Source: Janibacter indicus (GTDB lineage Bacteria; Actinomycetota; Actinomycetes; Actinomycetales; Dermatophilaceae). From it: a stretch of DNA of 64,000 nucleotides. This document shows positions 1 to 64,000 of this stretch, one piece after another. The notes beneath the pieces were generated by a model. That model worked only from the letters and a program-made list of their open reading frames with translations. It did not search any database and was not told the DNA's origin. Every line of letters starts with the position of its first letter. Position 1 is the stretch's first letter. The position numbers and the translations under genes are program-made. The stretch is taken from assembly GCF_900176385.1 (NCBI RefSeq), contig NZ_FWXN01000007.1:1-64000 (forward strand), given 5' to 3'.

Positions 1-126
1 ACCGTAGCAGCGGAGCTGCTCGGTTCCAAATCCGCGGTTCCGACCTGATCGGCCGGATCCGAGTAACTCGGATGGGGGCTGTCAGCTCGCGGGACTGGCC
101 TGCCTGGTGTGACTCTTGCGAGTCAC
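1..126 (-). other. Hairpin-rich probable rRNA operon leader
   Basis: No convincing protein is encoded between the left edge and position 240. The stretch holds short perfect inverted repeats: GTGACTC/GAGTCAC around 110-127, TCCGAGT/ACTCGGA around 58-72 and AGCAGC/GCTGCT near 6-20. Together with a strong minus-strand promoter just upstream (167-196) this looks like the 5' leader of a structured RNA transcribed leftward out of the window, most likely the 16S rRNA operon. The 16S gene itself is not in the window, so this rests on inference. Confidence 0.4.
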
Positions 127-166
127 CGCGTGGTGTCCGTTCCTCCCTCTCGGGCTGACGTCGAGA

Positions 167-196
167 ACATTAGATCACCGATCCCGACTTCACCAA
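167..196 (-). promoter_or_regulatory. Probable rRNA operon promoter
   Basis: On the minus strand a -35 element TTGGTG (191-196) and a -10 element TAATGT (167-172) are separated by 18 bp. They lie directly after the tyrS terminator hairpin and before the hairpin-rich stretch that leaves the left edge. The good -10 match and the absence of any reading frame downstream favour a stable-RNA promoter. No boxA antitermination site was recognised. Confidence 0.45.
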
Positions 197-198
197 AT

Positions 199-238
199 CG
201 GGGTCGGATCCCCCGAGTTTCCGGGCGATCCGACCCCG
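199..238 (-). terminator. tyrS terminator hairpin
   Basis: A perfect 12-bp inverted repeat (CGGGGTCGGATC and its complement) encloses a loop that itself has a short CCCG/CGGG stem. It begins 19 bp after the tyrS stop codon. There is no T-run, so it is a T-less or Rho-assisted type terminator. It abuts the -35 of the putative rRNA promoter, insulating that promoter from tyrS transcription. Confidence 0.6.
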
Positions 239-257
239 AGTGGGTGTCGTTGGCGGG

Positions 258-1529
258 TCAGCGCTGCCGGGCCGCCGCGAGGTTCCTGCGGCCCCGTCGC
301 AGGACGGCCACCCGCCCGTGCAGGTAGTCCCCCGGCCCGAGGACGAACTGCTCGTCGGACACCTTGGTGCCGTTGACCGAGACCGCGCCGTCCGAGATCG
401 CGCGACGCGCGGCCTTCTTGGAGTCGACGAGCCCGGTCGCCACGAGAGCATCGAGCAGCCCCGTGCCCACGGGGACATCGGCGCCGGGCAGCTCGGCCGT
501 CGCGTCGAGCAGCGTGCCGGCGTCCAGTGCCGTGAGATCGCCCTTGCCGAAGAGGGCTTCCGAGGCCGCCTGGACCGAGATCGTGGCGGCCTCGCCGTGG
601 ACGAGCGTCGTCATGTCGGACGCCAAGGCTCGCTGGGCCGCACGACGGTGGGGCTCGTCCTTGACGAGCCGCTCGAGCTCGTCGATCTCCTCGCGGCCTC
701 GGTCGGTGAAGACCTTGAGCAGCTTGACCACGGAGGCGTCCTCGACGTTGAGGAAGTACTGGTAGAAGGCGTAGGGACTGGTCATGTCGGCGGACAACCA
801 GATGGCATTGCCCTCGGACTTGCCGTACTTGACCCCGTGGGAGTCGGTGAGCAGCGGCGAGGTCAGAGCATGGACCGACCCGCCCTCCGCACGGTGGATG
901 AGGTCGACCCCCGCAGTGAGGTTGCCCCACTGGTCGGACCCGCCGAGCTGGAGCGTGCAGTCGTACTGGCGGTAGAGCTCGAGGTAGTCCAACGCCTGGA
1001 GGAGCTGGTAGCTGAACTCCGTGTAGGAGATGCCCTCTTGGCTCTCGAGCCGGGCCGAGATCGCGTCCTTGCGGATCATCTGGTTGACCCGGAAGTGCTT
1101 GCCGATGTCCCGCAGGAAGTCGAGCGCGGTCATCGGTGCGGTCCAGTCGAGGTTGTCGACGAGGATCGCCGGGTGCGCGACGCCGCTGCTCCCGTCGAAG
1201 TCGAGGAAGGGGCGCACGAGCTCCTTGATCCGGGAGACGTTGTGCGCCGTGTGCTCCTTGGTCCGCAGCTGGCGCTCACTCGTCGGCTTGGGGTCACCGA
1301 TGAGCCCGGTGGACCCGCCGACGAGGCAGATCACCTTGTGGCCGGCGCGCTGGAACCGTCGCAGGGCGACGAGCTGCACGAAGTTGCCGAAGTGCAGAGA
1401 GGGCGCGGTCGGGTCGAAGCCGCAATACACCGTGATCGGTCCGTCGGCGAGGGCCTGTCGCAGGGCGGCCTCGTCGGTGGTCTGCGCCACCGCTCCGCGC
1501 CACTGCAGCTCGTCGAGGATGTCGGTCAC
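258..1529 (-). CDS. tyrS: Tyrosyl-tRNA synthetase
   Basis: Class Ic aminoacyl-tRNA synthetase charging tRNA-Tyr in the cytoplasm. In the 423-residue product the HIGH-like signature is LHFGN at residues 45-49 and the KMSKS-like loop is KYGKS at 234-238. The C-terminal part (about residues 345-415) has the S4-type RNA-binding fold, with SKKAARRAISDGAVSVNG as its core. An upstream in-frame start at 1622 is possible, but the GTG at 1529 is preceded by GGAAGGA at good spacing and gives the usual family N terminus (TDILDELQWRG). Transcribed alone toward the left edge, divergent from bfd. Confidence 0.97.
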   Translation of the reverse strand: MTDILDELQWRGAVAQTTDEAALRQALADGPITVYCGFDPTAPSLHFGNFVQLVALRRFQRAGHKVICLVGGSTGLIGDPKPTSERQLRTKEHTAHNVSRIKELVRPFLDFDGSSGVAHPAILVDNLDWTAPMTALDFLRDIGKHFRVNQMIRKDAISARLESQEGISYTEFSYQLLQALDYLELYRQYDCTLQLGGSDQWGNLTAGVDLIHRAEGGSVHALTSPLLTDSHGVKYGKSEGNAIWLSADMTSPYAFYQYFLNVEDASVVKLLKVFTDRGREEIDELERLVKDEPHRRAAQRALASDMTTLVHGEAATISVQAASEALFGKGDLTALDAGTLLDATAELPGADVPVGTGLLDALVATGLVDSKKAARRAISDGAVSVNGTKVSDEQFVLGPGDYLHGRVAVLRRGRRNLAAARQR

Positions 1530-1669
1530 GGTCGTCTCGGTCCTTCCGGGAGGTTGCCGGGCACGCGGTCGCATGCCCTGAGACAGCCTGCCACGGACCG
1601 GGGCGACTGCCGTCAGGCGCACCGGTGGGCGAGAGTCGATCCGCCATGTGGAACACCAGGTGACGAACC

Positions 1670-1718
1670 CTCCCTTCGTAGGGTTAAGGTATGCCTCACC
1701 TCACGAAGACGAAGGGAG
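1670..1718 (+). promoter_or_regulatory. DtxR/IdeR-type iron box of bfd-bfr with flanking inverted repeat
   Basis: The 19-bp stretch 1685-1703 (TAAGGTATGCCTCACCTCA) matches the DtxR/IdeR consensus TTAGGTTAGCCTAACCTAA at 14 of 19 positions. It lies just before bfd, whose product and neighbour handle stored iron. A 10-bp perfect inverted repeat (CTCCCTTCGT at 1670-1679, ACGAAGGGAG at 1709-1718) brackets the box. Its right arm contains the bfd ribosome binding site, so an RNA starting upstream of 1670 could mask it. Whether the box represses or activates cannot be told from sequence. Confidence 0.6.
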
Positions 1719-1725
1719 ACCGGGC

Positions 1726-1947
1726 GTGATCGTCTGTCACTGTGCCGTGGTCGGTGAACGCCAGATCGCCGACGCCGCCGCCGCCGGCGCGACCACCCTC
1801 TCCCGGGTGTGCGCGAGCACCGGAGCCGGCCGCGATTGCGGTGCCTGTGTCTTCTCAGTACGGCGGATCCTCTGCGAGAGTGTCGGGAGCGAGGTCGACA
1901 CCGGCCTCTTCCCATCTCCCGCGGAGGTAGACCGTGCAGCCAGCTGA
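1726..1947 (+). CDS. bfd: Bacterioferritin-associated ferredoxin (BFD-like [2Fe-2S])
   Basis: Small 73-residue protein with the BFD-type [2Fe-2S] pattern: Cys-His-Cys at the N terminus (VIVCHCAVV) and a later CGAC. In characterised systems Bfd binds bacterioferritin and donates electrons to release stored iron. The GTG at 1726 has GAAGGGAG seven bases upstream and begins with the conserved motif; the longer upstream frame reads through the iron box and is not credible. Its 3' end overlaps bfr by 14 bases, so the two are co-translated under one iron-responsive promoter. Confidence 0.9.
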   Translation: MIVCHCAVVGERQIADAAAAGATTLSRVCASTGAGRDCGACVFSVRRILCESVGSEVDTGLFPSPAEVDRAAS

Positions 1948-2422
1948 CCCCCGAGTCATCACGCTCCTCAACGACGCACTCACCCTCGAACTGACCGTCG
2001 TCAACACGTACTTCCTGCACGCCCGCATGCTCGACAACTGGGGCCTGCCCCGCCTGGGCAAGGTCTTCTACGACCTGTCCATCGGTGAGATGAAGGATGC
2101 CGACGAGCTCATCGAGCGCATCCTGATGTTCGACGGCCACCCCAACGTCCAGAAGCTGAACAACATCCAGATCGGCGAGGACGCCAAGGAGATGCTCGAG
2201 CTGGCCCTCGCCAGCGAGATCGTCGCGGTCAAGCAGTTCAACTCCGCCGCGCAGGAGTGCCACGACCTGGGTGACCACGCGACCGCAGCGGTCTTCGAGG
2301 AGATGGCGCGCGACGAGGAGGGTCACGCCGACTGGTTCGAGGCGCAGCTCGACGCCATCGTCCGCGTCGGCGTCGAGAACTACCTGGCCCAGCAGGTCGA
2401 CGTGGGCGTCAACCCCGCCTGA
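1934..2422 (+). CDS. bfr: Bacterioferritin
   Basis: Four-helix iron-storage ferritin of 162 residues, the family's usual length. Ferroxidase ligands E19, E52, E95, E128 and H131 are present, and M53 matches the haem-ligand methionine. The residue normally supplying the first ferroxidase histidine (H54 in E. coli Bfr, motif EMKH) is Asp55 here (EMKD). The GTG start at 1934 is preceded by GCGGAGG and lies inside the end of bfd. The last 14 bases overlap the 3' end of the convergent mpg gene. Confidence 0.95.
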   Translation: MQPADPRVITLLNDALTLELTVVNTYFLHARMLDNWGLPRLGKVFYDLSIGEMKDADELIERILMFDGHPNVQKLNNIQIGEDAKEMLELALASEIVAVKQFNSAAQECHDLGDHATAAVFEEMARDEEGHADWFEAQLDAIVRVGVENYLAQQVDVGVNPA

Positions 2423-3038
2423 CCCGCGGCTTGCCCGGCCGATAGGCCGAGACCGTCGGCTCCCCGTCGAGCCAGAAGCGCCACGGGTAGTCGGCTCCGT
2501 CTCCCCCGGGTCCCGAGACCCCCACCCGCGGCCCGGTACGGATGCGCTGGGGGTCGACGGGCTCGTCGGGCGCGACGAGGGCGATGGGAGCGCGTCTCCC
2601 GACCAGCGCGCTGCCGTCGTGCTCGCCGGTCAGCCCCAGGGCGCGGGTCAGTCGACCCGGCCCACGGGCCAGGTCTCGCGCAGGCACGTCGCCGCGGCGC
2701 TCTCGAGCGGTCTCCTCCCCCCGGACCACCTCACCGGCCCGAAGGAGGACCGCAGCGCACTCCCCCTTCGATCCCACGACGACGTTGGCGCACCAGTGGA
2801 TGCCGTAGGAGCGGTAGACGTAGAGATGCCCGGGCGGACCGAACATCACCTCGGTGCGTGGGGTCATCCCCCGGTAGCCGTGCGAGCCCGGGTCGTTGCC
2901 GCCCCAGTAGGCCTCGACCTCGGTCAGGCGGAGCGTGACGTCGCCGGCCACCAGCCGGGTCCCGAGCAGCATGGGTGCGACGGACAGGGGGTCGCCCGCC
3001 AGGTCGGACCCGGTCAGGCGACGACCCCTCGTGGTCAC
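2409..3038 (-). CDS. mpg: DNA-3-methyladenine glycosylase (AAG/MPG family)
   Basis: Monofunctional base-excision glycosylase of the alkyladenine type, 209 residues. Visible signatures are EVEAY at residues 40-44, carrying the catalytic Glu of the family, and YGIHWCANVV at 78-87. It is the last gene of the arginine cluster and starts (GTG, 3038) one base after the argH stop, so it is probably co-transcribed with the arg genes though unrelated in function. Its tail overlaps bfr on the other strand by 14 bases. Confidence 0.93.
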   Translation of the reverse strand: MTTRGRRLTGSDLAGDPLSVAPMLLGTRLVAGDVTLRLTEVEAYWGGNDPGSHGYRGMTPRTEVMFGPPGHLYVYRSYGIHWCANVVVGSKGECAAVLLRAGEVVRGEETARERRGDVPARDLARGPGRLTRALGLTGEHDGSALVGRRAPIALVAPDEPVDPQRIRTGPRVGVSGPGGDGADYPWRFWLDGEPTVSAYRPGKPRVRRG

Positions 3039-3039
3039 G

Positions 3040-4993
<1,954 letters not shown>

Positions 4994-4997
<4 letters not shown>

Positions 4998-5932
4998 GAC
5001 GAGGCGCGCAGGAGGAAGGTGAGCAGGGCCTTCTGTGCGTGCAGCCGGTTTTCGGCCTCGTCCCACACGACCGAGTGCGGCCCGTCGATGACGTCCGCCG
5101 CGATCTCCAGACCACGGTAGGCGGGCAGGCAGTGCAGGACGATCGCGTCGGCCGCGGCGTGGCCCAGCAGGTGCGTCGTCACGGCGAAGGGGGCGAAGGG
5201 CGAGGTCTGCCCGGTGCGATCCCCCTTCTCGCCCTCCATGCCCATCGACACCCAGGTGTCGGTCGCGACGACGTCGGCTCCCGCCACCGCGGCCGTGGGG
5301 TCATCGGTGACGAGGACCGATCCAGCCTCCTCGCCGGCGATGCGCTCGGCCCTGGCCAGGACGTCGGCCGAGGGCTGGTGGCTGGCCGGGGTCCCGATGC
5401 GCACGTGCATCCCGGCGAGGGCGCAGGCGAGGAGGTAGGAGTGCGCCATGTTGTTGGCCCCGTCGCCGACGTAGGCGATGGTGCGGCCAGCCGTCGAGCC
5501 CTTGTGCTCGCGGATCGTCAGCAGGTCGGCGAGCAGCTGGCAGGGGTGGTAGTCGTCGGTCAGCGCGTTGACCACCGGCACGTCGACGTGGTCGGCCATC
5601 TCCTGCAGCCGGTCCTGACCGTGCGTGCGCCAGACGATGGCGCTCACCTGGCGCCCCACGACCCGGGCGACGTCGGCGATCGACTCGCGGGTGCCGATCT
5701 GGGCGAGGTTGCCGTCGACGACCATCGGGTAGCCGCCGAGCTCGGCGACGCCGGTGGTGAAGGACAGCTGGGTGCGCAGCGTCGGCTTGTCGAAGATGAT
5801 CGCGACCGACCGGGGCCCGGCGAGCGGCTGCTCGGCGTGCCGGTCGGCCTTGAGCGCGGCCGCGAGGTCGAGGACCTGCGACTGCTCCGCGGCCGTGAGG
5901 TCGTCGTCGGCGAGCAGGTGGCGGACGGTCAT
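4994..5932 (-). CDS. argF: Ornithine carbamoyltransferase
   Basis: Joins ornithine and carbamoyl phosphate to give citrulline. The product has 312 residues. The ornithine-loop HCLP is at 267-270 and DGANNMAHS near 157-165. The carbamoyl-phosphate motif, STRTR in most family members, reads TLRTQ here (51-55). Start ATG 5932 overlaps the argD stop (ATGA); an apparent upstream extension is only the shadow of argD. The other family possibility, acetylornithine carbamoyltransferase, is unlikely given argJ and argD alongside. Confidence 0.95.
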
Positions 5933-7137
5933 GCGGACTCCTTGGCGGCCTCGTCGAGGATCCCGGGCAGGGCGTCGACGAAGCTCGTGAGCTGGTCGGT
6001 GGTGATGGTGAGCGGCGGCGCCAGCCGCAGCGCGTCGGGCGCGACCGGGTTGATGATGAACCCGTGACGGCGGGCCGCGAGCGCCGCCGCAGGGGCGATC
6101 GGCGCGGTCAGGGCGATGGCGCGAAGCAGCCCCGCCCCACGCACACCGGCGACCCGGGGGTGCTCCAGCGCCGTCACCCGCTCGACGAGCAGGTCTCCGG
6201 CGGTGACCGCGTGCTCGACCAGACCCTCGGACTCGATGGTCGACATCACTGCGAGGGCTGCGCTGCAGGCGAGCGGGTTGCCGCCGAAGGTCGAGCCGTG
6301 CTGCCCCGCGGTGAGCAGACCGGTGGTCTCCGGACCGAAGGTCACCAGGGCACCGATCGGCACTCCCCCGCCGAGACCCTTGGCGACGGTGATCGCGTCG
6401 GGCACGACGCCGTCGAGCTGGTGGGCGAACCACGCACCGGTGCGCCCGACCCCGGTCTGGATCTCGTCGAGGACGAGCAGGGCGCCGGCCTCGCGGGTGA
6501 TCTCGCGGGCTGCGGCGAGATAGCCCTCCGGGGGCGTCACCACTCCGGCCTCGCCCTGGATGGGTTCGAGCAGGACCATCGCGGTGTCGGGGCCGACGGC
6601 GGCGCGAAGCGCCTCGACGTCACCGGGCTCCACGTGCGTCACCCCGGGCAGGAGCGGTTCGAAGGGGGCCCGGTAGGCCTCCTTGTGGGTCAGGCTCACC
6701 GCTCCGGTGGTCCGGCCGTGGAAGGCACCGCCGACGGCGACGATCCCGGTGCGTCCGGTCCGCCGGGAGAGCTTGATCGCGGTCTCGACGGCCTCGGAAC
6801 CGCTGTTGCAGAAGAAGACGCCCGACCCCTGCGGGGCCTGCGCGACGCGCAGCAGCGCCTCGGCCGCCTCGATCTGCGCGGGGGTCGTGAAGAAGTTGCT
6901 CACGTGGACGAGCTCACCGGCCTGCTTGGAGATCGCCGCGACGAGCTCGGGGTGACCGTGACCGAGCGCGTTGACGGCGATGCCCCCGAGGAGGTCGAGG
7001 TAGCGGGTGCCGTCGACGTCCCACACCCAGGCGCCCTCACCGCGGGCGAGGACGAGGCCGGGAAGGCCGAAGACCCCGATGTGGCTGGCGCGATAGCGCT
7101 CGAGCAGAGCCTGGTGATGCTCGCTGGGGGTGCTCAT
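5929..7137 (-). CDS. argD: Acetylornithine aminotransferase
   Basis: Class III PLP aminotransferase making N-acetylornithine from the semialdehyde and glutamate. In 402 residues, the PLP-binding lysine is K253 in AKGLGGG, with the cofactor-contacting NSGSEAVE at 111-118 and LDEIQTG at 223-229. Four-base overlaps join it to argB upstream and argF downstream. Such enzymes often also act on succinyldiaminopimelate; the sequence does not decide this. Confidence 0.97.
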
Positions 7138-8107
7138 GAGGGGCTGCCCTCCCCTTCGTCGTCGGTGTCGTCGAGGTCCGGCAGGATCATCGTGCCGAAG
7201 CCCTCGTTGGTGAAGAGCTCGAGGAGCATCGAGTGCGGCTGGCGGCCGTCGACGACGTGCGCCTGGGGCACGCCGTGCTCGACGGCCCGGATGCAGGCCT
7301 CGAGCTTGGGGATCATCCCGGAGTCGACCGTGGCGAGCAGGTCGCGCGCGCCCGAGGCGGTGAGGTGCGACAGCAGCGAGTCGCGGTCGGGCCAGTCGGC
7401 GTAGACCCCGTCGACGTCGGTGAGGACGACGAGCTTGTGTGCCCGCAGGGCGACGGCCAGTGCTGCGGCGGCGGTGTCGGCGTTGACGTTGAGCACCTGA
7501 CCGTCGACGTCGAGGTCGGGTGCGATCGTCGAGACGACCGGGATCCGACCGGCGTCGAGGATGTCGAGGACGGCCGCCGGGTCCACGGACTCGACGTCGC
7601 CGACGAGGCCGATGTCGACCGGCTCACCGTCGACGACGACGCCCTTGCGGCGGCCGCCGAAGAGACTCGCGTCCTCGCCGGACAGGCCGACGGCCACCGG
7701 GCCGTGCTGGTTGAGCAGGCCCACGAGCTCGCGGCCGACCTGGCCGGTGAGGACCATGCGCACGACCTCCATGACCTCGGGGGTCGTCACCCGCAGGCCG
7801 CCCTTGAACTCGCTCTGGAGTCCGAGCCGGTCGAGCATCGCCTGGATCTGCGGGCCGCCGCCGTGGACGACGACCGGGCGCAGGCCGGCATAGCGCAGGA
7901 AGACGATGTCCTCGGCGAAGGCCGCCTTGAGCGCGTCGTCGGTCATGGCATTGCCGCCGTACTTGATGACGACGAGTGCCCCGCGGAAGCGCTCGAGCCA
8001 GGGCAGGGCCTCGACGAGGGTGGTCGCCTTGGTCTGGGCGACCCGCAGTGCGGCCGCGTCGATGGCACCGCGAAGGGTGGATTCAGCAGGCATGCCTGTC
8101 ATTCCGT

Positions 8108-8111
<4 letters not shown>
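7134..8111 (-). CDS. argB: Acetylglutamate kinase
   Basis: Phosphorylates N-acetylglutamate, usually the arginine-inhibited step. The amino-acid kinase fold shows K50 in IKYGGNAM and the GGGPQ loop at 84-88. The 325-residue protein ends in an acidic tail (DDTDDEGEG) and has an N-terminal segment of about 40 residues before the kinase core, as arginine-sensitive enzymes do. The GTG at 8111 overlaps the argJ stop (GTGA); ATG codons at 8102 and 8093 are alternatives. Confidence 0.97.
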
Positions 8112-12879
<4,768 letters not shown>

Positions 12880-12880
<1 letters not shown>

Positions 12881-13974
12881 CAGATCTCCATCCCGAACGC
12901 CGCCGAGAAGCGGACGTCTCCCTCGATGATGTCGCGCATGTCGGCGACGCCGTGGCGCAGCATGAGCGAGCGCTCGATGCCCAGGCCGAAGGCGAAGCCG
13001 GTGTACTCGTCCGGGTCGACGCCCGCGGCCGCGAGCACGCGACGGTTGACCATGCCGGAGCCGCCGAGCTCGATCCAGCCGGTGCCGCCGCAGGTGCGGC
13101 AGGAGGAGTCGGCACCACGGCAGACCCAGCACTGGCAGTCGATCTCGGCGCTCGGCTCGGTGAAGGGGAAGTAGTTGGGCCGCAGCCGCGTGACGATGCC
13201 CTCGCCGAAGAGCCCCTGGACGAAGGCGTCGAGAGCCCCGCGCAGGTGGGCCATCGTGATGCCCTTGTCGACGACGAGACCCTCGAACTGGTGGAAGACC
13301 GGGGTGTGGGTCGCGTCGAGGTCGTCGGTGCGGAAGACCTTGCCGGGGCACAGCACGTAGATCGGCGGCTCGCGGTCGAGCATCGTGCGGATCTGCACCG
13401 GCGAGGTGTGCGTGCGCAGCACGACGCCGGCGTCGGCCGGCTCGACGAAGAAGGTGTCCTGCTCGCCGCGGGCCGGGTGGTCGGGCCCGATGTTGAGCGC
13501 GTCGAAGGTCAGCCACTCGGACTCGATCTCCGGTCCCTCGGCGATCTCCCAGCCCATGCCGACGAAGATGTCCTCGACCCGCTCGGTCACGAGGCTGATC
13601 GGGTGCCGCGCCCCGAGGCGCTGGTGCGGGCTGGGCACGGTCAGGTCGAGGGTCTCTTCGACGAGGATCCGCTCGTCGCGCTCGGCCTCGAGCTCGGCCT
13701 GCCGGGCCGCGAAGGCCTGAGCGACGCGGCCTCGGGCCTGGCCGACGCGCTTGCCGGCCTCGGCCTTGGCGCTCGGCGGCAGCGCACCGATCTCGCGGTT
13801 GGCGAGGGCGAGCGGGCTCTTGTCGCCCTGGTGCGCCCCGCGGATCCGCTTGAGCTCGTCGAGGGTCGTGGCGCCCGCGGCGGCGTCGAGCGCGGCCTGA
13901 ACGGCCTCGTCGATCACCTGCGGGTCGAGCGCGGCGACCTCGACCGGGTCGTAGTTGGTGTTGGGTCCTGACAC
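12880..13974 (-). CDS. pheS: Phenylalanyl-tRNA synthetase alpha subunit
   Basis: Catalytic alpha chain, 364 residues: N-terminal coiled-coil arm (about 1-105) and a class II core with the motif 2 region around FRTDDLDATHTPVFHQFEG and motif 3 in GFAFGLGIERSLML. Between these is a cysteine cluster (C280, C282, C285, C292, C295), absent from some actinobacterial PheS and probably a zinc knuckle. The GTG start at 13974 heads the pheST unit, which runs straight toward argC with a 55-base gap. Confidence 0.98.
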
Positions 13975-13998
13975 GAGGCCCGAGTCTACGGGCCCTCG

Positions 13999-14835
13999 TC
14001 AGTCCAGATCGTGCACGGTCAGCCGGTCGCGCGGGTGCAGCCGGCCGAGGACGAGGTTCATCACCGGCTCGGGTCCGCGCTGGTGGCGCGAGTAGGCGGT
14101 GGCACCGGACTCGTAGAGCTGGTGCAGCCGCCCGTCGACGACGACCGAGCCCTCGGCCATGGGCGGCAGCAGGGTGTTGCGTCCGGTCAGGGGTGTCCAC
14201 CCCCCGTCCCGGCGGAAGTCCCCCGCGTCCACCCGGGTGAGTGTCGACGGCGCGGTGCGCCCCCAGCTGCGCGAGAACCACACGGCCCGATCCTCGTCGA
14301 AGGCCATCCCCTGGGTGCGCGGCGGGACGACGAGCTCCTCACCGCTCCACTGCGGACGTCCCTCGTCGTCGAGGACGTAGCGGTAGGTGCGCCCCGGTCC
14401 GTCGACGACGAACCGGGTGACCCACAGCTCGCCGTCGTGGGCGGTGACGGTCGAGCTGGCCTGGACCTTGACCGTGAGCACCGGGTCGGCGATGCCCTCG
14501 CGCAGCCGGGCCGTCTCGTGGACCTGCAGCCGCCCCCGACCACTGACGTAGGTCCGGTCACCGAGGACGGTCACACCCCCGTAGTGGTCGAGTCCGGTGA
14601 GCTCGACGCGGGCCGTGGCCTCCCCCTTCGCATCGGCGATGACGAGGAGGCCGTCCCGGGGATTACGGGCGTCGTAGAAGGTGTAGAGCCACTCGTCGTG
14701 CTCCGCGTCGTGGGCCAGCCCCTGGGGCACCTCCGTGCCGCCGGGGACGAAGGGGATGACCGCACCGGCCTCGACCTCGCCCGGTCCGCGTCGCCGCCAC
14801 CTGATCCACTGCCGCAGGGTCCGCCACCACGTCAT
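13999..14835 (-). CDS. Uncharacterised protein, beta-propeller-like
   Basis: Not recognised with certainty. The 278-residue product has a short Trp/Arg-rich N terminus ([13 protein letters not shown]), no signal peptide and no clear membrane helix, followed by repeating beta-strand segments with [23 protein letters not shown] and [13 protein letters not shown], suggesting a propeller or lactonase-like fold. A -10-like TAGGGT lies eight bases before ATG 14835, so it may be leaderless. It is divergent from the furA-like gene and ends 24 bases before pheS; a functional link to either is not evident. Confidence 0.7.
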
Positions 14836-14864
14836 GGCACGGCACCCTAGCCGCGCCCCTTTTT

Positions 14865-14893
14865 TTGACTCGTTCAAGTTCTGGTGGGACTCT
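14865..14893 (+). promoter_or_regulatory. Promoter and probable operator of furA-katA
   Basis: A -35 TTGACT (14865-14870) and a -10-like GACTCT (14888-14893) are 17 bp apart and followed after seven bases by the ATG at 14901, giving a leaderless layout. The spacer begins with TCGTTCAAG, an AT-richer stretch resembling the autoregulatory FurA sites of actinobacterial furA-kat operons. Operator identity is inferred from the gene pair. Confidence 0.5.
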
Positions 14894-14900
14894 AGGGGGG

Positions 14901-15341
14901 ATGAGCACGATGATCGACACCGACGCGGCGGCAGGCCTCCTGCGCGAGCACTCCCTGCGCGTCACCGCCCCCCGAGTGGCGGTGCTGCGGGAGCTGTCCG
15001 CGCACCCCCACGCCGACGTCGACACGATCACCCGCGCCACCCGCGAGCGGCTGGGCTCGGTGAGCACCCAGGCCGTCTACGACATCCTCGGCGCCCTCGC
15101 CGCACAGGGCATGGTCCGCAAGTTCGAGCCCGCCGGGCACCCCGCCCGCTACGAGCTCGAGCTCGGCGACAACCACCACCACCTCGTGTGCCGCACCTGC
15201 GGCACGATGGTCGACGTCGAGTGTGCCCCGGGCAAGGCCCCGTGCCTCGACGCCGCCGACGACCACGGCTTCGCCATCGACGAGGCCGAGGTCATCTACT
15301 GGGGCATCTGCTCCGACTGCGCGCAGACCGCCGCACCCTGA
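14901..15341 (+). CDS. furA: Fur-family peroxide regulator (FurA/CatR type)
   Basis: Fur-family repressor, 146 residues: an N-terminal winged helix ([19 protein letters not shown]) and a metal-binding C-terminal domain with [10 protein letters not shown] and a second Cys pair in CSDC. Placement 41 bp before a catalase gene is typical of FurA/CatR regulators that repress their own operon and respond to peroxide. ATG 14901 fits a leaderless transcript; ATG 14910, nine bases after a GGGGGG run, is the alternative. Proteins like this bind Fe or Mn plus structural Zn. Confidence 0.9.
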
Positions 15342-15382
15342 CCCGCACTACTCCCCACCCCGCAGAGAAAGAGGAGCAGCAG

Positions 15383-16954
15383 ATGTCATCCACCCACTCC
15401 ACCCCCGCCCCGCGCTCGGACGCCAACGGCACGCTCGACGTGTCGGGACGTTCGACGCAGGTCAACGGCGCCCCCGCCGTGAGCGACCGCAACAGCCTGT
15501 CGGTCGGCAGCAACGGACCGCTGCTGCTCCACGACACCCACCTGGTCGACACGCTCGCCCACTTCAACCGGGAAAACATCCCCGAGCGCAAGCCGCACGC
15601 CAAGGGCTCCGGTGCCTTCGGGCACTTCGAGACGACCGCTGACGTCTCGCAGTACACCAAGGCGGCGCTCTTCCAGCAGGGCACGACGACGCGGATGCTC
15701 GCCCGATTTTCCACCGTCGCCGGTGAGCTCGGCTCCCCCGACACCTGGCGCGATGTGCGCGGCTTCGCGCTGCGCTTCTACACGAGCGAGGGCAACTTCG
15801 ACCTCGTCGGCAACAACACGCCGATCTTCTTCCTGCGCGACCCGCTGAAGTTCCCCCACTTCATCCGCAGCCAGAAGCGCCTGCCCGACTCCGGCCTGCG
15901 CGACAACACGATGCAGTGGGACTTCTGGACCAACAACCCCGAGTCGGCGCACCAGGTCACCTACCTCATGGGCGACCGCGGTCTGCCCCGCTCGTGGCGG
16001 CACATGAACGGCTACGGCAGCCACACCTACATGTGGGTCAACGCCTCGGGCGAGAAGTTCTGGGTCAAGTACCACTTCCACACCCAGCAGGGCGTCGAGG
16101 GCCTGACCAACGACGCGGCCGGTCGCCTGGCCGGCGAGGACGCGGAGTTCCACCGGCGTGACCTCTTCGACGCCATCGCCCGCGGCGAGCACCCCCAGTG
16201 GAAGCTGTCGGTGCAGGTCATGCCCTACGAGGAGGCCAAGACCTACCGCTTCAACCCCTTCGACCTGACGAAGACCTGGTCTCACGAGGACTACCCGCTC
16301 ATCGAGGTCGGCACGATGACCCTCGACGAGAACCCGGTCAACTTCTTCGCGCAGATCGACCAGGCGGCCTTCGCCCCGAGCAACACCGTGCCGGGCATCG
16401 GCTTCTCCCCGGACAAGATGCTGCTCGGCCGGGTCTTCGCCTACGCCGACGCCCACCGCGCCCGGATCGGGCCGAACTTCCACCAGCTGCCGGTCAACCG
16501 GCCGGCGGTCGCCGCGGAGAACCACTTCTCCTTCGACGGCCCGATGCGCTACGAGCACTCCGGTGCCGCCCCCGTCTACCAGCCCAACAGCTTCGGTCGG
16601 CCCCACGCCGACACCCAGGGCCCGGTCGACGACGGGTGGGAGGCCGACGGCGAGATCGTCCGCTCGGCATACGAGCTGCACGCCGAGGACGACGACTTCG
16701 GGCAGGCCGGCACCCTCGTGCGCGAGGTCTTCGACGACGCCCAGCGCGACCGGCTCGTCGGGACCGTCGTCGGGGCGCTCGCCGGGGTGCAGGAGCCGGT
16801 CCTCGGTCAGGCCCTGCAGTACTGGAAGAACATCGACGCCGAGATCGGCCAGCGCATCGCCGCGGGCAAGCAGGCGGCCGACGAGGCGCCGAGCGACCCG
16901 GGCGAGATCCTGCGCGGCCAGGAGACCCACGCCCGCGCCGGCGCGGACGCCTGA
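15383..16954 (+). CDS. katA: Monofunctional haem catalase
   Basis: Small-subunit (clade 3-like) catalase of 523 residues, dismutating H2O2. Active-site His72 lies in [12 protein letters not shown], distal Asn145 in [10 protein letters not shown] and the haem-ligating Tyr354 in [13 protein letters not shown] 15383 is preceded by AAGAGGAG. It follows the Fur-type regulator in the same direction and ends at a strong hairpin, so the two form a peroxide-response operon. Confidence 0.97.
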
Positions 16955-16964
16955 CCGGTCCCAC

Positions 16965-17014
16965 CACGACGAAGGGCGCCGCTCCCCGCACCGGGGGCGG
17001 CGCCCTTCGTCGTG
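16965..17014. terminator. Bidirectional terminator after katA and the RNA methyltransferase gene
   Basis: An 18-bp perfect stem (16965-16982 with 16997-17014) with a 14-base loop fills the 60-bp gap between two convergent genes. The arms are built on GACGAAGGGCGCC, an inverted pair of the CGAAGGG word that recurs across the window. No T-run is present on either side. Confidence 0.8.
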
Positions 17015-17839
17015 TCAGGCTCGCTGCTGGCGCGCCGAGGCATAGAGGCAGATCGTCGTCGCCATCGCGAGGTTGAGCGACTCGGCGTGCCCGTGGATCG
17101 GCACCCGCACGGCCTCGTCGCAGGCGGCGAGGGTCGCCTCCTCCAGACCCCAGGCCTCGTTGCCCATGACCCACACGTGGGGGCCGGCGAGTTCGGTGTC
17201 GTCGATCGTCCCCGCTCCCCCGCCGTCGGCGGCCAGACGCCGCACCCCGCCCTCCCCGAGGGTCGCCAGGGTCGGTTCGATCGCCAGACCGGTGACCACC
17301 GGCAGGTGGAAGAGCGAGCCGGCCGTGGAGCGCACCACCTTGGGCGAGGTGACGTCCACGGAGGCGTCGCTGACGAGCACGGCGTCGGCCCCGGCCGCAT
17401 CGGCAGCACGGATCACCGTGCCGAGGTTGCCGGGGTCGCGGACATGGGTGAGCAGGACGAGCAGCCGCGGGTCGCCGGCGAGGACGCCATCCAGCGAACT
17501 GGGTGACCAGTCGACGACGGCGACCGTCCCCTGCGGGGTGTCGGCATCGCACATCGCGGCGAGGACCTCGTCGGTGACCTCGTGGACGAAGATCCCGCGC
17601 TCACGGGCCGGCTCGACGAACTCGGCGTAGCGCTCGGCGGCCTCGGCCGTCGCGTAGAGGTCGACGACCCTCTCCGGCGTGAAGCGCACCGCCTCACGCA
17701 CCCCCTGGGGTCCCTCGACGAGGACACGGCCGGTGCGTCGACGCGCAGAACGCCGGGAGAGCCCGCGCACCGACCGCACCCGCTCCGAGGCGGGGTTGGT
17801 CAGTGGTGGGCGCTCCCGGCGTCCGGTGTGGTCGCTCAG
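17015..17839 (-). CDS. TrmH/SpoU-family RNA 2'-O-methyltransferase
   Basis: SPOUT-class methyltransferase, probably acting on rRNA or tRNA ribose. Its three SpoU motifs are plain: [30 protein letters not shown] and [16 protein letters not shown], forming the SAM-binding trefoil knot. The N-terminal part ([16 protein letters not shown]) is the substrate-binding domain of this family. Homologues begin close to [10 protein letters not shown], but no ATG, GTG or TTG lies there; the best start is a CTG at 17839 overlapping the rplT stop as CTGA (274 residues). CTG 17803 and GTG 17779 are alternatives. Confidence 0.92.
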
Positions 17840-18219
17840 GCCTCGACCTTGGCGTCGGTGGTCGCCGGCACGTTGGCCTTGGCGATCTCGACGAGCGCGG
17901 CGAAGGCGGCCTCGTCGTTGACGGCGAGCTCGGCGAGCATGCGACGGTCGACCTCGATCTCCGCGGCGCGCAGGCCCTGGATGAAGCGGTTGTAGGTCAT
18001 GCCGTTGGCGCGGGCGCCGGCGTTGATGCGCTGGATCCACAGGCGACGGAAGTCGCCCTTCTTGGCGCGACGGTCACGGTAGCTGTAGACCGCGCTGTGG
18101 GTGACCTGCTCCTTGGCCTTGCGGTACAGGCGGGACCGCTGGCCCCGGTAGCCGCTGGCGCGCTCGAGGACGACCCGGCGCTTCTTGTGGGCGTTGACCG
18201 CCCGCTTCACGCGTGCCAC
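17836..18219 (-). CDS. rplT: Ribosomal protein L20
   Basis: Large-subunit protein L20, 127 residues, with the basic N-terminal extension ([28 protein letters not shown]) that threads into 23S rRNA and the conserved [17 protein letters not shown] short acidic tail follows the usual end near residue 118. Start is GTG 18219. Last ribosomal gene of infC-rpmI-rplT; its stop overlaps the start of the RNA methyltransferase. Confidence 0.98.
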
Positions 18220-18258
18220 GTGATGACTCCTTAGATGTGTGGGGACAAGAGGCTCAGG

Positions 18259-18453
18259 TCAGCGACCGAGCAGCTTCTTGATCTTCTTCTCGTCGGCCTT
18301 GGAAACCAGGACGTCGTTGGCGAGACGACGCGCGTGCTGCGGGGTCTTCTCGTGGAACTTGTGGACGTGGTTGGCGCGCTCGCGCATGATCTTGCCCGAG
18401 CCGGTGACCCGGAAGCGCTTCTTCGCACCGGAGTGCGTCTTGTTCTTCGGCAT
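18259..18453 (-). CDS. rpmI: Ribosomal protein L35
   Basis: 64-residue L35, full length for the family: MPKNKTHSGAKKRF at the start and a Lys/Arg-rich body ending KKIKKLLGR. ATG 18453 is preceded by GAAGGAGAT. It lies between infC and rplT with gaps of 43 and 39 bases, the universal order of this operon. A longer open frame here is the shadow running back into infC. Confidence 0.98.
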   Translation of the reverse strand: MPKNKTHSGAKKRFRVTGSGKIMRERANHVHKFHEKTPQHARRLANDVLVSKADEKKIKKLLGR

Positions 18454-18496
18454 GGCGCCGATCTCCTTCTCGTTGCTGTGCTGGTCTGGGGCCGGC

Positions 18497-19150
18497 TCAG
18501 GACTCGGCCGGGGCCTCGGTGGTCTCGGCCTCGGTGGTCTCGGCCTCGGTCGTCTCGGCCGACTCCGCCGGGGCGGCAGCGGCCGCGGTGGCCGCCTTCT
18601 GCTCGTCCTTCTTGCGTCGCGCCTCGGCGCGGGCCTCGGACTTCTTCCTCGTCGGGGCGAGCACCATGACCATGTTGCGGCCGTCCTGCTTGGGGGCCGA
18701 CTCGACGGTGCCGAGCTCCACGACGTCCTCCGCGAGACGCTGCAGCAGTCGGAAGCCCAGCTCGGGGCGGGACTGCTCGCGGCCACGGAACATGATCGTC
18801 ACCTTGACCTTGTCGCCGGCACCCAGGAAGCGCTCGACGTGGCCCTTCTTCGTGCCGTAGTCGTGGCTGTCGATCTTCGGTCGGAGCTTGATCTCCTTGA
18901 TGACCGTGTTGACCTGGTTCTTGCGCGCTTCACGCGCCTTCATGGCGGCTTCGTACTTGTACTTGCCGAAGTCCATGAGCTTGGCGACGGGGGGCTTGGC
19001 CATCGGAGCGACCTCGACGAGGTCGAGGTCCGCCTCTGCGGCGAGACGAAGGGCGTCCTCCACGCGGACGATGCCGACCTGCTCCCCGTTGGGGCCGACC
19101 AACCGCACCTCCGGGACGCGGATACGGTCATTGATGCGAGGCTCGCTGAT
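18497..19150 (-). CDS. infC: Translation initiation factor IF-3
   Basis: IF-3, 217 residues: N-terminal domain ([25 protein letters not shown]), linker [17 protein letters not shown], and C-terminal 30S-binding domain. The start is the rare codon ATC at 19150, six bases after AAGGAG, matching the atypical ATT/ATC infC starts through which IF-3 limits its own synthesis; a GTG at 19186 lacks a binding site and adds residues not seen in the family. Beyond the core is a low-complexity tail rich in Ala, Thr and Glu with repeated ETTEA. Leader attenuation is likely. Confidence 0.96.
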
Positions 19151-19196
19151 GTGCTGCTCCTTAGCTCGGTGTGTCACTCCCGCCACCGACGAAGAA

Positions 19197-19223
19197 AGGC
19201 TCCTCGCCGATCGCGAGGAGCCT
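19197..19223 (-). terminator. infC leader attenuator hairpin
   Basis: In the minus-strand transcript AGGCTCCTCGC pairs perfectly with GCGAGGAGCCT over 11 bp with a 5-base loop, followed at once by TTTCTTC. It lies 47 bases upstream of the infC start and downstream of the promoter, so it can end transcription early. An identical copy of the right-arm core, GAGGAGCCTC, lies upstream at 19353-19362 and can capture the left arm instead (10 bp), forming an antiterminator. Confidence 0.7.
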
Positions 19224-19352
19224 CACCAGAGCACGACACCACACCCGGACGAAGGGAGCGACGGTGCCACTCCCGCGGTCGGGACCGCGTCGAGACCTGT
19301 GACCCGGCAACCCAGCGGTCCATGCGAACCTGTGGTCGACGCGGGTGGAAGC

Positions 19353-19362
19353 GAGGCTCCTC
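19353..19362 (-). promoter_or_regulatory. infC leader antiterminator arm
   Basis: GAGGAGCCTC in the leader RNA is the exact complement of GAGGCTCCTC at the left arm of the downstream terminator hairpin. Pairing of the two excludes the terminator. An overlapping short reading frame begins at GTG 19377 and runs through both elements to 19174, so ribosome occupancy could decide between the structures. Function is inferred from complementarity alone. Confidence 0.55.
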
Positions 19363-19401
19363 TTGCGTCACCGCCACAAGGACGGTGACCGGTCGTGGCC
19401 A

Positions 19402-19430
19402 ACGCTACCAGCGGATCCCGCAGAGTCGAA
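19402..19430 (-). promoter_or_regulatory. Promoter of infC-rpmI-rplT
   Basis: A -10 TAGCGT (19402-19407) with a weak -35 TTCGAC (19425-19430) at 17-bp spacing precedes the infC leader. Predicted start near 19395 gives a leader of about 245 bases holding the antiterminator arm and attenuator. The 292-bp gap between infC and the sseB-like gene is fully accounted for by this leader. Confidence 0.45.
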
Positions 19431-19442
19431 ATCGCCGCCGAC

Positions 19443-20165
19443 TCAGACGACCGCGAAGGACAGCCCGTCGACCCGCGCGCGCAGCTCACCGTCGGTGGCC
19501 AGCTGCTCGGCCACACCGGTGACGAGCGAGCGCACCTGCTCCTCGCCGAGCCCCGGCACGAGGGTGAGCGTGATCTGCAGGATCCCCTGGCCGTCGGGGA
19601 CGCCGGCCCCCAGGGCGTGCTCGGTGATCTCCTCACGGGTGGAGACGACCCGCGCCACCGACTCGGCGACGAAGGGGTCCTCGTGCGCGGGCAGCCAGGC
19701 CCGCTGCTGGGCCAGGGCCCAGACCATGGAGGCCCGCACCTCGAAGGCGTGCTCGCTGGCGCAGTCGAGCACCATGAGGTCGGCCTGCTCGCTCACGGCA
19801 GCCTGGGCAGCCCGGGCGGCCTCGACGGGCACCGGCCGCACGGACCCGTCGAAGGCCGCGAGATCGGCCATGGAGGAGAAGACCGGGAGCGCCGTGCGCC
19901 CGTCGGGGTGCTCGAGCAGCACGACCGCCATGTCGGCCTCCTTGTCGGCCACGACCCCGTGCTCGCCCTCGGCGGTCTCGCCGGCGACGGCCTTGACCGG
20001 CACGAGCAGCCGGGCGCCCGCCAGCCGGTCGACGACCTCGGCCTCGCCCCCGGTCGTCAGGGCCCGCAGCAGGGCCGGGTCGGCCTCGCCCGTGTCCCCG
20101 CCGAAGCCGCCAGTCGGCAGCTCGCGGCCCTGCCAAGGGATGCCGGCGGAGTCGCCGGTGGTCAC
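19443..20165 (-). CDS. SseB-family protein
   Basis: 240-residue cytoplasmic protein with the SseB N-terminal fold: [37 protein letters not shown] and [27 protein letters not shown]. In other bacteria SseB-like proteins have regulatory or stress links without a settled activity. GTG 20165 overlaps the priA stop (GTGA), so it is the last gene of the his operon here. Its function is not predictable from sequence; the family assignment is fairly sure. Confidence 0.85.
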
Positions 20166-20905
20166 GGCCGCCCCGCAGCGTCGAGTGCCTCGGCCAGGGT
20201 GACCGTGCCCTTGTAGAGCGCGGAGCCGATGATCGCCCCCTCGACGCCCTCGGCGACGAGCCCGCGCAGGGCGATGACGTCGTCGCGGGTCGTCACGCCA
20301 CCGCTGGCGACGACCGCGGCGTCGGTCGCGGCGCACACGTCCTTCAGGAGCTGGAGGTTGGGACCGGCGAGCATGCCGTCCTTGGCGACGTCGGTGACGA
20401 CGTAGCGCGCGCACCCCTCGCGGTCGAGTCGGGCCAGCGTCTCCCAGAGGTCACCACCCTCCTGGGTCCACCCACGGGCGGCGAGCGTGGTGCCCCGCAC
20501 GTCGAGACCGACGGCGATGCGGTCGCCGTGCTCGGCGATGGCCTGCGCGGTCCACTCCGGGTTCTCGAGTGCGGCCGTGCCGAGGTTGACCCGCGCGCAG
20601 CCGGAGTCGAGGGCTGCGGTCAGCGACTCCTCGTCGCGGATCCCGCCGCTCAGCTCGACCTTGATGTCGAGACCGCCGACGATGCCCGCGAGCAGGTCGC
20701 GGTTGCTCCCGGTGCCGAAGGCGGCGTCGAGGTCGACCAGGTGGATCCACTCGGCGCCCTGCTCCTGCCAGGCCCGGGCGGCCTGCAGCGGGTCGCCGAA
20801 GTCCCACCCCGACCCGGCCACGCCCTGCTGCAGCTGCACGGCCCGCCCTTCGCGCACGTCGACGGCGGGCAGGAGCTCCAGGCGGGGGCTCTCGGTCGTG
20901 GTCAC
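20162..20905 (-). CDS. priA: Phosphoribosyl isomerase A (HisA/TrpF bifunctional type)
   Basis: TIM-barrel isomerase for ProFAR in histidine synthesis; in actinobacteria the same enzyme usually also performs the TrpF step of tryptophan synthesis. The 247-residue product has [13 protein letters not shown] with catalytic Asp11-type residue, the phosphate loops ELSGGIRD and [10 protein letters not shown], and [10 protein letters not shown] with the second catalytic Asp. No trpF is seen in the window. Coupled by four-base overlaps to hisH and the sseB-like gene. Confidence 0.95.
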
Positions 20906-21555
20906 AGTGACATCACCCAGTTCTTCAGGAGGTGCAGCCCGGCGTCCCCGGATTTTTCGGGGTGGAACTGCGTGGCGGACAAGGGGCCGTTCTCGACGGC
21001 GGCGACGAAGGGGGACCCGTGCTCACTCCACGTGACGAGGGGCGCTGCAGCCGAGAGCGCGCCATCGGGTCGGGGCAGGTCCCAGGTGGGCACCCCGTAG
21101 GAGTGCACGAAGTAGAAGCGCTCGTCCTCGACACCGGCGAAGAGCCGTGTGCCGGTGGGCGCCTCGAGGGTCGACCAGCCCATGTGCGGCACGACGGGTG
21201 CGGCGAGACGGGCGACGGTCCCGGGCCACTGCTGCAGACCCTGCTGCGGTGGTTGGGCACCGCTCGGCTCGTCGGACCCGTCGAACATCACCTGCATGCC
21301 GACGCAGACCCCGAGCACGGGACGACCACCGGCGAGGCGGGTGTCGACGAGCGACGGGCCGTCGACCGCGCGCAGACCGGCCATGCAGGCGTGGAAGTTG
21401 CCCACCCCGGGCACGAGCAGCCCGTCAGCGGCGAGCACCGCCTCGCGGTCGGCGGTCAGCTCGACGCGGGCTCCGACGTGGGCGAGCGCCCGGACGGCGG
21501 AGTGGACGTTGCCGGAACCGTGGTCGAGGACGACGACGTGCGGGCTGGTGCTCAT
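20902..21555 (-). CDS. hisH: Imidazole glycerol phosphate synthase glutaminase subunit
   Basis: Class I glutamine amidotransferase delivering ammonia to HisF. The 217-residue protein has the triad C84 ([10 protein letters not shown]), H198 and E200 ([10 protein letters not shown]), and [10 protein letters not shown] at the oxyanion region. ATG 21555 overlaps the upstream stop (ATGA). HisF, its partner, is not in this part of the operon and is not in the window. Confidence 0.97.
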
Positions 21556-22142
21556 TGGTGCACATCCTTGACGACGGACTCGAAGGCGCGCACGGCGCTC
21601 TCGTCGGGCGAGATGACCGGCCCCAGGGCCCCGTCGCTGCCGTCGAGTGCCCGCCCACCGGGGAGCCCGAGCACCGTGACGACCTCGACGAGCCACTCCA
21701 GGTGGGTCAGGTCGGTCCGGCCCCAGAGGGCACGGACCTCACGGATCGGCACCTCCCGCGCGCCGGGATTGCCGGCGAGGGTGCGGTGCAGGTCCTCGGG
21801 GGTGAGCGCGGGCAACCGGGGACCGCGCACGATCTCACGGTCGGCCGCACGCAGGGCCCACCGGGCAGGGCTGCGGCCGGCCCGGGCGGTGACCACAGCC
21901 GTGTCGTCCATGGCGAACAGGCCGATCGCGGGGGTCAGCCGAGGGCCCACGTGCCGCGAGGCGAGAAGCGTGAGGGCGTCGTCGTAGGGGGCCGCGGTGA
22001 CGCTCGCCCGCGTCGCCGGCACGACGATCGACCACGCGCTGTGCTCGAGCACGTGGCACGGCACGACACCACGACGTACCCACTCCACCGCGCTCGCGGA
22101 CGAGGCGGCGAGGAGCACCACTCCCCTGCCCTGCTGGGTCAT
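21552..22142 (-). CDS. Uncharacterised protein inside the histidine operon
   Basis: Not recognised. 196 residues, soluble, no signal or membrane segment; an Ala/Val-rich N-terminal half ([49 protein letters not shown]) and a C-terminal half with [28 protein letters not shown]. It sits between hisB (8-base gap) and hisH (4-base overlap), so it is certainly co-expressed with histidine synthesis. Codon use resembles its neighbours. Similar unnamed genes at this position are plausible in related genera, but no activity can be assigned. Confidence 0.8.
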
Positions 22143-22150
22143 CGCATCCT

Positions 22151-22759
22151 CTACAGGGCGCCCTTGGCGCTGGGGATGCCGACGACGCGCGGGTCGGGCT
22201 GGACGGCTGCGCGCAGGGCCCGTGCCAGCGCCTTGAACTGCGCCTCCACGATGTGGTGCGGGTCGCGGCCGGCGAGCACGCGCACGTGCAGGGCGATGCC
22301 GGCGTTGTAGGCGAAGGACTCGAGGACGTGTCGCGTGAGGGACCCGACGAAGTTGCCGCCGATGATGACGTACTCCTGGCCGGCCGGCTCACCCGAGTGC
22401 ACGACGTAGGGGCGACCGGCGACGTCGACGACCGCATGGACGAGGGCCTCGTCGAGCGGGACCGTCGCGTCACCGAAGCGGCTGATGCCCGACTTGTCGC
22501 CGAGCGCCTCGCGCACGGCCTGCCCGAGGACGATCGCGACGTCCTCGACCGTGTGGTGGGCGTCGACGTCGACGTCGCCGTCGGCCCGGACCGTGAGGTC
22601 GATGAGGCTGTGCTTGGCGAGCGAGAGCAGCATGTGGTCGTAGAAGCGCACGCCCGTGGAGACGTCACCCTTGCCGGTGCCGTCGAGGTCGACGCTCACC
22701 TCGACGCGGCTCTCCGACGTGCCCCGGGTGACGGTGGCGGTGCGGGACGGTGTGCTCAC
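22151..22759 (-). CDS. hisB: Imidazoleglycerol-phosphate dehydratase
   Basis: Mn-dependent IGP dehydratase, 202 residues and monofunctional (no phosphatase domain). The two metal-site motifs are [12 protein letters not shown] and DAHHTVED, with a second set in the C-terminal repeat ([27 protein letters not shown]). GTG 22759 overlaps the hisC stop by four bases. Confidence 0.98.
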
Positions 22760-23874
22760 GAGGCCTCCTGGCTCGATGCGTGGGTGGTGACGAGCTCGGT
22801 CATCGCCGCGAGGAAGCGACCGGTCTCCTCGGGGGTGCCGGCGGTGACCCGCAGGTGGTGCGGGATACCGACGTCACGGACGAGGACCCCCCGGTCGAGC
22901 AGAGCCTGCCACGTCGCCGGCGCGTCGGCGAGCCCGCCGAAGAGGACGAAGTTGGCATCGCTCGGCACGGGCCGCAGGCCCATCGCGGTCAGCTCGGCGA
23001 CGAGCCGGTCGCGCTGCTCCTTGATCGCGTCGACGGTCTCGAGCAGCCGGTCGGCGTGCTCGAGCGAGACGCGGGCGATCGTCTGCGTGGGGGCCGACAG
23101 GTGGTAGGGCAGGCGGACCAGCCGCAGCGCATCGACGACCTGCGGGTCGGCCGCGAGATACCCCAGGCGGCCACCGGCGAGGGCGAAGGCCTTGCTCATG
23201 GTCCGGGTGACGACCAGGCGCGGGTGGGCGGCCAGCAGCGACAGTGCGCTCGGCGTGCCGGGCCGGGCGAACTCGGCGTAGGCCTCGTCGACGACGACGA
23301 CCGCCCGCGGAGCCGCCTCGAGCATCGCCTCGATGACGTCGAAGGGCAGCGCCGTGCCCGTCGGGTTGTTGGGCGAGCAGAGGAAGACCAGGTGCGGGTC
23401 GACCCGCCGGGCCTGCTCGACGGCGGACTCGACGGTCAGGTCGAAGGAGTCACGGTCGCGCTGGCCGTCGACCCACGTCGTGCCGAGCGTCTCGCTGATG
23501 ATCGGGTGCATCGAGTAGGCAGGCGTGAAGCCGAGCGCCGTGCGGTCCGGTCCGCCGAAGGCCTGGACGAGGTGCGAGAGGACTTCGTTGCTGCCGTTGC
23601 CGGCCCACACCTGCTCGGGACGAAGGGAGACCCCGCTGCGGTCCTCGAGATAGGCGACGAGCGCCGTGCGCAGGTCGGTGAACTCCCGGTCCGGGTAGCG
23701 GTTGAGCCCCCCGAGCTGCTCCTCGAGCTCGGCGACGATGGCCGCGACGACCTCGGGCGGCACCGGGTAGGAGGACTCGTTGGTGTTGAGCTGGACGTCG
23801 ACGTCGAGCTGCGGGGCGCCGTAGGGAGTGCGTCCGCGCAGGGCGGGGCGCAGCAGCTGCTCGATCTCGCTCAT
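22756..23874 (-). CDS. hisC: Histidinol-phosphate aminotransferase
   Basis: Class I/II PLP aminotransferase, 372 residues. The Schiff-base lysine is K228 in [27 protein letters not shown] binds substrate and SPNNPTGT the cofactor. ATG 23874 overlaps the hisD stop. Some members also serve aromatic amino acids; position in the operon supports the histidine role. Confidence 0.97.
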
Positions 23875-25217
23875 CGCAGGGCCTCCCCGGTGCGCGCGCT
23901 GATGGCCTCGCCGTGGGCCGGCAGGTCCTCGGCCTCGGACAGCGCGAGGACGTGCGGGGCGACCTCGGCCAGCGCCTGCTCGGAGTACTCGACGACGTGG
24001 ATCCCGCGCAGGAAGGACTGGACCGACAGCCCGCTGCTGTGGGCGGCGCTGCCGCCCGTGGGGAGCACGTGGTTGGACCCCGCGACATAGTCGCCGAGGC
24101 TCACCGGCGAGTGCGCCCCGACGAAGATCGCCCCGGCGCTGCGCACCCGGGCGGCGACCGCGGGCGCGTCGGCGGTGATGACCTCGAGGTGCTCGGCGGC
24201 GTAGGCGTCGACGACCCGCAGGCCGGCGTCGAGGTCGTCGACGAGCACGATCGCCGACTGCCGGCCGGAGAGGGCCTCGGCGACGCGCTCGCTGTGCTTC
24301 GTCGCGGCGGCCCGTCGCTCGACCGCGCCGGCGACGGCGTCGGCGAGCTCGGTGGAGTCGGTGACGAGGACCGACCCGGCCATGGGGTCGTGCTCGGCCT
24401 GGCTGATGAGGTCGGCCGCGACGTGCTCCGGGTCGGCGGTGGCGTCGGCGAGGACCGCGATCTCGGTGGGGCCGGCCTCGGCGTCGATGCCGACGATCCC
24501 CTTGAGCAGGCGCTTGGCGGCGGCCACGTAGATGTTGCCCGGGCCGGTCACGAGGCTCACCGGGAGGCACTCGCCGCGCTCCCCCGAGGCCTCGTCCTCG
24601 AAGCCGTGGGCGAATCCCGCCACCGCCTGGGCGCCGCCCATGGCCCACACCTCGTCGACGCCGAGCAGGGCGCAGGCGGCGAGGATCGTCGGGTGCGGGT
24701 AGCCGGCGAAGACGCCGACGTTCTCCTTCTGCGGCGGGCTGGCGACGGCGAGCGAGCCGACCCCGGCGATCTGCGCGGGCACGACGTTCATCACGACGGA
24801 CGACGGGTAGACCGCCCGGCCGCCGGGGACGTAGAGGCCGACGCGCTCGACGGGGACCCATCGCTCGGTGACGGTGCCGCCGCCACCGAGGTCGGTCGTG
24901 GTGTCGGTGCGCCGCTGGTCGGCGTGCACCGCCCGGGTGCGCTCGATGGCCACCTCGAGGGCCGTGCGCACGGCCGGGTCGAGGGTGTCGACGGCGGCCT
25001 CGAGGACCTCCTGCGGGACGCGAAGGGAGGACGGCCGCACCCCGTCGAAGCGCTCGGCGAGGTCGTAGAGGGCTGCGGCCCCACGGTCATGGACGTCGTC
25101 GCTGATCGGCCGGACCGCGTCCAGGGCGGCCTCGACGTCGTACTCGGCCCGCGGCAGGACGGCACGCAGCTGCCGGGCGCCGAGGGGCTGTGAGCGCAGG
25201 TCGATCGTCGCGAGCAT
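23871..25217 (-). CDS. hisD: Histidinol dehydrogenase
   Basis: Zn-dependent, NAD-linked oxidation of histidinol to histidine in two steps; 448 residues. Conserved blocks include [42 protein letters not shown], the metal-site region LISQAEHDP and the catalytic-base region AAEHLEV. First gene of the operon. The ATG at 25217 follows a -10 (TAGACT) by six bases, so the operon message is leaderless. Confidence 0.98.
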
Positions 25218-25223
25218 GCCCCA

Positions 25224-25229
25224 AGTCTA
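25224..25229 (-). promoter_or_regulatory. Leaderless promoter (-10) of the his operon
   Basis: TAGACT on the minus strand ends seven positions before the A of the hisD ATG, so transcription should begin at or next to the start codon. No convincing -35 is visible. Between this and the end of glnE (25274) lies only a weak GCCGG/CCGGC hairpin. Confidence 0.55.
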
Positions 25230-25273
25230 GGTATGTCCGCGCCGGCTCCTGACCGGCGTCTCATGCGTCGGGG

Positions 25274-28243
25274 TCAGACCCCGCCGTAGAAGATCCGGTC
25301 GACCACCTGGCGGGCGTGGCGTGCGGTGCGGCGGTAGGACTCGGCGAGGGCCAGCCCCGACTGCGGCGCCATGCCGACGATGCGCCCGACGCCGTCGGCC
25401 TCGCGCAGGTTGGACGGCACCGAGTCGACGGGTCGCCCGCGGAAGAGCATGCCGGCATTGCGCAGCAGCGAGGCCATCGACCAGGCCTCGCGCAGGACCA
25501 CGGCGTCCTCGCCCCCGACGAGCCCGACCTCGACGGCCGCCCCGAGCGCCGGCAGGGTCCGGGTCGTGCGCAGCTCCTCGTGGTCGTGCGCGTGCTGCAG
25601 CTGGAGCAGCTGGACGGTCCACTCGACGTCGGAGAGACCGCCCATGCCGAGCTTGAAGTGCGCCTTGCGGTCCGCGCCGCGCGGCAGCCGCTCGGCCTCC
25701 ATGCGCGCCTTGAGTCGGCGCACCTCGCGCACCTGGGTCGCGTCGAGCCCCTCGGCGGGCCAGCGGATGGGGTCGATGAGGGCGGTGAAGCGCTCCCCCA
25801 GCCCGGGGTCGCCCGCCACCGGACGAGCGCGCAGCAGGGCCTGGGCCTCCCAGGTCTCGGACCAGCGCTCGTAGTAGGTCGCGTAGGACGCCAGCGAGCG
25901 CACCATCGGCCCGCTCTTGCCCTCGGGCCGCAGGTCGGCGTCGAGACCGAGCGGCGGGTCGGACCCCGGGGCGCCGAGCAGGCGTCGCAGCTCACCGACG
26001 ACGGCGAGTGCGGCCTCCTGGGCTGCCTGGTCGTCCGTGCCCTCGTGGGGCTCGTGCACGTAGAGGACGTCGGCATCGGAGGAGTAGCCCATCTCGCTGC
26101 CACCGAGGCGCCCCATGCCGACGATGAGCAGGTCGGTGCCGACCGGCGCCCCTCGATCGGCCTCGACCGCGCGCACGACAACCTCGAGGGAGGCCTGGAT
26201 GACCGCCTCGCTGATGTCGGTGAGCGCGTCGCCCACCTGCTCGAGGTTGATCCGCCCCTGCAGGTCGGCGACCGCGACGCGGAAGATCTCGGCCCGCCGG
26301 ATCGCGCGGATGGACGCGACGGCCGCATCGGCCTCGTCCCGACGGCTCGCGGCAGCCCGCATCCGCTTGAGGATCTCCTCCCGCTCGCGCGGGCGCAGTC
26401 CGTCGGGGTCGCCGAGCATCTGCACCGCCTCGGGGCTGGCCAGCAGCAGGTCCCCGGCAAATCGACTCGCCCCCAGGGTGTGGGCGAGGATCTGGGCGGC
26501 CTCGCCCTCGTCACGCAGCAGGCGCAGGTACCAGTGGGTCGTGCCGAGCTCCTCGCTCACCTTGAGGAAGGCGAGCAGACCGGCGTCGGGGTCGGCCATC
26601 TCGGCGAACCACTCGAGCATGACGGGCAGCAGCTGCCGCTGGATGGCCGCCGTGCGGTTGACCCCGTCGGTGAGGACCTCGAGGTGGCGCAGGGCACCGG
26701 CCGGGTCGCGGTAGCCGAGCGCGCTCAGCCGCGCGCGGGCCGCGTCGGGGGTCAGCCGCGCCTCGTCGGGGCTGAGCTTGGCGACCGCCGACAGCAGGGG
26801 GCGGTAGAAGAGCCGCTGGTGGAGACGCCGCACCTCGCGGGAGTGCTCGGTGCGCAGCTGGACGACCTGCTTGTCGGGCTGGTCCCACAGGTGCAGGGCC
26901 CGTCCGAGCCGCCGCAGGTCGGCCTCGGCGGTCGGCATGAGGTGGGTGCGCCGCAGCCGGTGGAGCTGGATGCGGTGCTCGAGGGTGCGCAGGACCTTGT
27001 AGGCGTCGGCGAGCACGGCGGTGTCCGCTCGCCCCACGTAGCCACCGGCCGACAGCGCGGCGAGGGCGTCGAGCGTGGTGCCCGAGTGCAGGCTCTCGTC
27101 GGTGCGGCCGTGGACCAGCTGGAGCAGCTGGACGGAGAACTCCACGTCGCGCAGACCACCGGGACCGAGCTTGAGCTGGCGGGAGGCCTCGGCGGCGGGG
27201 ATGTGCTCCTCGACGCGACGGCGCATCGCCTGCACGTCGTCGACGAAGTCCTCCCGGGAGGCCGCCTCCCAGACCATCGGCTGCACCGCGGCGAGGTACT
27301 CCGCCCCCAGCGTGGCGTCGCCGGCCAGGTGACGCGCTTTGAGCAGGGCCTGGAACTCCCACGTCTTGGCCCAGCGCTCGTAGTAGGCACGGTGGCTGGC
27401 CACGGTGCGCACAAGAGGGCCCTGCTTGCCCTCCGGCCGCAGCGCCGGGTCGACCGGCCACAGGCTGCCGTGGGCGGTCGCGTCGGAGCACGCGTGCATC
27501 ATCCGGGTCGCCACCCGCGTGGCGACGTCGAGCGCGGCGGCCTCGTCGGCGCCCTCGACCGGCTCCGCGACGAAGATGACGTCGACGTCGGAGACGTAGT
27601 TGAGCTCGCGACCGCCGGCCTTGCCCATGCCGATGACGGCGAAGCGGCAGGTCTGCCCCTCGTCACCCAGCTCGTCGATCGCGATCCGGACCGCGCCCTC
27701 GAGCGCCGAGCCGGCGAGGTCGGCCAGGGCGCGCCCGACCTGGGGCAGGAACTCCACGGGGTCCTCGGCCGTCGTGTCGCGGGCGGCGATGCCGAGCAGC
27801 TGGCGCCGGTAGCCGACCCGCAGGGCGTCCTGCGGCTCGAGGTCGCCGGGGTCAGCGATCTCGGCGAGCAGGGCTTCGGTCCGCTCCTCCGGCGTCATCT
27901 CCCGGGCGTCGACGGCATCACGCCACTGCTCGGGGTGGGCGACGAGATGGTCGACGAGCGCCGTCGAGACGCCCATCGCCCCGATGATCCGGGCCCGCGC
28001 CGCCGCGTCGTCCCGCAGGGCGGCGAGCAGCGCCTCGACCTCGTCGCCAGCCGCCTCGACGACCCGGACGAGCCCGAGCAGCGCGCTGTCGGGGTCGGCG
28101 GCTCGTGTCAGGGCCGCGACGAGGTCGCCACGGACCTCGGCGAGCGGCGCGAGTGCGGGGTCGGCCAGCAGGGACTCGGCCCGACGAGTGTCGTCGAAGC
28201 CTCGTCGGGAGATGCTGGGTCCGGGTCGGGCAGGTGGTGTCAC
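25274..28243 (-). CDS. glnE: Bifunctional glutamine synthetase adenylyltransferase/deadenylase
   Basis: GlnE controls glutamine synthetase by adding or removing AMP. The 989-residue protein has two nucleotidyltransferase domains, each with its metal-binding pair: the N-terminal one in NYVSDVDVIFV and the C-terminal one in GYSSDADVLYV, each followed by RPEGKQGPLVR or RPEGKSGPMVR. GTG 28243 lies seven bases after glnA2. The neighbouring GlnA2 lacks the tyrosine that GlnE modifies, so the target must be another synthetase outside the window. Confidence 0.97.
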   Translation of the reverse strand: MTPPARPGPSISRRGFDDTRRAESLLADPALAPLAEVRGDLVAALTRAADPDSALLGLVRVVEAAGDEVEALLAALRDDAAARARIIGAMGVSTALVDHLVAHPEQWRDAVDAREMTPEERTEALLAEIADPGDLEPQDALRVGYRRQLLGIAARDTTAEDPVEFLPQVGRALADLAGSALEGAVRIAIDELGDEGQTCRFAVIGMGKAGGRELNYVSDVDVIFVAEPVEGADEAAALDVATRVATRMMHACSDATAHGSLWPVDPALRPEGKQGPLVRTVASHRAYYERWAKTWEFQALLKARHLAGDATLGAEYLAAVQPMVWEAASREDFVDDVQAMRRRVEEHIPAAEASRQLKLGPGGLRDVEFSVQLLQLVHGRTDESLHSGTTLDALAALSAGGYVGRADTAVLADAYKVLRTLEHRIQLHRLRRTHLMPTAEADLRRLGRALHLWDQPDKQVVQLRTEHSREVRRLHQRLFYRPLLSAVAKLSPDEARLTPDAARARLSALGYRDPAGALRHLEVLTDGVNRTAAIQRQLLPVMLEWFAEMADPDAGLLAFLKVSEELGTTHWYLRLLRDEGEAAQILAHTLGASRFAGDLLLASPEAVQMLGDPDGLRPREREEILKRMRAAASRRDEADAAVASIRAIRRAEIFRVAVADLQGRINLEQVGDALTDISEAVIQASLEVVVRAVEADRGAPVGTDLLIVGMGRLGGSEMGYSSDADVLYVHEPHEGTDDQAAQEAALAVVGELRRLLGAPGSDPPLGLDADLRPEGKSGPMVRSLASYATYYERWSETWEAQALLRARPVAGDPGLGERFTALIDPIRWPAEGLDATQVREVRRLKARMEAERLPRGADRKAHFKLGMGGLSDVEWTVQLLQLQHAHDHEELRTTRTLPALGAAVEVGLVGGEDAVVLREAWSMASLLRNAGMLFRGRPVDSVPSNLREADGVGRIVGMAPQSGLALAESYRRTARHARQVVDRIFYGGV

Positions 28244-28250
28244 GCGGTCC

Positions 28251-29588
28251 TCACAGTCGCGGCAGCAGACTTTCCAGCTCGAAGGGGGTGACCTGGTTGC
28301 GGTAGTCGGCCCACTCCTGCCGCTTGTTGCGCAGGACGAAGTCGAAGACGTGCTCGCCCAGGGTCTCGGCGACGAGCTCGCTCTCCTCCATCGCCTCGAT
28401 GGCCTCGGAGAGGCTCGAGGGCAGCGGCTTGATGCCCATCGCCTTGCGCTCGCGGTCGGTGAGGCTCCACACGTCGTCCTCGGTCTCCGCCGGGAGCTCG
28501 TAGCCCTCCTCGATGCCCTTGAGCCCCGCGGCCAGGGTGACGGCGAAGGCGAGGTAGGGGTTGCACGCCGCGTCGAGGCTGCGCAGCTCGACCCGGCTGG
28601 AGTTGCTCTTGTTGGGCTTGTACATCGGCACCCGGACCATCGCCGAGCGGTTGTTGTGGCCCCACGTCAGGTGCGCCGGCGCCTCGCCGCCGCCCCACAG
28701 GCGCTTGTAGCTGTTGACCCACTGGTTGGTCACGGCCGTGAACTCGCGACCGTGGTGGAGCAGGCCGGCGATGAACTGACGGCCGACCTTGCTCAGCCGG
28801 TAGGGGGCACCGGCCTCGTAGAAGGCATTGGTGTCGCCCTCGAAGAGCGAGAGGTGGGTGTGCATCCCGCTGCCGGGGTGCTCGGCGAAGACCTTGGGCA
28901 TGAAGGTCGCGTAGACACCCTGCTCGAGCGCCACCTCCTTGATCACTGTGCGGAAGGTCATGATGTTGTCCGCCATCGACAGCGCGTCGGCGTAGCGCAG
29001 GTCGATCTCGTTCTGCCCCGGGGCGCCCTCGTGGTGGCTGAACTCCACGGAGATGCCGACCGACTCGAGCATGGTGATGGCGGCACGACGGAAGTCGTGG
29101 GCCTCCCCCTTCGGCACGTGGTCGAAGTAGCCGCCGTCGTCGACCGGCTCGGGCCGCTCGCCCCGCGGCGTGCCCTGCTGGAGCAGGAAGAACTCGATCT
29201 CGGGGTGGGTGTAGAAGCTGAAGCCCATGTCGGCGGCCTTGCCCAGCGTGCGGCGCAGGACGTAGCGCGCATCGGCCAGGGCGGGGCTGCCGTCGGGCAG
29301 CTGGATGTCGCAGAACATGCGCGCGGTGCCCGGGTGCTCACCGCGCCACGGCAGCACCTGGAAGGTCGAGGGATCGGGACGCGCGAGCATGTCGGCCTCG
29401 TAGACCCGGGTGAAGCCCTCGATGGCCGACCCGTCGAAGCCGATGCCCTCGCTGAAGGCGCCCTCGAGCTCGGCGGGGGCGATGGCGACCGACTTGAGCG
29501 TGCCGAGGACATCGGTGAACCACAACCGGACGAACCGGATGTCCCGCTCCTCGATGGTGCGGAGGACGAACTCCTGCTGACGATCCAT
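28251..29588 (-). CDS. glnA2: Glutamine synthetase, GlnA2-type
   Basis: Type I glutamine synthetase of 445 residues: beta-Grasp N-terminal domain with FDGSAIEGF and catalytic domain with EIEFFLL, SHHEGAPGQNEIDLRY, HTHLSLF and NNRSAMVRVP. Where GSI-beta enzymes have the adenylylated NLYDLP tyrosine, this one has DVWSLT, so it should not be controlled by GlnE. The arrangement matches the mycobacterial glnA2-glnE pair. Related GlnA2 proteins differ in efficiency and some act on polyamines, so glutamine synthesis is likely but not proven. Confidence 0.95.
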   Translation of the reverse strand: MDRQQEFVLRTIEERDIRFVRLWFTDVLGTLKSVAIAPAELEGAFSEGIGFDGSAIEGFTRVYEADMLARPDPSTFQVLPWRGEHPGTARMFCDIQLPDGSPALADARYVLRRTLGKAADMGFSFYTHPEIEFFLLQQGTPRGERPEPVDDGGYFDHVPKGEAHDFRRAAITMLESVGISVEFSHHEGAPGQNEIDLRYADALSMADNIMTFRTVIKEVALEQGVYATFMPKVFAEHPGSGMHTHLSLFEGDTNAFYEAGAPYRLSKVGRQFIAGLLHHGREFTAVTNQWVNSYKRLWGGGEAPAHLTWGHNNRSAMVRVPMYKPNKSNSSRVELRSLDAACNPYLAFAVTLAAGLKGIEEGYELPAETEDDVWSLTDRERKAMGIKPLPSSLSEAIEAMEESELVAETLGEHVFDFVLRNKRQEWADYRNQVTPFELESLLPRL

Positions 29589-29594
29589 GCGCCC

Positions 29595-29600
29595 ATCCTG
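29595..29600 (-). promoter_or_regulatory. Leaderless promoter (-10) of glnA2-glnE
   Basis: CAGGAT is placed six bases before the ATG at 29588, the same geometry seen before hisD, panB and other genes here. No ribosome binding site precedes the start, which supports a leaderless message. Confidence 0.4.
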
Positions 29601-29638
29601 CCCTAGGCGGGCGGCACAGATCGTGCAGGGCACGACGA

Positions 29639-29680
29639 GGCCCGCCTCACCCCCTTCGGTCGAAGGGGGTGAGGCGGGCC
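29639..29680 (-). terminator. Terminator of the M6 protease gene
   Basis: A 42-base near-continuous palindrome: GGCCCGCCTCACCCCCTTCG pairs over 20 positions with its complement around a GT centre. It lies 37 bases beyond the protease stop codon and before glnA2. The centre is again an inverted pair of CGAAGGG. No T-run follows. Confidence 0.85.
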
Positions 29681-29716
29681 CGGCGATCGCCTGCGGTGCT
29701 CAGCAGGTGGGTGCGA

Positions 29717-32119
29717 TCACTTCCCGGACTGGATCCGGAGGGACATCTCGTCCTTCTTCTCCTTGAGGACGGTGATCTTCGTGCCGGATCCGGCGACCTT
29801 GGTCGAGCTCCACGGGTTGTCGGCCGACCAGTAGCGGTTGGGGTCGGAGTCGTCGAACGTGCGGATGCCCGGAGTCGAGGGGACCGTCTGCGGGATGCCT
29901 GCGTTGTGGAAGGTCACCTCGTCGGTGCGCTGGGTGCCGAAGGTGGCGTCGAAGGGCTGACGGCGGTTGCCGAGCAGCTTGCCGTTGGAGAACTTCACCG
30001 GCGCCGGGCGGGCGTCGACGGGCAGGACCTGGCCGTAGCCGGGGTGCACGCTGGTGTTGTTGTCCGAGTAGGCGTTGTTGATGTACCAGACGAGCAGGCC
30101 GTCCTGGTACGGGAAGCGCTCGACCCAGTCGGGGCGCTCGGGGTCACCGAAGTTGTACGGACCGGTCTTGAGGTTCTTGTCGTAGCCCGAGTACACGCGG
30201 TTCTCCGCGAGGTAGTAGCTCTGGACCGTCTCCGACGTGGAGCCCGACATCCGGGTGAAGCCGTCTGCGGTCCAGCCGTTGTCGCCGGACTCCACGTCGT
30301 CGGTGAGGACCGCGGTCCCGTCGACCGTGATGGTGATGTCGTCGATGAAGGCCCCGGGCTCGGAGACACCACCGTCCGACTGGTAACGCCAGCGGAACTG
30401 GACCTTCTGGCCCGCGTAGGCGCTCAGGTCGGTCGTGACCTCGTTCCACGACAGGTCGCCGCCGTCGGTGGCGGACAGCTCCTCCCACGTGGACCCACCG
30501 TCGGCGCTGACCTCCGTGTAGAGGAAGTCGTAGCCGGCCTCGATCTGGGTGGCCAGCTGCGCCGAGACCGACGCCGAGGTCGCCCCGGTGAGGTCGATCT
30601 CGCGGGTCAGGGTGTTGTTGAGGTTGTCGGCGGAGCCGGACCACCACTCGTAGCTGCCGGAGTGGGGGGTGTTGTAGTCGGTCGTCACCGTCTCCTCGGG
30701 GAGGAGGACCGCAGCGGCCTGGGGCAGCTTGGCGTGGTCACGGTCGGCGGGGCCCAGGTCGAGGTTGACGTCCTGACCCGGCCTGACCGTCTCGGCGTCG
30801 AGCCAGCCGAGCTGCAGCTTTTCCCAGGCACCCATGTAGCCCGGGCTGGAGCCGATGTCGACGGTGCCGTCGTTGAGCCACGAGCCGCCGGACATCAGGG
30901 TCCAGAAGCCGGTGCCGTTGTCGCCGCCGGCGGTGTCGTAGAGGTCGGGCAGACCGAGGTCGTGACCGAACTCGTGGGTGAAGACACCCAGGCCGCCGTT
31001 CTCCGGCTCGGTCGTGTAGTCACCGATCCAGATGCCGGAGTCGCCGAGCGGGACACCGCCGAGCTTGTTCTGCTCCGGGCCGTCCTTGCCGATGTTGTTG
31101 GAGAAGGCGTACCAGCGGTGGCTCCAGATGGCGTCCTCGCCCTGCGCGCCGCCGCCGGCCTCCTCGCCCTCACCGGCGTGGATCGCCTGGAAGTGGTCGA
31201 TGTAGCCGTCGGGCTCGTTGAAGTCGCCGTCACCGTCGAAGTCGTAGCGGTCCCAGACGTCGAACTGCGCGAGGTACTCCTTGATCTCCGCGTCGGACGT
31301 GCCCTGGGCCTTCTGGTCCTCGTACCAGGCCGTGGCGGTGTCCTTGACGTAGTTCCAGTAGCCCTCGGCCTCGGTGGTGCCGTCACCCTCGACGGGGTTG
31401 TGGCCGTAGCGGGCCTCGTTGAAGGGCACCGTCACCCAGTCGCTCACGTCGCCCTTGGTGAGGAAGCGGCCCTGCGACTGCTTGAGGTAGAAGTCGCGGA
31501 AGGACTCCTGCTCCTTCTTCTTGCCCTTGCCCTTGCCCTTGCCCTTGCCCTTGGTCTCGGCGTCGGACCCGAACATCAGCTCGGTGTAGTGGTCGCGGCT
31601 GAAGTCCTCGTCCCAGATGGTCGAGTTGTTGACCGACCGGTCCGGCTCGGGGATCTCGTTGTGGACCGGACCGGCCTCGCCGCCCTGGGCGGGCTTGGTC
31701 TGGTCACCGAAGTCGGTGAGGATCGTGAAGACGCTCGCCTCCCGGTCGACGTCGTACTGGACGTACTTGGTGCGCTTGCCCTTGCCCTTGCCCTTGGCGG
31801 CGGTCGTGTTGTCCTGGTGGCCCTTGGCCTTGGCGTGGGTCTCGGCGGCGTCATCGCTGGTGATCTCGATGACCTGCGTGCCGTTCTTGGTGACCACGCG
31901 GGCCTCGCCGCGCATCAGCTTGTCGACGGCGTCCTCGCGCAGCTCGCGCTGGGCGTCACCCAGGGGGTTGGGCAGGTCGTCGTGCCGGGCCGACGAAGCG
32001 GCCTTGTCCTCGGGTGCCACCGCGGCACTCGTCCCTGCACTCGCGGCCATCGGCGCGAGGGTCAGGACGAGGGCGGAAGCCGCGAGGCCGGACACGACAT
32101 GGGTGTGGCGTCTCTTCAC
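29717..32119 (-). CDS. Secreted M6 (immune inhibitor A-like) metalloprotease
   Basis: Extracellular zinc protease, 800 residues. A Sec signal peptide (basic start, hydrophobic 8-24, cleavage near ASA) precedes a propeptide, then the M6 catalytic domain with HEFGHDLGLPDLYD at 382-395, a Ca-like acidic loop FDGDGDFNEPDG at 294-305, and C-terminal beta domains resembling carbohydrate- or lipid-binding modules (TWEELSATDGG, FIDDITITVDG). Two Lys-Gly runs (109-115 and 190-202) are inserted. GTG 32119 follows TTTGGAGG at ideal spacing. Likely used for nutrient or host-protein degradation. Confidence 0.93.
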   Translation of the reverse strand: MKRRHTHVVSGLAASALVLTLAPMAASAGTSAAVAPEDKAASSARHDDLPNPLGDAQRELREDAVDKLMRGEARVVTKNGTQVIEITSDDAAETHAKAKGHQDNTTAAKGKGKGKRTKYVQYDVDREASVFTILTDFGDQTKPAQGGEAGPVHNEIPEPDRSVNNSTIWDEDFSRDHYTELMFGSDAETKGKGKGKGKGKKKEQESFRDFYLKQSQGRFLTKGDVSDWVTVPFNEARYGHNPVEGDGTTEAEGYWNYVKDTATAWYEDQKAQGTSDAEIKEYLAQFDVWDRYDFDGDGDFNEPDGYIDHFQAIHAGEGEEAGGGAQGEDAIWSHRWYAFSNNIGKDGPEQNKLGGVPLGDSGIWIGDYTTEPENGGLGVFTHEFGHDLGLPDLYDTAGGDNGTGFWTLMSGGSWLNDGTVDIGSSPGYMGAWEKLQLGWLDAETVRPGQDVNLDLGPADRDHAKLPQAAAVLLPEETVTTDYNTPHSGSYEWWSGSADNLNNTLTREIDLTGATSASVSAQLATQIEAGYDFLYTEVSADGGSTWEELSATDGGDLSWNEVTTDLSAYAGQKVQFRWRYQSDGGVSEPGAFIDDITITVDGTAVLTDDVESGDNGWTADGFTRMSGSTSETVQSYYLAENRVYSGYDKNLKTGPYNFGDPERPDWVERFPYQDGLLVWYINNAYSDNNTSVHPGYGQVLPVDARPAPVKFSNGKLLGNRRQPFDATFGTQRTDEVTFHNAGIPQTVPSTPGIRTFDDSDPNRYWSADNPWSSTKVAGSGTKITVLKEKKDEMSLRIQSGK
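31521..31552 (-). repeat. Hexanucleotide tandem repeat encoding Lys-Gly run
   Basis: Five tandem copies of ttgccc on the plus strand encode (Gly-Lys)n in the protease at residues 190-201. Perfect copies make slippage, and so length variation between strains, likely without frameshift because the unit is six bases. Confidence 0.85.
31774..31796 (-). repeat. Second hexanucleotide repeat encoding Lys-Gly run
   Basis: Three to four copies of the same cttgcc unit encode residues 109-115 of the protease, in the propeptide. Two independent runs of one unit in one gene argue for selection or for a shared slippage origin. Confidence 0.8.
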
Positions 32120-32138
32120 GGGTCCTCCAAAAAGATGT

Positions 32139-32154
32139 TGTGGCTCGAACCACA
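32139..32154. promoter_or_regulatory. Palindrome upstream of the M6 protease gene
   Basis: TGTGGCTCGAACCACA is a 16-bp palindrome with one mismatched pair, 20 bp before the protease start and overlapping its expected promoter or leader. It may be a repressor site or a short RNA hairpin. The rest of the 181-bp gap to panB shows no other signal apart from the panB promoter. Confidence 0.35.
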
Positions 32155-32288
32155 GGGGGTGAGCGCACTCAACCAAGATTTGCCGGCCTCCGGGAGTCAC
32201 CACAGGAGTTTCTGAAGGAATCCTTACTCTTGACCCGGCGACCCTGCGGGTTTTCCCTCTATCCTCCGGCGCATCGTGCGGTCAGGCC

Positions 32289-32294
32289 TAGGGT
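32289..32294 (+). promoter_or_regulatory. Leaderless promoter (-10) of panB
   Basis: TAGGGT followed after six bases by the panB ATG. There is no ribosome binding site, so the message should start at the initiation codon. Confidence 0.55.
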
Positions 32295-32300
32295 GGCCCC

Positions 32301-33155
32301 ATGAGCGAGACGACCGCCCCCTACGGATCCGGGAGCACCCCTCCCCCTTCGGCGCCCAAGCGGGTGCGCATCCCCCACCTGCAGGCGATGACCGATCGTG
32401 GCGAGCGCTGGGCCATGCTCACCGCCTACGACATGTACGCCGCACAGGTCTTCGACCGCGCGGGCATCCCGGTGCTGCTCGTCGGCGACTCGGCCGGCAA
32501 CAACGTCTACGGCCACGAGACGACCGTGCCCGTGACGCTCGACGAGATGATCCCGCTGACCCGCGCCGTCGCCGGTGCCGCGGCGAGCGCCCTCGTCGTG
32601 GCCGACCTCCCCTTCGGCACCTACCAGGCCTCCCCCGAGCAGGGCTACCTCTCGGCGGCCCGCCTGATGAAGGAGGGTCTGGCGCACGCCGTCAAGCTCG
32701 AGGGCGGCGCAGAGATGGCGCCGACGATCGAGCGGATGACCCAGGGGGGCATCCCCGTCATGGCGCACATCGGCTTCACTCCGCAGAGCGAGCACACTCT
32801 TGGCGGCTACCGCGTCCAGGGGCGCGGCGAGGCCGCGGGCAAGCTGCTCGAGGACGCCCGGGCGGTCCAGGACGCCGGCGCCTTCGCGGTCGTCCTGGAG
32901 ATGGTGCCCGCGCCGGCCGCGGCCGAGGTGACGCGCGAGCTGAGCATCCCGACCATCGGCATCGGCGCCGGCCCCGACTGCGACGCGCAGGTCCTCGTGT
33001 GGCAGGACATGGCCGGGCTGCGCACGGGCAAGGCTCCCCGCTTCGTCAAGCGCTACGCCGACGTCGGCACCGTCCTCGAGGACGCGGCGCGCGCCTATGC
33101 CGCGGACGTCGCGGCCGGCACCTTCCCGGCGTCCGAGCACTCCTTCGAGAGCTGA
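32301..33155 (+). CDS. panB: 3-methyl-2-oxobutanoate hydroxymethyltransferase
   Basis: First committed step of pantothenate synthesis: ketopantoate from alpha-ketoisovalerate and methylene-THF. TIM-barrel protein of 284 residues with metal-site [49 protein letters not shown] and EMVPA plus PTIGIGAG. panC and panD are not in the window. The methyltransferase gene follows after two bases and is probably co-transcribed. Confidence 0.97.
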
Positions 33156-33157
33156 CG

Positions 33158-33787
33158 ATGGCCCCCGACGACCTGCCCGAGATCCGCACGCGGTGGTCGG
33201 AGGTGTCCGGCGGCATCGACGCCGCGCACGCCTACCAGCGACGCTTCGACGAGCTGGCGAGCGGCGGTGCCGACCTCGACGGCGAGGCGCGCTTCGTCCA
33301 CGGCCTGCACGAGGCACCGGTGCGCGTCCTCGACGCCGGGTGCGGCACCGGGCGGGTCGCGACCGAGCTGACCCGGCTCGGCCACGACGTCGTCGGGGTC
33401 GACGCCGACGCGGCGATGATCGAGGTGGCCCGCGAGCGCGACGACGTGACCCGCTTCGTCCACGCCGACCTGGCCACGCTGTCCCTCACGACGCAGGCCT
33501 TCGACGTCGTGCTCCTCGCGGGCAATGTCGTGCCCTTCCTCGCCGACGGCACGCTCGTCGAGGTCCTGCGCCGACTGCGGGCACACCTCACGGGTGACGG
33601 GCTGCTCGTCGCCGGGTGGTCCCTGCCGGGCCACCAGCCCGACGGGGCCGCCGCGGTTTCGCCCGAGGACTACGAGCGGGCGGCCTTCGCCGCCGACCTG
33701 TCCCTCGTCACGCGCTACGCGACGTGGGAGGCGCAGCGCTGGCCCGGTGACGGCTCCTATGCCCTGACCGTGCACCGGCCGCGCTGA
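33158..33787 (+). CDS. Class I SAM-dependent methyltransferase
   Basis: 209-residue Rossmann methyltransferase: motif I VLDAGCGTGRVATEL, motif II acidic residue in VVGVDADAAMIEVARE, and motif IV region FDVVLLAGNVVPFLADG. Substrate unknown; no specificity domain is visible. ATG 33158 lies two bases after the panB stop. Homology to a particular small-molecule methylase cannot be claimed. Confidence 0.88.
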   Translation: MAPDDLPEIRTRWSEVSGGIDAAHAYQRRFDELASGGADLDGEARFVHGLHEAPVRVLDAGCGTGRVATELTRLGHDVVGVDADAAMIEVARERDDVTRFVHADLATLSLTTQAFDVVLLAGNVVPFLADGTLVEVLRRLRAHLTGDGLLVAGWSLPGHQPDGAAAVSPEDYERAAFAADLSLVTRYATWEAQRWPGDGSYALTVHRPR

Positions 33788-33790
33788 CCG

Positions 33791-33988
33791 TCAGGCCCCG
33801 GCGTCGCCGGTCTGCCACTCGCGCTCCTTGCGGTCCTCCTCGTCCCAGGCTTCTGTCTTGGCGCGCGCGGTGGCGAGCGCGGCGGCGGCCTCGGCCTCGG
33901 TCTCGTAGGGGCCCATGACGTCCTCGCCCTGGGAGCGGTTGTCGTCGGTCTCGACCTGCTGGGTCTCGATGTTGAACCAGTACGCCAT
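33791..33988 (-). CDS. Small conserved SPOR-like protein
   Basis: 65-residue acidic protein beginning MAYWFNIETQQVE, then MGPYETEAEAAAALATARAKTEAWDEED, the pattern of a small actinobacterial family often labelled SPOR-like. A good AGGAAGGA site precedes ATG 33988. It is divergent from map and convergent with the methyltransferase. No function is established. Confidence 0.8.
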   Translation of the reverse strand: MAYWFNIETQQVETDDNRSQGEDVMGPYETEAEAAAALATARAKTEAWDEEDRKEREWQTGDAGA

Positions 33989-34052
33989 CGTCGTGCCGTC
34001 CTTCCTCGCGGTGACCCGCGGACCGGGGCGCATCGGTCACGCCCTCGTTGCC

Positions 34053-34058
34053 TAGACT
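34053..34058 (+). promoter_or_regulatory. Leaderless promoter (-10) of map
   Basis: TAGACT is followed after seven bases by the ATG of map. No Shine-Dalgarno sequence lies in the short gap. Confidence 0.5.
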
Positions 34059-34065
34059 TCACCGC

Positions 34066-34929
34066 ATGCCTGCCGCTGCCGCAACCGTGACACCCGGTGA
34101 GGTCTCCCCCCGCCGCGCCGTCCCTGCCGCCATCGCGCGGCCCGAGTACGTCGACCGGCCGGCGCCGACCCCCTTCGACGGCAGCGAGATCAAGGACGCC
34201 GCGACGATCGAGCGGATGCGGCACGCCTCGCGGATCGCCGCGCAGGCGCTCGCCGCGGCCGGTGCGGCCGTGGCTCCCGGCGTGACGACCGACGAAGTCG
34301 ACCGGATCGGCCACGAGTTCCTGCTCGACCACAGCGCCTACCCCTCGACCCTGGGCTACCGCGGCTTCCCCAAGTCGCTGTGCACCTCGGTCAACGAGGT
34401 CGTCTGCCACGGCATCCCCGACTCGCGGGCGATCGAGGAGGGCGACATCGTCAACATCGACATCACCGCCTTCGTCGGTGGTGTGCACGGCGACACCAAT
34501 GCGACCTTCTGCGCCGGCGAGGTCGACGAGGAGTCGCGCCTGCTCGTCGAGCGCACGCACGAGGCGATGATGCGTGGCATCAAGGCGGCGCTGCCCGGGC
34601 GGCAGATCAACATCATCGGTCGGGTCATCGAGCGCTACGCCGCTCGCTTCGGCTACGGCGTGGTGCGCGACTACACCGGCCACGGCATCGGGACGAGCTT
34701 CCACTCCGGGCTCGTCGTGCCCCACTTCGACGCCGCCCCCGGTCACGACGCGGTCATCGAGCCGGGCATGACCTTCACGATCGAGCCAATGCTCAACCTC
34801 GGCACGCCCGACTGGCAGATGTGGGACGACGGGTGGACCGTCGTGACCGCAGACGGTCGACGGTCCGCGCAGTTCGAGCACACGATCCTCATCACCGACG
34901 ACGGCAACGAGATCCTCACCCTCCCCTGA
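34066..34929 (+). CDS. map: Methionine aminopeptidase
   Basis: Removes N-terminal Met from nascent proteins. The 287-residue enzyme has an N-terminal extension of about 40 residues before the pita-bread core, as in actinobacterial type 1c forms ([19 protein letters not shown]). Metal ligands lie in [31 protein letters not shown] and QFEHTIL. The extension has the PxxP-like segments typical of ribosome-associated type 1c enzymes. Confidence 0.96.
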
Positions 34930-34941
34930 AGGTAGGTAGCG

Positions 34942-35697
34942 ATGAGCAAGAAGCCCCACGCCCTGGGCATCGACATCGGCGGCAGCGGCATCAAAGGTGC
35001 CCCGGTCGACCTCGACAAGGGCAGCTTCACCGACGATCGGCTGCGGATCGCCACCCCCGAGGAGTCGACCCCAGAGGCCGTGTGCGACGTCGTGGCGCAG
35101 ATCGTCGACCACTTCTCGGTGAAGAAGGACCTGCCGCTGGGCATCACGATCCCGGCCGTCGTCATGCACGGCGTGGTCCAGACCGCGGCCAACATCGACA
35201 AGGCGTGGATCGGGATCGACGCCGACGAGCTCTTCAGCGACCGTCTCGGGCGTGAGGTCCACCTCGTCAACGACGCCGACGCCGCAGGGGTCGCCGAGCG
35301 GCACCACGGAGCGGCGAAGGGAGCCAAGGGCACCGTCGTCCTCACCACCCTCGGGACCGGCATCGGCACCGCCGTCCTCGTCGACGGGCACCTCGTGCCC
35401 AACACCGAGCTCGGGCACATCGAGATCGACGGGCACGACGCCGAGACCCGCGCCGCGGAGTCCGTGCGTGAGCGCGAGGGCCTGTCGACGCAGGAGTGGG
35501 TGGAGCGCCTGCAGACCTACTACTCGCGCCTCGAGGCGCTGCTGTGGCCCGACCTCTTCGTCGTCGGCGGCGGGGTCAGCAAGCAGGCCGACACCTTCCT
35601 GCCCCTGCTCGACCTGCGGACGCCGATCGTCGCGGCGAAGCTGAAGAACAAGGCCGGCATCATCGGTGCCGCCCATCTCGCGGCCAAGGGCTCCTGA
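34942..35697 (+). CDS. ppgK: Polyphosphate glucokinase
   Basis: ROK-family kinase using polyphosphate (and usually ATP) to make glucose 6-phosphate. The 251-residue product has [11 protein letters not shown] at 9-19, the catalytic Asp in LVNDADAAG and [11 protein letters not shown], close to actinobacterial PPGK in length and sequence. It starts 12 bases after map with GGTAGG upstream and may share its transcript. Confidence 0.93.
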
Positions 35698-35764
35698 CCA
35701 CGATCCGGTCTCGGCTCGTGGTGTCGGGCCCGGCCCGACCCGTCGCATGCGGCAGGCTGGGGCC

Positions 35765-37024
35765 ATGACGACCTCGCGGGGAGCGGGCCATCCGGCCCTC
35801 TCACGTCGGCTCGGCCTGACCGACGCCGTCGGGATCGGGCTTGCCTCGATGCTCGGGGCCGGGGTCTTCGTCGTCTTCGCCCCGGCGGCGGCCCGGGCCG
35901 GCTCGCTGCTGCTGCTCGCCGTCGTCCTCGCCGGGGCGCTCGCCGTCGTCAACGCCACCTCGACCGCACGGCTGGCGACCCGATATCCCAGGGCAGGCGG
36001 TGCCTACGTCTACGGGCGTGAGCGGCTGGGCATGCCCTGGGGGCACCTGGCCGGGTGGGCCTTCATCAGCGGCAAGATCGCCTCGTGCGCGGCCATGGCA
36101 CTGACGATCGGTGTCCACGTGCTCCCCGGCTGGTCCAAGGCCGTGGCGATCCTCGTCGTGCTGGTCGTGCTCGCCCTCAACCTCCAGGGCATCGAGCGAC
36201 CGGCACGGGTCGCGCGGGCGATCACGCTCGCCGTGCTCGTCGTGGTGCTCACCTTCGTCGTCGTGCTCCTGATGAGCCCACCGGTCACCGTCGACGCTCC
36301 CCCGCCGACCCCGCCGGGGTCCGGCGATTGGTGGGGCGTCGCGCAGGCCGCGGGCTTCATGTTCTTCGCCTTCGCCGGCTACGCCCGGGTCGCGACCCTC
36401 GGCGAGGAGGTCGTCGAGCCGCGGCGCGCCATCCCGCGCGCCGTCGCGATCTGCCTGGGCGTCGTGCTGGGCCTCTACGTGCTCATCACCGTGGCCCTGG
36501 GACGCACCCTGGGTGCCGGGTGGGTCGCCGCGCGCGAGGCGCCGCTCGCCGAGGCGGCCGAGATCTCCGCCTGGCCCTGGCTGGGCCCCATGCTGCGCAT
36601 CGCGGCCGTGCTCGCGGCCAGCGGCGCGCTGCTCGCCCTGACACTGGGCGTCTCCCGGACCGTCCTGGCCATGGCGCGCGACCGGCACCTGCCACCGGTG
36701 CTCGCGCGGCTCGAGGGGCCGCACCGGGTCCCCCGCCGCGCCGAGATCGTCGTCGCCGGCTTCGTCATCGTGATGATCGTGCTCGTCGACCTGCGCGGGG
36801 TGATCGGCTTCTCGAGCTTCTGCGTACTCGTCTACTACGCCATCGCCAATGCCAGCGCATGGACCCTCGACGACGGCTGGCTCGGGCGTGCGGTCGCGGC
36901 GGTCGGGTTCATCGGCTGCCTCCTCGTGGCTGCGCTGCTGCCGTGGGAGTCGGTCCTCGCCGGGGCGGTGGTCCTGGCGATCGGTGCCTTCATCGGATGG
37001 GTGCGGCACACGACGCGCGAGTGA
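35765..37024 (+). CDS. APC-family amino acid permease
   Basis: Inner-membrane transporter, 419 residues, about 11-12 helices. The first helix carries the APC substrate-binding break GIGLASMLGAGVF; later helices include FMFFAFAGYARVATLGEEV, the helix 6 signature. Substrate unknown. A weak -10 (CAGGCT) six bases before ATG 35765 suggests a leaderless start. A hairpin just after the stop serves as terminator shared with rnpB. Confidence 0.92.
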   Translation: MTTSRGAGHPALSRRLGLTDAVGIGLASMLGAGVFVVFAPAAARAGSLLLLAVVLAGALAVVNATSTARLATRYPRAGGAYVYGRERLGMPWGHLAGWAFISGKIASCAAMALTIGVHVLPGWSKAVAILVVLVVLALNLQGIERPARVARAITLAVLVVVLTFVVVLLMSPPVTVDAPPPTPPGSGDWWGVAQAAGFMFFAFAGYARVATLGEEVVEPRRAIPRAVAICLGVVLGLYVLITVALGRTLGAGWVAAREAPLAEAAEISAWPWLGPMLRIAAVLAASGALLALTLGVSRTVLAMARDRHLPPVLARLEGPHRVPRRAEIVVAGFVIVMIVLVDLRGVIGFSSFCVLVYYAIANASAWTLDDGWLGRAVAAVGFIGCLLVAALLPWESVLAGAVVLAIGAFIGWVRHTTRE

Positions 37025-37056
37025 CCCCCTTCGGCACGTGGCGCGAAGGGAGGGGG
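37025..37056. terminator. Shared terminator of the permease gene and rnpB
   Basis: CCCCCTTCG at 37025-37033 pairs with CGAAGGGAGGGGG at 37044-37056 in a shifted register with a short loop. It starts one base after the permease stop and ends at the 3' end of rnpB, so it can act on both strands. Another inverted CGAAGGG pair. Confidence 0.6.
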
Positions 37057-37437
37057 ATGAGTCGGCCTGTAAGCCGGGTTCTGTCCCCCGGGCCGGTTGC
37101 CCGGACCGGGGTGACGGCCATCCATCTCGGGTCGCCGTTGCCGACGACCTCCAGCGTCCTACCCGTGTGCTCGGGCGGGCCGCCCTCGGACGCACACTGT
37201 CTGGACTTGCTCCGGGTGGGGTTTACCGAGCCGATCCGGTCACCCGGATCGCTGGTGGTCTCTTGCACCACCGTTTCACCCTTACCGCGACGACCGAGGT
37301 CGTCGTGGCGGTCTGCTTTCTGTGGCACTGTCCCGCGGGTCACCCCGGGTGGCTGTTGGCCACCACCCTGCCCTGTGGAGCCCGGACTTTCCTCGACACC
37401 GCCGAGGCGGTGACGCAGCCGTCCGGCCGACTCATCC
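37056..37437 (-). ncRNA. rnpB: RNase P RNA
   Basis: Catalytic RNA of RNase P, type A. Read on the minus strand it opens with GGATGAGTCGGCCGGACGG, contains the universal GAGGAAAGTCCGGGCTCC, then CAGAAAGCAGACCGCC, GGTAAGGGTGAAACGGTGG, GAGACCACCAGCG, and ends ACAGAACCCGGCTTACAGG. The 5' and 3' ends pair through ATGAGTCGGCC. About 382 nt, a normal length. Ends are set by the terminal helix and may be off by a few bases. Confidence 0.97.
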
Positions 37438-37444
37438 GACGAGC

Positions 37445-37450
37445 ATTCTA
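37445..37450 (-). promoter_or_regulatory. rnpB promoter (-10)
   Basis: TAGAAT lies eight bases before the predicted 5' end of RNase P RNA, in the 30-bp gap after the GDT1-family gene. No good -35 was seen. Confidence 0.6.
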
Positions 37451-37464
37451 CGGTGCGGCGCAGG

Positions 37465-38049
37465 TCAGCCCAGCCACCCCGCGCCCTCGGCGATCAGGAC
37501 CAGTCCGAAGATCGCGAAGGCGGCTGCCGCCCCGTACTTGATGACCCTCTCGGGCAGCTTGCGCCCGAGCAGGGCGCCGACGCCGATGGCGAGCGCATCG
37601 GCCGCGACCATGCCCACGGTCGAGCCGATCCAGGTGCCGAACCAGTTCTCGCGCACCGCGAGGGTGATCGTCGCCAGCATCGTCTTGTCGCCGAGCTCGG
37701 CGAGGAAGAAGGCCAGACCGACGGCCAGCAGGGCCGACCCCTTCGCCTTGCGCGCCTTCTGCGCCTCCTCGTCGGTGAGCTCGTCGCCGCGCAGGGTCCA
37801 CGCGGCGAAGCCGAGGAAGGCGATGCCGGCAGCGATGGCGATCGGTCCCTGGTAGCGCTCGAAGCTCGCGCCGATGAAGTAGCCGATGCCGACCGAGGCC
37901 AGGTGCACGACGGCCGTCGCGGCGGTGATGCCGAGGATGACGTCACGTGCCCGGTAGCGGGTCGCGAAGGTCATCGCCATGAGCTGGCTCTTGTCGCCGA
38001 GCTCGGCGACGAAGATGACCACGGTGCTGAGCACCAGTGCTGAGAACAT
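37465..38049 (-). CDS. TMEM165/GDT1-family manganese exporter
   Basis: Membrane protein of 194 residues, six predicted helices in two repeats. Each repeat carries the family motif: ELGDKS at 16-21 and ELGDKT at 118-123. Members export Mn2+ (some Ca2+). The gene lies directly behind a yybP-ykoY manganese riboswitch, which supports Mn. ATG 38049 is immediately after a T-run and its ribosome binding site is inside the terminator stem, so expression depends on the riboswitch state. Confidence 0.93.
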   Translation of the reverse strand: MFSALVLSTVVIFVAELGDKSQLMAMTFATRYRARDVILGITAATAVVHLASVGIGYFIGASFERYQGPIAIAAGIAFLGFAAWTLRGDELTDEEAQKARKAKGSALLAVGLAFFLAELGDKTMLATITLAVRENWFGTWIGSTVGMVAADALAIGVGALLGRKLPERVIKYGAAAAFAIFGLVLIAEGAGWLG

Positions 38050-38050
38050 G

Positions 38051-38080
38051 AAAAAACTCCTCGTCCGCCCGGACGAGGAG
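38051..38080 (-). terminator. Mn riboswitch expression platform: terminator masking the ribosome site
   Basis: In the transcript CTCCTCGTCC pairs with GGACGAGGAG over 10 bp with a GGGC loop, followed by six T, the best intrinsic terminator of the window. The right arm also contains GAGGAG, the ribosome binding site of the exporter gene whose ATG begins one base after the T-run. Both transcription and translation would be off unless the aptamer disrupts this stem. Confidence 0.9.
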
Positions 38081-38231
38081 TCATGGTGCGACGAGCCTCG
38101 ACCGGGATCGTCGTATGACAAACCGGTCGAAAGTCTCGTCCGCCAGCAGTGCTGGCCCGATGCGCCGGAGCCGGGGCCGAGGCCGAGGCTCAGTGTGTCG
38201 ACACACCTGTTGGGGACTACTCCCTTTCGCT
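38081..38231 (-). promoter_or_regulatory. yybP-ykoY manganese riboswitch aptamer
   Basis: The minus-strand leader has the hallmarks of the Mn2+-sensing family: AAAGGGAGTAG, CCCCAACAG, GTCGACACACTGAGCC and a distal CGAGACTTTCGACC. A TAGGGT -10 at 38238-38243 places the transcript start just upstream. The family turns on Mn efflux genes when Mn2+ is high. Ends are approximate. Confidence 0.9.
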
Positions 38232-38287
38232 GGCCCCACCCTAGCCCACGGACGAAGGGAGCGAAAACCACCCGTCGCACGCGGGGC

Positions 38288-39754
38288 TCACACCACGGTG
38301 AGCTCGACCCTGCCTTTCGCCAGGTCGACGCTCTCGAGCCGCACGGTGACCTCGGCGCCGAGCTCCGCGACACCCGATGCCTTGGCCGTCACGGGCGGGT
38401 CCACGAGCTGGATCTCGACGAGCCCCTTGCCGTCGTCGCCCTCCGGGACGTCGACGACCACCGCGTCGAAGGACTGCCCTACCCGGTCGGCCAGGGTCGC
38501 GGCCTCCACGGCGTCCGTCGTGGCCCGCTCGACGGCGCCCGCCCGCCGGTCGGAGGCCTCCATGAGCTCCGGCAGGAGCGGGAGCGCCTCGCGCACCCAC
38601 CCGGGCACCTCCGCGCCGGCACTCACCGCGGCGCACAGAGCCAGCCCGAAACGGTCGACGAGACGACGCAGGGGGGCCGTCACGTGGGCATAGGGAGCAG
38701 CGATGGCCGCCTGCTCGACGACCTCGGGGGGCTCGCCGTCGAAGACCGTGTAGCCAGCCCCGCGGAAGAGCACGGTCGACTCGTGGATCAGCGCGAGGTG
38801 CTTGGGGTCGGTCCCGTCGAGGGACCGCAGGAAGGTCCCGTGGTCGGTGCCCGCCGCCCACTCGACGCCGAGGGCTCGGGCGATCCGGCGCAGCTGCTGC
38901 ACGTCGCGTTCCTCGGGTTCGGGCATGGTGCGCAGGATCCCCACCCCGGCCTCGAGCATCATCTCGGCCGCGACGATGCCGGTGAGCAGCGAGATCTGCG
39001 CGTTCCAGTCCTCCGCGGGCACGAGCGGTCGCAGATGGAGTCGGAAGCCTCCATCGACCTCCTCGACCTGCTGGTCCGGCATCGGCAGCGAGGCGCCGCC
39101 GCGCTCCTGCTCGAGCGCGATCCGCAGCTCGCCGATCTCCTTGAGCAGCACCAGCCGCTCGTCGCCGGTCCCGGCGTCGACGGCCGCCTGGACGGCCGTG
39201 TACTCCAGCCGCTCGGCGCTGCGCACCAGCGCCGGGTAGAGCTCGGCCGAGGTGTGGGCACCCGTCGCGTCGAGCCGGATGTCCCAGACGTAGGCGGGGC
39301 GGACCTCCTCCGGCAGGAGGCTGGCCGCACCCTCGCTGAGCACCGGCGGGTGCAGCGGCGTGCGCTCGTCGGGCGCGTAGATCGTCTGCCCGCGACGACG
39401 AGCCTCTGCGTCGATGGCCCCACCCGGCTCGACGAAGGACTCGAGGTGCGCGATCGCGTAGCGCACCCGGTAGCCGTCGCCCTCCCGCGACAGGTGCATG
39501 GCCTGGTCGAGGTCCATCGAGCCGGGCGGGTCGATGGTGACGAAGGGGAGGTCGCTCTCGTCGCGCTCCGGTTGCGAGAGCGGCTGGGCCGCAACGCGCT
39601 CGGCCTCGGCCAGCACGTCCTCGGGGAACTCGTCGGGCACCTCCTGCTCGGCCCGGATCGCGTCGAAGCGCTCCGTGAGCCCCGCGGCGGCGACCACCTC
39701 CCCGGACTGGGGGTCGCTCGGGCGCAGGGTGACGGTTCGCTGTGCGGCTGCCAT
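38288..39754 (-). CDS. RNB-domain (RNase II-like) exoribonuclease
   Basis: 488-residue protein with an RNB catalytic domain: TIDPPGSMDLDQAMHL at 73-88 supplies D75, D81 and D83, but the fourth acidic position (D210 of E. coli RNase II) is Gln84. The middle part has HVTAPLRRLVDRF and a C-terminal S1/OB-like strand region. It lacks the paired cold-shock domains of RNase R. Expected role: 3'-5' RNA decay, with the Gln leaving activity uncertain. TAGGGT seven bases before ATG 39754 marks a leaderless start. Confidence 0.88.
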   Translation of the reverse strand: MAAAQRTVTLRPSDPQSGEVVAAAGLTERFDAIRAEQEVPDEFPEDVLAEAERVAAQPLSQPERDESDLPFVTIDPPGSMDLDQAMHLSREGDGYRVRYAIAHLESFVEPGGAIDAEARRRGQTIYAPDERTPLHPPVLSEGAASLLPEEVRPAYVWDIRLDATGAHTSAELYPALVRSAERLEYTAVQAAVDAGTGDERLVLLKEIGELRIALEQERGGASLPMPDQQVEEVDGGFRLHLRPLVPAEDWNAQISLLTGIVAAEMMLEAGVGILRTMPEPEERDVQQLRRIARALGVEWAAGTDHGTFLRSLDGTDPKHLALIHESTVLFRGAGYTVFDGEPPEVVEQAAIAAPYAHVTAPLRRLVDRFGLALCAAVSAGAEVPGWVREALPLLPELMEASDRRAGAVERATTDAVEAATLADRVGQSFDAVVVDVPEGDDGKGLVEIQLVDPPVTAKASGVAELGAEVTVRLESVDLAKGRVELTVV

Positions 39755-39761
39755 GCCAGCC

Positions 39762-39784
39762 ACCCTAGGTGGCTGACGTATCGT
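39762..39784. promoter_or_regulatory. Back-to-back leaderless promoters of the RNB gene and yaaA
   Basis: Only 37 bp separate the two divergent start codons. The minus -10 TAGGGT (39762-39767) and plus -10 TATCGT (39779-39784) are 11 bp apart, each seven bases from its own start codon. RNA polymerase cannot occupy both at once, so the two genes probably compete. Confidence 0.5.
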
Positions 39785-39791
39785 CCGGGGG

Positions 39792-40538
39792 GTGCTCGTG
39801 CTGCTGCCCCCTTCGGAGTCCAAGACCGGCCGCTCGCGCGGCACGCCCCTCGACCTCGGGCGGCTGTCCTTCCCCACACTCACCGCGCACCGGCAGCAGG
39901 TGCTCGACGCGCTCGCCGCGGCGAGCGCCGCCCACGACGCCCACGAGGTCCTCGGCGTCAGCCCCAACCTCGTCGACGAGGTCGCCCGCAACACCGCCCT
40001 GATGAGCACTCCCGCTCCCCCGGCCGCGCAGGTCTACACCGGCGTGCTCTACGACGCCCTCGACCTCGGCGACCTCACCCCCGGGCAGCGCCGGCGGGCC
40101 AACCGCTGGCTCGTCGTCGTCTCGGCGCTCTTCGGCGCGGTCCGGCCCACCGACCGGATCCCGCCCTACCGCCTGTCGATGGCAGTCAACCTGCCCGGGG
40201 TGGGCCCGCTCGCCGGGCACTGGCGGCCCGTCCTCGACGACGAGCTGACCGCCGCGGCGGGGACCGGGCTCGTCGTCGACTGCCGGTCGAGCACCTATGT
40301 CGCCGCGTGGACGCCGAGCGGCGACGTGGCGCGCCGGTGGGTGCAGATCCGGGTGCCCGGCGCCACCCACATGGCCAAGCACACCCGCGGTCTGGTGACC
40401 CGGCACCTGCTCGGGGTCGACCGGGAGCCGCGGACGCCCGCGGCGCTCGCCCGCGCGCTCGAGCCGGCCTTCGAGGTCGGCCTCACCGAGCCGGCCCGAC
40501 CGGGCCAGCCCTGGGTGCTCGACACCACCGTGAGGTGA
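39792..40538 (+). CDS. yaaA: Peroxide stress protein YaaA (DUF328)
   Basis: YaaA/DUF328 protein, 248 residues. Signature blocks: LLPPSESKT at the start, YTGVLYDALD, VVSALFGAVRPTD, IPPYRLSM, and late VPGATHMAKHTRG. In E. coli YaaA limits free iron during peroxide stress and has a DNA-binding fold. GTG 39792 has no ribosome site and is seven bases after a -10. Its stop overlaps the permease start as GTGA. Confidence 0.92.
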   Translation: MLVLLPPSESKTGRSRGTPLDLGRLSFPTLTAHRQQVLDALAAASAAHDAHEVLGVSPNLVDEVARNTALMSTPAPPAAQVYTGVLYDALDLGDLTPGQRRRANRWLVVVSALFGAVRPTDRIPPYRLSMAVNLPGVGPLAGHWRPVLDDELTAAAGTGLVVDCRSSTYVAAWTPSGDVARRWVQIRVPGATHMAKHTRGLVTRHLLGVDREPRTPAALARALEPAFEVGLTEPARPGQPWVLDTTVR

Positions 40539-41626
40539 GCACCGCCGAGGCCGCCGAGGTCCTCGCCCGGACCCTTCCGGTCATGGCCTTCCTGGTGGCC
40601 ATCACCGTCGTCGCCGAGATCGCCGACCTCGCGGGCGTCTTCGACGTCGCGGGTCACGCCACGGCCCGCCTGGCCGGTCACCGCACCGTCGTGCTGTGGC
40701 TGCTGCTCGCCGCGCTGGCGGTCCTCGTCACGGCCTTCCTCGGGCTCGACACGACCGCAGTGCTGCTCACGCCGGTCGCGCTCACGGTGGCTCGGCAGGT
40801 CGGGGTGGGGGCAGCCCCCTTCGCGCTGACGACGCTCTTCCTGGCCAACACCGCCTCGCTCTTCCTCCCCGTCTCCAACCTCACCAACCTGCTCGCCGTG
40901 CAGCACCTCGCGACGCTGGGCGCAGGCCACGGCGACTTCGTGCGGCTGACCCTGCTGCCCGGTCTCGCCGCGGTCGCGGGCACCCTGCTCGTCATCGGGC
41001 TCGTGCACCGTCGGGCGCTGACCGGGCGCTACGCCGTCGAGCCCCCGGCAGCGCCCCACGACCGTGTCCTGCTGCGGATCGCGGCGCTCACATGTCTCGT
41101 GAGCGCGCCGCTCTTCGCCGTGGGTCTGCAGCCGTGGCTCGTCGCGTCCGTGGCCGCCCTCGTCCTCCTCGTCGCGATGGCGTGGCGTGCCCCCTTCCTG
41201 CTGCGCCAGGTCCGTCCGCCGTGGGGCATGGCCCTCGTCGTCGCCGGTCTCTTCGTGCTCGTGCAGCTGCTGCTCGACGCGGGCGCGGGAGCCGTGCTGG
41301 CCGACCTGTCGGGTTCGGGCGAGGGCGTGGGGGACCTCGCCCGCGTCGCCGGCCTCGGCGCGCTGGCGGCCAACCTGCTCAACAACCTGCCGGGCTATCT
41401 CGCCCTCGAGGCGGCTGCCGGGACGACACCCACGCGGCTCGTGGCGCTGCTCGTCGGCACCAACGTCGCGCCGATCGTCACCCCGTGGGGGTCGCTCGCC
41501 ACGCTCCTGTGGCTGCACCGGGTGCGCGCGGCCGGACTGCGGGTCGCCCCGCTGCACCTCGTCGCCCAGGGACTCGCGGTGGCGCTCGTCGCCGGCGGCG
41601 CCGCCGTCCTCGCCCTCGCCGGGTGA
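40535..41626 (+). CDS. ArsB/NhaD-type (ion transporter superfamily) permease
   Basis: Membrane protein of 363 residues with about 10 helices. LGLDTTAVLLTPVALTVARQ and TLFLANTASLFLPVSNLTNLL form the first inverted half; ALAANLLNNLPGYLALEA and LLVGTNVAPIVTPWGSLATLLW the second, as in ArsB/NhaD/CitM transporters. No ars genes are nearby, so arsenite is not implied; an anion or Na+ antiport role is equally possible. Coupled to yaaA by a four-base overlap. Confidence 0.88.
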   Translation: MSTAEAAEVLARTLPVMAFLVAITVVAEIADLAGVFDVAGHATARLAGHRTVVLWLLLAALAVLVTAFLGLDTTAVLLTPVALTVARQVGVGAAPFALTTLFLANTASLFLPVSNLTNLLAVQHLATLGAGHGDFVRLTLLPGLAAVAGTLLVIGLVHRRALTGRYAVEPPAAPHDRVLLRIAALTCLVSAPLFAVGLQPWLVASVAALVLLVAMAWRAPFLLRQVRPPWGMALVVAGLFVLVQLLLDAGAGAVLADLSGSGEGVGDLARVAGLGALAANLLNNLPGYLALEAAAGTTPTRLVALLVGTNVAPIVTPWGSLATLLWLHRVRAAGLRVAPLHLVAQGLAVALVAGGAAVLALAG

Positions 41627-41671
41627 GCGCGGCCGGTGCACAGCTCGCGCCCTCTGACCCGGCAACCTGAC

Positions 41672-41744
41672 GGCGTTGCACTCACCTGGTCCCCCGGACA
41701 AGGGCAACCACGTGCCACCAATGACGCCAGGTGGCGACAACGCC
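41672..41744. other. Unassigned structured element in a convergent gap
   Basis: In the 175-bp gap between the convergent permease and metZ genes, GGCGTTG (41672-41678) pairs with CAACGCC (41738-41744) and CACCTGG (41683-41689) with CCAGGTG (41727-41733), two stacked 7-bp helices closing a 37-base interior. No T-run follows on either strand. It could be a terminator pair or a small RNA. A riboswitch role is unlikely because no gene lies downstream on either strand. Confidence 0.35.
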
Positions 41745-41801
41745 GCCGACCACAGCATCTCGCCCACCTCGCTGACGCTCGGTCGACGTGCAGCGCCGTC
41801 G

Positions 41802-43094
41802 TCAGTCGTTGTGCCCGGTGTGAACGACGTCCTCGGCGCCGGGCGCGTCCCTCGATGCCGTGGGCGTGGGTGTCGCCTGACCGAGCGCGCTCCGCAGGTC
41901 GGCCACGAGGTCCTCGGCGGCCTCGAGACCCACCGAGATCCGCAGGGTGGCGTCGGTGATGCCGATCGCGGCCCGCGCCTCCTCGCCCATGCGGCGGTGG
42001 GTCGTCGTCGCCGGGTGGGTGATGAGCGACTTGGAGTCGCCGAGGTTGTTGGAGATGTCGACGGTGCGCAGCGCGTTCATCACCGCGAAGGCCTCAGCCT
42101 TGCCCCCCTCGATGTCGAAGGTGACGACCGTGCCACCCCCGGTCATCTGCCGCCGAGCCAGCTCGTGCTGGGGGTGCTCCGGGAGCCACGGGTGGATGAC
42201 CCGGGCCACCTTGGGGTGCTCCGTCAGGGCCCGGGCGACCGCGAGCGAGGACTCGGCCATGCGTCGCACTCTTAGGTCCATCGTCTCCAGGCCCTTGAGC
42301 AGCACCCAGGCGTTGAAGGGCGACAGCGACGGACCGGTGTGCCGGATGAGGTTGCGGACGGGGCCGTCGATGTAGTCCTGCGGCCCGAGGATCGCGCCAC
42401 CGAGCACGCGGCCCTGGCCGTCGATGTGCTTGGTCGCCGAGTAGACGACGATGTCGGCGCCGTGCTCGAGCGGCCGGGAGAAGACGGGCGTGCCGAAGAC
42501 GTTGTCGACGACGACCTGGGCCCCGGCGGCGTGCGCGAGCTCGCTCACCGCGCCGATGTCGACGAGCTCCTGCATCGGGTTGCTCGGCGTCTCGAAGAAC
42601 ACGGCGGTCGTCGGCTCGGACAGCGCCTCGCGCCACTGGTCGAGGTCGGGCCCGTCGACGAAGACGGTCTCGACACCCCACCGCGGCAGGATCTCGTCGA
42701 GGATGACGAAGCAGCTGCCGAAGAGGCCACGGGAGGAGACGACTCGGTCCCCCCGTGCCAGGAGCGCCGCGAGGGCGGTGAAGACGGCAGACATGCCCGA
42801 TGCCGTCGCGTAGGCCGCCTCGGCTCCCTCGAGCAGCCGCAGCCGCTCCTCGAGCATCGCCACGGTCGGGTTGCCGTAGCGCGAGTACACGAACTTGTCG
42901 ACCTCGTCAGTGAAGGCCGCCTCGGCCTCTTCGGCGCTGCCGTAGACGAAGCCGGAGGTCAGGTAGAGCGCCTCGGAGGTCTCGTCGAAGGTCGACCTGG
43001 CCTGCCCGCCCCGCACCGCGAGGGTCTGCGGGGACAGCCCCTCGGGATCGAGGTAGGGACGAGGGTTGTCCGGGCCGAAGGGAGTCGCGCTCAC
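41802..43094 (-). CDS. metZ: O-succinylhomoserine sulfhydrylase
   Basis: Cys/Met-metabolism PLP enzyme, 430 residues, forming homocysteine from an activated homoserine and sulfide. PLP lysine K222 in YSATKHIDGQGR; SGMSAVFTAL and YSRYGNPTVAMLEERL are cofactor-contact regions. The MetZ-type spacing and GGxILG after the lysine favour sulfhydrylase over cystathionine gamma-synthase. GTG 43094 overlaps the rhodanese stop; coupling to a rhodanese fits a sulfur-handling unit. Ends in a Pro/Thr/Ala-rich tail. Confidence 0.92.
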   Translation of the reverse strand: MSATPFGPDNPRPYLDPEGLSPQTLAVRGGQARSTFDETSEALYLTSGFVYGSAEEAEAAFTDEVDKFVYSRYGNPTVAMLEERLRLLEGAEAAYATASGMSAVFTALAALLARGDRVVSSRGLFGSCFVILDEILPRWGVETVFVDGPDLDQWREALSEPTTAVFFETPSNPMQELVDIGAVSELAHAAGAQVVVDNVFGTPVFSRPLEHGADIVVYSATKHIDGQGRVLGGAILGPQDYIDGPVRNLIRHTGPSLSPFNAWVLLKGLETMDLRVRRMAESSLAVARALTEHPKVARVIHPWLPEHPQHELARRQMTGGGTVVTFDIEGGKAEAFAVMNALRTVDISNNLGDSKSLITHPATTTHRRMGEEARAAIGITDATLRISVGLEAAEDLVADLRSALGQATPTPTASRDAPGAEDVVHTGHND

Positions 43095-43504
43095 CCCTGC
43101 CTCCACGGCAGGCCGGCCTGCTTCCAGCCGTTGACGGCGCGGTGTCCCTGCGCGTCGAGTTCTCCCTCGAAGCCCTCGGTGACGTTGACCGCACCGGTGT
43201 ACCCAGCGGCAGCTGCCCTGGCCGTCGCCGCAGCGGAGCGAGCGCCCGAACGGCACAGGAAGAGCACGGGTGCGTCCTCGCTCGGCAGCGCGGTGCGCAG
43301 CTGGTCGAGGAAGTGCGGGTTGGGAGCGCCGTCGGGGAAGGTCGTCCACTCGACGGGGACGACCCGCTTGCCGATCGACGTCAGGTCGGGCAGCCCGACG
43401 AAGGACCACTCGGCCTGCGTGCGCACGTCGACGAGCACCGCGTGGGGGTCGCTCTCGAGGCGCTCCCACGCCTCCTGTGGGGTGAGGTCTGCGTGCTGAC
43501 TCAT
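43091..43504 (-). CDS. Rhodanese-like sulfurtransferase
   Basis: Single rhodanese domain of 137 residues with the active-site loop CRSGARS holding the catalytic cysteine, and LVDVRTQAEW near the start. Likely carries persulfide sulfur toward the co-translated homocysteine-forming enzyme. ATG 43504 is six bases after a -10 (TAGCCT, 43511-43516), so the two-gene message is leaderless. Confidence 0.93.
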   Translation of the reverse strand: MSQHADLTPQEAWERLESDPHAVLVDVRTQAEWSFVGLPDLTSIGKRVVPVEWTTFPDGAPNPHFLDQLRTALPSEDAPVLFLCRSGARSAAATARAAAAGYTGAVNVTEGFEGELDAQGHRAVNGWKQAGLPWRQG

Positions 43505-43510
43505 GGCGTC

Positions 43511-43516
43511 AGGCTA
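43511..43516 (-). promoter_or_regulatory. Leaderless promoter (-10) of rhodanese-metZ
   Basis: TAGCCT on the minus strand with six bases to the ATG. No SAM riboswitch or other leader is present, unusual for a methionine gene but consistent with leaderless control. Confidence 0.5.
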
Positions 43517-43577
43517 GTCACCGCTCCCCCACACGCCCCGCTCGGGTCAGCACCCGAGACGTCGGCGGGTGCGGGCG

Positions 43578-44135
43578 TCAGTGCCCCAGGGAGACGCCGT
43601 GGCTGACCAGCCACGATGTCGCGAGGAAGCGGGCGAGGCAGCCGATCGTCGTCACGGCGAGGAAGGTGACCGCGCTGACCCGCTTGATCCCGGCGGCGAC
43701 GGTGACGACGGCCAGCGGCGGGAAGCCGATGCCCGAGCTGGCGAGCATGACGAGCGGCCCGAGACGCGGACGGTCGAGGACGTCGATCATCGCCTTGCTC
43801 CACCGGGTGAGGCGCTCGCGGACCGGACCGACGGTGCGGCGCTGGTCGGCCGCCTCCTGCGCCTCGCGGGCCTCCTTGGCCTCGCGTCGCCGGGTGTAGG
43901 CCTCCGCCCCCTTGGCGGCGGCCACGAAGTGGGTCATCTTGCCCGCGACGAGTCCGGCGGTCATGGCCGCCACGTGCAGCGCCCAGGTCTCGGGGAAGAT
44001 CACCGGGGCGGCGATGGCGTAGATCTCGGCGTTGAGCGGCGGGAAGTAGGCGGAGAGCAGCCCGAAGAGCACGGCCCCGACGAGGCCGGAGGCCGTGAGC
44101 CAGGTGGGCAGGTCGTCGATGTCGGCGCCTCTCAG
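43578..44135 (-). CDS. Membrane protein, possible YqaA/VTT-like
   Basis: About 185 residues with three to four hydrophobic segments: ASGLVGAVLFGLLSAY, IYAIAAPVIFPETWALHVAAMTAGLVAG and GIGFPPLAVVTVAAGIKRVSAVTFLAV. A charged stretch (RRREAKEAREAQEAADQRR) lies between. Resembles small VTT-type proteins but is not firmly placed. No ATG/GTG/TTG fits; CTG 44135 overlaps the upstream stop as CTGA and gives a sensible N terminus. Confidence 0.7.
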   Translation of the reverse strand: MRGADIDDLPTWLTASGLVGAVLFGLLSAYFPPLNAEIYAIAAPVIFPETWALHVAAMTAGLVAGKMTHFVAAAKGAEAYTRRREAKEAREAQEAADQRRTVGPVRERLTRWSKAMIDVLDRPRLGPLVMLASSGIGFPPLAVVTVAAGIKRVSAVTFLAVTTIGCLARFLATSWLVSHGVSLGH

Positions 44136-45253
44136 GTGCGGTTGGTGAAGGCGACGACGGCCTGCCCGTCGGGCCAGGCCTCGATGCCGGTGAGGGACCC
44201 GGGTGACCCCGCGATCCGCCACATGGACTCGTGCGGGAGAGCCAGGACCAGACCGAGCACCGCGAGGATGGGCTTGCGGTGACTCGCGACGACGACCGTG
44301 CCCCCGCGCGCGACCACCCGCTCCCACGCACCGACCACCCGCTCGAGCATCTCGTCGTGGCTCTCTCCCCCGGGCCGGGCGTGGCCCCGGTCGTCACGCA
44401 GCGCCCGGAACTCCTCGGCAGCATCGTTGACGAGGTCACGCACCGCGGCGCCGTCCCAGTCGCCGAAGGACTGCTCGTCCCAGTCCCGATCGACCTCGAT
44501 CGCGGTCCCGAACCGCTCGGCGATCACCGCTCCGGTCTGCCGCGCCCTGGCCAGGTCCGACGTGACGACCTGCACGGGGTCGTCCCCGACGAGCTCTGCG
44601 AGGAGCTCGGCCGCTCGCTGTGCCTGGCGCCGGCCGGCGTCGGTGAGGTCCGGGTCGGACCCACCTCGCCCGTCGAGGCGCCCCTGCTCGGTGAACGCGG
44701 TGACCCCGTGGCGCACGAGCACCACGCGCGTCGGGGTGCCCCGGCCGCTCCATGGTCGAGCCGGCTCCTGCTCGCCGTCACGGGACGGCGCGAGGTCGTC
44801 GCGCACCTGCTCGTCGGCGTGCCAGTCCTCGACCTCGTCACCGTCCATGCCCCGGTTGGACAGGGCATCGGCCGCGGAGTTGTCCGCTCGCGGCACCCAG
44901 ACGAAGTCGACGCTGCCACCGGCGTCGACGATGCGGGCGACGAGGTCGCGGCCCTGCTGCGCGAGGGCGCGCATGTCGGGGTGCTTGACCTTCCAGCGAC
45001 CGGCCATCTGCTCGACGACGAGCTGGGAGTCCATGGCGACGACGACCTCGGCGTCGGCGCTGATCCGATGTGCCGCCTCCAGCCCGGCGAGCATGCCTCG
45101 GTACTCGGCGACGTTGTTGCTCGCGGTGCCGATGGGGGCGGCGAGCTCGACGAGGACGGTCCCGGCCTCGTCACGCACGAGTGCGCCGTACCCGGCCACG
45201 CCGGGGTTGCCGCGGGACCCACCGTCGGCCTCGACGCGCAGCGTGCGACCCAT
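44132..45253 (-). CDS. Fused RNase HI / histidine phosphatase (CobC-like)
   Basis: Two-domain protein, 373 residues, like mycobacterial Rv2228c. The N-terminal RNase HI domain has its acidic residues in VEADGGSRGNPG, NNVAEYRGM, VAMDSQLV and RADNSAADAL and cleaves RNA in RNA/DNA hybrids. The C-terminal half is a histidine phosphatase with the catalytic LVRHG, resembling alpha-ribazole phosphatase. ATG 45253 overlaps the zinc-ribbon gene by one base, its usual partner. Confidence 0.95.
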   Translation of the reverse strand: MGRTLRVEADGGSRGNPGVAGYGALVRDEAGTVLVELAAPIGTASNNVAEYRGMLAGLEAAHRISADAEVVVAMDSQLVVEQMAGRWKVKHPDMRALAQQGRDLVARIVDAGGSVDFVWVPRADNSAADALSNRGMDGDEVEDWHADEQVRDDLAPSRDGEQEPARPWSGRGTPTRVVLVRHGVTAFTEQGRLDGRGGSDPDLTDAGRRQAQRAAELLAELVGDDPVQVVTSDLARARQTGAVIAERFGTAIEVDRDWDEQSFGDWDGAAVRDLVNDAAEEFRALRDDRGHARPGGESHDEMLERVVGAWERVVARGGTVVVASHRKPILAVLGLVLALPHESMWRIAGSPGSLTGIEAWPDGQAVVAFTNRT

Positions 45254-45993
45254 CAGCTCTCGGTATGGGTGCGCACGAGGATGCGGCCGCACTCCTCGCA
45301 CCGCACGACCTCGTCGCTCGCGGCCCGCTCGATGGCCGAGACGTCGACCGGGTTGAGCTCCAGCCGGCAGCCGCCGCAGCGGCCGTGCGTGAACTCCGCC
45401 GCCCCGAGACCGCCCGAGCTGTCACGGATGCGGTCGTAGAGGGCGAGGAGCTTGTCGTCGATGCCGCCGACGAGGTCGGCTCGCGGCCGCTCGACCTCGA
45501 CCCGCTCGGCGTCGAGGTCACCCACGGCGGTGTCCCGCTCGGCCGTGAGTCGGTCGACCTCGGCCTGCGCCGCGTCGCGCTCGGTGGTCAGCTCGGTGAG
45601 CCGGGCCTCGGCGCCCTCCTGGCGCTCCATGACCTCGATCTCGACGTCCTCGAGCTCGGCCTGCCGACGCGCGAGGGTCTGCAGCTCGTGCTGGAGCGAG
45701 GTGAGGTCCCTGGAGGTCATGCCGGTGCCGGCCTCGAGCCGCGCCTGGTCGCGGGCCGCCCGGTCGCGCACCTGCTGCACGTCGGACTCGGCCCGCTCGA
45801 CCTCGCGACGGATGTCGGACAGACCCGTCTCGACACGGACCACGTCGTCGCTCACCTGCTGCAACCGGGTCCGCGCCTCCGCGAGTGCCGCGATCTGCGG
45901 CACGCGGGTGCGCGCGTGGTCGATCTGCTGCAGCCTCGTGTCGAGAGCCTGCAGCTCGAGGAGTCGTGCCTGGACGAAGGGGTCTGCCTTCAC
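45253..45993 (-). CDS. Coiled-coil zinc-ribbon protein (CdsZ/DUF164 type)
   Basis: 246 residues: a long antiparallel coiled coil (about 5-180, heptads rich in Leu, Arg, Glu, Ala) followed by a C4 zinc ribbon with CGGC and CEEC. Proteins of this type always neighbour nif3 and RNase H genes in actinobacteria and have been linked to ribosome/RNA quality functions, not settled. GTG 45993 overlaps the nif3-like stop by four bases. Confidence 0.92.
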   Translation of the reverse strand: MKADPFVQARLLELQALDTRLQQIDHARTRVPQIAALAEARTRLQQVSDDVVRVETGLSDIRREVERAESDVQQVRDRAARDQARLEAGTGMTSRDLTSLQHELQTLARRQAELEDVEIEVMERQEGAEARLTELTTERDAAQAEVDRLTAERDTAVGDLDAERVEVERPRADLVGGIDDKLLALYDRIRDSSGGLGAAEFTHGRCGGCRLELNPVDVSAIERAASDEVVRCEECGRILVRTHTES

Positions 45994-46853
45994 TGCGGGT
46001 CTCCTTGGAGGGGTCGGGCGCCGACGGTGAAGGTCCACGGGTCGGTGCAGATGGTGCTCACGTGGGTGTCCAAGCCCATCACATCGTGGCCCGCCGCGGC
46101 GAGCGACCCCACGAGACGCTCGAGCATCTCGTGCAGCCACAGCGACTCGGTGGCCCAGTGACCGGCGTCGACGACGAAGGGGGTGCCGCCCCGGCTCGTG
46201 GCCTCCTCGCGGGCCTCGAGCACCGGGTGGTGGCGCAGGTCGGAGGTGACGTAGACGTCCGCACCGGCCGCGGCCGCCGCGTCGAGCAGCCCGTCGCCGG
46301 CCCCGCCGAGCAGGGCCACGCGGCGCACCCGGGCATCGGGCGGGCCGGACACCCGCACCCCCGCCGGTGCCGAAGGGAGCGCCGCCGCCAGGCCCGACGC
46401 GAAGTCCGCGAGGGTCACCGGCTCGTCGAGGTCACCGACGCGTCCCATGGGGCGGCCCTCCTCGACGCTCAGCGGCTCGCTCGTCGTCAGGCCGCACGCG
46501 GTGGCCAGGGCGGTGTTGACGCCCGGCTCGGCGACGTCGGCGTTGGTGTGCGCGACGTAGAGGGCGACGTCTCCGACGACGAGCGAGGTGACGGCCGCTC
46601 CCTTCGCGCTCGTCGTGGCGACCGAGTGCACGCCGCGCAGGAGCAACGGGTGGTGCGTGACGAGCAGGTCCGCTCCGGCCTCGCGGGCCTCCTCGATGAC
46701 GGCGAGGGTCGGGTCGACCGCGGCGTGGATGCGCCGCACGGGCTGCTCGGGGTCGCCGGTCACGAGGCCGACGCGGTCCCACGACTGCGCCGAGTCGAGC
46801 GGGAAGGTCTGCTCGAGGACCGCCAGGACGTCCTGGAGGCGAAGGTGGCTCAT
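45990..46853 (-). CDS. Nif3-like dinuclear metal centre protein
   Basis: 287-residue NIF3/YbgI-family protein; metal-binding positions include THHPLLLRG, HTNAD and the late GHWATE region. Family members are hexameric rings with two metals; biochemical role uncertain (GTP cyclohydrolase-like naming is not safe). Its ATG (46851-46853) comes two bases after the 3' end of tRNA-Val on the same strand, with no space for a ribosome binding site of its own. Confidence 0.93.
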   Translation of the reverse strand: MSHLRLQDVLAVLEQTFPLDSAQSWDRVGLVTGDPEQPVRRIHAAVDPTLAVIEEAREAGADLLVTHHPLLLRGVHSVATTSAKGAAVTSLVVGDVALYVAHTNADVAEPGVNTALATACGLTTSEPLSVEEGRPMGRVGDLDEPVTLADFASGLAAALPSAPAGVRVSGPPDARVRRVALLGGAGDGLLDAAAAAGADVYVTSDLRHHPVLEAREEATSRGGTPFVVDAGHWATESLWLHEMLERLVGSLAAAGHDVMGLDTHVSTICTDPWTFTVGARPLQGDPQ

Positions 46854-46854
46854 G

Positions 46855-46927
46855 TGGGCCCGGCCGGGCTCGAACCGACGACACCCGCGGTGTAAACGCG
46901 GTGCTCTACCAACTGAGCTACAGGCCC
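46855..46927 (-). tRNA. tRNA-Val (anticodon TAC)
   Basis: 73-nt cloverleaf on the minus strand: acceptor GGGCCTG/CGGGCCC (one G-T pair), D arm GCTC-AGTTGGTA-GAGC, anticodon stem CCGCG/CGCGG with loop TTTACAC, T arm GTCGG-TTCGAGC-CCGGC and discriminator A. Anticodon TAC reads GUA. CCA is not encoded. The nif3-like gene starts right after it. Confidence 0.97.
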
Positions 46928-46978
46928 CGGACGCCCCGAGGGGGCGCCGGCGTCATTGTGTCAGGCCGCGACCCGACC

Positions 46979-47953
46979 TCAGACGCGCCGCGCGTCCTCG
47001 ATGAGGTTGATCTCGTAGAGGACGAGGTCGAGGGCATCGGCCGCGCTGATCGGCGAGAAGAGCTGCGGGGTCGCCTCGGTGACCGTCGACACGAGCGGGC
47101 TGAGGACCGTCCACGGCGTCGGGTGGGTGAACTGCACGACGGAGTAGCGGTCGCCCTCCTGGCCGGGGGCCGCGACGACCCGGTGGATGCCGGGCTCGAT
47201 GACGCCGTTGGTCACGACCTCGAGCATGAGACCGGTGTTGATGATCGCGCCGCCGTCGGGGGCGATCGCGTCGATCCACTCGCCACTGTCCTTGAGGCGC
47301 ACCTGCAGACCGGCCGCGGTCGCCCGCGGCAGGGCGGTGATGAGGTTGATGTCGGCGTGCTCCGCGGCCCACACGTGGGGCGCCTCGGGCGCGGACTCCA
47401 TCGCCGGGTAGTGGATTGCGCGGGAGAGGGTCGGCCCGTCGACGAGCATCTTCTCGAAGTAGTCGGGGTGGGCACCGACACCGGTCGCGATGATGCGCAG
47501 CACCCGCCGCTGCAGGTCGGCGACCGAGCGGTGGAAGGTCGTCAGCGTCTCGGTGATGCCCGGCACGGCCGACTCGGGAAGCACCGGGTCGTGGTAGCGG
47601 TGCGGGTAGCGGGTGCGCAGCGGGTGCCCGGCAGGGATCGCGGGGCCCCAGTTGAGCATCTCCTTCCAGTCCGCGACGTCGGCGGTCGCGGCGGTCTCGA
47701 CGAGCAGCCCCGTGTAGCCGGTCTGCCCGTGGGTGCCCGGCGCGACGAACTGCTCCTTGACCTCGCGCTCGGCGGTGAAGAACTCCTCGAGCATCCCGTA
47801 GGCGCTGTCGATGAGGTCCTCCGACAGGTCGTGCTTGACGTAGACGAAGCCGGTCTCCAGCGACGTCATCAGGCCGTCGACGACGGCCCGCTCGCGCTCA
47901 GCGTCCCCGGACTCGAAGGCCAGCAGGTCCACCTCGAGGATGTCATCGCTCAT
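46979..47953 (-). CDS. Isopenicillin N synthase-like 2-oxoglutarate/Fe(II) oxygenase
   Basis: Non-haem iron dioxygenase fold, 324 residues. The facial triad is H199, D201 (AEHADINL) and H257 (GIHRVV), and the RxS 2-oxoglutarate motif is R269-Y-S271. N-terminal DIOX_N-like region FVYVKHDLSEDLIDSAYGMLEEFF. Substrate unknown. It stands alone between AhpE and the tRNA; TAGTCT eight bases before ATG 47953 suggests a leaderless message. No biosynthetic cluster surrounds it. Confidence 0.9.
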   Translation of the reverse strand: MSDDILEVDLLAFESGDAERERAVVDGLMTSLETGFVYVKHDLSEDLIDSAYGMLEEFFTAEREVKEQFVAPGTHGQTGYTGLLVETAATADVADWKEMLNWGPAIPAGHPLRTRYPHRYHDPVLPESAVPGITETLTTFHRSVADLQRRVLRIIATGVGAHPDYFEKMLVDGPTLSRAIHYPAMESAPEAPHVWAAEHADINLITALPRATAAGLQVRLKDSGEWIDAIAPDGGAIINTGLMLEVVTNGVIEPGIHRVVAAPGQEGDRYSVVQFTHPTPWTVLSPLVSTVTEATPQLFSPISAADALDLVLYEINLIEDARRV

Positions 47954-47984
47954 GAGGGCGAAGACTACCCGTCGTGCAGGCCCG

Positions 47985-48452
47985 TCAGGGACCGCCGAGC
48001 TGCGCGAGCGCCTCGTGGTAGCCGGTGAAGTCACGCGCCTGCCCCGTGGGGTTGACGAGCGACCAGGCCACGCGTCCGGCGGGGTCGACGAGGAAGGTCC
48101 CTCGCCGGGCCATCCCGCGCTCGTCGTCGAGGACGCCGTAGGCCCGAGCCACCTGCCCGTGCGGCCAGAAGTCGGACAGCAGGGGGAAGAAGTAGCCCTC
48201 CTGGTCGGCCCAGGCCCGCAGGCTGAACATCGGGTCGCACGAGATCGCCACGGTCGTCACCTGCTCGGACTCGAAGCGCCCGAGGTCGTCCCGGATCTCC
48301 CCGAGCTCGCCGGTGCAGATGCCCGAGAAGGCGAAGGGGTAGAAGACCAGGAGCACGGCCCGGTCGGCACGCAGCTCGGCGAGCGAGACGTCACGGCCGT
48401 TCTGGTCGCGCAGGGTGAAGTCGGGAGCGTGCTGCCCGACAGACAGGCTCAG
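47985..48452 (-). CDS. ahpE: One-cysteine peroxiredoxin AhpE
   Basis: Peroxiredoxin reducing peroxides and peroxynitrite. Peroxidatic C46 is in FYPFAFSGICTGEL, as in mycobacterial AhpE, and no resolving cysteine is evident. The 155-residue length fits only if translation begins at CTG 48452, which reads M-SLSVGQHAPDF, exactly the family N terminus; that CTG overlaps the DUF3052 stop as CTGA and AAGGG lies seven bases upstream. ATG 48491 would add non-family residues inside the neighbouring gene. Confidence 0.93.
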   Translation of the reverse strand: MSLSVGQHAPDFTLRDQNGRDVSLAELRADRAVLLVFYPFAFSGICTGELGEIRDDLGRFESEQVTTVAISCDPMFSLRAWADQEGYFFPLLSDFWPHGQVARAYGVLDDERGMARRGTFLVDPAGRVAWSLVNPTGQARDFTGYHEALAQLGGP

Positions 48453-48919
48453 CGCGCGCCCTTGGGCGCGGCCAGCCGGGTGGCCACCCATTCCTCGGAG
48501 CACATGACCGACCCGGAGGTGTGCAGGCCCGCGGTCGTCGCCGCCTCGTCGACCTCGCTGGGGTCGACCTCCTCCGCCTGACCGGGACGGGGCGTGAGGA
48601 GCACGATCGAGGAGCCCTCCGCGAGGGTGCCGAGGGTGTCGACGAGCGCGTCGGTCAGGTCACCGTCGCCGTCGCGCCACCACAGGATCACCGCGTCGAC
48701 GACGCCGGTGTAGTCCTCGTCCTCGAGCTCCTCGCCGATGACGTCCTGGACCGCCGCCCGCAGGTCCTCGTCGACGTCGTCGTCCCAGCCGTACTCCTGC
48801 ACGATCTGCCCGGTGGTGAAGCCGAGCTTCTCCACCGCGGCCTCGGCAAGATCCGCTCCCGCGGACCGGGGCTCCCCCGTCACGACACTGGTCCCTTCTG
48901 CTGCTCGCTGATCACTCAT
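48449..48919 (-). CDS. DUF3052 family protein
   Basis: 156-residue acidic actinobacterial protein: EKLGFTTGQIVQEYGWDDDVDEDLR and DAVILWWRDGDGDLTDALVDTLGTL are the DUF3052 core, with a C-terminal VMCSEEWVATRL. Function unknown; in relatives it sits by aceE and ahpE, as here. ATG 48919 overlaps the bPH2 protein stop (ATGA). Confidence 0.92.
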   Translation of the reverse strand: MSDQRAAEGTSVVTGEPRSAGADLAEAAVEKLGFTTGQIVQEYGWDDDVDEDLRAAVQDVIGEELEDEDYTGVVDAVILWWRDGDGDLTDALVDTLGTLAEGSSIVLLTPRPGQAEEVDPSEVDEAATTAGLHTSGSVMCSEEWVATRLAAPKGAR

Positions 48920-50397
48920 CCCTCATAGTCCACCGTGTCCGGCCCGCCGTTGCAAGCAGGTCCACCGTCTTCGTCGCGTCGCGCGGGGCTCGCGTGGGCC
49001 TCGACGAGCCCGCGCAGGGCCTCGGCGCCCGCCCGGTCGAGGTGGCAGACCTCTGGGCTCACCGGCCCCACCGTGCTCACCACCGCGACGCTCGCGAGGT
49101 CGAGACGGCGCGACACGGGCCCCTGGCTCACCGTGAGCGACTGGACCCGGTGCCACGGCACGACCTGCAGGCTGCGGTCGAGCCAGCCGCGTCGCAGGAC
49201 CAGGGCCCGGCGCCCGGCCAGGTAGCCGATGTGGCGGTGGGCGAAGGGGTGGACCCACCGGGCGCGTCGCGGCTGGCCGACGAACCCGTCGGGGGTGGCC
49301 CCCACGAGCGACCCGACCTCAGCGGTGGTCTCGGGGTCGTCGGTGACGACGGCGAGCAGCCGCAGCACCTCGTCGGTGGTCGCGACGGGGACGAGGACGG
49401 CGTCGGACGCCGCCTCGGACGCCGATCCGATCTCGGCGCCGGCGACGTTGACCTTGAGCGACCACCATCCGGGACGGCGCCACAGCCAGGGCTGCTCGAT
49501 CGCAACGGCCTGCACACGGTGGATCGGCACGGACGACGTACGGGTGTCGGTCAGGCCGCGCTGGCTGGTCAGGGTGCCCCCGCGCAGCCCGATGACCAGG
49601 CCCCACCAGCGGGTGAGGCGCAGCAGCGCGCGGCCGCCGGCCACGACGACGACGGGGAAGAACCCGGTGACGGCCGGGGCGAGGCCGACGAGCGCGAGGA
49701 CGACCGCGATGACGCCGATGCCGGCGAGGAAGATCGCCTCGCCGCTCAGCAGCACCGAGGCGACGATCCGTCCCGGCGGCACGGTCAACAACCGCTCCTC
49801 CGGGCGGTCACCTGCGCGGCGATCGGGCCCGAGCCCGCCCTCCTCGGGAGACCCGGCGGTCGTTGGCGGGCCGGCCGCCGCCCGATGGGCCAGGCCCAGC
49901 AGACGCTCTCGGACCGACTCGGCGTCGGCGGCTCGCAGGTAGGCGATCGACAGGTGCGAGTCGCCGCCGCCCGCCGACTCGACGCGCACCTCCGACAGGC
50001 CGCACAGGCGGGCGAGCAGCGGCCGCACGACGTCAACGGCCTGGATGCGGTCGTAGCGCACCTGACGGTGCTGGCGGAAGAGGGCGCCCGTGCGCATCTC
50101 GATGCTGTCCTCGCCGATCCGGTAACGCGTGAACCACCAGGACACGAGGCCGAGGAGGATCGCGCCGAGGACGACGAGTGCGACCGCGCCGACCTGCAGC
50201 AGCGTCGCGACACCCGGCACAGCGCCCGCGGGCCCTTCCCGGCCCGAGCCGCCGTCACCACCACCGAAGGCCGCGGCGAGGGTGTCGATCTGCTGGCTCA
50301 CGAGGTAGCCGAGCACGCCGAGGACGACGAGCCCGCCGCGGATGAAGGGCGAGATCGGGTGGACCCGGGCGAACCCGTCGGCGTCGGCTCCGGTCAC
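48916..50397 (-). CDS. bPH2-domain membrane protein (YdbT type)
   Basis: 493 residues: two hydrophobic regions near 20-40 and 65-95, then repeated bacterial PH-like (bPH2) domains marked by WWFTRYRIGEDSIEMRTGALF, GGTLTSQRGLTDTRTSSVPIHRVQAV and GWLDRSLQVVPWHRVQSLTVSQG, with another hydrophobic pair about 215-270. Such YdbS/YdbT pairs are membrane proteins of unknown role, sometimes tied to stress resistance. GTG 50397 overlaps the partner's stop. Confidence 0.9.
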   Translation of the reverse strand: MTGADADGFARVHPISPFIRGGLVVLGVLGYLVSQQIDTLAAAFGGGDGGSGREGPAGAVPGVATLLQVGAVALVVLGAILLGLVSWWFTRYRIGEDSIEMRTGALFRQHRQVRYDRIQAVDVVRPLLARLCGLSEVRVESAGGGDSHLSIAYLRAADAESVRERLLGLAHRAAAGPPTTAGSPEEGGLGPDRRAGDRPEERLLTVPPGRIVASVLLSGEAIFLAGIGVIAVVLALVGLAPAVTGFFPVVVVAGGRALLRLTRWWGLVIGLRGGTLTSQRGLTDTRTSSVPIHRVQAVAIEQPWLWRRPGWWSLKVNVAGAEIGSASEAASDAVLVPVATTDEVLRLLAVVTDDPETTAEVGSLVGATPDGFVGQPRRARWVHPFAHRHIGYLAGRRALVLRRGWLDRSLQVVPWHRVQSLTVSQGPVSRRLDLASVAVVSTVGPVSPEVCHLDRAGAEALRGLVEAHASPARRDEDGGPACNGGPDTVDYEG

Positions 50398-50915
50398 AGT
50401 CCTGCTCGCTGCGCCTCGCCACGTGCGGCCAGACGCACACGCAGCTCCTCGGCCACGTCGGCCGGCAGGCCGCAGATCGTCCCGCTGCTCGCCGGCGAGG
50501 CGGTGTTGACGGTGATCTCGGCCAGCCCGGCGCGTCGCATGTAGGGACCGGAGCTGAGGTCGACGTACTGGATGCGGCCGTAGGGCACGGTGACCAGGCG
50601 CCGCCACATGCGACCACGGCGGATGGCCAGCTCCTCGGGCAGCTCGGCCCAGCTCATCGCCCGCACCTGGACCCCGATGAGCCACATGAGCCAGGCCCAC
50701 AAGACGACGACCAGTGCGGAGCCGACCGCCAGCCAGGGCCACAGCAACGCCGCGGCGACGCCGAGGGCCAGCGCCACCGGCAGGAGCACCGCGCTCGTGC
50801 TCACCCGGCGCACCCGGGCGAGCGCGGGCGAGACGGGCCGCCAGTCCGCGCCACCGTCGCCGCGCAGCGGGAGCACGTGCGGGACCGAAGGGGGCGGGGT
50901 TGGCTGCTCGTCCAC
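50394..50915 (-). CDS. bPH2-domain membrane protein (YdbS type)
   Basis: 173-residue partner of the larger bPH2 protein: Pro-rich N terminus, two helices (STSAVLLPVALALGVAAALL and LVVVLWAWLMWLIGV), then one PH-like domain with GRMWRRLVTVPYGRIQYVDLSSGPYMRR. GTG 50915 is six bases after a -10-like TGTGAT (50922-50927), a leaderless start that opens the bPH2-DUF3052-AhpE run. Divergent from fdhD. Confidence 0.88.
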   Translation of the reverse strand: MDEQPTPPPSVPHVLPLRGDGGADWRPVSPALARVRRVSTSAVLLPVALALGVAAALLWPWLAVGSALVVVLWAWLMWLIGVQVRAMSWAELPEELAIRRGRMWRRLVTVPYGRIQYVDLSSGPYMRRAGLAEITVNTASPASSGTICGLPADVAEELRVRLAARGEAQRAGL

Positions 50916-50921
50916 GGCACC

Positions 50922-50948
50922 ATCACACCAGACCACGGTCCGTAGGCT
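50922..50948. promoter_or_regulatory. Divergent promoters of bPH2 and fdhD
   Basis: Minus -10 TGTGAT (50922-50927) faces plus -10 TAGGCT (50943-50948). The plus start would fall at a GTG (50955) opening an 17-codon leaderless frame that ends at 51008, overlapping the fdhD start. fdhD itself has a perfect AGGAGGT inside this small frame. Confidence 0.5.
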
Positions 50949-50995
50949 GGACGCGTGGTGGACGAGCGACGTGCAAGCGAGCAAGGAGGTGCCCG

Positions 50996-51868
50996 ATGGG
51001 TCGGGTGACGCAGCGGCTCAAGGTGGAGCGACGTGACGGACGCACCCTGCGTCGCATCGAGTCGGTCGCCGTCGAGGAGCCGCTCGAGATCCGGGTCGCG
51101 GCCCTGCCCGACGGGGGCGTGCCTGCCGGGAGCTCCCCCCTTCGTCCGCCGTCGACGACCGTCACGACGACGATGCGCCTGCCCGGCGATGACTTCGACC
51201 TCGCCCTCGGGCACCTCGTCGCGGAGGGACTCGTCGCGGGGGCCGAGGACGTCGCGACGATGATGCACTGCACCGACACCGCGCCGGACGGCTCGCCGAC
51301 CTTCAACGTCGTCGAGGTGACCCTCGCGGCCGGGGTCTCCCTGCGGCGACCGGTCACCGAGCGCACCGAGGTCGCGACGAGCGCCTGTGGGGTGTGCGGG
51401 TCGGCGTCCGTGGACGACCTGCTCGCCGTCCTGCCGCACCGCCCCTCGGATGACGACGTCCGGGTGCCGCTCGCGGCGATCCACGCGGGCATGGCCGCGA
51501 TGCGCGAGCGGCAGAAGGTCTTCGAGGCCACCGGCGGGGTCCATGCCGCGGCGCTCCTCGGGCCCGACGGGACCGTGCTCGCCGTCCGCGAGGACATCGG
51601 CCGGCACAACGCGGTGGACAAGGTCCTCGGGTGGGCTGCGCGCGAAGGGGGTCTCCCCCTTCGTGGGCACGTGCTCCTCGTCTCCTCCCGGGCCGGCTTC
51701 GAGATCGCCCAGAAGGCGGCGGTCGCCGGCGTGCCCGTCCTCGCCTGCGTCTCCGCCGCGACGACGCTGGCCGTCGAGGTGGCCGACCGCGCGGGCCTGA
51801 CCCTCCTCGGCTTCGTCCGGGAGCCGCGGGCGACCGCCCTCAGCCACCCGGAGCGGATCACGGACTGA
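50996..51868 (+). CDS. fdhD: FdhD sulfurtransferase for formate dehydrogenase
   Basis: Transfers sulfur to the molybdenum cofactor of formate dehydrogenase. 290 residues; the conserved CGVC is C131-C134, and REDIGRHNAVDKVLG and VLLVSSRAGFEIAQKA are family blocks. ATG 50996 has a perfect AGGAGGT five bases upstream. No formate dehydrogenase is in the window. A 9-bp CGAAGGGGG/CCCCCTTCG hairpin lies inside the coding sequence at 51643-51663. Confidence 0.95.
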   Translation: MGRVTQRLKVERRDGRTLRRIESVAVEEPLEIRVAALPDGGVPAGSSPLRPPSTTVTTTMRLPGDDFDLALGHLVAEGLVAGAEDVATMMHCTDTAPDGSPTFNVVEVTLAAGVSLRRPVTERTEVATSACGVCGSASVDDLLAVLPHRPSDDDVRVPLAAIHAGMAAMRERQKVFEATGGVHAAALLGPDGTVLAVREDIGRHNAVDKVLGWAAREGGLPLRGHVLLVSSRAGFEIAQKAAVAGVPVLACVSAATTLAVEVADRAGLTLLGFVREPRATALSHPERITD

Positions 51869-51875
51869 GCCGGGT

Positions 51876-51904
51876 TTGTGACCCGCACCACCACCGGGGA
51901 AGAT
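51876..51904 (+). promoter_or_regulatory. Probable aceE promoter
   Basis: TTGTGA (51876-51881) and GAAGAT (51899-51904) are spaced 17 bp. Between this and the start is a TCCTCCG/CGGAGGA 7-bp hairpin around 51911-51932, in the leader. Confidence 0.4.
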
Positions 51905-51955
51905 GGATGTGTCCTCCGACACCCCCGGAGGAATGGTCTTGGAAAGGACGACGAC

Positions 51956-54748
51956 GTGCCCGGATCGGCAGATCACCTCAGCGACGGACCCATCCTCAAC
52001 GGGATTCCGACCCACTTGCCGGACATCAACTCGGAGGAGACGGCGGAGTGGCTCGAGTCCATCGATGCGCTCATCGACGAGTCCGGCCGCTCGCGGGCCC
52101 GCTACGTGATGCTGCGTCTGCTGGAGCGCGCGCGGATGAAGCGCGTGGGCGTGCCGTCGCTGACGACGACCGACTACGTCAACACGATCTCGCCGTCCAA
52201 CGAGCCCTGGTACCCCGGTGACGAGGAGGTCGAGCGCCAGTACCGCGCCTGGATCCGCTGGAACGCCGCGATCCAGGTCCACCGCGCCCAGCGTCCCGGG
52301 CTCGGCGTGGGCGGTCACATCTCCTCGTATGCCTCCGCGGCGACGATGTACGAGGTGGGCTTCAACCACTTCTGGCGCGGCAAGGACCACCCCGGCGGCG
52401 GCGACCAGATCTTCATCCAGGGCCATGCCTCCCCCGGCATGTATGCCCGGGCCTTCCTCGAGGGGAGGCTCGACGAGCAGGAGATGGACGGCTTCCGCCA
52501 GGAGGCCGCGCACCTCGCCGGCCAGGCCGACTCGGGCCTGCCGTCCTATCCCCACCCGCGGCTCATGCAAGACTTCTGGGAGTTCCCGACGGTGTCGATG
52601 GGCATCGGCCCGATGAACGCGATCTACCAGGCGCAGTTCAACAAGTACCTGCACAACCGGGGCATCAAGGACACCTCCCAGCAGCACGTGTGGGCCTTCC
52701 TCGGCGACGGCGAGATGGACGAGCCGGAGAGCCGTGGCCTGCTGCAGACCGCGGCCTTCGAGGAGCTGGACAACCTCACCTTCGTCGTCAACTGCAACCT
52801 CCAGCGGCTCGACGGCCCGGTCCGTGGCAACGGCAAGATCATCCAGGAGCTCGAGGCCTACTTCCGCGGAGCCGGGTGGAATGTCATCAAGGTCGTCTGG
52901 GGCCGGGGGTGGGACCCGCTCCTCGCCGCCGACCGGCACGGGGCGCTCGTCAACCTCATGAACCAGACGCCGGACGGCGACTACCAGACCTTCCGCGCCA
53001 ACGACGGCGCCTACGTGCGGGACAACTTCTTCAACCGCGACCCCCGGACCCGCAAGCTCGTCGAGGACTGGTCCGACGCCGACATCTGGTGGAAGCTCAA
53101 GCGCGGTGGCCACGACTACAACAAGGTCTACGCCGCCTACCGCGCCGCGATGGAGCACACCGGTCAGCCGACGGTGATCCTCGCGAAGACGATCAAGGGG
53201 TACGGCCTCGGCTCGAGCTTCGCCGGGCGCAACGCGACCCACCAGATGAAGAAGCTGACGATCGAGGACCTCAAGGGCCTGCGGGACGGGCTGAAGATCC
53301 CGATCTCGGACGAGGAGCTCGAGAAGGACCCCTACCTGCCGCCCTACTACCACCCGGGCGAGGACGACGAGGCGATCCAGTACCTCAAGGAGCGCCGGAC
53401 GAAGCTCGGAGGCGGTCTGCCCTCGCGGCGGGTGCAGTACGCCGCCCCGCCCCTCCCGGGCGACAAGGCCTACAGCCAGATGGCGAAGGGTTCCGGCAAG
53501 CAGGAGATCGCCACGACGATGGCCTGGGTCCGGCTCATCAAGGACCTCATGCGGGAGCAGGGCTTCGGCGATCGGATCGTGCCGATCATCCCCGACGAGG
53601 CGCGGACCTTCGGGATGGACTCCTTCTTCCCGAACAAGAAGATCTACAACCCCCACGGGCAGAACTACACCTCGGTCGACGCGGACCTCATGCTCGCCTA
53701 CAAGGAGTCCGAGCAGGGGCAGATCCTCCACACCGGCATCAACGAGGCGGGGTCGGTGGCTGCCTTCACCGCTGCGGCGACGAGCTATGCCACGCACGGC
53801 GAGCCGATGATCCCGGTCTACATCTTCTACTCGATGTTCGGCTTCCAGCGGACCGGCGACGGGATCTGGGCGGCCGCCGACCAGATGTCCCGCGGCTTCA
53901 TGCTCGGCGCGACCGCCGGGCGGACCACGCTCACGGGTGAGGGTCTCCAGCACGCCGACGGCCACTCGCCGCTGCTCGCCGCGACCAACCCCGCTGTCGT
54001 GGCCTGGGACCCGGCCTACGGCTTCGAGATCGCGCACATCATGCGTGACGGCCTCGAGCGGATGTACGGAGGGGACGCCCCTCAGGCCGACCCGAGCCGC
54101 AACCTCATCTACTACCTCACCCTCTACAACGAGCCGATCGTCCAGCCGGCCGAGCCCGAGGGGCTCGACGTCGACGGGCTCCTCAAGGGCATCTACCGCT
54201 ACTCCGCGGGTGACGACTCCGGGCTCGGCGACACCCCGCCGCGCTGCCAGCTCCTCGGGAGCGGCGTCGGCATGCCGTGGGCGCTCGAGGCCCAGGAGCT
54301 GCTGCGCGAGGACTGGGGCGTCGTCGCCGACGTCTGGTCGGTCACGAGCTGGAGCGAGCTGCGCCGTGAGGCGATGGCCTGCGACGAGCACCGCTTCCTC
54401 CACCCCGAGGAGGAGCGCCGCACGCCGTACGTCACGCAGGCGCTCGAGGGGTCGGTCGGCCCGATCGTCGCCGTCTCGGACTACATGAAGCAGGTCCAGG
54501 ACCAGATCCGCCCGTGGGTCCCCGAGGAGTACTCCGCGCTGGGCACGGACGGGTTCGGCTTCTCCGACACCCGGGCTGCCGCGCGCCGCTACTTCCACGT
54601 CGACGGCCCGTCGATGGCGGTCCGCGCCCTCCAGATGCTCGCCGACCGGGGCTGGGTCGCCGAGGACGTGCCGGCGAAGGCCGCCGAGAAGTACCGGCTG
54701 CTCGACGTCACCGCCGGGACGTCCGGCAACGCCGGGGGCGACGCCTGA
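51956..54748 (+). CDS. aceE: Pyruvate dehydrogenase E1 component, homodimeric
   Basis: ThDP-dependent E1 of the pyruvate dehydrogenase complex, 930 residues, the usual size of the homodimeric type. [26 protein letters not shown], the ThDP-binding [12 protein letters not shown] and the late [14 protein letters not shown] are characteristic; [14 protein letters not shown] lies in the pyrimidine domain. GTG 51956 follows AAAGGA. E2/E3 genes are not in the window; in actinobacteria aceE commonly stands alone and shares E2 with other complexes. Confidence 0.98.
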
Positions 54749-54766
54749 CCCGGCGCAGGTCACGGC

Positions 54767-55600
54767 TCAGCGCACACCCTCCCGGAGGCCACGGACTCGC
54801 TCGACGAGTCTCGTGGCCTCCGGGCTGTCGAGGCGGATGCCGAGCAGGGGCAGGAGCTCGGGCAGCTCCTCCACCGCGTACGGACGCTGCCGCGAGGGCT
54901 CCCCTGCCCTCCGCTCGGTGATCGTGTCCGTGGACACCGACACCTGGACCGGGGTGCCGTCGGCGGCCACCCCGTGGCGAGCGAGCGTGAGCGAGCGGCG
55001 GAAGTGCGAGCGCGGCGACGTGGACGTCCAGTGGTGGCCCATCGCGACATCGACCTCCCGCACCTGCAGCTCGTCCATCGTGTGCATGTGCTCCCAGCCC
55101 CCGGAGCGCACCCGCCACAGCTGCCAGGCCGCGCCGGCGCTCCCTTCGTCGACCCGGCGGATCTCGTGCGGCCAGATCCCGCCCTCGACGCGGGCACCGT
55201 CGCGCAGCTCGATCGGCGCCGTCGGCGGCACCCCGATGCCGGGGTCGCACAGGTGGCGAACGCCGTCGATCGTCACGACCACCGCGAGGTGGGTCCGTGG
55301 GGCCGTGGCCGGGTCACCGACGCGCCCGAGGAGCAGGCGGGCGTCGTAGCCGAGGGCGAGGAGCACCGCATTGAAGAGGGTCGCGTGCTCGAAGCAGTAC
55401 CCGCCCCGGTGGTGGTCGAGGAACTTCGCCCCGACCGTGTCGAGGTCCACGCCCCGGTGCTGGCCGAGGAGCACGTCGACGGTGTCGAAGGGGAAGGTCG
55501 TCACGTGGGCGTGGAGTAGCCGGGTCAGCGCCGCGAGGGACGGAGTCTCCTCCGCAGCGCCCGTGCGCCCGAGGTATGCGGCCAGGTCGATGTCGGTCAT
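54767..55600 (-). CDS. nat: Arylamine N-acetyltransferase
   Basis: Acetyl-CoA-dependent acetyl transfer to arylamines and hydrazines, 277 residues. Catalytic triad C69 (RGGYCFEH), H104 (THLAV) and D119 (CDPGIG). C-terminal beta-barrel and lid domain are complete. ATG 55600 overlaps the DUF2470 gene stop (ATGA), so it is co-translated with a gene that has an iron box; that link between NAT and iron is unusual. Convergent with aceE. Confidence 0.95.
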   Translation of the reverse strand: MTDIDLAAYLGRTGAAEETPSLAALTRLLHAHVTTFPFDTVDVLLGQHRGVDLDTVGAKFLDHHRGGYCFEHATLFNAVLLALGYDARLLLGRVGDPATAPRTHLAVVVTIDGVRHLCDPGIGVPPTAPIELRDGARVEGGIWPHEIRRVDEGSAGAAWQLWRVRSGGWEHMHTMDELQVREVDVAMGHHWTSTSPRSHFRRSLTLARHGVAADGTPVQVSVSTDTITERRAGEPSRQRPYAVEELPELLPLLGIRLDSPEATRLVERVRGLREGVR

Positions 55601-56370
55601 GGGCCGAGTCTGTGACCTGAAGTCCGGTTGAGGTCAAGACCACCACGGACCGAGCAGCTCACCCCCGCGGCATGCACCGCCATGATGCTCGTGAGCGCCT
55701 CGACCGCCTCGCACCCGCACCGGACACGCTGCGGGAAGGCCACCCTGATGTCGCGCTGGTAGGTGCCCATGTGCTCACGGAGCACGATGCCCCGCTCGTC
55801 GGCGTGGACCGGACGGACCACCGCGACCGGCTGCACCTCGTGGGCCACGAGATCACGCAGGTCGTCGCGGTGGTGCTGATCGAGGTGGGCCATCCAGCCG
55901 TCCTGCCAGCCGCCGAGGGCGTCGATGTCCGCGAGGGCGTAGTCCCCGGCGTCGACGTCGACGGGCGACCGGTCGGAGCGGCCCCGCTCGACGGTCCATT
56001 CGAGCGTGACGGTGTCCGGGACGAGGCGGCCGACGAGCCCGTCCTCGGCCAGACCGAGGTGCTCGCGGAGGTCGTCGGTGACGGGCTCCGTCATGACCTC
56101 GGCCGGGCCGGAGAGTCGCACCAGCCCGCGCAGGCGCCCCGGGTGCGCCACCGACGAGACGTCGTACGCGACCGCGTCGACGACCGGTCCGGGCTCACCC
56201 GGGACCGCCAGGTGGACGCAGTCGGGAGCGGCCTCCGCCAGGGCGAAGAACACCGCTCCGGAGCCGTCGGTGGCGTGCCGGCTGACGGGAGCACGGCTGC
56301 CCATCAGTCCCACCTCGAGGCAGCTCGCTGTCGCGACCACCGTCCTGGCCAGCAGTGCGTCCTGTGCCAC
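55597..56370 (-). CDS. DUF2470 protein (HugZ-like), iron-regulated
   Basis: 257 residues. N-terminal part resembles the split-barrel flavin/haem-binding fold (VHLAVPGEPGPVVDAVAYDVSSV, LRGLVRLSGPAEVM); C-terminal DUF2470 domain has HHRDDLRDLVAHEV, VRPVHADERGIVLREHMGTY and QRDIRVAFPQRV. Related proteins act in haem breakdown or reductive iron mobilisation; the exact reaction is unknown. GTG 56370 is preceded by GGAGGAGG. A DtxR-type box lies just upstream, so it should be made in low iron. Confidence 0.8.
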   Translation of the reverse strand: MAQDALLARTVVATASCLEVGLMGSRAPVSRHATDGSGAVFFALAEAAPDCVHLAVPGEPGPVVDAVAYDVSSVAHPGRLRGLVRLSGPAEVMTEPVTDDLREHLGLAEDGLVGRLVPDTVTLEWTVERGRSDRSPVDVDAGDYALADIDALGGWQDGWMAHLDQHHRDDLRDLVAHEVQPVAVVRPVHADERGIVLREHMGTYQRDIRVAFPQRVRCGCEAVEALTSIMAVHAAGVSCSVRGGLDLNRTSGHRLGP

Positions 56371-56392
56371 TGGGGCCTCCTCCACGTCGAAT

Positions 56393-56411
56393 GAAGGTAA
56401 GCCTAACCTCA
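56393..56411 (-). promoter_or_regulatory. DtxR/IdeR-type iron box of the DUF2470-nat operon
   Basis: GAAGGTAAGCCTAACCTCA matches the DtxR/IdeR consensus at 15 of 19 positions, the best of the two iron boxes. It covers the expected promoter of the DUF2470 gene, 23 bp before its start, and touches the preceding terminator hairpin. Confidence 0.7.
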
Positions 56412-56412
56412 T

Positions 56413-56451
56413 GACGAAGGGAGGGTGCGCCGGGCGCGCCCTCCCTTCGTC
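56413..56451 (-). terminator. Terminator of the glycerophosphodiesterase gene
   Basis: GACGAAGGGAGGG pairs with CCCTCCCTTCGTC over 13 bp, extended by a GCGC core. It starts 13 bases after the glycerophosphodiesterase stop and abuts the iron box of the next gene. Inverted CGAAGGG pair; no T-run. Confidence 0.8.
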
Positions 56452-56463
56452 CTGCCGGTCGGC

Positions 56464-57612
56464 TCAGTCCTGCTCGAGGAAGTCCGCGCGCGCCTCGACG
56501 CAGACATCGGGCTGATCGCAGAAGGCGCCGTCGATGCCGACCTCGAAGAAGCGGGTCACCTCGTCCTTGGCCCGGCCGTGCGTCGCCGGGTCGGTGCCGA
56601 TGCGGTAGTCGACCGGCAGGAAGGAGTTTTCCGAGCGGAAGGTCCACGGCGTGACCTTGAGCCCCGCGGCGTGGGCGTCCTCGACGAAGCTCGTCGGCTC
56701 ACCCAGGCTGCCGTCGGCGTTGCGCGCGATGACGGCGTTCTTCTCCGGGCCGAAGCCGTCGATCCACTGCGACAGGTCTTGCATCGACGCGGCGGTGGTC
56801 AGCTCGGCATAGGTCGTCCCCTGCTCGTGCAGGTCGTAGGGGCCGCCCTTGACCGTCGTGAGGAAGGTGCTCTTGCCCTTGTAGCCGTGCTCGTCACGCA
56901 GGTCCTTGAGCGCGGTGAGCTCGAAGGACTGCACCCACAGCGGCGCCTTGGGGTGGTTGAGGTGGTACTCGGTGACCAGACGGGCGACCTCGGCCTCGGG
57001 GTCGAAGCCCTCGTCGTGGAGGTAGGTGGAGTGCTTGATCTCCGGGATGATGCCGATGACGCGACCGGTCTTGCGGGACAGGGCCTCTCGCGTGGCGAGC
57101 ACCTCCTCGAAGGTGGGCACCTCGAACTGCCCGTCGTAGCTCGCAGACTCTGGACGCATGCTGCCCAGGCGCTCCTTGGCGCGCAGGGTCTTCAGCTCGG
57201 CGAGCGTGAAGTCGTCGACGAACCACCCCGTCACGGGCTTGCCGTCGAGGTTCTTGGTCGTCTTGCGGTCGGCGAACTCCGGGTGGTCGGCGACGTCGGT
57301 CGTCCCCGAGATCTCCGGCTCGTGGCGGTCGACGAGCACGCCGTCCTTGGTCATCACCAGGTCGGGCTCGATGTAGTCGGCACCCTGCTCGACGGCCAGG
57401 TCGTAGGCGGCCAGCGTGTGCTCCGGGCGGTAGCCGGAGGCACCGCGGTGGGCGAGGACGAGGGGGTCGGCCATGTTCTTCTCCCGGTATCCCGGTTTAC
57501 CGGAGGACTGGGACTTCTCCGGCGAGGCGGCCGGCGTGGCGGTCGCGGTCGCGGCCGGCACGACGAGTGCCGCGGCGGCGACGAGGGCGGTGGCGATCTT
57601 GGTGGCGTTCAT
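56464..57612 (-). CDS. Secreted glycerophosphodiester phosphodiesterase
   Basis: GDPD-family TIM barrel releasing glycerol 3-phosphate from deacylated phospholipids or teichoic acid, 382 residues. Signal peptide MNATKIATALVAAAALVVPA with AxA cleavage near residue 25. Active-site H55-R56 in LAHRGASGYRPEHT, E82 and D84 in YIEPDLV, H97 in VDRHE. A GlpQ-type (periplasm/extracellular) role fits the signal. Monocistronic, ended by the hairpin at 56413. Confidence 0.95.
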   Translation of the reverse strand: MNATKIATALVAAAALVVPAATATATPAASPEKSQSSGKPGYREKNMADPLVLAHRGASGYRPEHTLAAYDLAVEQGADYIEPDLVMTKDGVLVDRHEPEISGTTDVADHPEFADRKTTKNLDGKPVTGWFVDDFTLAELKTLRAKERLGSMRPESASYDGQFEVPTFEEVLATREALSRKTGRVIGIIPEIKHSTYLHDEGFDPEAEVARLVTEYHLNHPKAPLWVQSFELTALKDLRDEHGYKGKSTFLTTVKGGPYDLHEQGTTYAELTTAASMQDLSQWIDGFGPEKNAVIARNADGSLGEPTSFVEDAHAAGLKVTPWTFRSENSFLPVDYRIGTDPATHGRAKDEVTRFFEVGIDGAFCDQPDVCVEARADFLEQD

Positions 57613-57684
57613 GGGCGCGACGCTAGGCGGGCCGGCCGCACCCCCGGCCGACGCCGCCGTGTCGGCTCCGTGACCACTCGGTGA

Positions 57685-59190
<1,506 letters not shown>

Positions 59191-59210
59191 GCACTTGTGG
59201 TCTTCGCACA

Positions 59211-59216
59211 TAGGAT
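59211..59216 (+). promoter_or_regulatory. Leaderless promoter (-10) of fasR
   Basis: TAGGAT six bases before the GTG of the regulator gene, and 20 bp after the argG stop. Confidence 0.5.
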
Positions 59217-59222
59217 GACGGG

Positions 59223-60401
59223 GTGTCGCGCCGTGGCCTTGTCTCCCTCACCACCCGTCGGCAGGTGCGCCGCAACGGCGGCGACCTGGCCCGGGCGGCG
59301 ACCCGGCGACTCGAGGCGCAGCACGACTGGTACGCCAGGCTCACTGCCCAGGAGCGCTCGTGGGTCGGGCTCGTCGCGCAGGCCGGCATCGCCAACTTCA
59401 TCCAGTGGCTCGACGGCGAGGAGTCGGCCGACACCCGCACGACCTTCGGTGCCGCGCCCCGGGAGCTGACCCGCACGATCAGCCTCGCCCAGACCCTCGA
59501 GCTGGCTCGCTCGGTCGTCGAGGTCGTCGAGGAGCACGTGGAGGAGCTCGCCAAGCCGGCAGACGTCACCGACCTGCGCATCGCCGTCCTGCGCTACTCG
59601 CGCGAGATCGCCTTCGGCGCCGCGCAGGTCTACGCCCACGCCGCCGAGCAGCGGGGCGCCTGGGACGCCCGGCTCGAGTCGCTCGTCATCGACGCCGTCA
59701 TGCGCGGCGAGGTCGACGAGTCGATCCGCACCCGCGCCGCCGCCCTCGGCTGGGGTGATGTCACCGATCTCGTTGTGCTGGTGGGCGATTCGCCGCGCAG
59801 CAGCGATGACGACGACCCCGCCCTCGCGGTCGGGCAGGTGCACCGCACAGCCCAGCGGCTCGATCTCCCCGTGCTCGCCGGCGTCCAGGGCGCCCGCCTC
59901 GTGGCGGTCGTCGGCTCGGTGCAGGACCCGGCCGCGACGGCTGCCGGGTTCGCCGAGTGCTTCGCCGACGGAGACCTCGTGCACGGACCGCTCGTCACCG
60001 ACCTCACGGAGGGAGCTGTGTCGGCGCACGCCGCCGTCGCCGGGCACGTCGCCGCTCCCGGCTGGCCCGCGCGCCCTCGCCCCGTCGCCGCCGACGACCT
60101 GCTCGGCGAGCGGGCCATCGCCGGCGACGACCTCGCCCGCGCCACGCTCGTCGAGCAGGTGCAGCTGCCCCTCGAGGAGCACCCGAGCCTCCTCGACACC
60201 GCGCGCACACATCTGGAGTCCCCGGGTCTCGAGGCGACCGCACGCACCCTCATCGTCCACGTCAACACCGTCCGCTACCGGCTGGGCCGGATCAGCGAGG
60301 TCATCGGCTACGACCTCACCGTGCCGCACGAGGCCTTCACCGTCCGCGTCGCGCTGACCCTCGGGGCGATCTTGGAGGATCCCTCCAACATCGCGGGGTG
60401 A
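59223..60401 (+). CDS. fasR: PucR/CdaR-family fatty acid synthesis regulator
   Basis: 392-residue regulator: N-terminal helical region, a GGDEF-like/CdaR middle part, and a C-terminal PucR helix-turn-helix, LIVHVNTVRYRLGRISEVIGYDL. Its place directly before fabD-fabH-acpP-fabF is that of streptomycete FasR, which binds and activates the fab promoter. Start GTG 59223 lacks a ribosome site but lies six bases from a -10. The perfect palindrome after its stop is a candidate target. Confidence 0.88.
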   Translation: MSRRGLVSLTTRRQVRRNGGDLARAATRRLEAQHDWYARLTAQERSWVGLVAQAGIANFIQWLDGEESADTRTTFGAAPRELTRTISLAQTLELARSVVEVVEEHVEELAKPADVTDLRIAVLRYSREIAFGAAQVYAHAAEQRGAWDARLESLVIDAVMRGEVDESIRTRAAALGWGDVTDLVVLVGDSPRSSDDDDPALAVGQVHRTAQRLDLPVLAGVQGARLVAVVGSVQDPAATAAGFAECFADGDLVHGPLVTDLTEGAVSAHAAVAGHVAAPGWPARPRPVAADDLLGERAIAGDDLARATLVEQVQLPLEEHPSLLDTARTHLESPGLEATARTLIVHVNTVRYRLGRISEVIGYDLTVPHEAFTVRVALTLGAILEDPSNIAG

Positions 60402-60407
60402 TTCTCT

Positions 60408-60425
60408 GGCGAGGTCGACCTCGCC
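60408..60425. promoter_or_regulatory. 18-bp perfect palindrome, candidate FasR operator
   Basis: GGCGAGGTCGACCTCGCC is fully self-complementary with no loop, which suits a dimer-binding site better than an RNA hairpin. It lies 7-24 bp after the fasR stop and about 20 bp upstream of the fabD -10-like GACTCT (60445-60450). Position supports control of the fab operon by FasR; binding is untested. Confidence 0.5.
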
Positions 60426-60456
60426 CATCTCCCCCCTCGACCGCGACTCTGGATGG

Positions 60457-61638
60457 GTGCTCGCCATCACCTGCCCCGGACAGGGCTCCCAGTCCCCCGG
60501 CTTCCTCAACCCCTGGCTCGAGCTGCCCGGCGTGGCCGACCGCCTGCACTGGCTCTCGGCCGTGGCCGGCATCGACCTCGCCGCGCACGGCACGACGAGC
60601 GACGAGGAGACGATCAAGGACACCGCGATCGCGCAGCCGCTCATCGTCGCCGCGGGCCTGCTCTCGCTGCTGGCCCTCTTCGAGCACCCGGCCGACGGCT
60701 TCCGCGTGGTCGGCGCCGGTGCCGGCCACAGCGTCGGCGAGATCACCGCGGCCAGCGCCGCAGGCGTCATCTCTGCCGAGCAGGCCATGGTCCTCGTCCG
60801 CGAGCGCGGTCGCGGCATGGCCGCCGCGGCACAGGCCACCCCCACCGGGATGAGCGCCGTCCTCGGCGGCGACCCCGACGAGGTGCTCGCGACCATCGCC
60901 CGGCACGGCCTCACCCCCGCCAACATCAACGGCGCCGGCCAGGTCGTGGCCGCCGGCACGATCGAGCAGCTGGCCGCCCTCGCCGAGGCCCCGCCGGCCA
61001 AGGCGCGGGTCATGCCGCTCAAGGTCGCCGGCGCCTTCCACACCGAGCACATGTCCCCCGCCGTCGCCGAGATGGGCCGGCTGGCCCGCGCCGTCTCGAC
61101 CCACGACGCCCGGGTCCCGCTCGTCTCCAACGTCGACGGTGCCGTCATCCACTCCGGCCGCGAGGTGCTCTCCCGCATCGTCAGCCAGGTGAGCAACCCG
61201 GTGCGCTGGGACCTGTGCATGGAGACCCTCAAGGACCTCGGCGTCACCGGGGTCATCGAGATCCCGCCGGCCGGTGCGCTCACGGGTCTGGCCAAGCGCG
61301 GTCTCAAGGGAGTCGAGGTGCTCGCCCTCAAGACGCCCGACGACCTCGAGGCCGCCCACCGCATGGTGCGCGAGCACGGCTCAGCTCGGTCGGCCTCGCA
61401 GCCGACCTGGCGCCTGGTCACCGCACCGGCCAAGGGCACCGTCGAGGTCGGCTCGGCCGGCCCCGGCGCGGCCGTCACCCCGGGCGACGTCGTGGCCCGC
61501 ATCTCCTCCCTTCGCGACACCCTCGAGGTGCGGGCCCACCACGGCGGCACCGTCGTCGAGTGGCTCGTCGAGGACGGCGACCCGGTCTCCCCCGGCCAGC
61601 CCCTGCTGCGCCTGCACCCCGAGGGGTCGATCGCGTGA
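60457..61638 (+). CDS. fabD: Malonyl-CoA:ACP transacylase with C-terminal lipoyl-like domain
   Basis: Loads malonyl onto ACP. The transacylase domain (1-300) has GQGSQ at 8-12, S92 in GHSVGE and H195 in GAFHTEHM. Residues about 317-388 form an added biotinyl/lipoyl-like beta barrel (VTAPAKGTVEV, VTPGDVVARI, GGTVVEWLVEDGDPVSPGQPLL), but the position of the modifiable lysine is Arg353 (SLRDTLEV). Typical FabD ends near 310. GTG 60457 is six bases after a -10-like GACTCT. fabH overlaps by four bases. Confidence 0.95.
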   Translation: MLAITCPGQGSQSPGFLNPWLELPGVADRLHWLSAVAGIDLAAHGTTSDEETIKDTAIAQPLIVAAGLLSLLALFEHPADGFRVVGAGAGHSVGEITAASAAGVISAEQAMVLVRERGRGMAAAAQATPTGMSAVLGGDPDEVLATIARHGLTPANINGAGQVVAAGTIEQLAALAEAPPAKARVMPLKVAGAFHTEHMSPAVAEMGRLARAVSTHDARVPLVSNVDGAVIHSGREVLSRIVSQVSNPVRWDLCMETLKDLGVTGVIEIPPAGALTGLAKRGLKGVEVLALKTPDDLEAAHRMVREHGSARSASQPTWRLVTAPAKGTVEVGSAGPGAAVTPGDVVARISSLRDTLEVRAHHGGTVVEWLVEDGDPVSPGQPLLRLHPEGSIA

Positions 61639-62639
61639 GCACCTCGACCCTGGGCGTCCCCGACGTCCTGCACCACGCCCGGATCACCGGGGTAGGCGCC
61701 TACCGTCCCGAGCACGTGGTCCCCAACAGCGAGATCATCGAGGCGATCGACTCCTCCGACGAGTGGATCCGCGAGCGGTCCGGCATCGCCTCACGCCACA
61801 AGGCGGCCGAGGACGAGAGCGTCGTCGACATGGCCGAGCACGCCTCGCGCGCAGCCCTCGCCTACGCCGGTCTGCGGGCCGAGCAGGTCGGCGCCGTCCT
61901 CGTCGCGACGGTGACCCACCCCTACCAGACCCCCGCGGCGGCCCCGATCCTCGCGGCCCGACTCGGGTCCGGCGCGGCCGCCTTCGACATCTCCGCCGCC
62001 TGCGCGGGCTACTGCCACGCGATCTCCGTGGCCAACGACATGGTGCGGGTCGGCACCGCCGAGCACGTCCTCGTCGTCGGGGTCGAAAAGCTGCTGGACT
62101 TCACCGACCCGCAGGACCGCGGCTCCGCCTTCATCTTCGGCGACGGCGCCGGGGCGGCCATCGTCTCCCGGAGCGAGACACCGGGCATCGGGCCCACCGT
62201 GTGGGGCAGCGACGGCGACAAGCACCGCTTCATCACCCAGCGCGACGCGTGGACGCAGCTGCGCGACGACCGCGACCTGCGCTGGCCGGCGATCATCATG
62301 GAAGGCCCGAGCGTCTTCCGCTGGGCCGTGTGGTCGATGGCCAAGGAGGCCCAGCGCGCCCTCGACGCCGCCGGGGTGCGTGCCGACGAGCTCGCCGCCT
62401 TCATCCCCCACCAGGCCAACGTGCGGATCATCGACCAGATGGCCAAGACCCTCGGCCTGCCCCCGGACCTGCCGATCGCCCGCGACATCGTCACCACCGC
62501 CAACACCTCGGCCGCCTCGGTCCCCCTCGCCATGGAGCGCATGCTCCGCGAGGGCGAGGTCGAGCCCGGCGGTCTGGCACTGCAGATCGGCTTCGGCGCC
62601 GGTCTCGTCTGGGCCGCGCAGGTCGTGACCCTCCCCTAG
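61635..62639 (+). CDS. fabH: 3-oxoacyl-ACP synthase III
   Basis: Starts fatty acid chains by condensing acyl-CoA with malonyl-ACP. 334 residues; catalytic triad C123 (AACAGY), H259 (PHQANVR), N290 (NTSAAS). Actinobacterial FabH usually accept branched primers. GTG 61635 overlaps fabD as GTGA. Confidence 0.98.
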   Translation: MSTSTLGVPDVLHHARITGVGAYRPEHVVPNSEIIEAIDSSDEWIRERSGIASRHKAAEDESVVDMAEHASRAALAYAGLRAEQVGAVLVATVTHPYQTPAAAPILAARLGSGAAAFDISAACAGYCHAISVANDMVRVGTAEHVLVVGVEKLLDFTDPQDRGSAFIFGDGAGAAIVSRSETPGIGPTVWGSDGDKHRFITQRDAWTQLRDDRDLRWPAIIMEGPSVFRWAVWSMAKEAQRALDAAGVRADELAAFIPHQANVRIIDQMAKTLGLPPDLPIARDIVTTANTSAASVPLAMERMLREGEVEPGGLALQIGFGAGLVWAAQVVTLP

Positions 62640-62708
62640 TTCACCCGTCGGTCCGACGGGTCATCGGGCCAGCACACCGCCCCAACCGCACACACAAGGA
62701 GCAGTTCC

Positions 62709-62960
62709 ATGGCATTCAGCGACCAGGAGATCCTCGACGGCCTCGCCGAGATCGTCTCGGAGGAGACCGGTGTCGACGCGTCCGAGGTGACCGCCGACAA
62801 GACCTTCACCGACGACCTCGACGTCGACTCGCTGTCGATGATGACGATCGCCGTCACCGCCGAGGAGAAGTTCGGGGCCAAGATCCCCGACGAGGAGGTC
62901 AAGAACCTCAAGACCGTCGGCGACGCCGTCAACTTCATCAAGGCCAACCAGGCGGCCTGA
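62709..62960 (+). CDS. acpP: Acyl carrier protein
   Basis: Acidic carrier of 83 residues with the phosphopantetheine serine S41 in DVDSLSMM. AAGGAG lies eight bases before ATG 62709. The 69-bp gap after fabH contains only this site. Partner of FabD, FabH and FabF around it. Confidence 0.98.
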   Translation: MAFSDQEILDGLAEIVSEETGVDASEVTADKTFTDDLDVDSLSMMTIAVTAEEKFGAKIPDEEVKNLKTVGDAVNFIKANQAA

Positions 62961-62973
62961 CCACGGTGACGTT

Positions 62974-63000
62974 CCCCCCTTCGTCATGAGCGAAGGGGGG
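62974..63000 (+). terminator. Hairpin between acpP and fabF
   Basis: CCCCCCTTCG pairs with CGAAGGGGGG over 10 bp with a 7-base loop, 13 bp after the acpP stop and 40 bp before fabF. It may end part of the transcripts, giving more acpP than fabF message, or protect the acpP 3' end. Inverted CGAAGGG pair. Confidence 0.7.
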
Positions 63001-63040
63001 AGCCGCCCGGTCCTCGTCCACCGACCCACAGGAGCCCCGC

Positions 63041-64000
63041 ATGTCCTCTCCCCGACCCACCGTCGTCGTCACCGGTCTCGGCGCCACGACCCCGCTCGGC
63101 GGGACCGCCGAGGAGACCTGGCAGTCCGTCCTCGCCGGTCGTTCCGGCGCGAGCACGCTCGATGCCTCCTGGGTCGAGGAGTACGAGCTCCCGGTGACCT
63201 TCGCCGCGCAGCTCGCCGTCCCGGTGACCGAGGTGCTCAAGAAGGTCGAGACCAAGCGCCTCGACCCCTTCGCCCAGTACGCGCTCGTCGCCGCACGTGA
63301 GGCCTGGGCCGATGCCGGCTCGCCCGAGGTCGAGCCGGAGCGCCTCGCCAGTGCCGTCGGCACCGGCATCGGTGGCGTGCAGACCCTGCTCACCGCGTGG
63401 GAGGCGCTGCGCACCAAGGGTCCTCGCCGGGTCTACCCGCTGTCGATCCCCATGCTCATGCCCAACTCCGCGTCGGGCACGGTCTCGCTCGAGTTCGGTG
63501 CCCGGGCCGGCGCCCACACCCTCGTCTCGGCCTGCTCCTCAGGCGCCGAGTCGATCGGCTACGGCGCCCACCTCATCCGCGAGGGACTGGCCGACGTCGT
63601 CATCGCCGGCGGCTCCGAGGCCTCGATCCACCCGCTGCCCATCGCCGGCTTCGCCGCGATGCAGGCCCTCTCGACGCGCAACGACTCCCCCCGGACCGCC
63701 TCGCGGCCCTATGACACCGACCGCGACGGCTTCCTCCTCGGTGAGGGCGGGGCGATCCTCGTCCTCGAGTCGGAGGAGCACGCCCGGGCACGCGGCGCCA
63801 ACATCATCTGCACCCTCGCCGGCTTCGGCGTGAGCGCCGACTCGCACCACATCGCCGCGCCCGAGCCCGAGGGCGCCGGGGCCTCCCGCGCCATGGCCGA
63901 CGCGGTGCTCGACGCCGGCGCGACGCCTTCCGACGTGTGCCACATCAATGCCCACGCGACGTCGACCCCCGTCGGCGACGTCGCCGAGGTCGCGGCGATC
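63041..64000 (+). CDS. fabF: 3-oxoacyl-ACP synthase II (partial, runs off the right edge)
   Basis: Elongating ketosynthase. The visible 320 residues carry the catalytic C165 (SACSSGAES) and first active-site His in INAHATSTPVGD; the second histidine and the C terminus lie beyond the window. ATG 63041 has AGGAG at good spacing. The frame is open to the edge. Confidence 0.97.
   Translation, partial: MSSPRPTVVVTGLGATTPLGGTAEETWQSVLAGRSGASTLDASWVEEYELPVTFAAQLAVPVTEVLKKVETKRLDPFAQYALVAAREAWADAGSPEVEPERLASAVGTGIGGVQTLLTAWEALRTKGPRRVYPLSIPMLMPNSASGTVSLEFGARAGAHTLVSACSSGAESIGYGAHLIREGLADVVIAGGSEASIHPLPIAGFAAMQALSTRNDSPRTASRPYDTDRDGFLLGEGGAILVLESEEHARARGANIICTLAGFGVSADSHHIAAPEPEGAGASRAMADAVLDAGATPSDVCHINAHATSTPVGDVAEVAAI

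Follow-up and report, generated by a model that had tools for sequence, protein, structure and literature searches.

In Janibacter indicus, the 9-mer CGAAGGGRG behaves like a DNA-uptake sequence, in the sense that it works like one, not that it is proven to be one, and from the genome sequences compared here we consider it probable that the word is a self-DNA uptake tag for natural transformation in Janibacter and one other genus of the family. The data below establish the word and its sharpness, its strand symmetry, placement and lineage restriction, the existence of dialects, and that candidate machinery is present. A sequence-only reading of the 64-kb stretch of DNA under study (the window) had singled out the 7-mer CGAAGGG as frequent, with little strand bias and with inverted pairs at gene ends. 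This description is borne out, and abundance was even understated; the 7-mer is real and over-represented, but the true word is longer, CGAAGGGRG. The window counts were exact (37 CGAAGGG and 29 CCCTTCG), an expectation of about 15 copies is reproduced when recomputed from the window base counts, and the sum of GAAGGG with a base other than C in front (9) and of CCCTTC with a base other than G after it (9) is 18, where about 17 had been claimed. The excess also holds against a Markov model of maximal order trained on the window itself (66 observed versus 44.3, z 5.9, 1.5-fold), a model that soaks up much of the signal because it is fed by the word's own sub-words. The other top window 7-mer by Markov score, CAAGGGC/GCCCTTG, was rejected as codon-context-like, with 143 of its 159 copies in one sense frame.

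In the whole genome (3.42 Mb), CGAAGGGRG occurs 1201 + 1208 = 2409 times, or about 704 copies per Mb, compared with 13 + 13 = 26 copies of the control. Coding and intergenic copies were separated with a simple in-house gene caller in a 464-kb sample of the genome. Genes in this sample hold 252 copies of the 9-mer versus 31.3 (s.d. 6.1) after synonymous-codon shuffling, with an excess in all six frame/orientation classes, and 397 copies of the 7-mer versus about 129 (51.5 + 77.5), i.e., an excess of about eightfold for the 9-mer and about threefold for the 7-mer, which makes the former the better word. Codon usage as the cause of the word is ruled out by these shuffles. The two RG forms of CGAAGGGRG take places 1 and 2 when coding 9-mers are ranked by excess, and CGAAGGGGG is the most frequent intergenic 9-mer. 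The consensus is sharp, since each of the remaining 26 single substitutions of CGAAGGGGG has a coding excess of at most 3.0-fold. Between genes, 94 copies of the 9-mer are found versus 1.35 expected from a first-order Markov model, which is a weak null. Perfect copies number 347 versus 389 with one mismatch (50 variants pooled). The fuller consensus reads G, then A/G, then CGAAGGGRG, and beyond about 11 bp the surrounding sequence is close to background, which argues against a mobile repeat; a dispersed element of the REP or MITE type is ruled out, as conservation does not extend past this core. A separate longer palindrome was met alongside the flank analysis.

As for placement, 136 of the 533 7-mer copies in the sample are intergenic, in DNA that makes up 7.7% of the 464 kb, and 71 of these 136 lie in inverted pairs. 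Opposed copies 3–30 bp apart are found 157 times as CGAAGGG..CCCTTCG and 72 times as CCCTTCG..CGAAGGG, with 0 for the controls. Intergenic word density is 6.1 per kb between convergent genes, 4.0 between same-strand genes and 2.6 between divergent genes. For the window, the claim that about a fifth of the copies fall in the roughly 5% that is non-coding holds up at 18 of 66 copies (27%) within 3,895 bp (6.1%), based on in-house gene calls that treat RNase P RNA and tRNA as genes. All seven inverted pairs that had been listed exist (Table 1), including the one in fdhD, a gene confirmed at 50996–51868 (PF02634). Five of the seven fold far better than shuffled sequences (z -5.3 to -9.6), while pairs 1672/1710 and 37027/37044 do not fold much better.

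Table 1. Inverted pairs and single words in the window, with exact 7-mer starts of the pairs and folding relative to shuffles.
Feature	Position	Strand	7-mer starts	Context	Fold z
Inverted pair, CCCTTCG/CGAAGGG	1670..1718	.	1672/1710	Divergent intergenic, upstream of tyrosyl-tRNA synthetase gene and ferritin-like gene	-1.0
Inverted pair of 7-mer core, then C (not full 9-mer)	16970..17009	.	16970/17003	Catalase and SpoU methylase genes converge on it; strong hairpin	-8.6
Inverted pair	29650..29669	.	29652/29661	3' of minus-strand M6 peptidase gene; strong hairpin	-9.6
Inverted pair	37025..37052	.	37027/37044	Between amino acid permease gene end and RNase P RNA 3' end (convergent)	-1.8
Inverted pair	51643..51663	.	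51643/51657	Within fdhD	-6.2
Inverted pair	56415..56449	.	56415/56443	3' of minus-strand GDPD-family gene	-5.3
Inverted pair	62975..62999	.	62977/62991	3' of acyl-carrier-type (PP-binding) gene	-6.6
Single word CGAAGGGRG	2762..2770	-			
Single word CGAAGGGRG	4786..4794	-			
Single word CGAAGGGRG	5185..5193	+			
Single word CGAAGGGRG	6660..6668	+			
Single word CGAAGGGRG	8850..8858	-			
Single word CGAAGGGRG	9951..9959	+			
Single word CGAAGGGRG	12268..12276	+			
Single word CGAAGGGRG	12820..12828	-			
Single word CGAAGGGRG	14622..14630	-			
Single word CGAAGGGRG	19250..19258	+			
Single word CGAAGGGRG	21006..21014	+			
Single word CGAAGGGRG	23621..23629	+			
Single word CGAAGGGRG	25021..25029	+			
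Single word CGAAGGGRG	28280..28288	+			
Single word CGAAGGGRG	29105..29113	-			
Single word CGAAGGGRG	32343..32351	-			
Single word CGAAGGGRG	34169..34177	-			
Single word CGAAGGGRG	35315..35323	+			
Single word CGAAGGGRG	38253..38261	+			
Single word CGAAGGGRG	39807..39815	-			
Single word CGAAGGGRG	40815..40823	-			
Single word CGAAGGGRG	43076..43084	+			
Single word CGAAGGGRG	46175..46183	+			
Single word CGAAGGGRG	46371..46379	+			
Single word CGAAGGGRG	46598..46606	-			
Single word CGAAGGGRG	50886..50894	+			
Single word CGAAGGGRG	51136..51144	-			
Single word CGAAGGGRG	55140..55148	-			
Single word CGAAGGGRG	57698..57706	-			
Single word CGAAGGGRG	61506..61514	-			

The concentration of pairs between convergent genes and the strong folding of most window pairs would be expected if the word were merely the usual terminator stem and, in genes, a common coding string. 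This explanation does not accommodate the 397 genic copies, 367 of which are unpaired, nor their excess over synonymous shuffles, by which it is largely refuted, and in the sampled relatives that carry another word, CGGCATAC (see below), CGAAGGGGG is only at expectation (3 versus 3.7). We regard it as highly improbable.

The two orientations of the word are balanced. In the J. indicus genome, the strands carry 171 and 176 copies in 21 stretches (chi2 7.0 on 21 df), and the correlation with GC skew is 0.26 (p 0.25). For a Janibacter genome assembled as one contig (G259), 21 stretches give 187 copies on the G-rich strand versus 177 on the C-rich one, with a correlation of 0.35 (p 0.12), and both strands are also balanced in stretches L081–L083 of contig C7. 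Local balance of this kind argues against a sequence that orients a DNA translocase, such as KOPS or the SpoIIIE recognition sequence. The GAAGGG core does resemble the SpoIIIE sequence of Bacillus subtilis, but the word is unbiased between strands at each scale examined and forms 157 + 72 oppositely oriented pairs no more than 30 bp apart; a translocase guide is therefore extremely improbable, and KOPS and SpoIIIE sequences are ruled out by strand symmetry. The sequence-only reading had argued in the same direction from a weak bias. Its preference for an uptake sequence is supported and survives both checks that it had named as refuting, the count lying far above a codon-aware expectation rather than near it, with no strand bias.

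Strand balance also bears on a Chi-like signal for DNA processing or repair, i.e., a lineage-dependent word read by an end-resecting nuclease. Chi words are short, asymmetric, over-represented and variable between lineages, a character that CGAAGGGRG shares, and the word is common inside genes. On the other hand, local strand balance speaks against such a signal, and neither an intergenic preference nor inverted pairs at gene ends would be expected from it, which leaves a Chi-like role unlikely.

Words tend to be fewer where GC content is low, but only weakly so (Spearman 0.25, p 0.016, 92 bins). The 5-kb bin with the lowest GC has 0 words, and a type ISP restriction-modification gene lies partly within it; in a further low-GC bin free of words (L082:15001-20000), we find a gene of the IlvD family and one with RTX repeats but no clear mobile DNA. 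Site conservation in a single 3.9-kb region of 16 genomes of the genus (5 sites, 16 observations) is 0.354 for words versus 0.370 for other 9-mers; the words are thus no better conserved there, which if anything speaks against the uptake reading.

Among relatives, CGAAGGGRG is present at 894–2601 copies in 19 of 19 genomes, 16 from Janibacter (g1) and three from one other genus (g181), and at no more than 127 copies in all 167 genomes from the rest of the family. The consensus is slightly shifted in one g181 genome. A second word, CGGCATAC, reaches at least 400 copies in one or more genomes from 30 of the family's 51 other genera, and the two words are mutually exclusive among sister genera. 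A third word, CGGATGCCG, is the mark of a second family. Its pool comprised ten named loci, mostly chosen because the word was already visible in them, with 13 further loci from genera placed in the same family left out; the association with the second family comes from a separate, unselected check. Since CGGATGCCG has no copy in two of six frame classes, codon context may contribute, and it is a less clean case than the other words. The three words are clade-specific dialects, as in Neisseriaceae. De novo searches of 2–4 × 20 kb each in genera with neither CGAAGGGRG nor CGGCATAC gave nothing clearly beyond ordinary GC-rich strings (z about 4–8) for g191, g151, g198, g157 and G279, and yielded the candidates CGGCGTAC (g180), GTGCGCA (g183) and CCGCATCG (g177) at z 7–9. 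Because positive controls of like size reached z 9.5 (60 kb, CGAAGGGRG type) and z 17 (40 kb, CGGCATAC), this search may have overlooked weaker words.

Retention of the word in all 16 sampled Janibacter genomes would also suit a genome-wide word tied to DNA modification or to a nucleoid protein, its advantage unspecified, like HIP1 of cyanobacteria. HIP1 is likewise highly iterated and associated with methyltransferases, with a function described as unsettled (PMC4390886). It is palindromic, however, whereas CGAAGGGRG is asymmetric, and this model gives no room for pairing or for enrichment at convergent gene ends, making it an unlikely account.

Turning to the machinery that an uptake sequence would need, the genome carries ComEA, ComEC and three Tad/Flp loci, the last with TadE/TadG-like candidates, although several TadE/Tad matches lie under the Pfam cut-off. 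No type IVa competence pilus was recognised among the PF00437 loci examined; weak matches at L105 and L106 fall outside this set. ComEC occurs in 180 of 186 family genomes, including genomes without a clear word, and its presence thus does not discriminate word carriers. We found no report of natural transformation in Janibacter among the literature matches listed. A related case is Micrococcus luteus, another actinobacterium, which has comEA/comEC and tad loci and a Flp-pilus transformation system (PMC4322843, PMC6370729) and in which two tad clusters are needed simultaneously for transformation (PMC4322843), but the term "uptake sequence" is absent from the main text of the Flp-pilus transformation paper (PMC4322843). 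The sequence-only reading had proposed checking conservation in sister genera and looking for com genes. The word is present in sister genomes of the genus and com genes were found; together with the inverted pairs and the dialects they fit an uptake sequence.

CGAAGGGRG resembles the Neisseriaceae DUS, which is read by the minor pilin ComP, in being a short, continuous, asymmetric word with hundreds to thousands of copies, both genic and intergenic, with inverted pairs linked to terminators (probably so here), clade dialects, and similar numbers of perfect and one-mismatch copies (PMC3630211, PMC12616744, PMC1626085); the ratio is given as 1:1.15 and 1:1.45 for two Neisseria genomes (PMC3630211). 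It differs in that the word is unrelated, the host is a Gram-positive member of Actinomycetota, and the candidate machinery consists of Tad/Flp loci, with no recognised type IVa competence pilus in the PF00437 loci examined. Receptor and uptake have been described for DUS, whereas the present system is known from sequence. Moreover, DUS dialects are variants around one CTG core, unlike the wholly different words, CGAAGGGRG and CGGCATAC, of neighbouring genera here. The Pasteurellaceae USS of Haemophilus also has a 9-bp core, with dialects split by subclade, and Hin-USS genomes carry 500–800 copies per Mb, as described in PMC12616744, versus 704 per Mb here. Additional AT-rich parts lie downstream of USS (PMC12616744), but none is found within 15 bp of CGAAGGGRG. 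Descent from neisserial DUS or pasteurellacean USS is ruled out, as the word differs from those given in PMC12616744 and the relatives are actinobacterial.

Based on these parallels, we infer binding, a receptor, an uptake bias, drive and terminator activity as follows. A component of the Tad/Flp pilus system at the cell surface, by analogy with ComP most likely a TadE/F-type minor pilin, would bind double-stranded DNA better when the word is present in either orientation. Bound DNA would be handed to ComEA, cross ComEC in single-stranded form and recombine with the chromosome. Preferred uptake of word-bearing fragments could then act as a molecular drive, by which new mutational copies would rise in frequency in the population and build up, inside and between genes, to some 700 per Mb. 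Closely opposed copies would form hairpins that are preferentially kept at gene ends, where they probably double as transcription terminators. On a broader scale, we see about an even chance that CGAAGGGRG, CGGCATAC and CGGATGCCG are lineage dialects of order-wide Gram-positive uptake words, read by minor pilins of Tad/Flp pili.

Neisseriaceae and Pasteurellaceae are named as the only families known to have uptake sequences in a 2025 paper (PMC12616744), and we found no report of an uptake word in Actinobacteria among the titles and abstract openings of the literature matches listed. If the order-wide reading is correct, sequence-specific transformation would have had a third origin, this time outside Proteobacteria and with no type IVa pili involved, and words would have been replaced outright between neighbouring genera. 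If our interpretation of CGAAGGGRG is correct, self-specific transformation would have evolved once more, in monoderm bacteria that use another kind of pilus. Related genera with entirely different words would then provide material for finding the receptor and for the old question of drive versus selection in the spread of such words. The interpretation would also predict natural competence, with a simple route to genetics, in further genera.

The sequence-only reading had singled out CGAAGGG as an abundant word, and the window (GC content 72%) holds 37 copies of CGAAGGG and 29 of CCCTTCG, against 44.3 copies expected in total from a Markov model of the window only (z 5.9); the excess is modest because the model was trained on the same words. 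The proposed enrichment in non-coding DNA is borne out, with 18 of the 66 copies in the 6.1% of the window that a simple gene caller leaves non-coding, and all seven proposed inverted pairs are present, each at most a few bases from the proposed coordinates. We extended the analysis by adding to the window 20 segments, each 20 kb long and drawn from 12 contigs of the same genome (3,419,539 bases, 29 contigs), which makes 464 kb with 455 genes by the simple caller, and used as coding null a synonymous shuffle in which codons are swapped between synonymous positions. Within genes the 7-mer occurs 148 times in sense (51.5 in shuffled genes) and 249 times in antisense (77.5). The largest coding excess is seen for CGAAGGG among 7-mers, GAAGGGAG among 8-mers, and CGAAGGGAG (67 versus 2.8) and CGAAGGGGG (185 versus 27.9) among 9-mers, and the intergenic counts are likewise headed by CGAAGGG, CGAAGGGG and CGAAGGGGG.

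The word is sharply delimited. When CGAAGGGGG is varied by one base at a time and counted in genes, A at position 8, which gives CGAAGGGAG, retains a 21.6-fold excess, and the remaining 26 reach at most 3.0-fold, led by A (3.0) and T (2.5) at position 9 and A at position 1 (2.3, seven copies). Around the word, the logo has a weaker G at −2 (65–75%), A or G at −1, and little beyond. The resulting 9-mer CGAAGGGRG occurs 252 times in coding DNA versus 31.3 (s.d. 6.1) after shuffling, and 94 times in intergenic DNA versus 1.35 under a first-order Markov model. It is in excess in all six frame and orientation classes, the lowest at 3.6-fold (81 versus 22.2), and four classes have 7 to 47 copies where less than one is expected. 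Perfect copies number 347 and one-mismatch copies 389; for permuted control words the mean is 20 perfect copies and the mean ratio 0.043, and their maxima, 318 and 0.575, presumably come from a register-shifted form of CGAAGGGRG.

At larger scale the word is balanced between the strands. Genome-wide, 1201 copies of CGAAGGGRG lie on the plus and 1208 on the minus strand (control, 13 and 13). Across the 21 stretches the strands hold 171 and 176 copies, and the scatter between stretches (χ2 7.0 on 21 df) is below chance; in these stretches word strand is not significantly correlated with either GC skew (0.26, p 0.25) or the direction of genes (−0.14, p 0.55). For G259, a genome of the genus assembled as one contig, 21 stretches give counts of 180 and 184 (χ2 15.6), or 187 and 177 on the G-rich and C-rich strands. 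With pairs merged, gaps between sites in the own genome average 1.4 kb with a CV of 0.83, slightly more even than random.

The word often lies in inverted pairs at gene ends. CGAAGGG followed by CCCTTCG at 3–30 bp occurs 157 times in the own genome, and at most 30 times in any other genome of a phylum-wide draw of 198; the reverse arrangement occurs 72 times, and controls give 0 for both. Within the 464 kb, 71 of 136 intergenic 7-mer copies have an opposed partner within 60 bp, compared with 30 of 397 coding copies. Intergenic copies are densest where genes converge (6.1 per kb), less dense between genes on the same strand (4.0) and sparsest where genes diverge (2.6). Among the seven pairs of the window, five form much more stable folds than shuffled sequences, and two do not. 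Inverted pairs of the uptake words DUS and USS are described as also serving as terminators (PMC12616744), and the pairs found here agree with that description, their terminator role being putative. An intergenic palindrome, CCCTTCGCAAGGGTTTCAAACCCTTGCGAAGGG, recurs with near variants (L084:13832, L084:15832, L085:7085, L090:18061, L091:3594 and G000:C18:33098), certain copies being bordered by AACTGC...GCAGTT; it includes the word and is a candidate for a longer repeat element or a favoured terminator. Intergenic TGCCCGGGC and AACTGCCCG, very common in stretches of the Janibacter genome G249 (L115, L157–L167), are perhaps related to it.

Among the genomes compared, CGAAGGGRG is abundant in two genera only. 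Among 186 genomes of the family, all 16 of the own genus (2.8–3.6 Mb) carry 894–2601 copies and all three of one other genus, g181 (possibly Marihabitans), carry 1452–2165; counts in the remaining 167 do not exceed 127. When 396 genomes were drawn from across the order, the only outliers were five from these two genera, the next highest total being 128. The window pyruvate dehydrogenase is closest to Phycicoccus (76%) and Humibacillus (74%) among the best 80 named records, which places the genome near these actinobacteria. De novo searches in stretches of G259, G249 and G286 return forms of the same word as top coding 9-mers. G249, lowest in the genus, has a weaker form (292 per Mb); in G286, from g181, 263 copies give G at −1 in 70% and at +7 in 84%, with T at +8 accepted in 30%, a small dialect shift.

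Other lineages have other words. Two genomes chosen as negative controls (G139 and G085, four 20-kb stretches each, L120–L127) carry CGGCATAC, which reaches at least 400 copies in 106 of the 186 family genomes (maximum 4724), spread over 30 of the 51 genera besides g1 (the own genus) and g181, and at most 41 in all 19 CGAAGGGRG genomes, so that the two words are mutually exclusive. Its edges are sharp (preceding C 96%, following T 1%, V follows; GGCATAC has 107 copies), its strands balanced (65 and 65 over 11 stretches), and its coding copies in 226 kb number 103 versus 6.0 expected. It is absent from G204, G279 and G309, though same-genus genomes hold hundreds or thousands; these are possibly natural losses or misplaced genomes. 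A third word, CGGATGCCG, has 93 coding copies versus 12.7 in ten pooled loci (L008, L009, L012, L013, L014, L017, L023, L034, L037 and L048), selected after they or relatives showed it and presumed from genus names to be Microbacteriaceae. The unselected order draw agrees: family f70, presumably Microbacteriaceae, is represented by 33 genomes, of which 27 hold at least 600 copies; five of the remaining six have 353–525 and one, with 175, is at background, and the maximum among the 363 genomes outside f70 is 495, in a 9.4-Mb genome. No excess is found for CGAAGGGGG in the CGGCATAC genera (3 versus 3.7), nor in the own genome for CGGCATAC (1 versus 3.0) or CGGATGCCG (10 versus 8.8). Candidate words were also noted in g180 (CGGCGTAC, L182–L183), g183 (GTGCGCA, L172–L174), g177 (CCGCATCG, L180–L181) and pooled Micromonospora loci (GCCGAGCA, 78 versus 21.5; L019, L020, L022, L042 and L047).

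The own genome encodes one ComEC (PF03772) at the end of contig C22, adjoined by ComEA with HhH and SLBB domains. ComEC is found in 180 of the 186 family genomes, and its presence is therefore by itself uninformative about the word. PF00437 has six matches, four above cut-off; three belong to loci of Tad/Flp type, one each on C28, C17 and C11, together with TadE- and TadG-like proteins (several matches below the Pfam cut-off) and Flp-sized proteins, and TadB/C-type domains were scanned for, and found, at the C28 locus only. In Micrococcus luteus, competence is reported to require two tad clusters simultaneously, in a study that also included comEA/EC mutants (PMC4322843).

Word density rises weakly with GC content (Spearman 0.25, p 0.016; control 7-mers, 0.00), with about 4 words per 5 kb at GC above 0.71, 3.2 at 0.69–0.71 and 1.8 in the six bins at 0.66–0.69; only one bin lies below 0.66, and it has 0. 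This lowest-GC bin contains part of a restriction-modification gene (see table); a second word-free low-GC bin has IlvD-family and RTX-repeat genes and no mobile look. The scarcity is a weak sign of foreign DNA lacking the word.

Coordinates of individual genes referred to in the analysis
Feature	Location	Remark
Immune-inhibitor-A-type M6 metallopeptidase gene	window 29717–32095	
Type ISP restriction-modification gene	L092:13637–18430	stretch low-GC, word-poor

Each rival explanation fails at least one test among symmetry, coding excess, palindromy and lineage restriction, Chi being the one least firmly excluded. Two points count against uptake: in one 3.9-kb region aligned over 16 genomes the words are no better conserved than other 9-mers, and a literature search for uptake data on the genus found none. 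Of the sequence-level hallmarks of an uptake sequence that were examined, copy number, symmetry, placement in pairs and at gene ends, sharpness and dialects are seen here, and conservation of single sites, in that one region, gives no clear signal; judged from these sequence properties, CGAAGGGRG is probably a DNA-uptake sequence.
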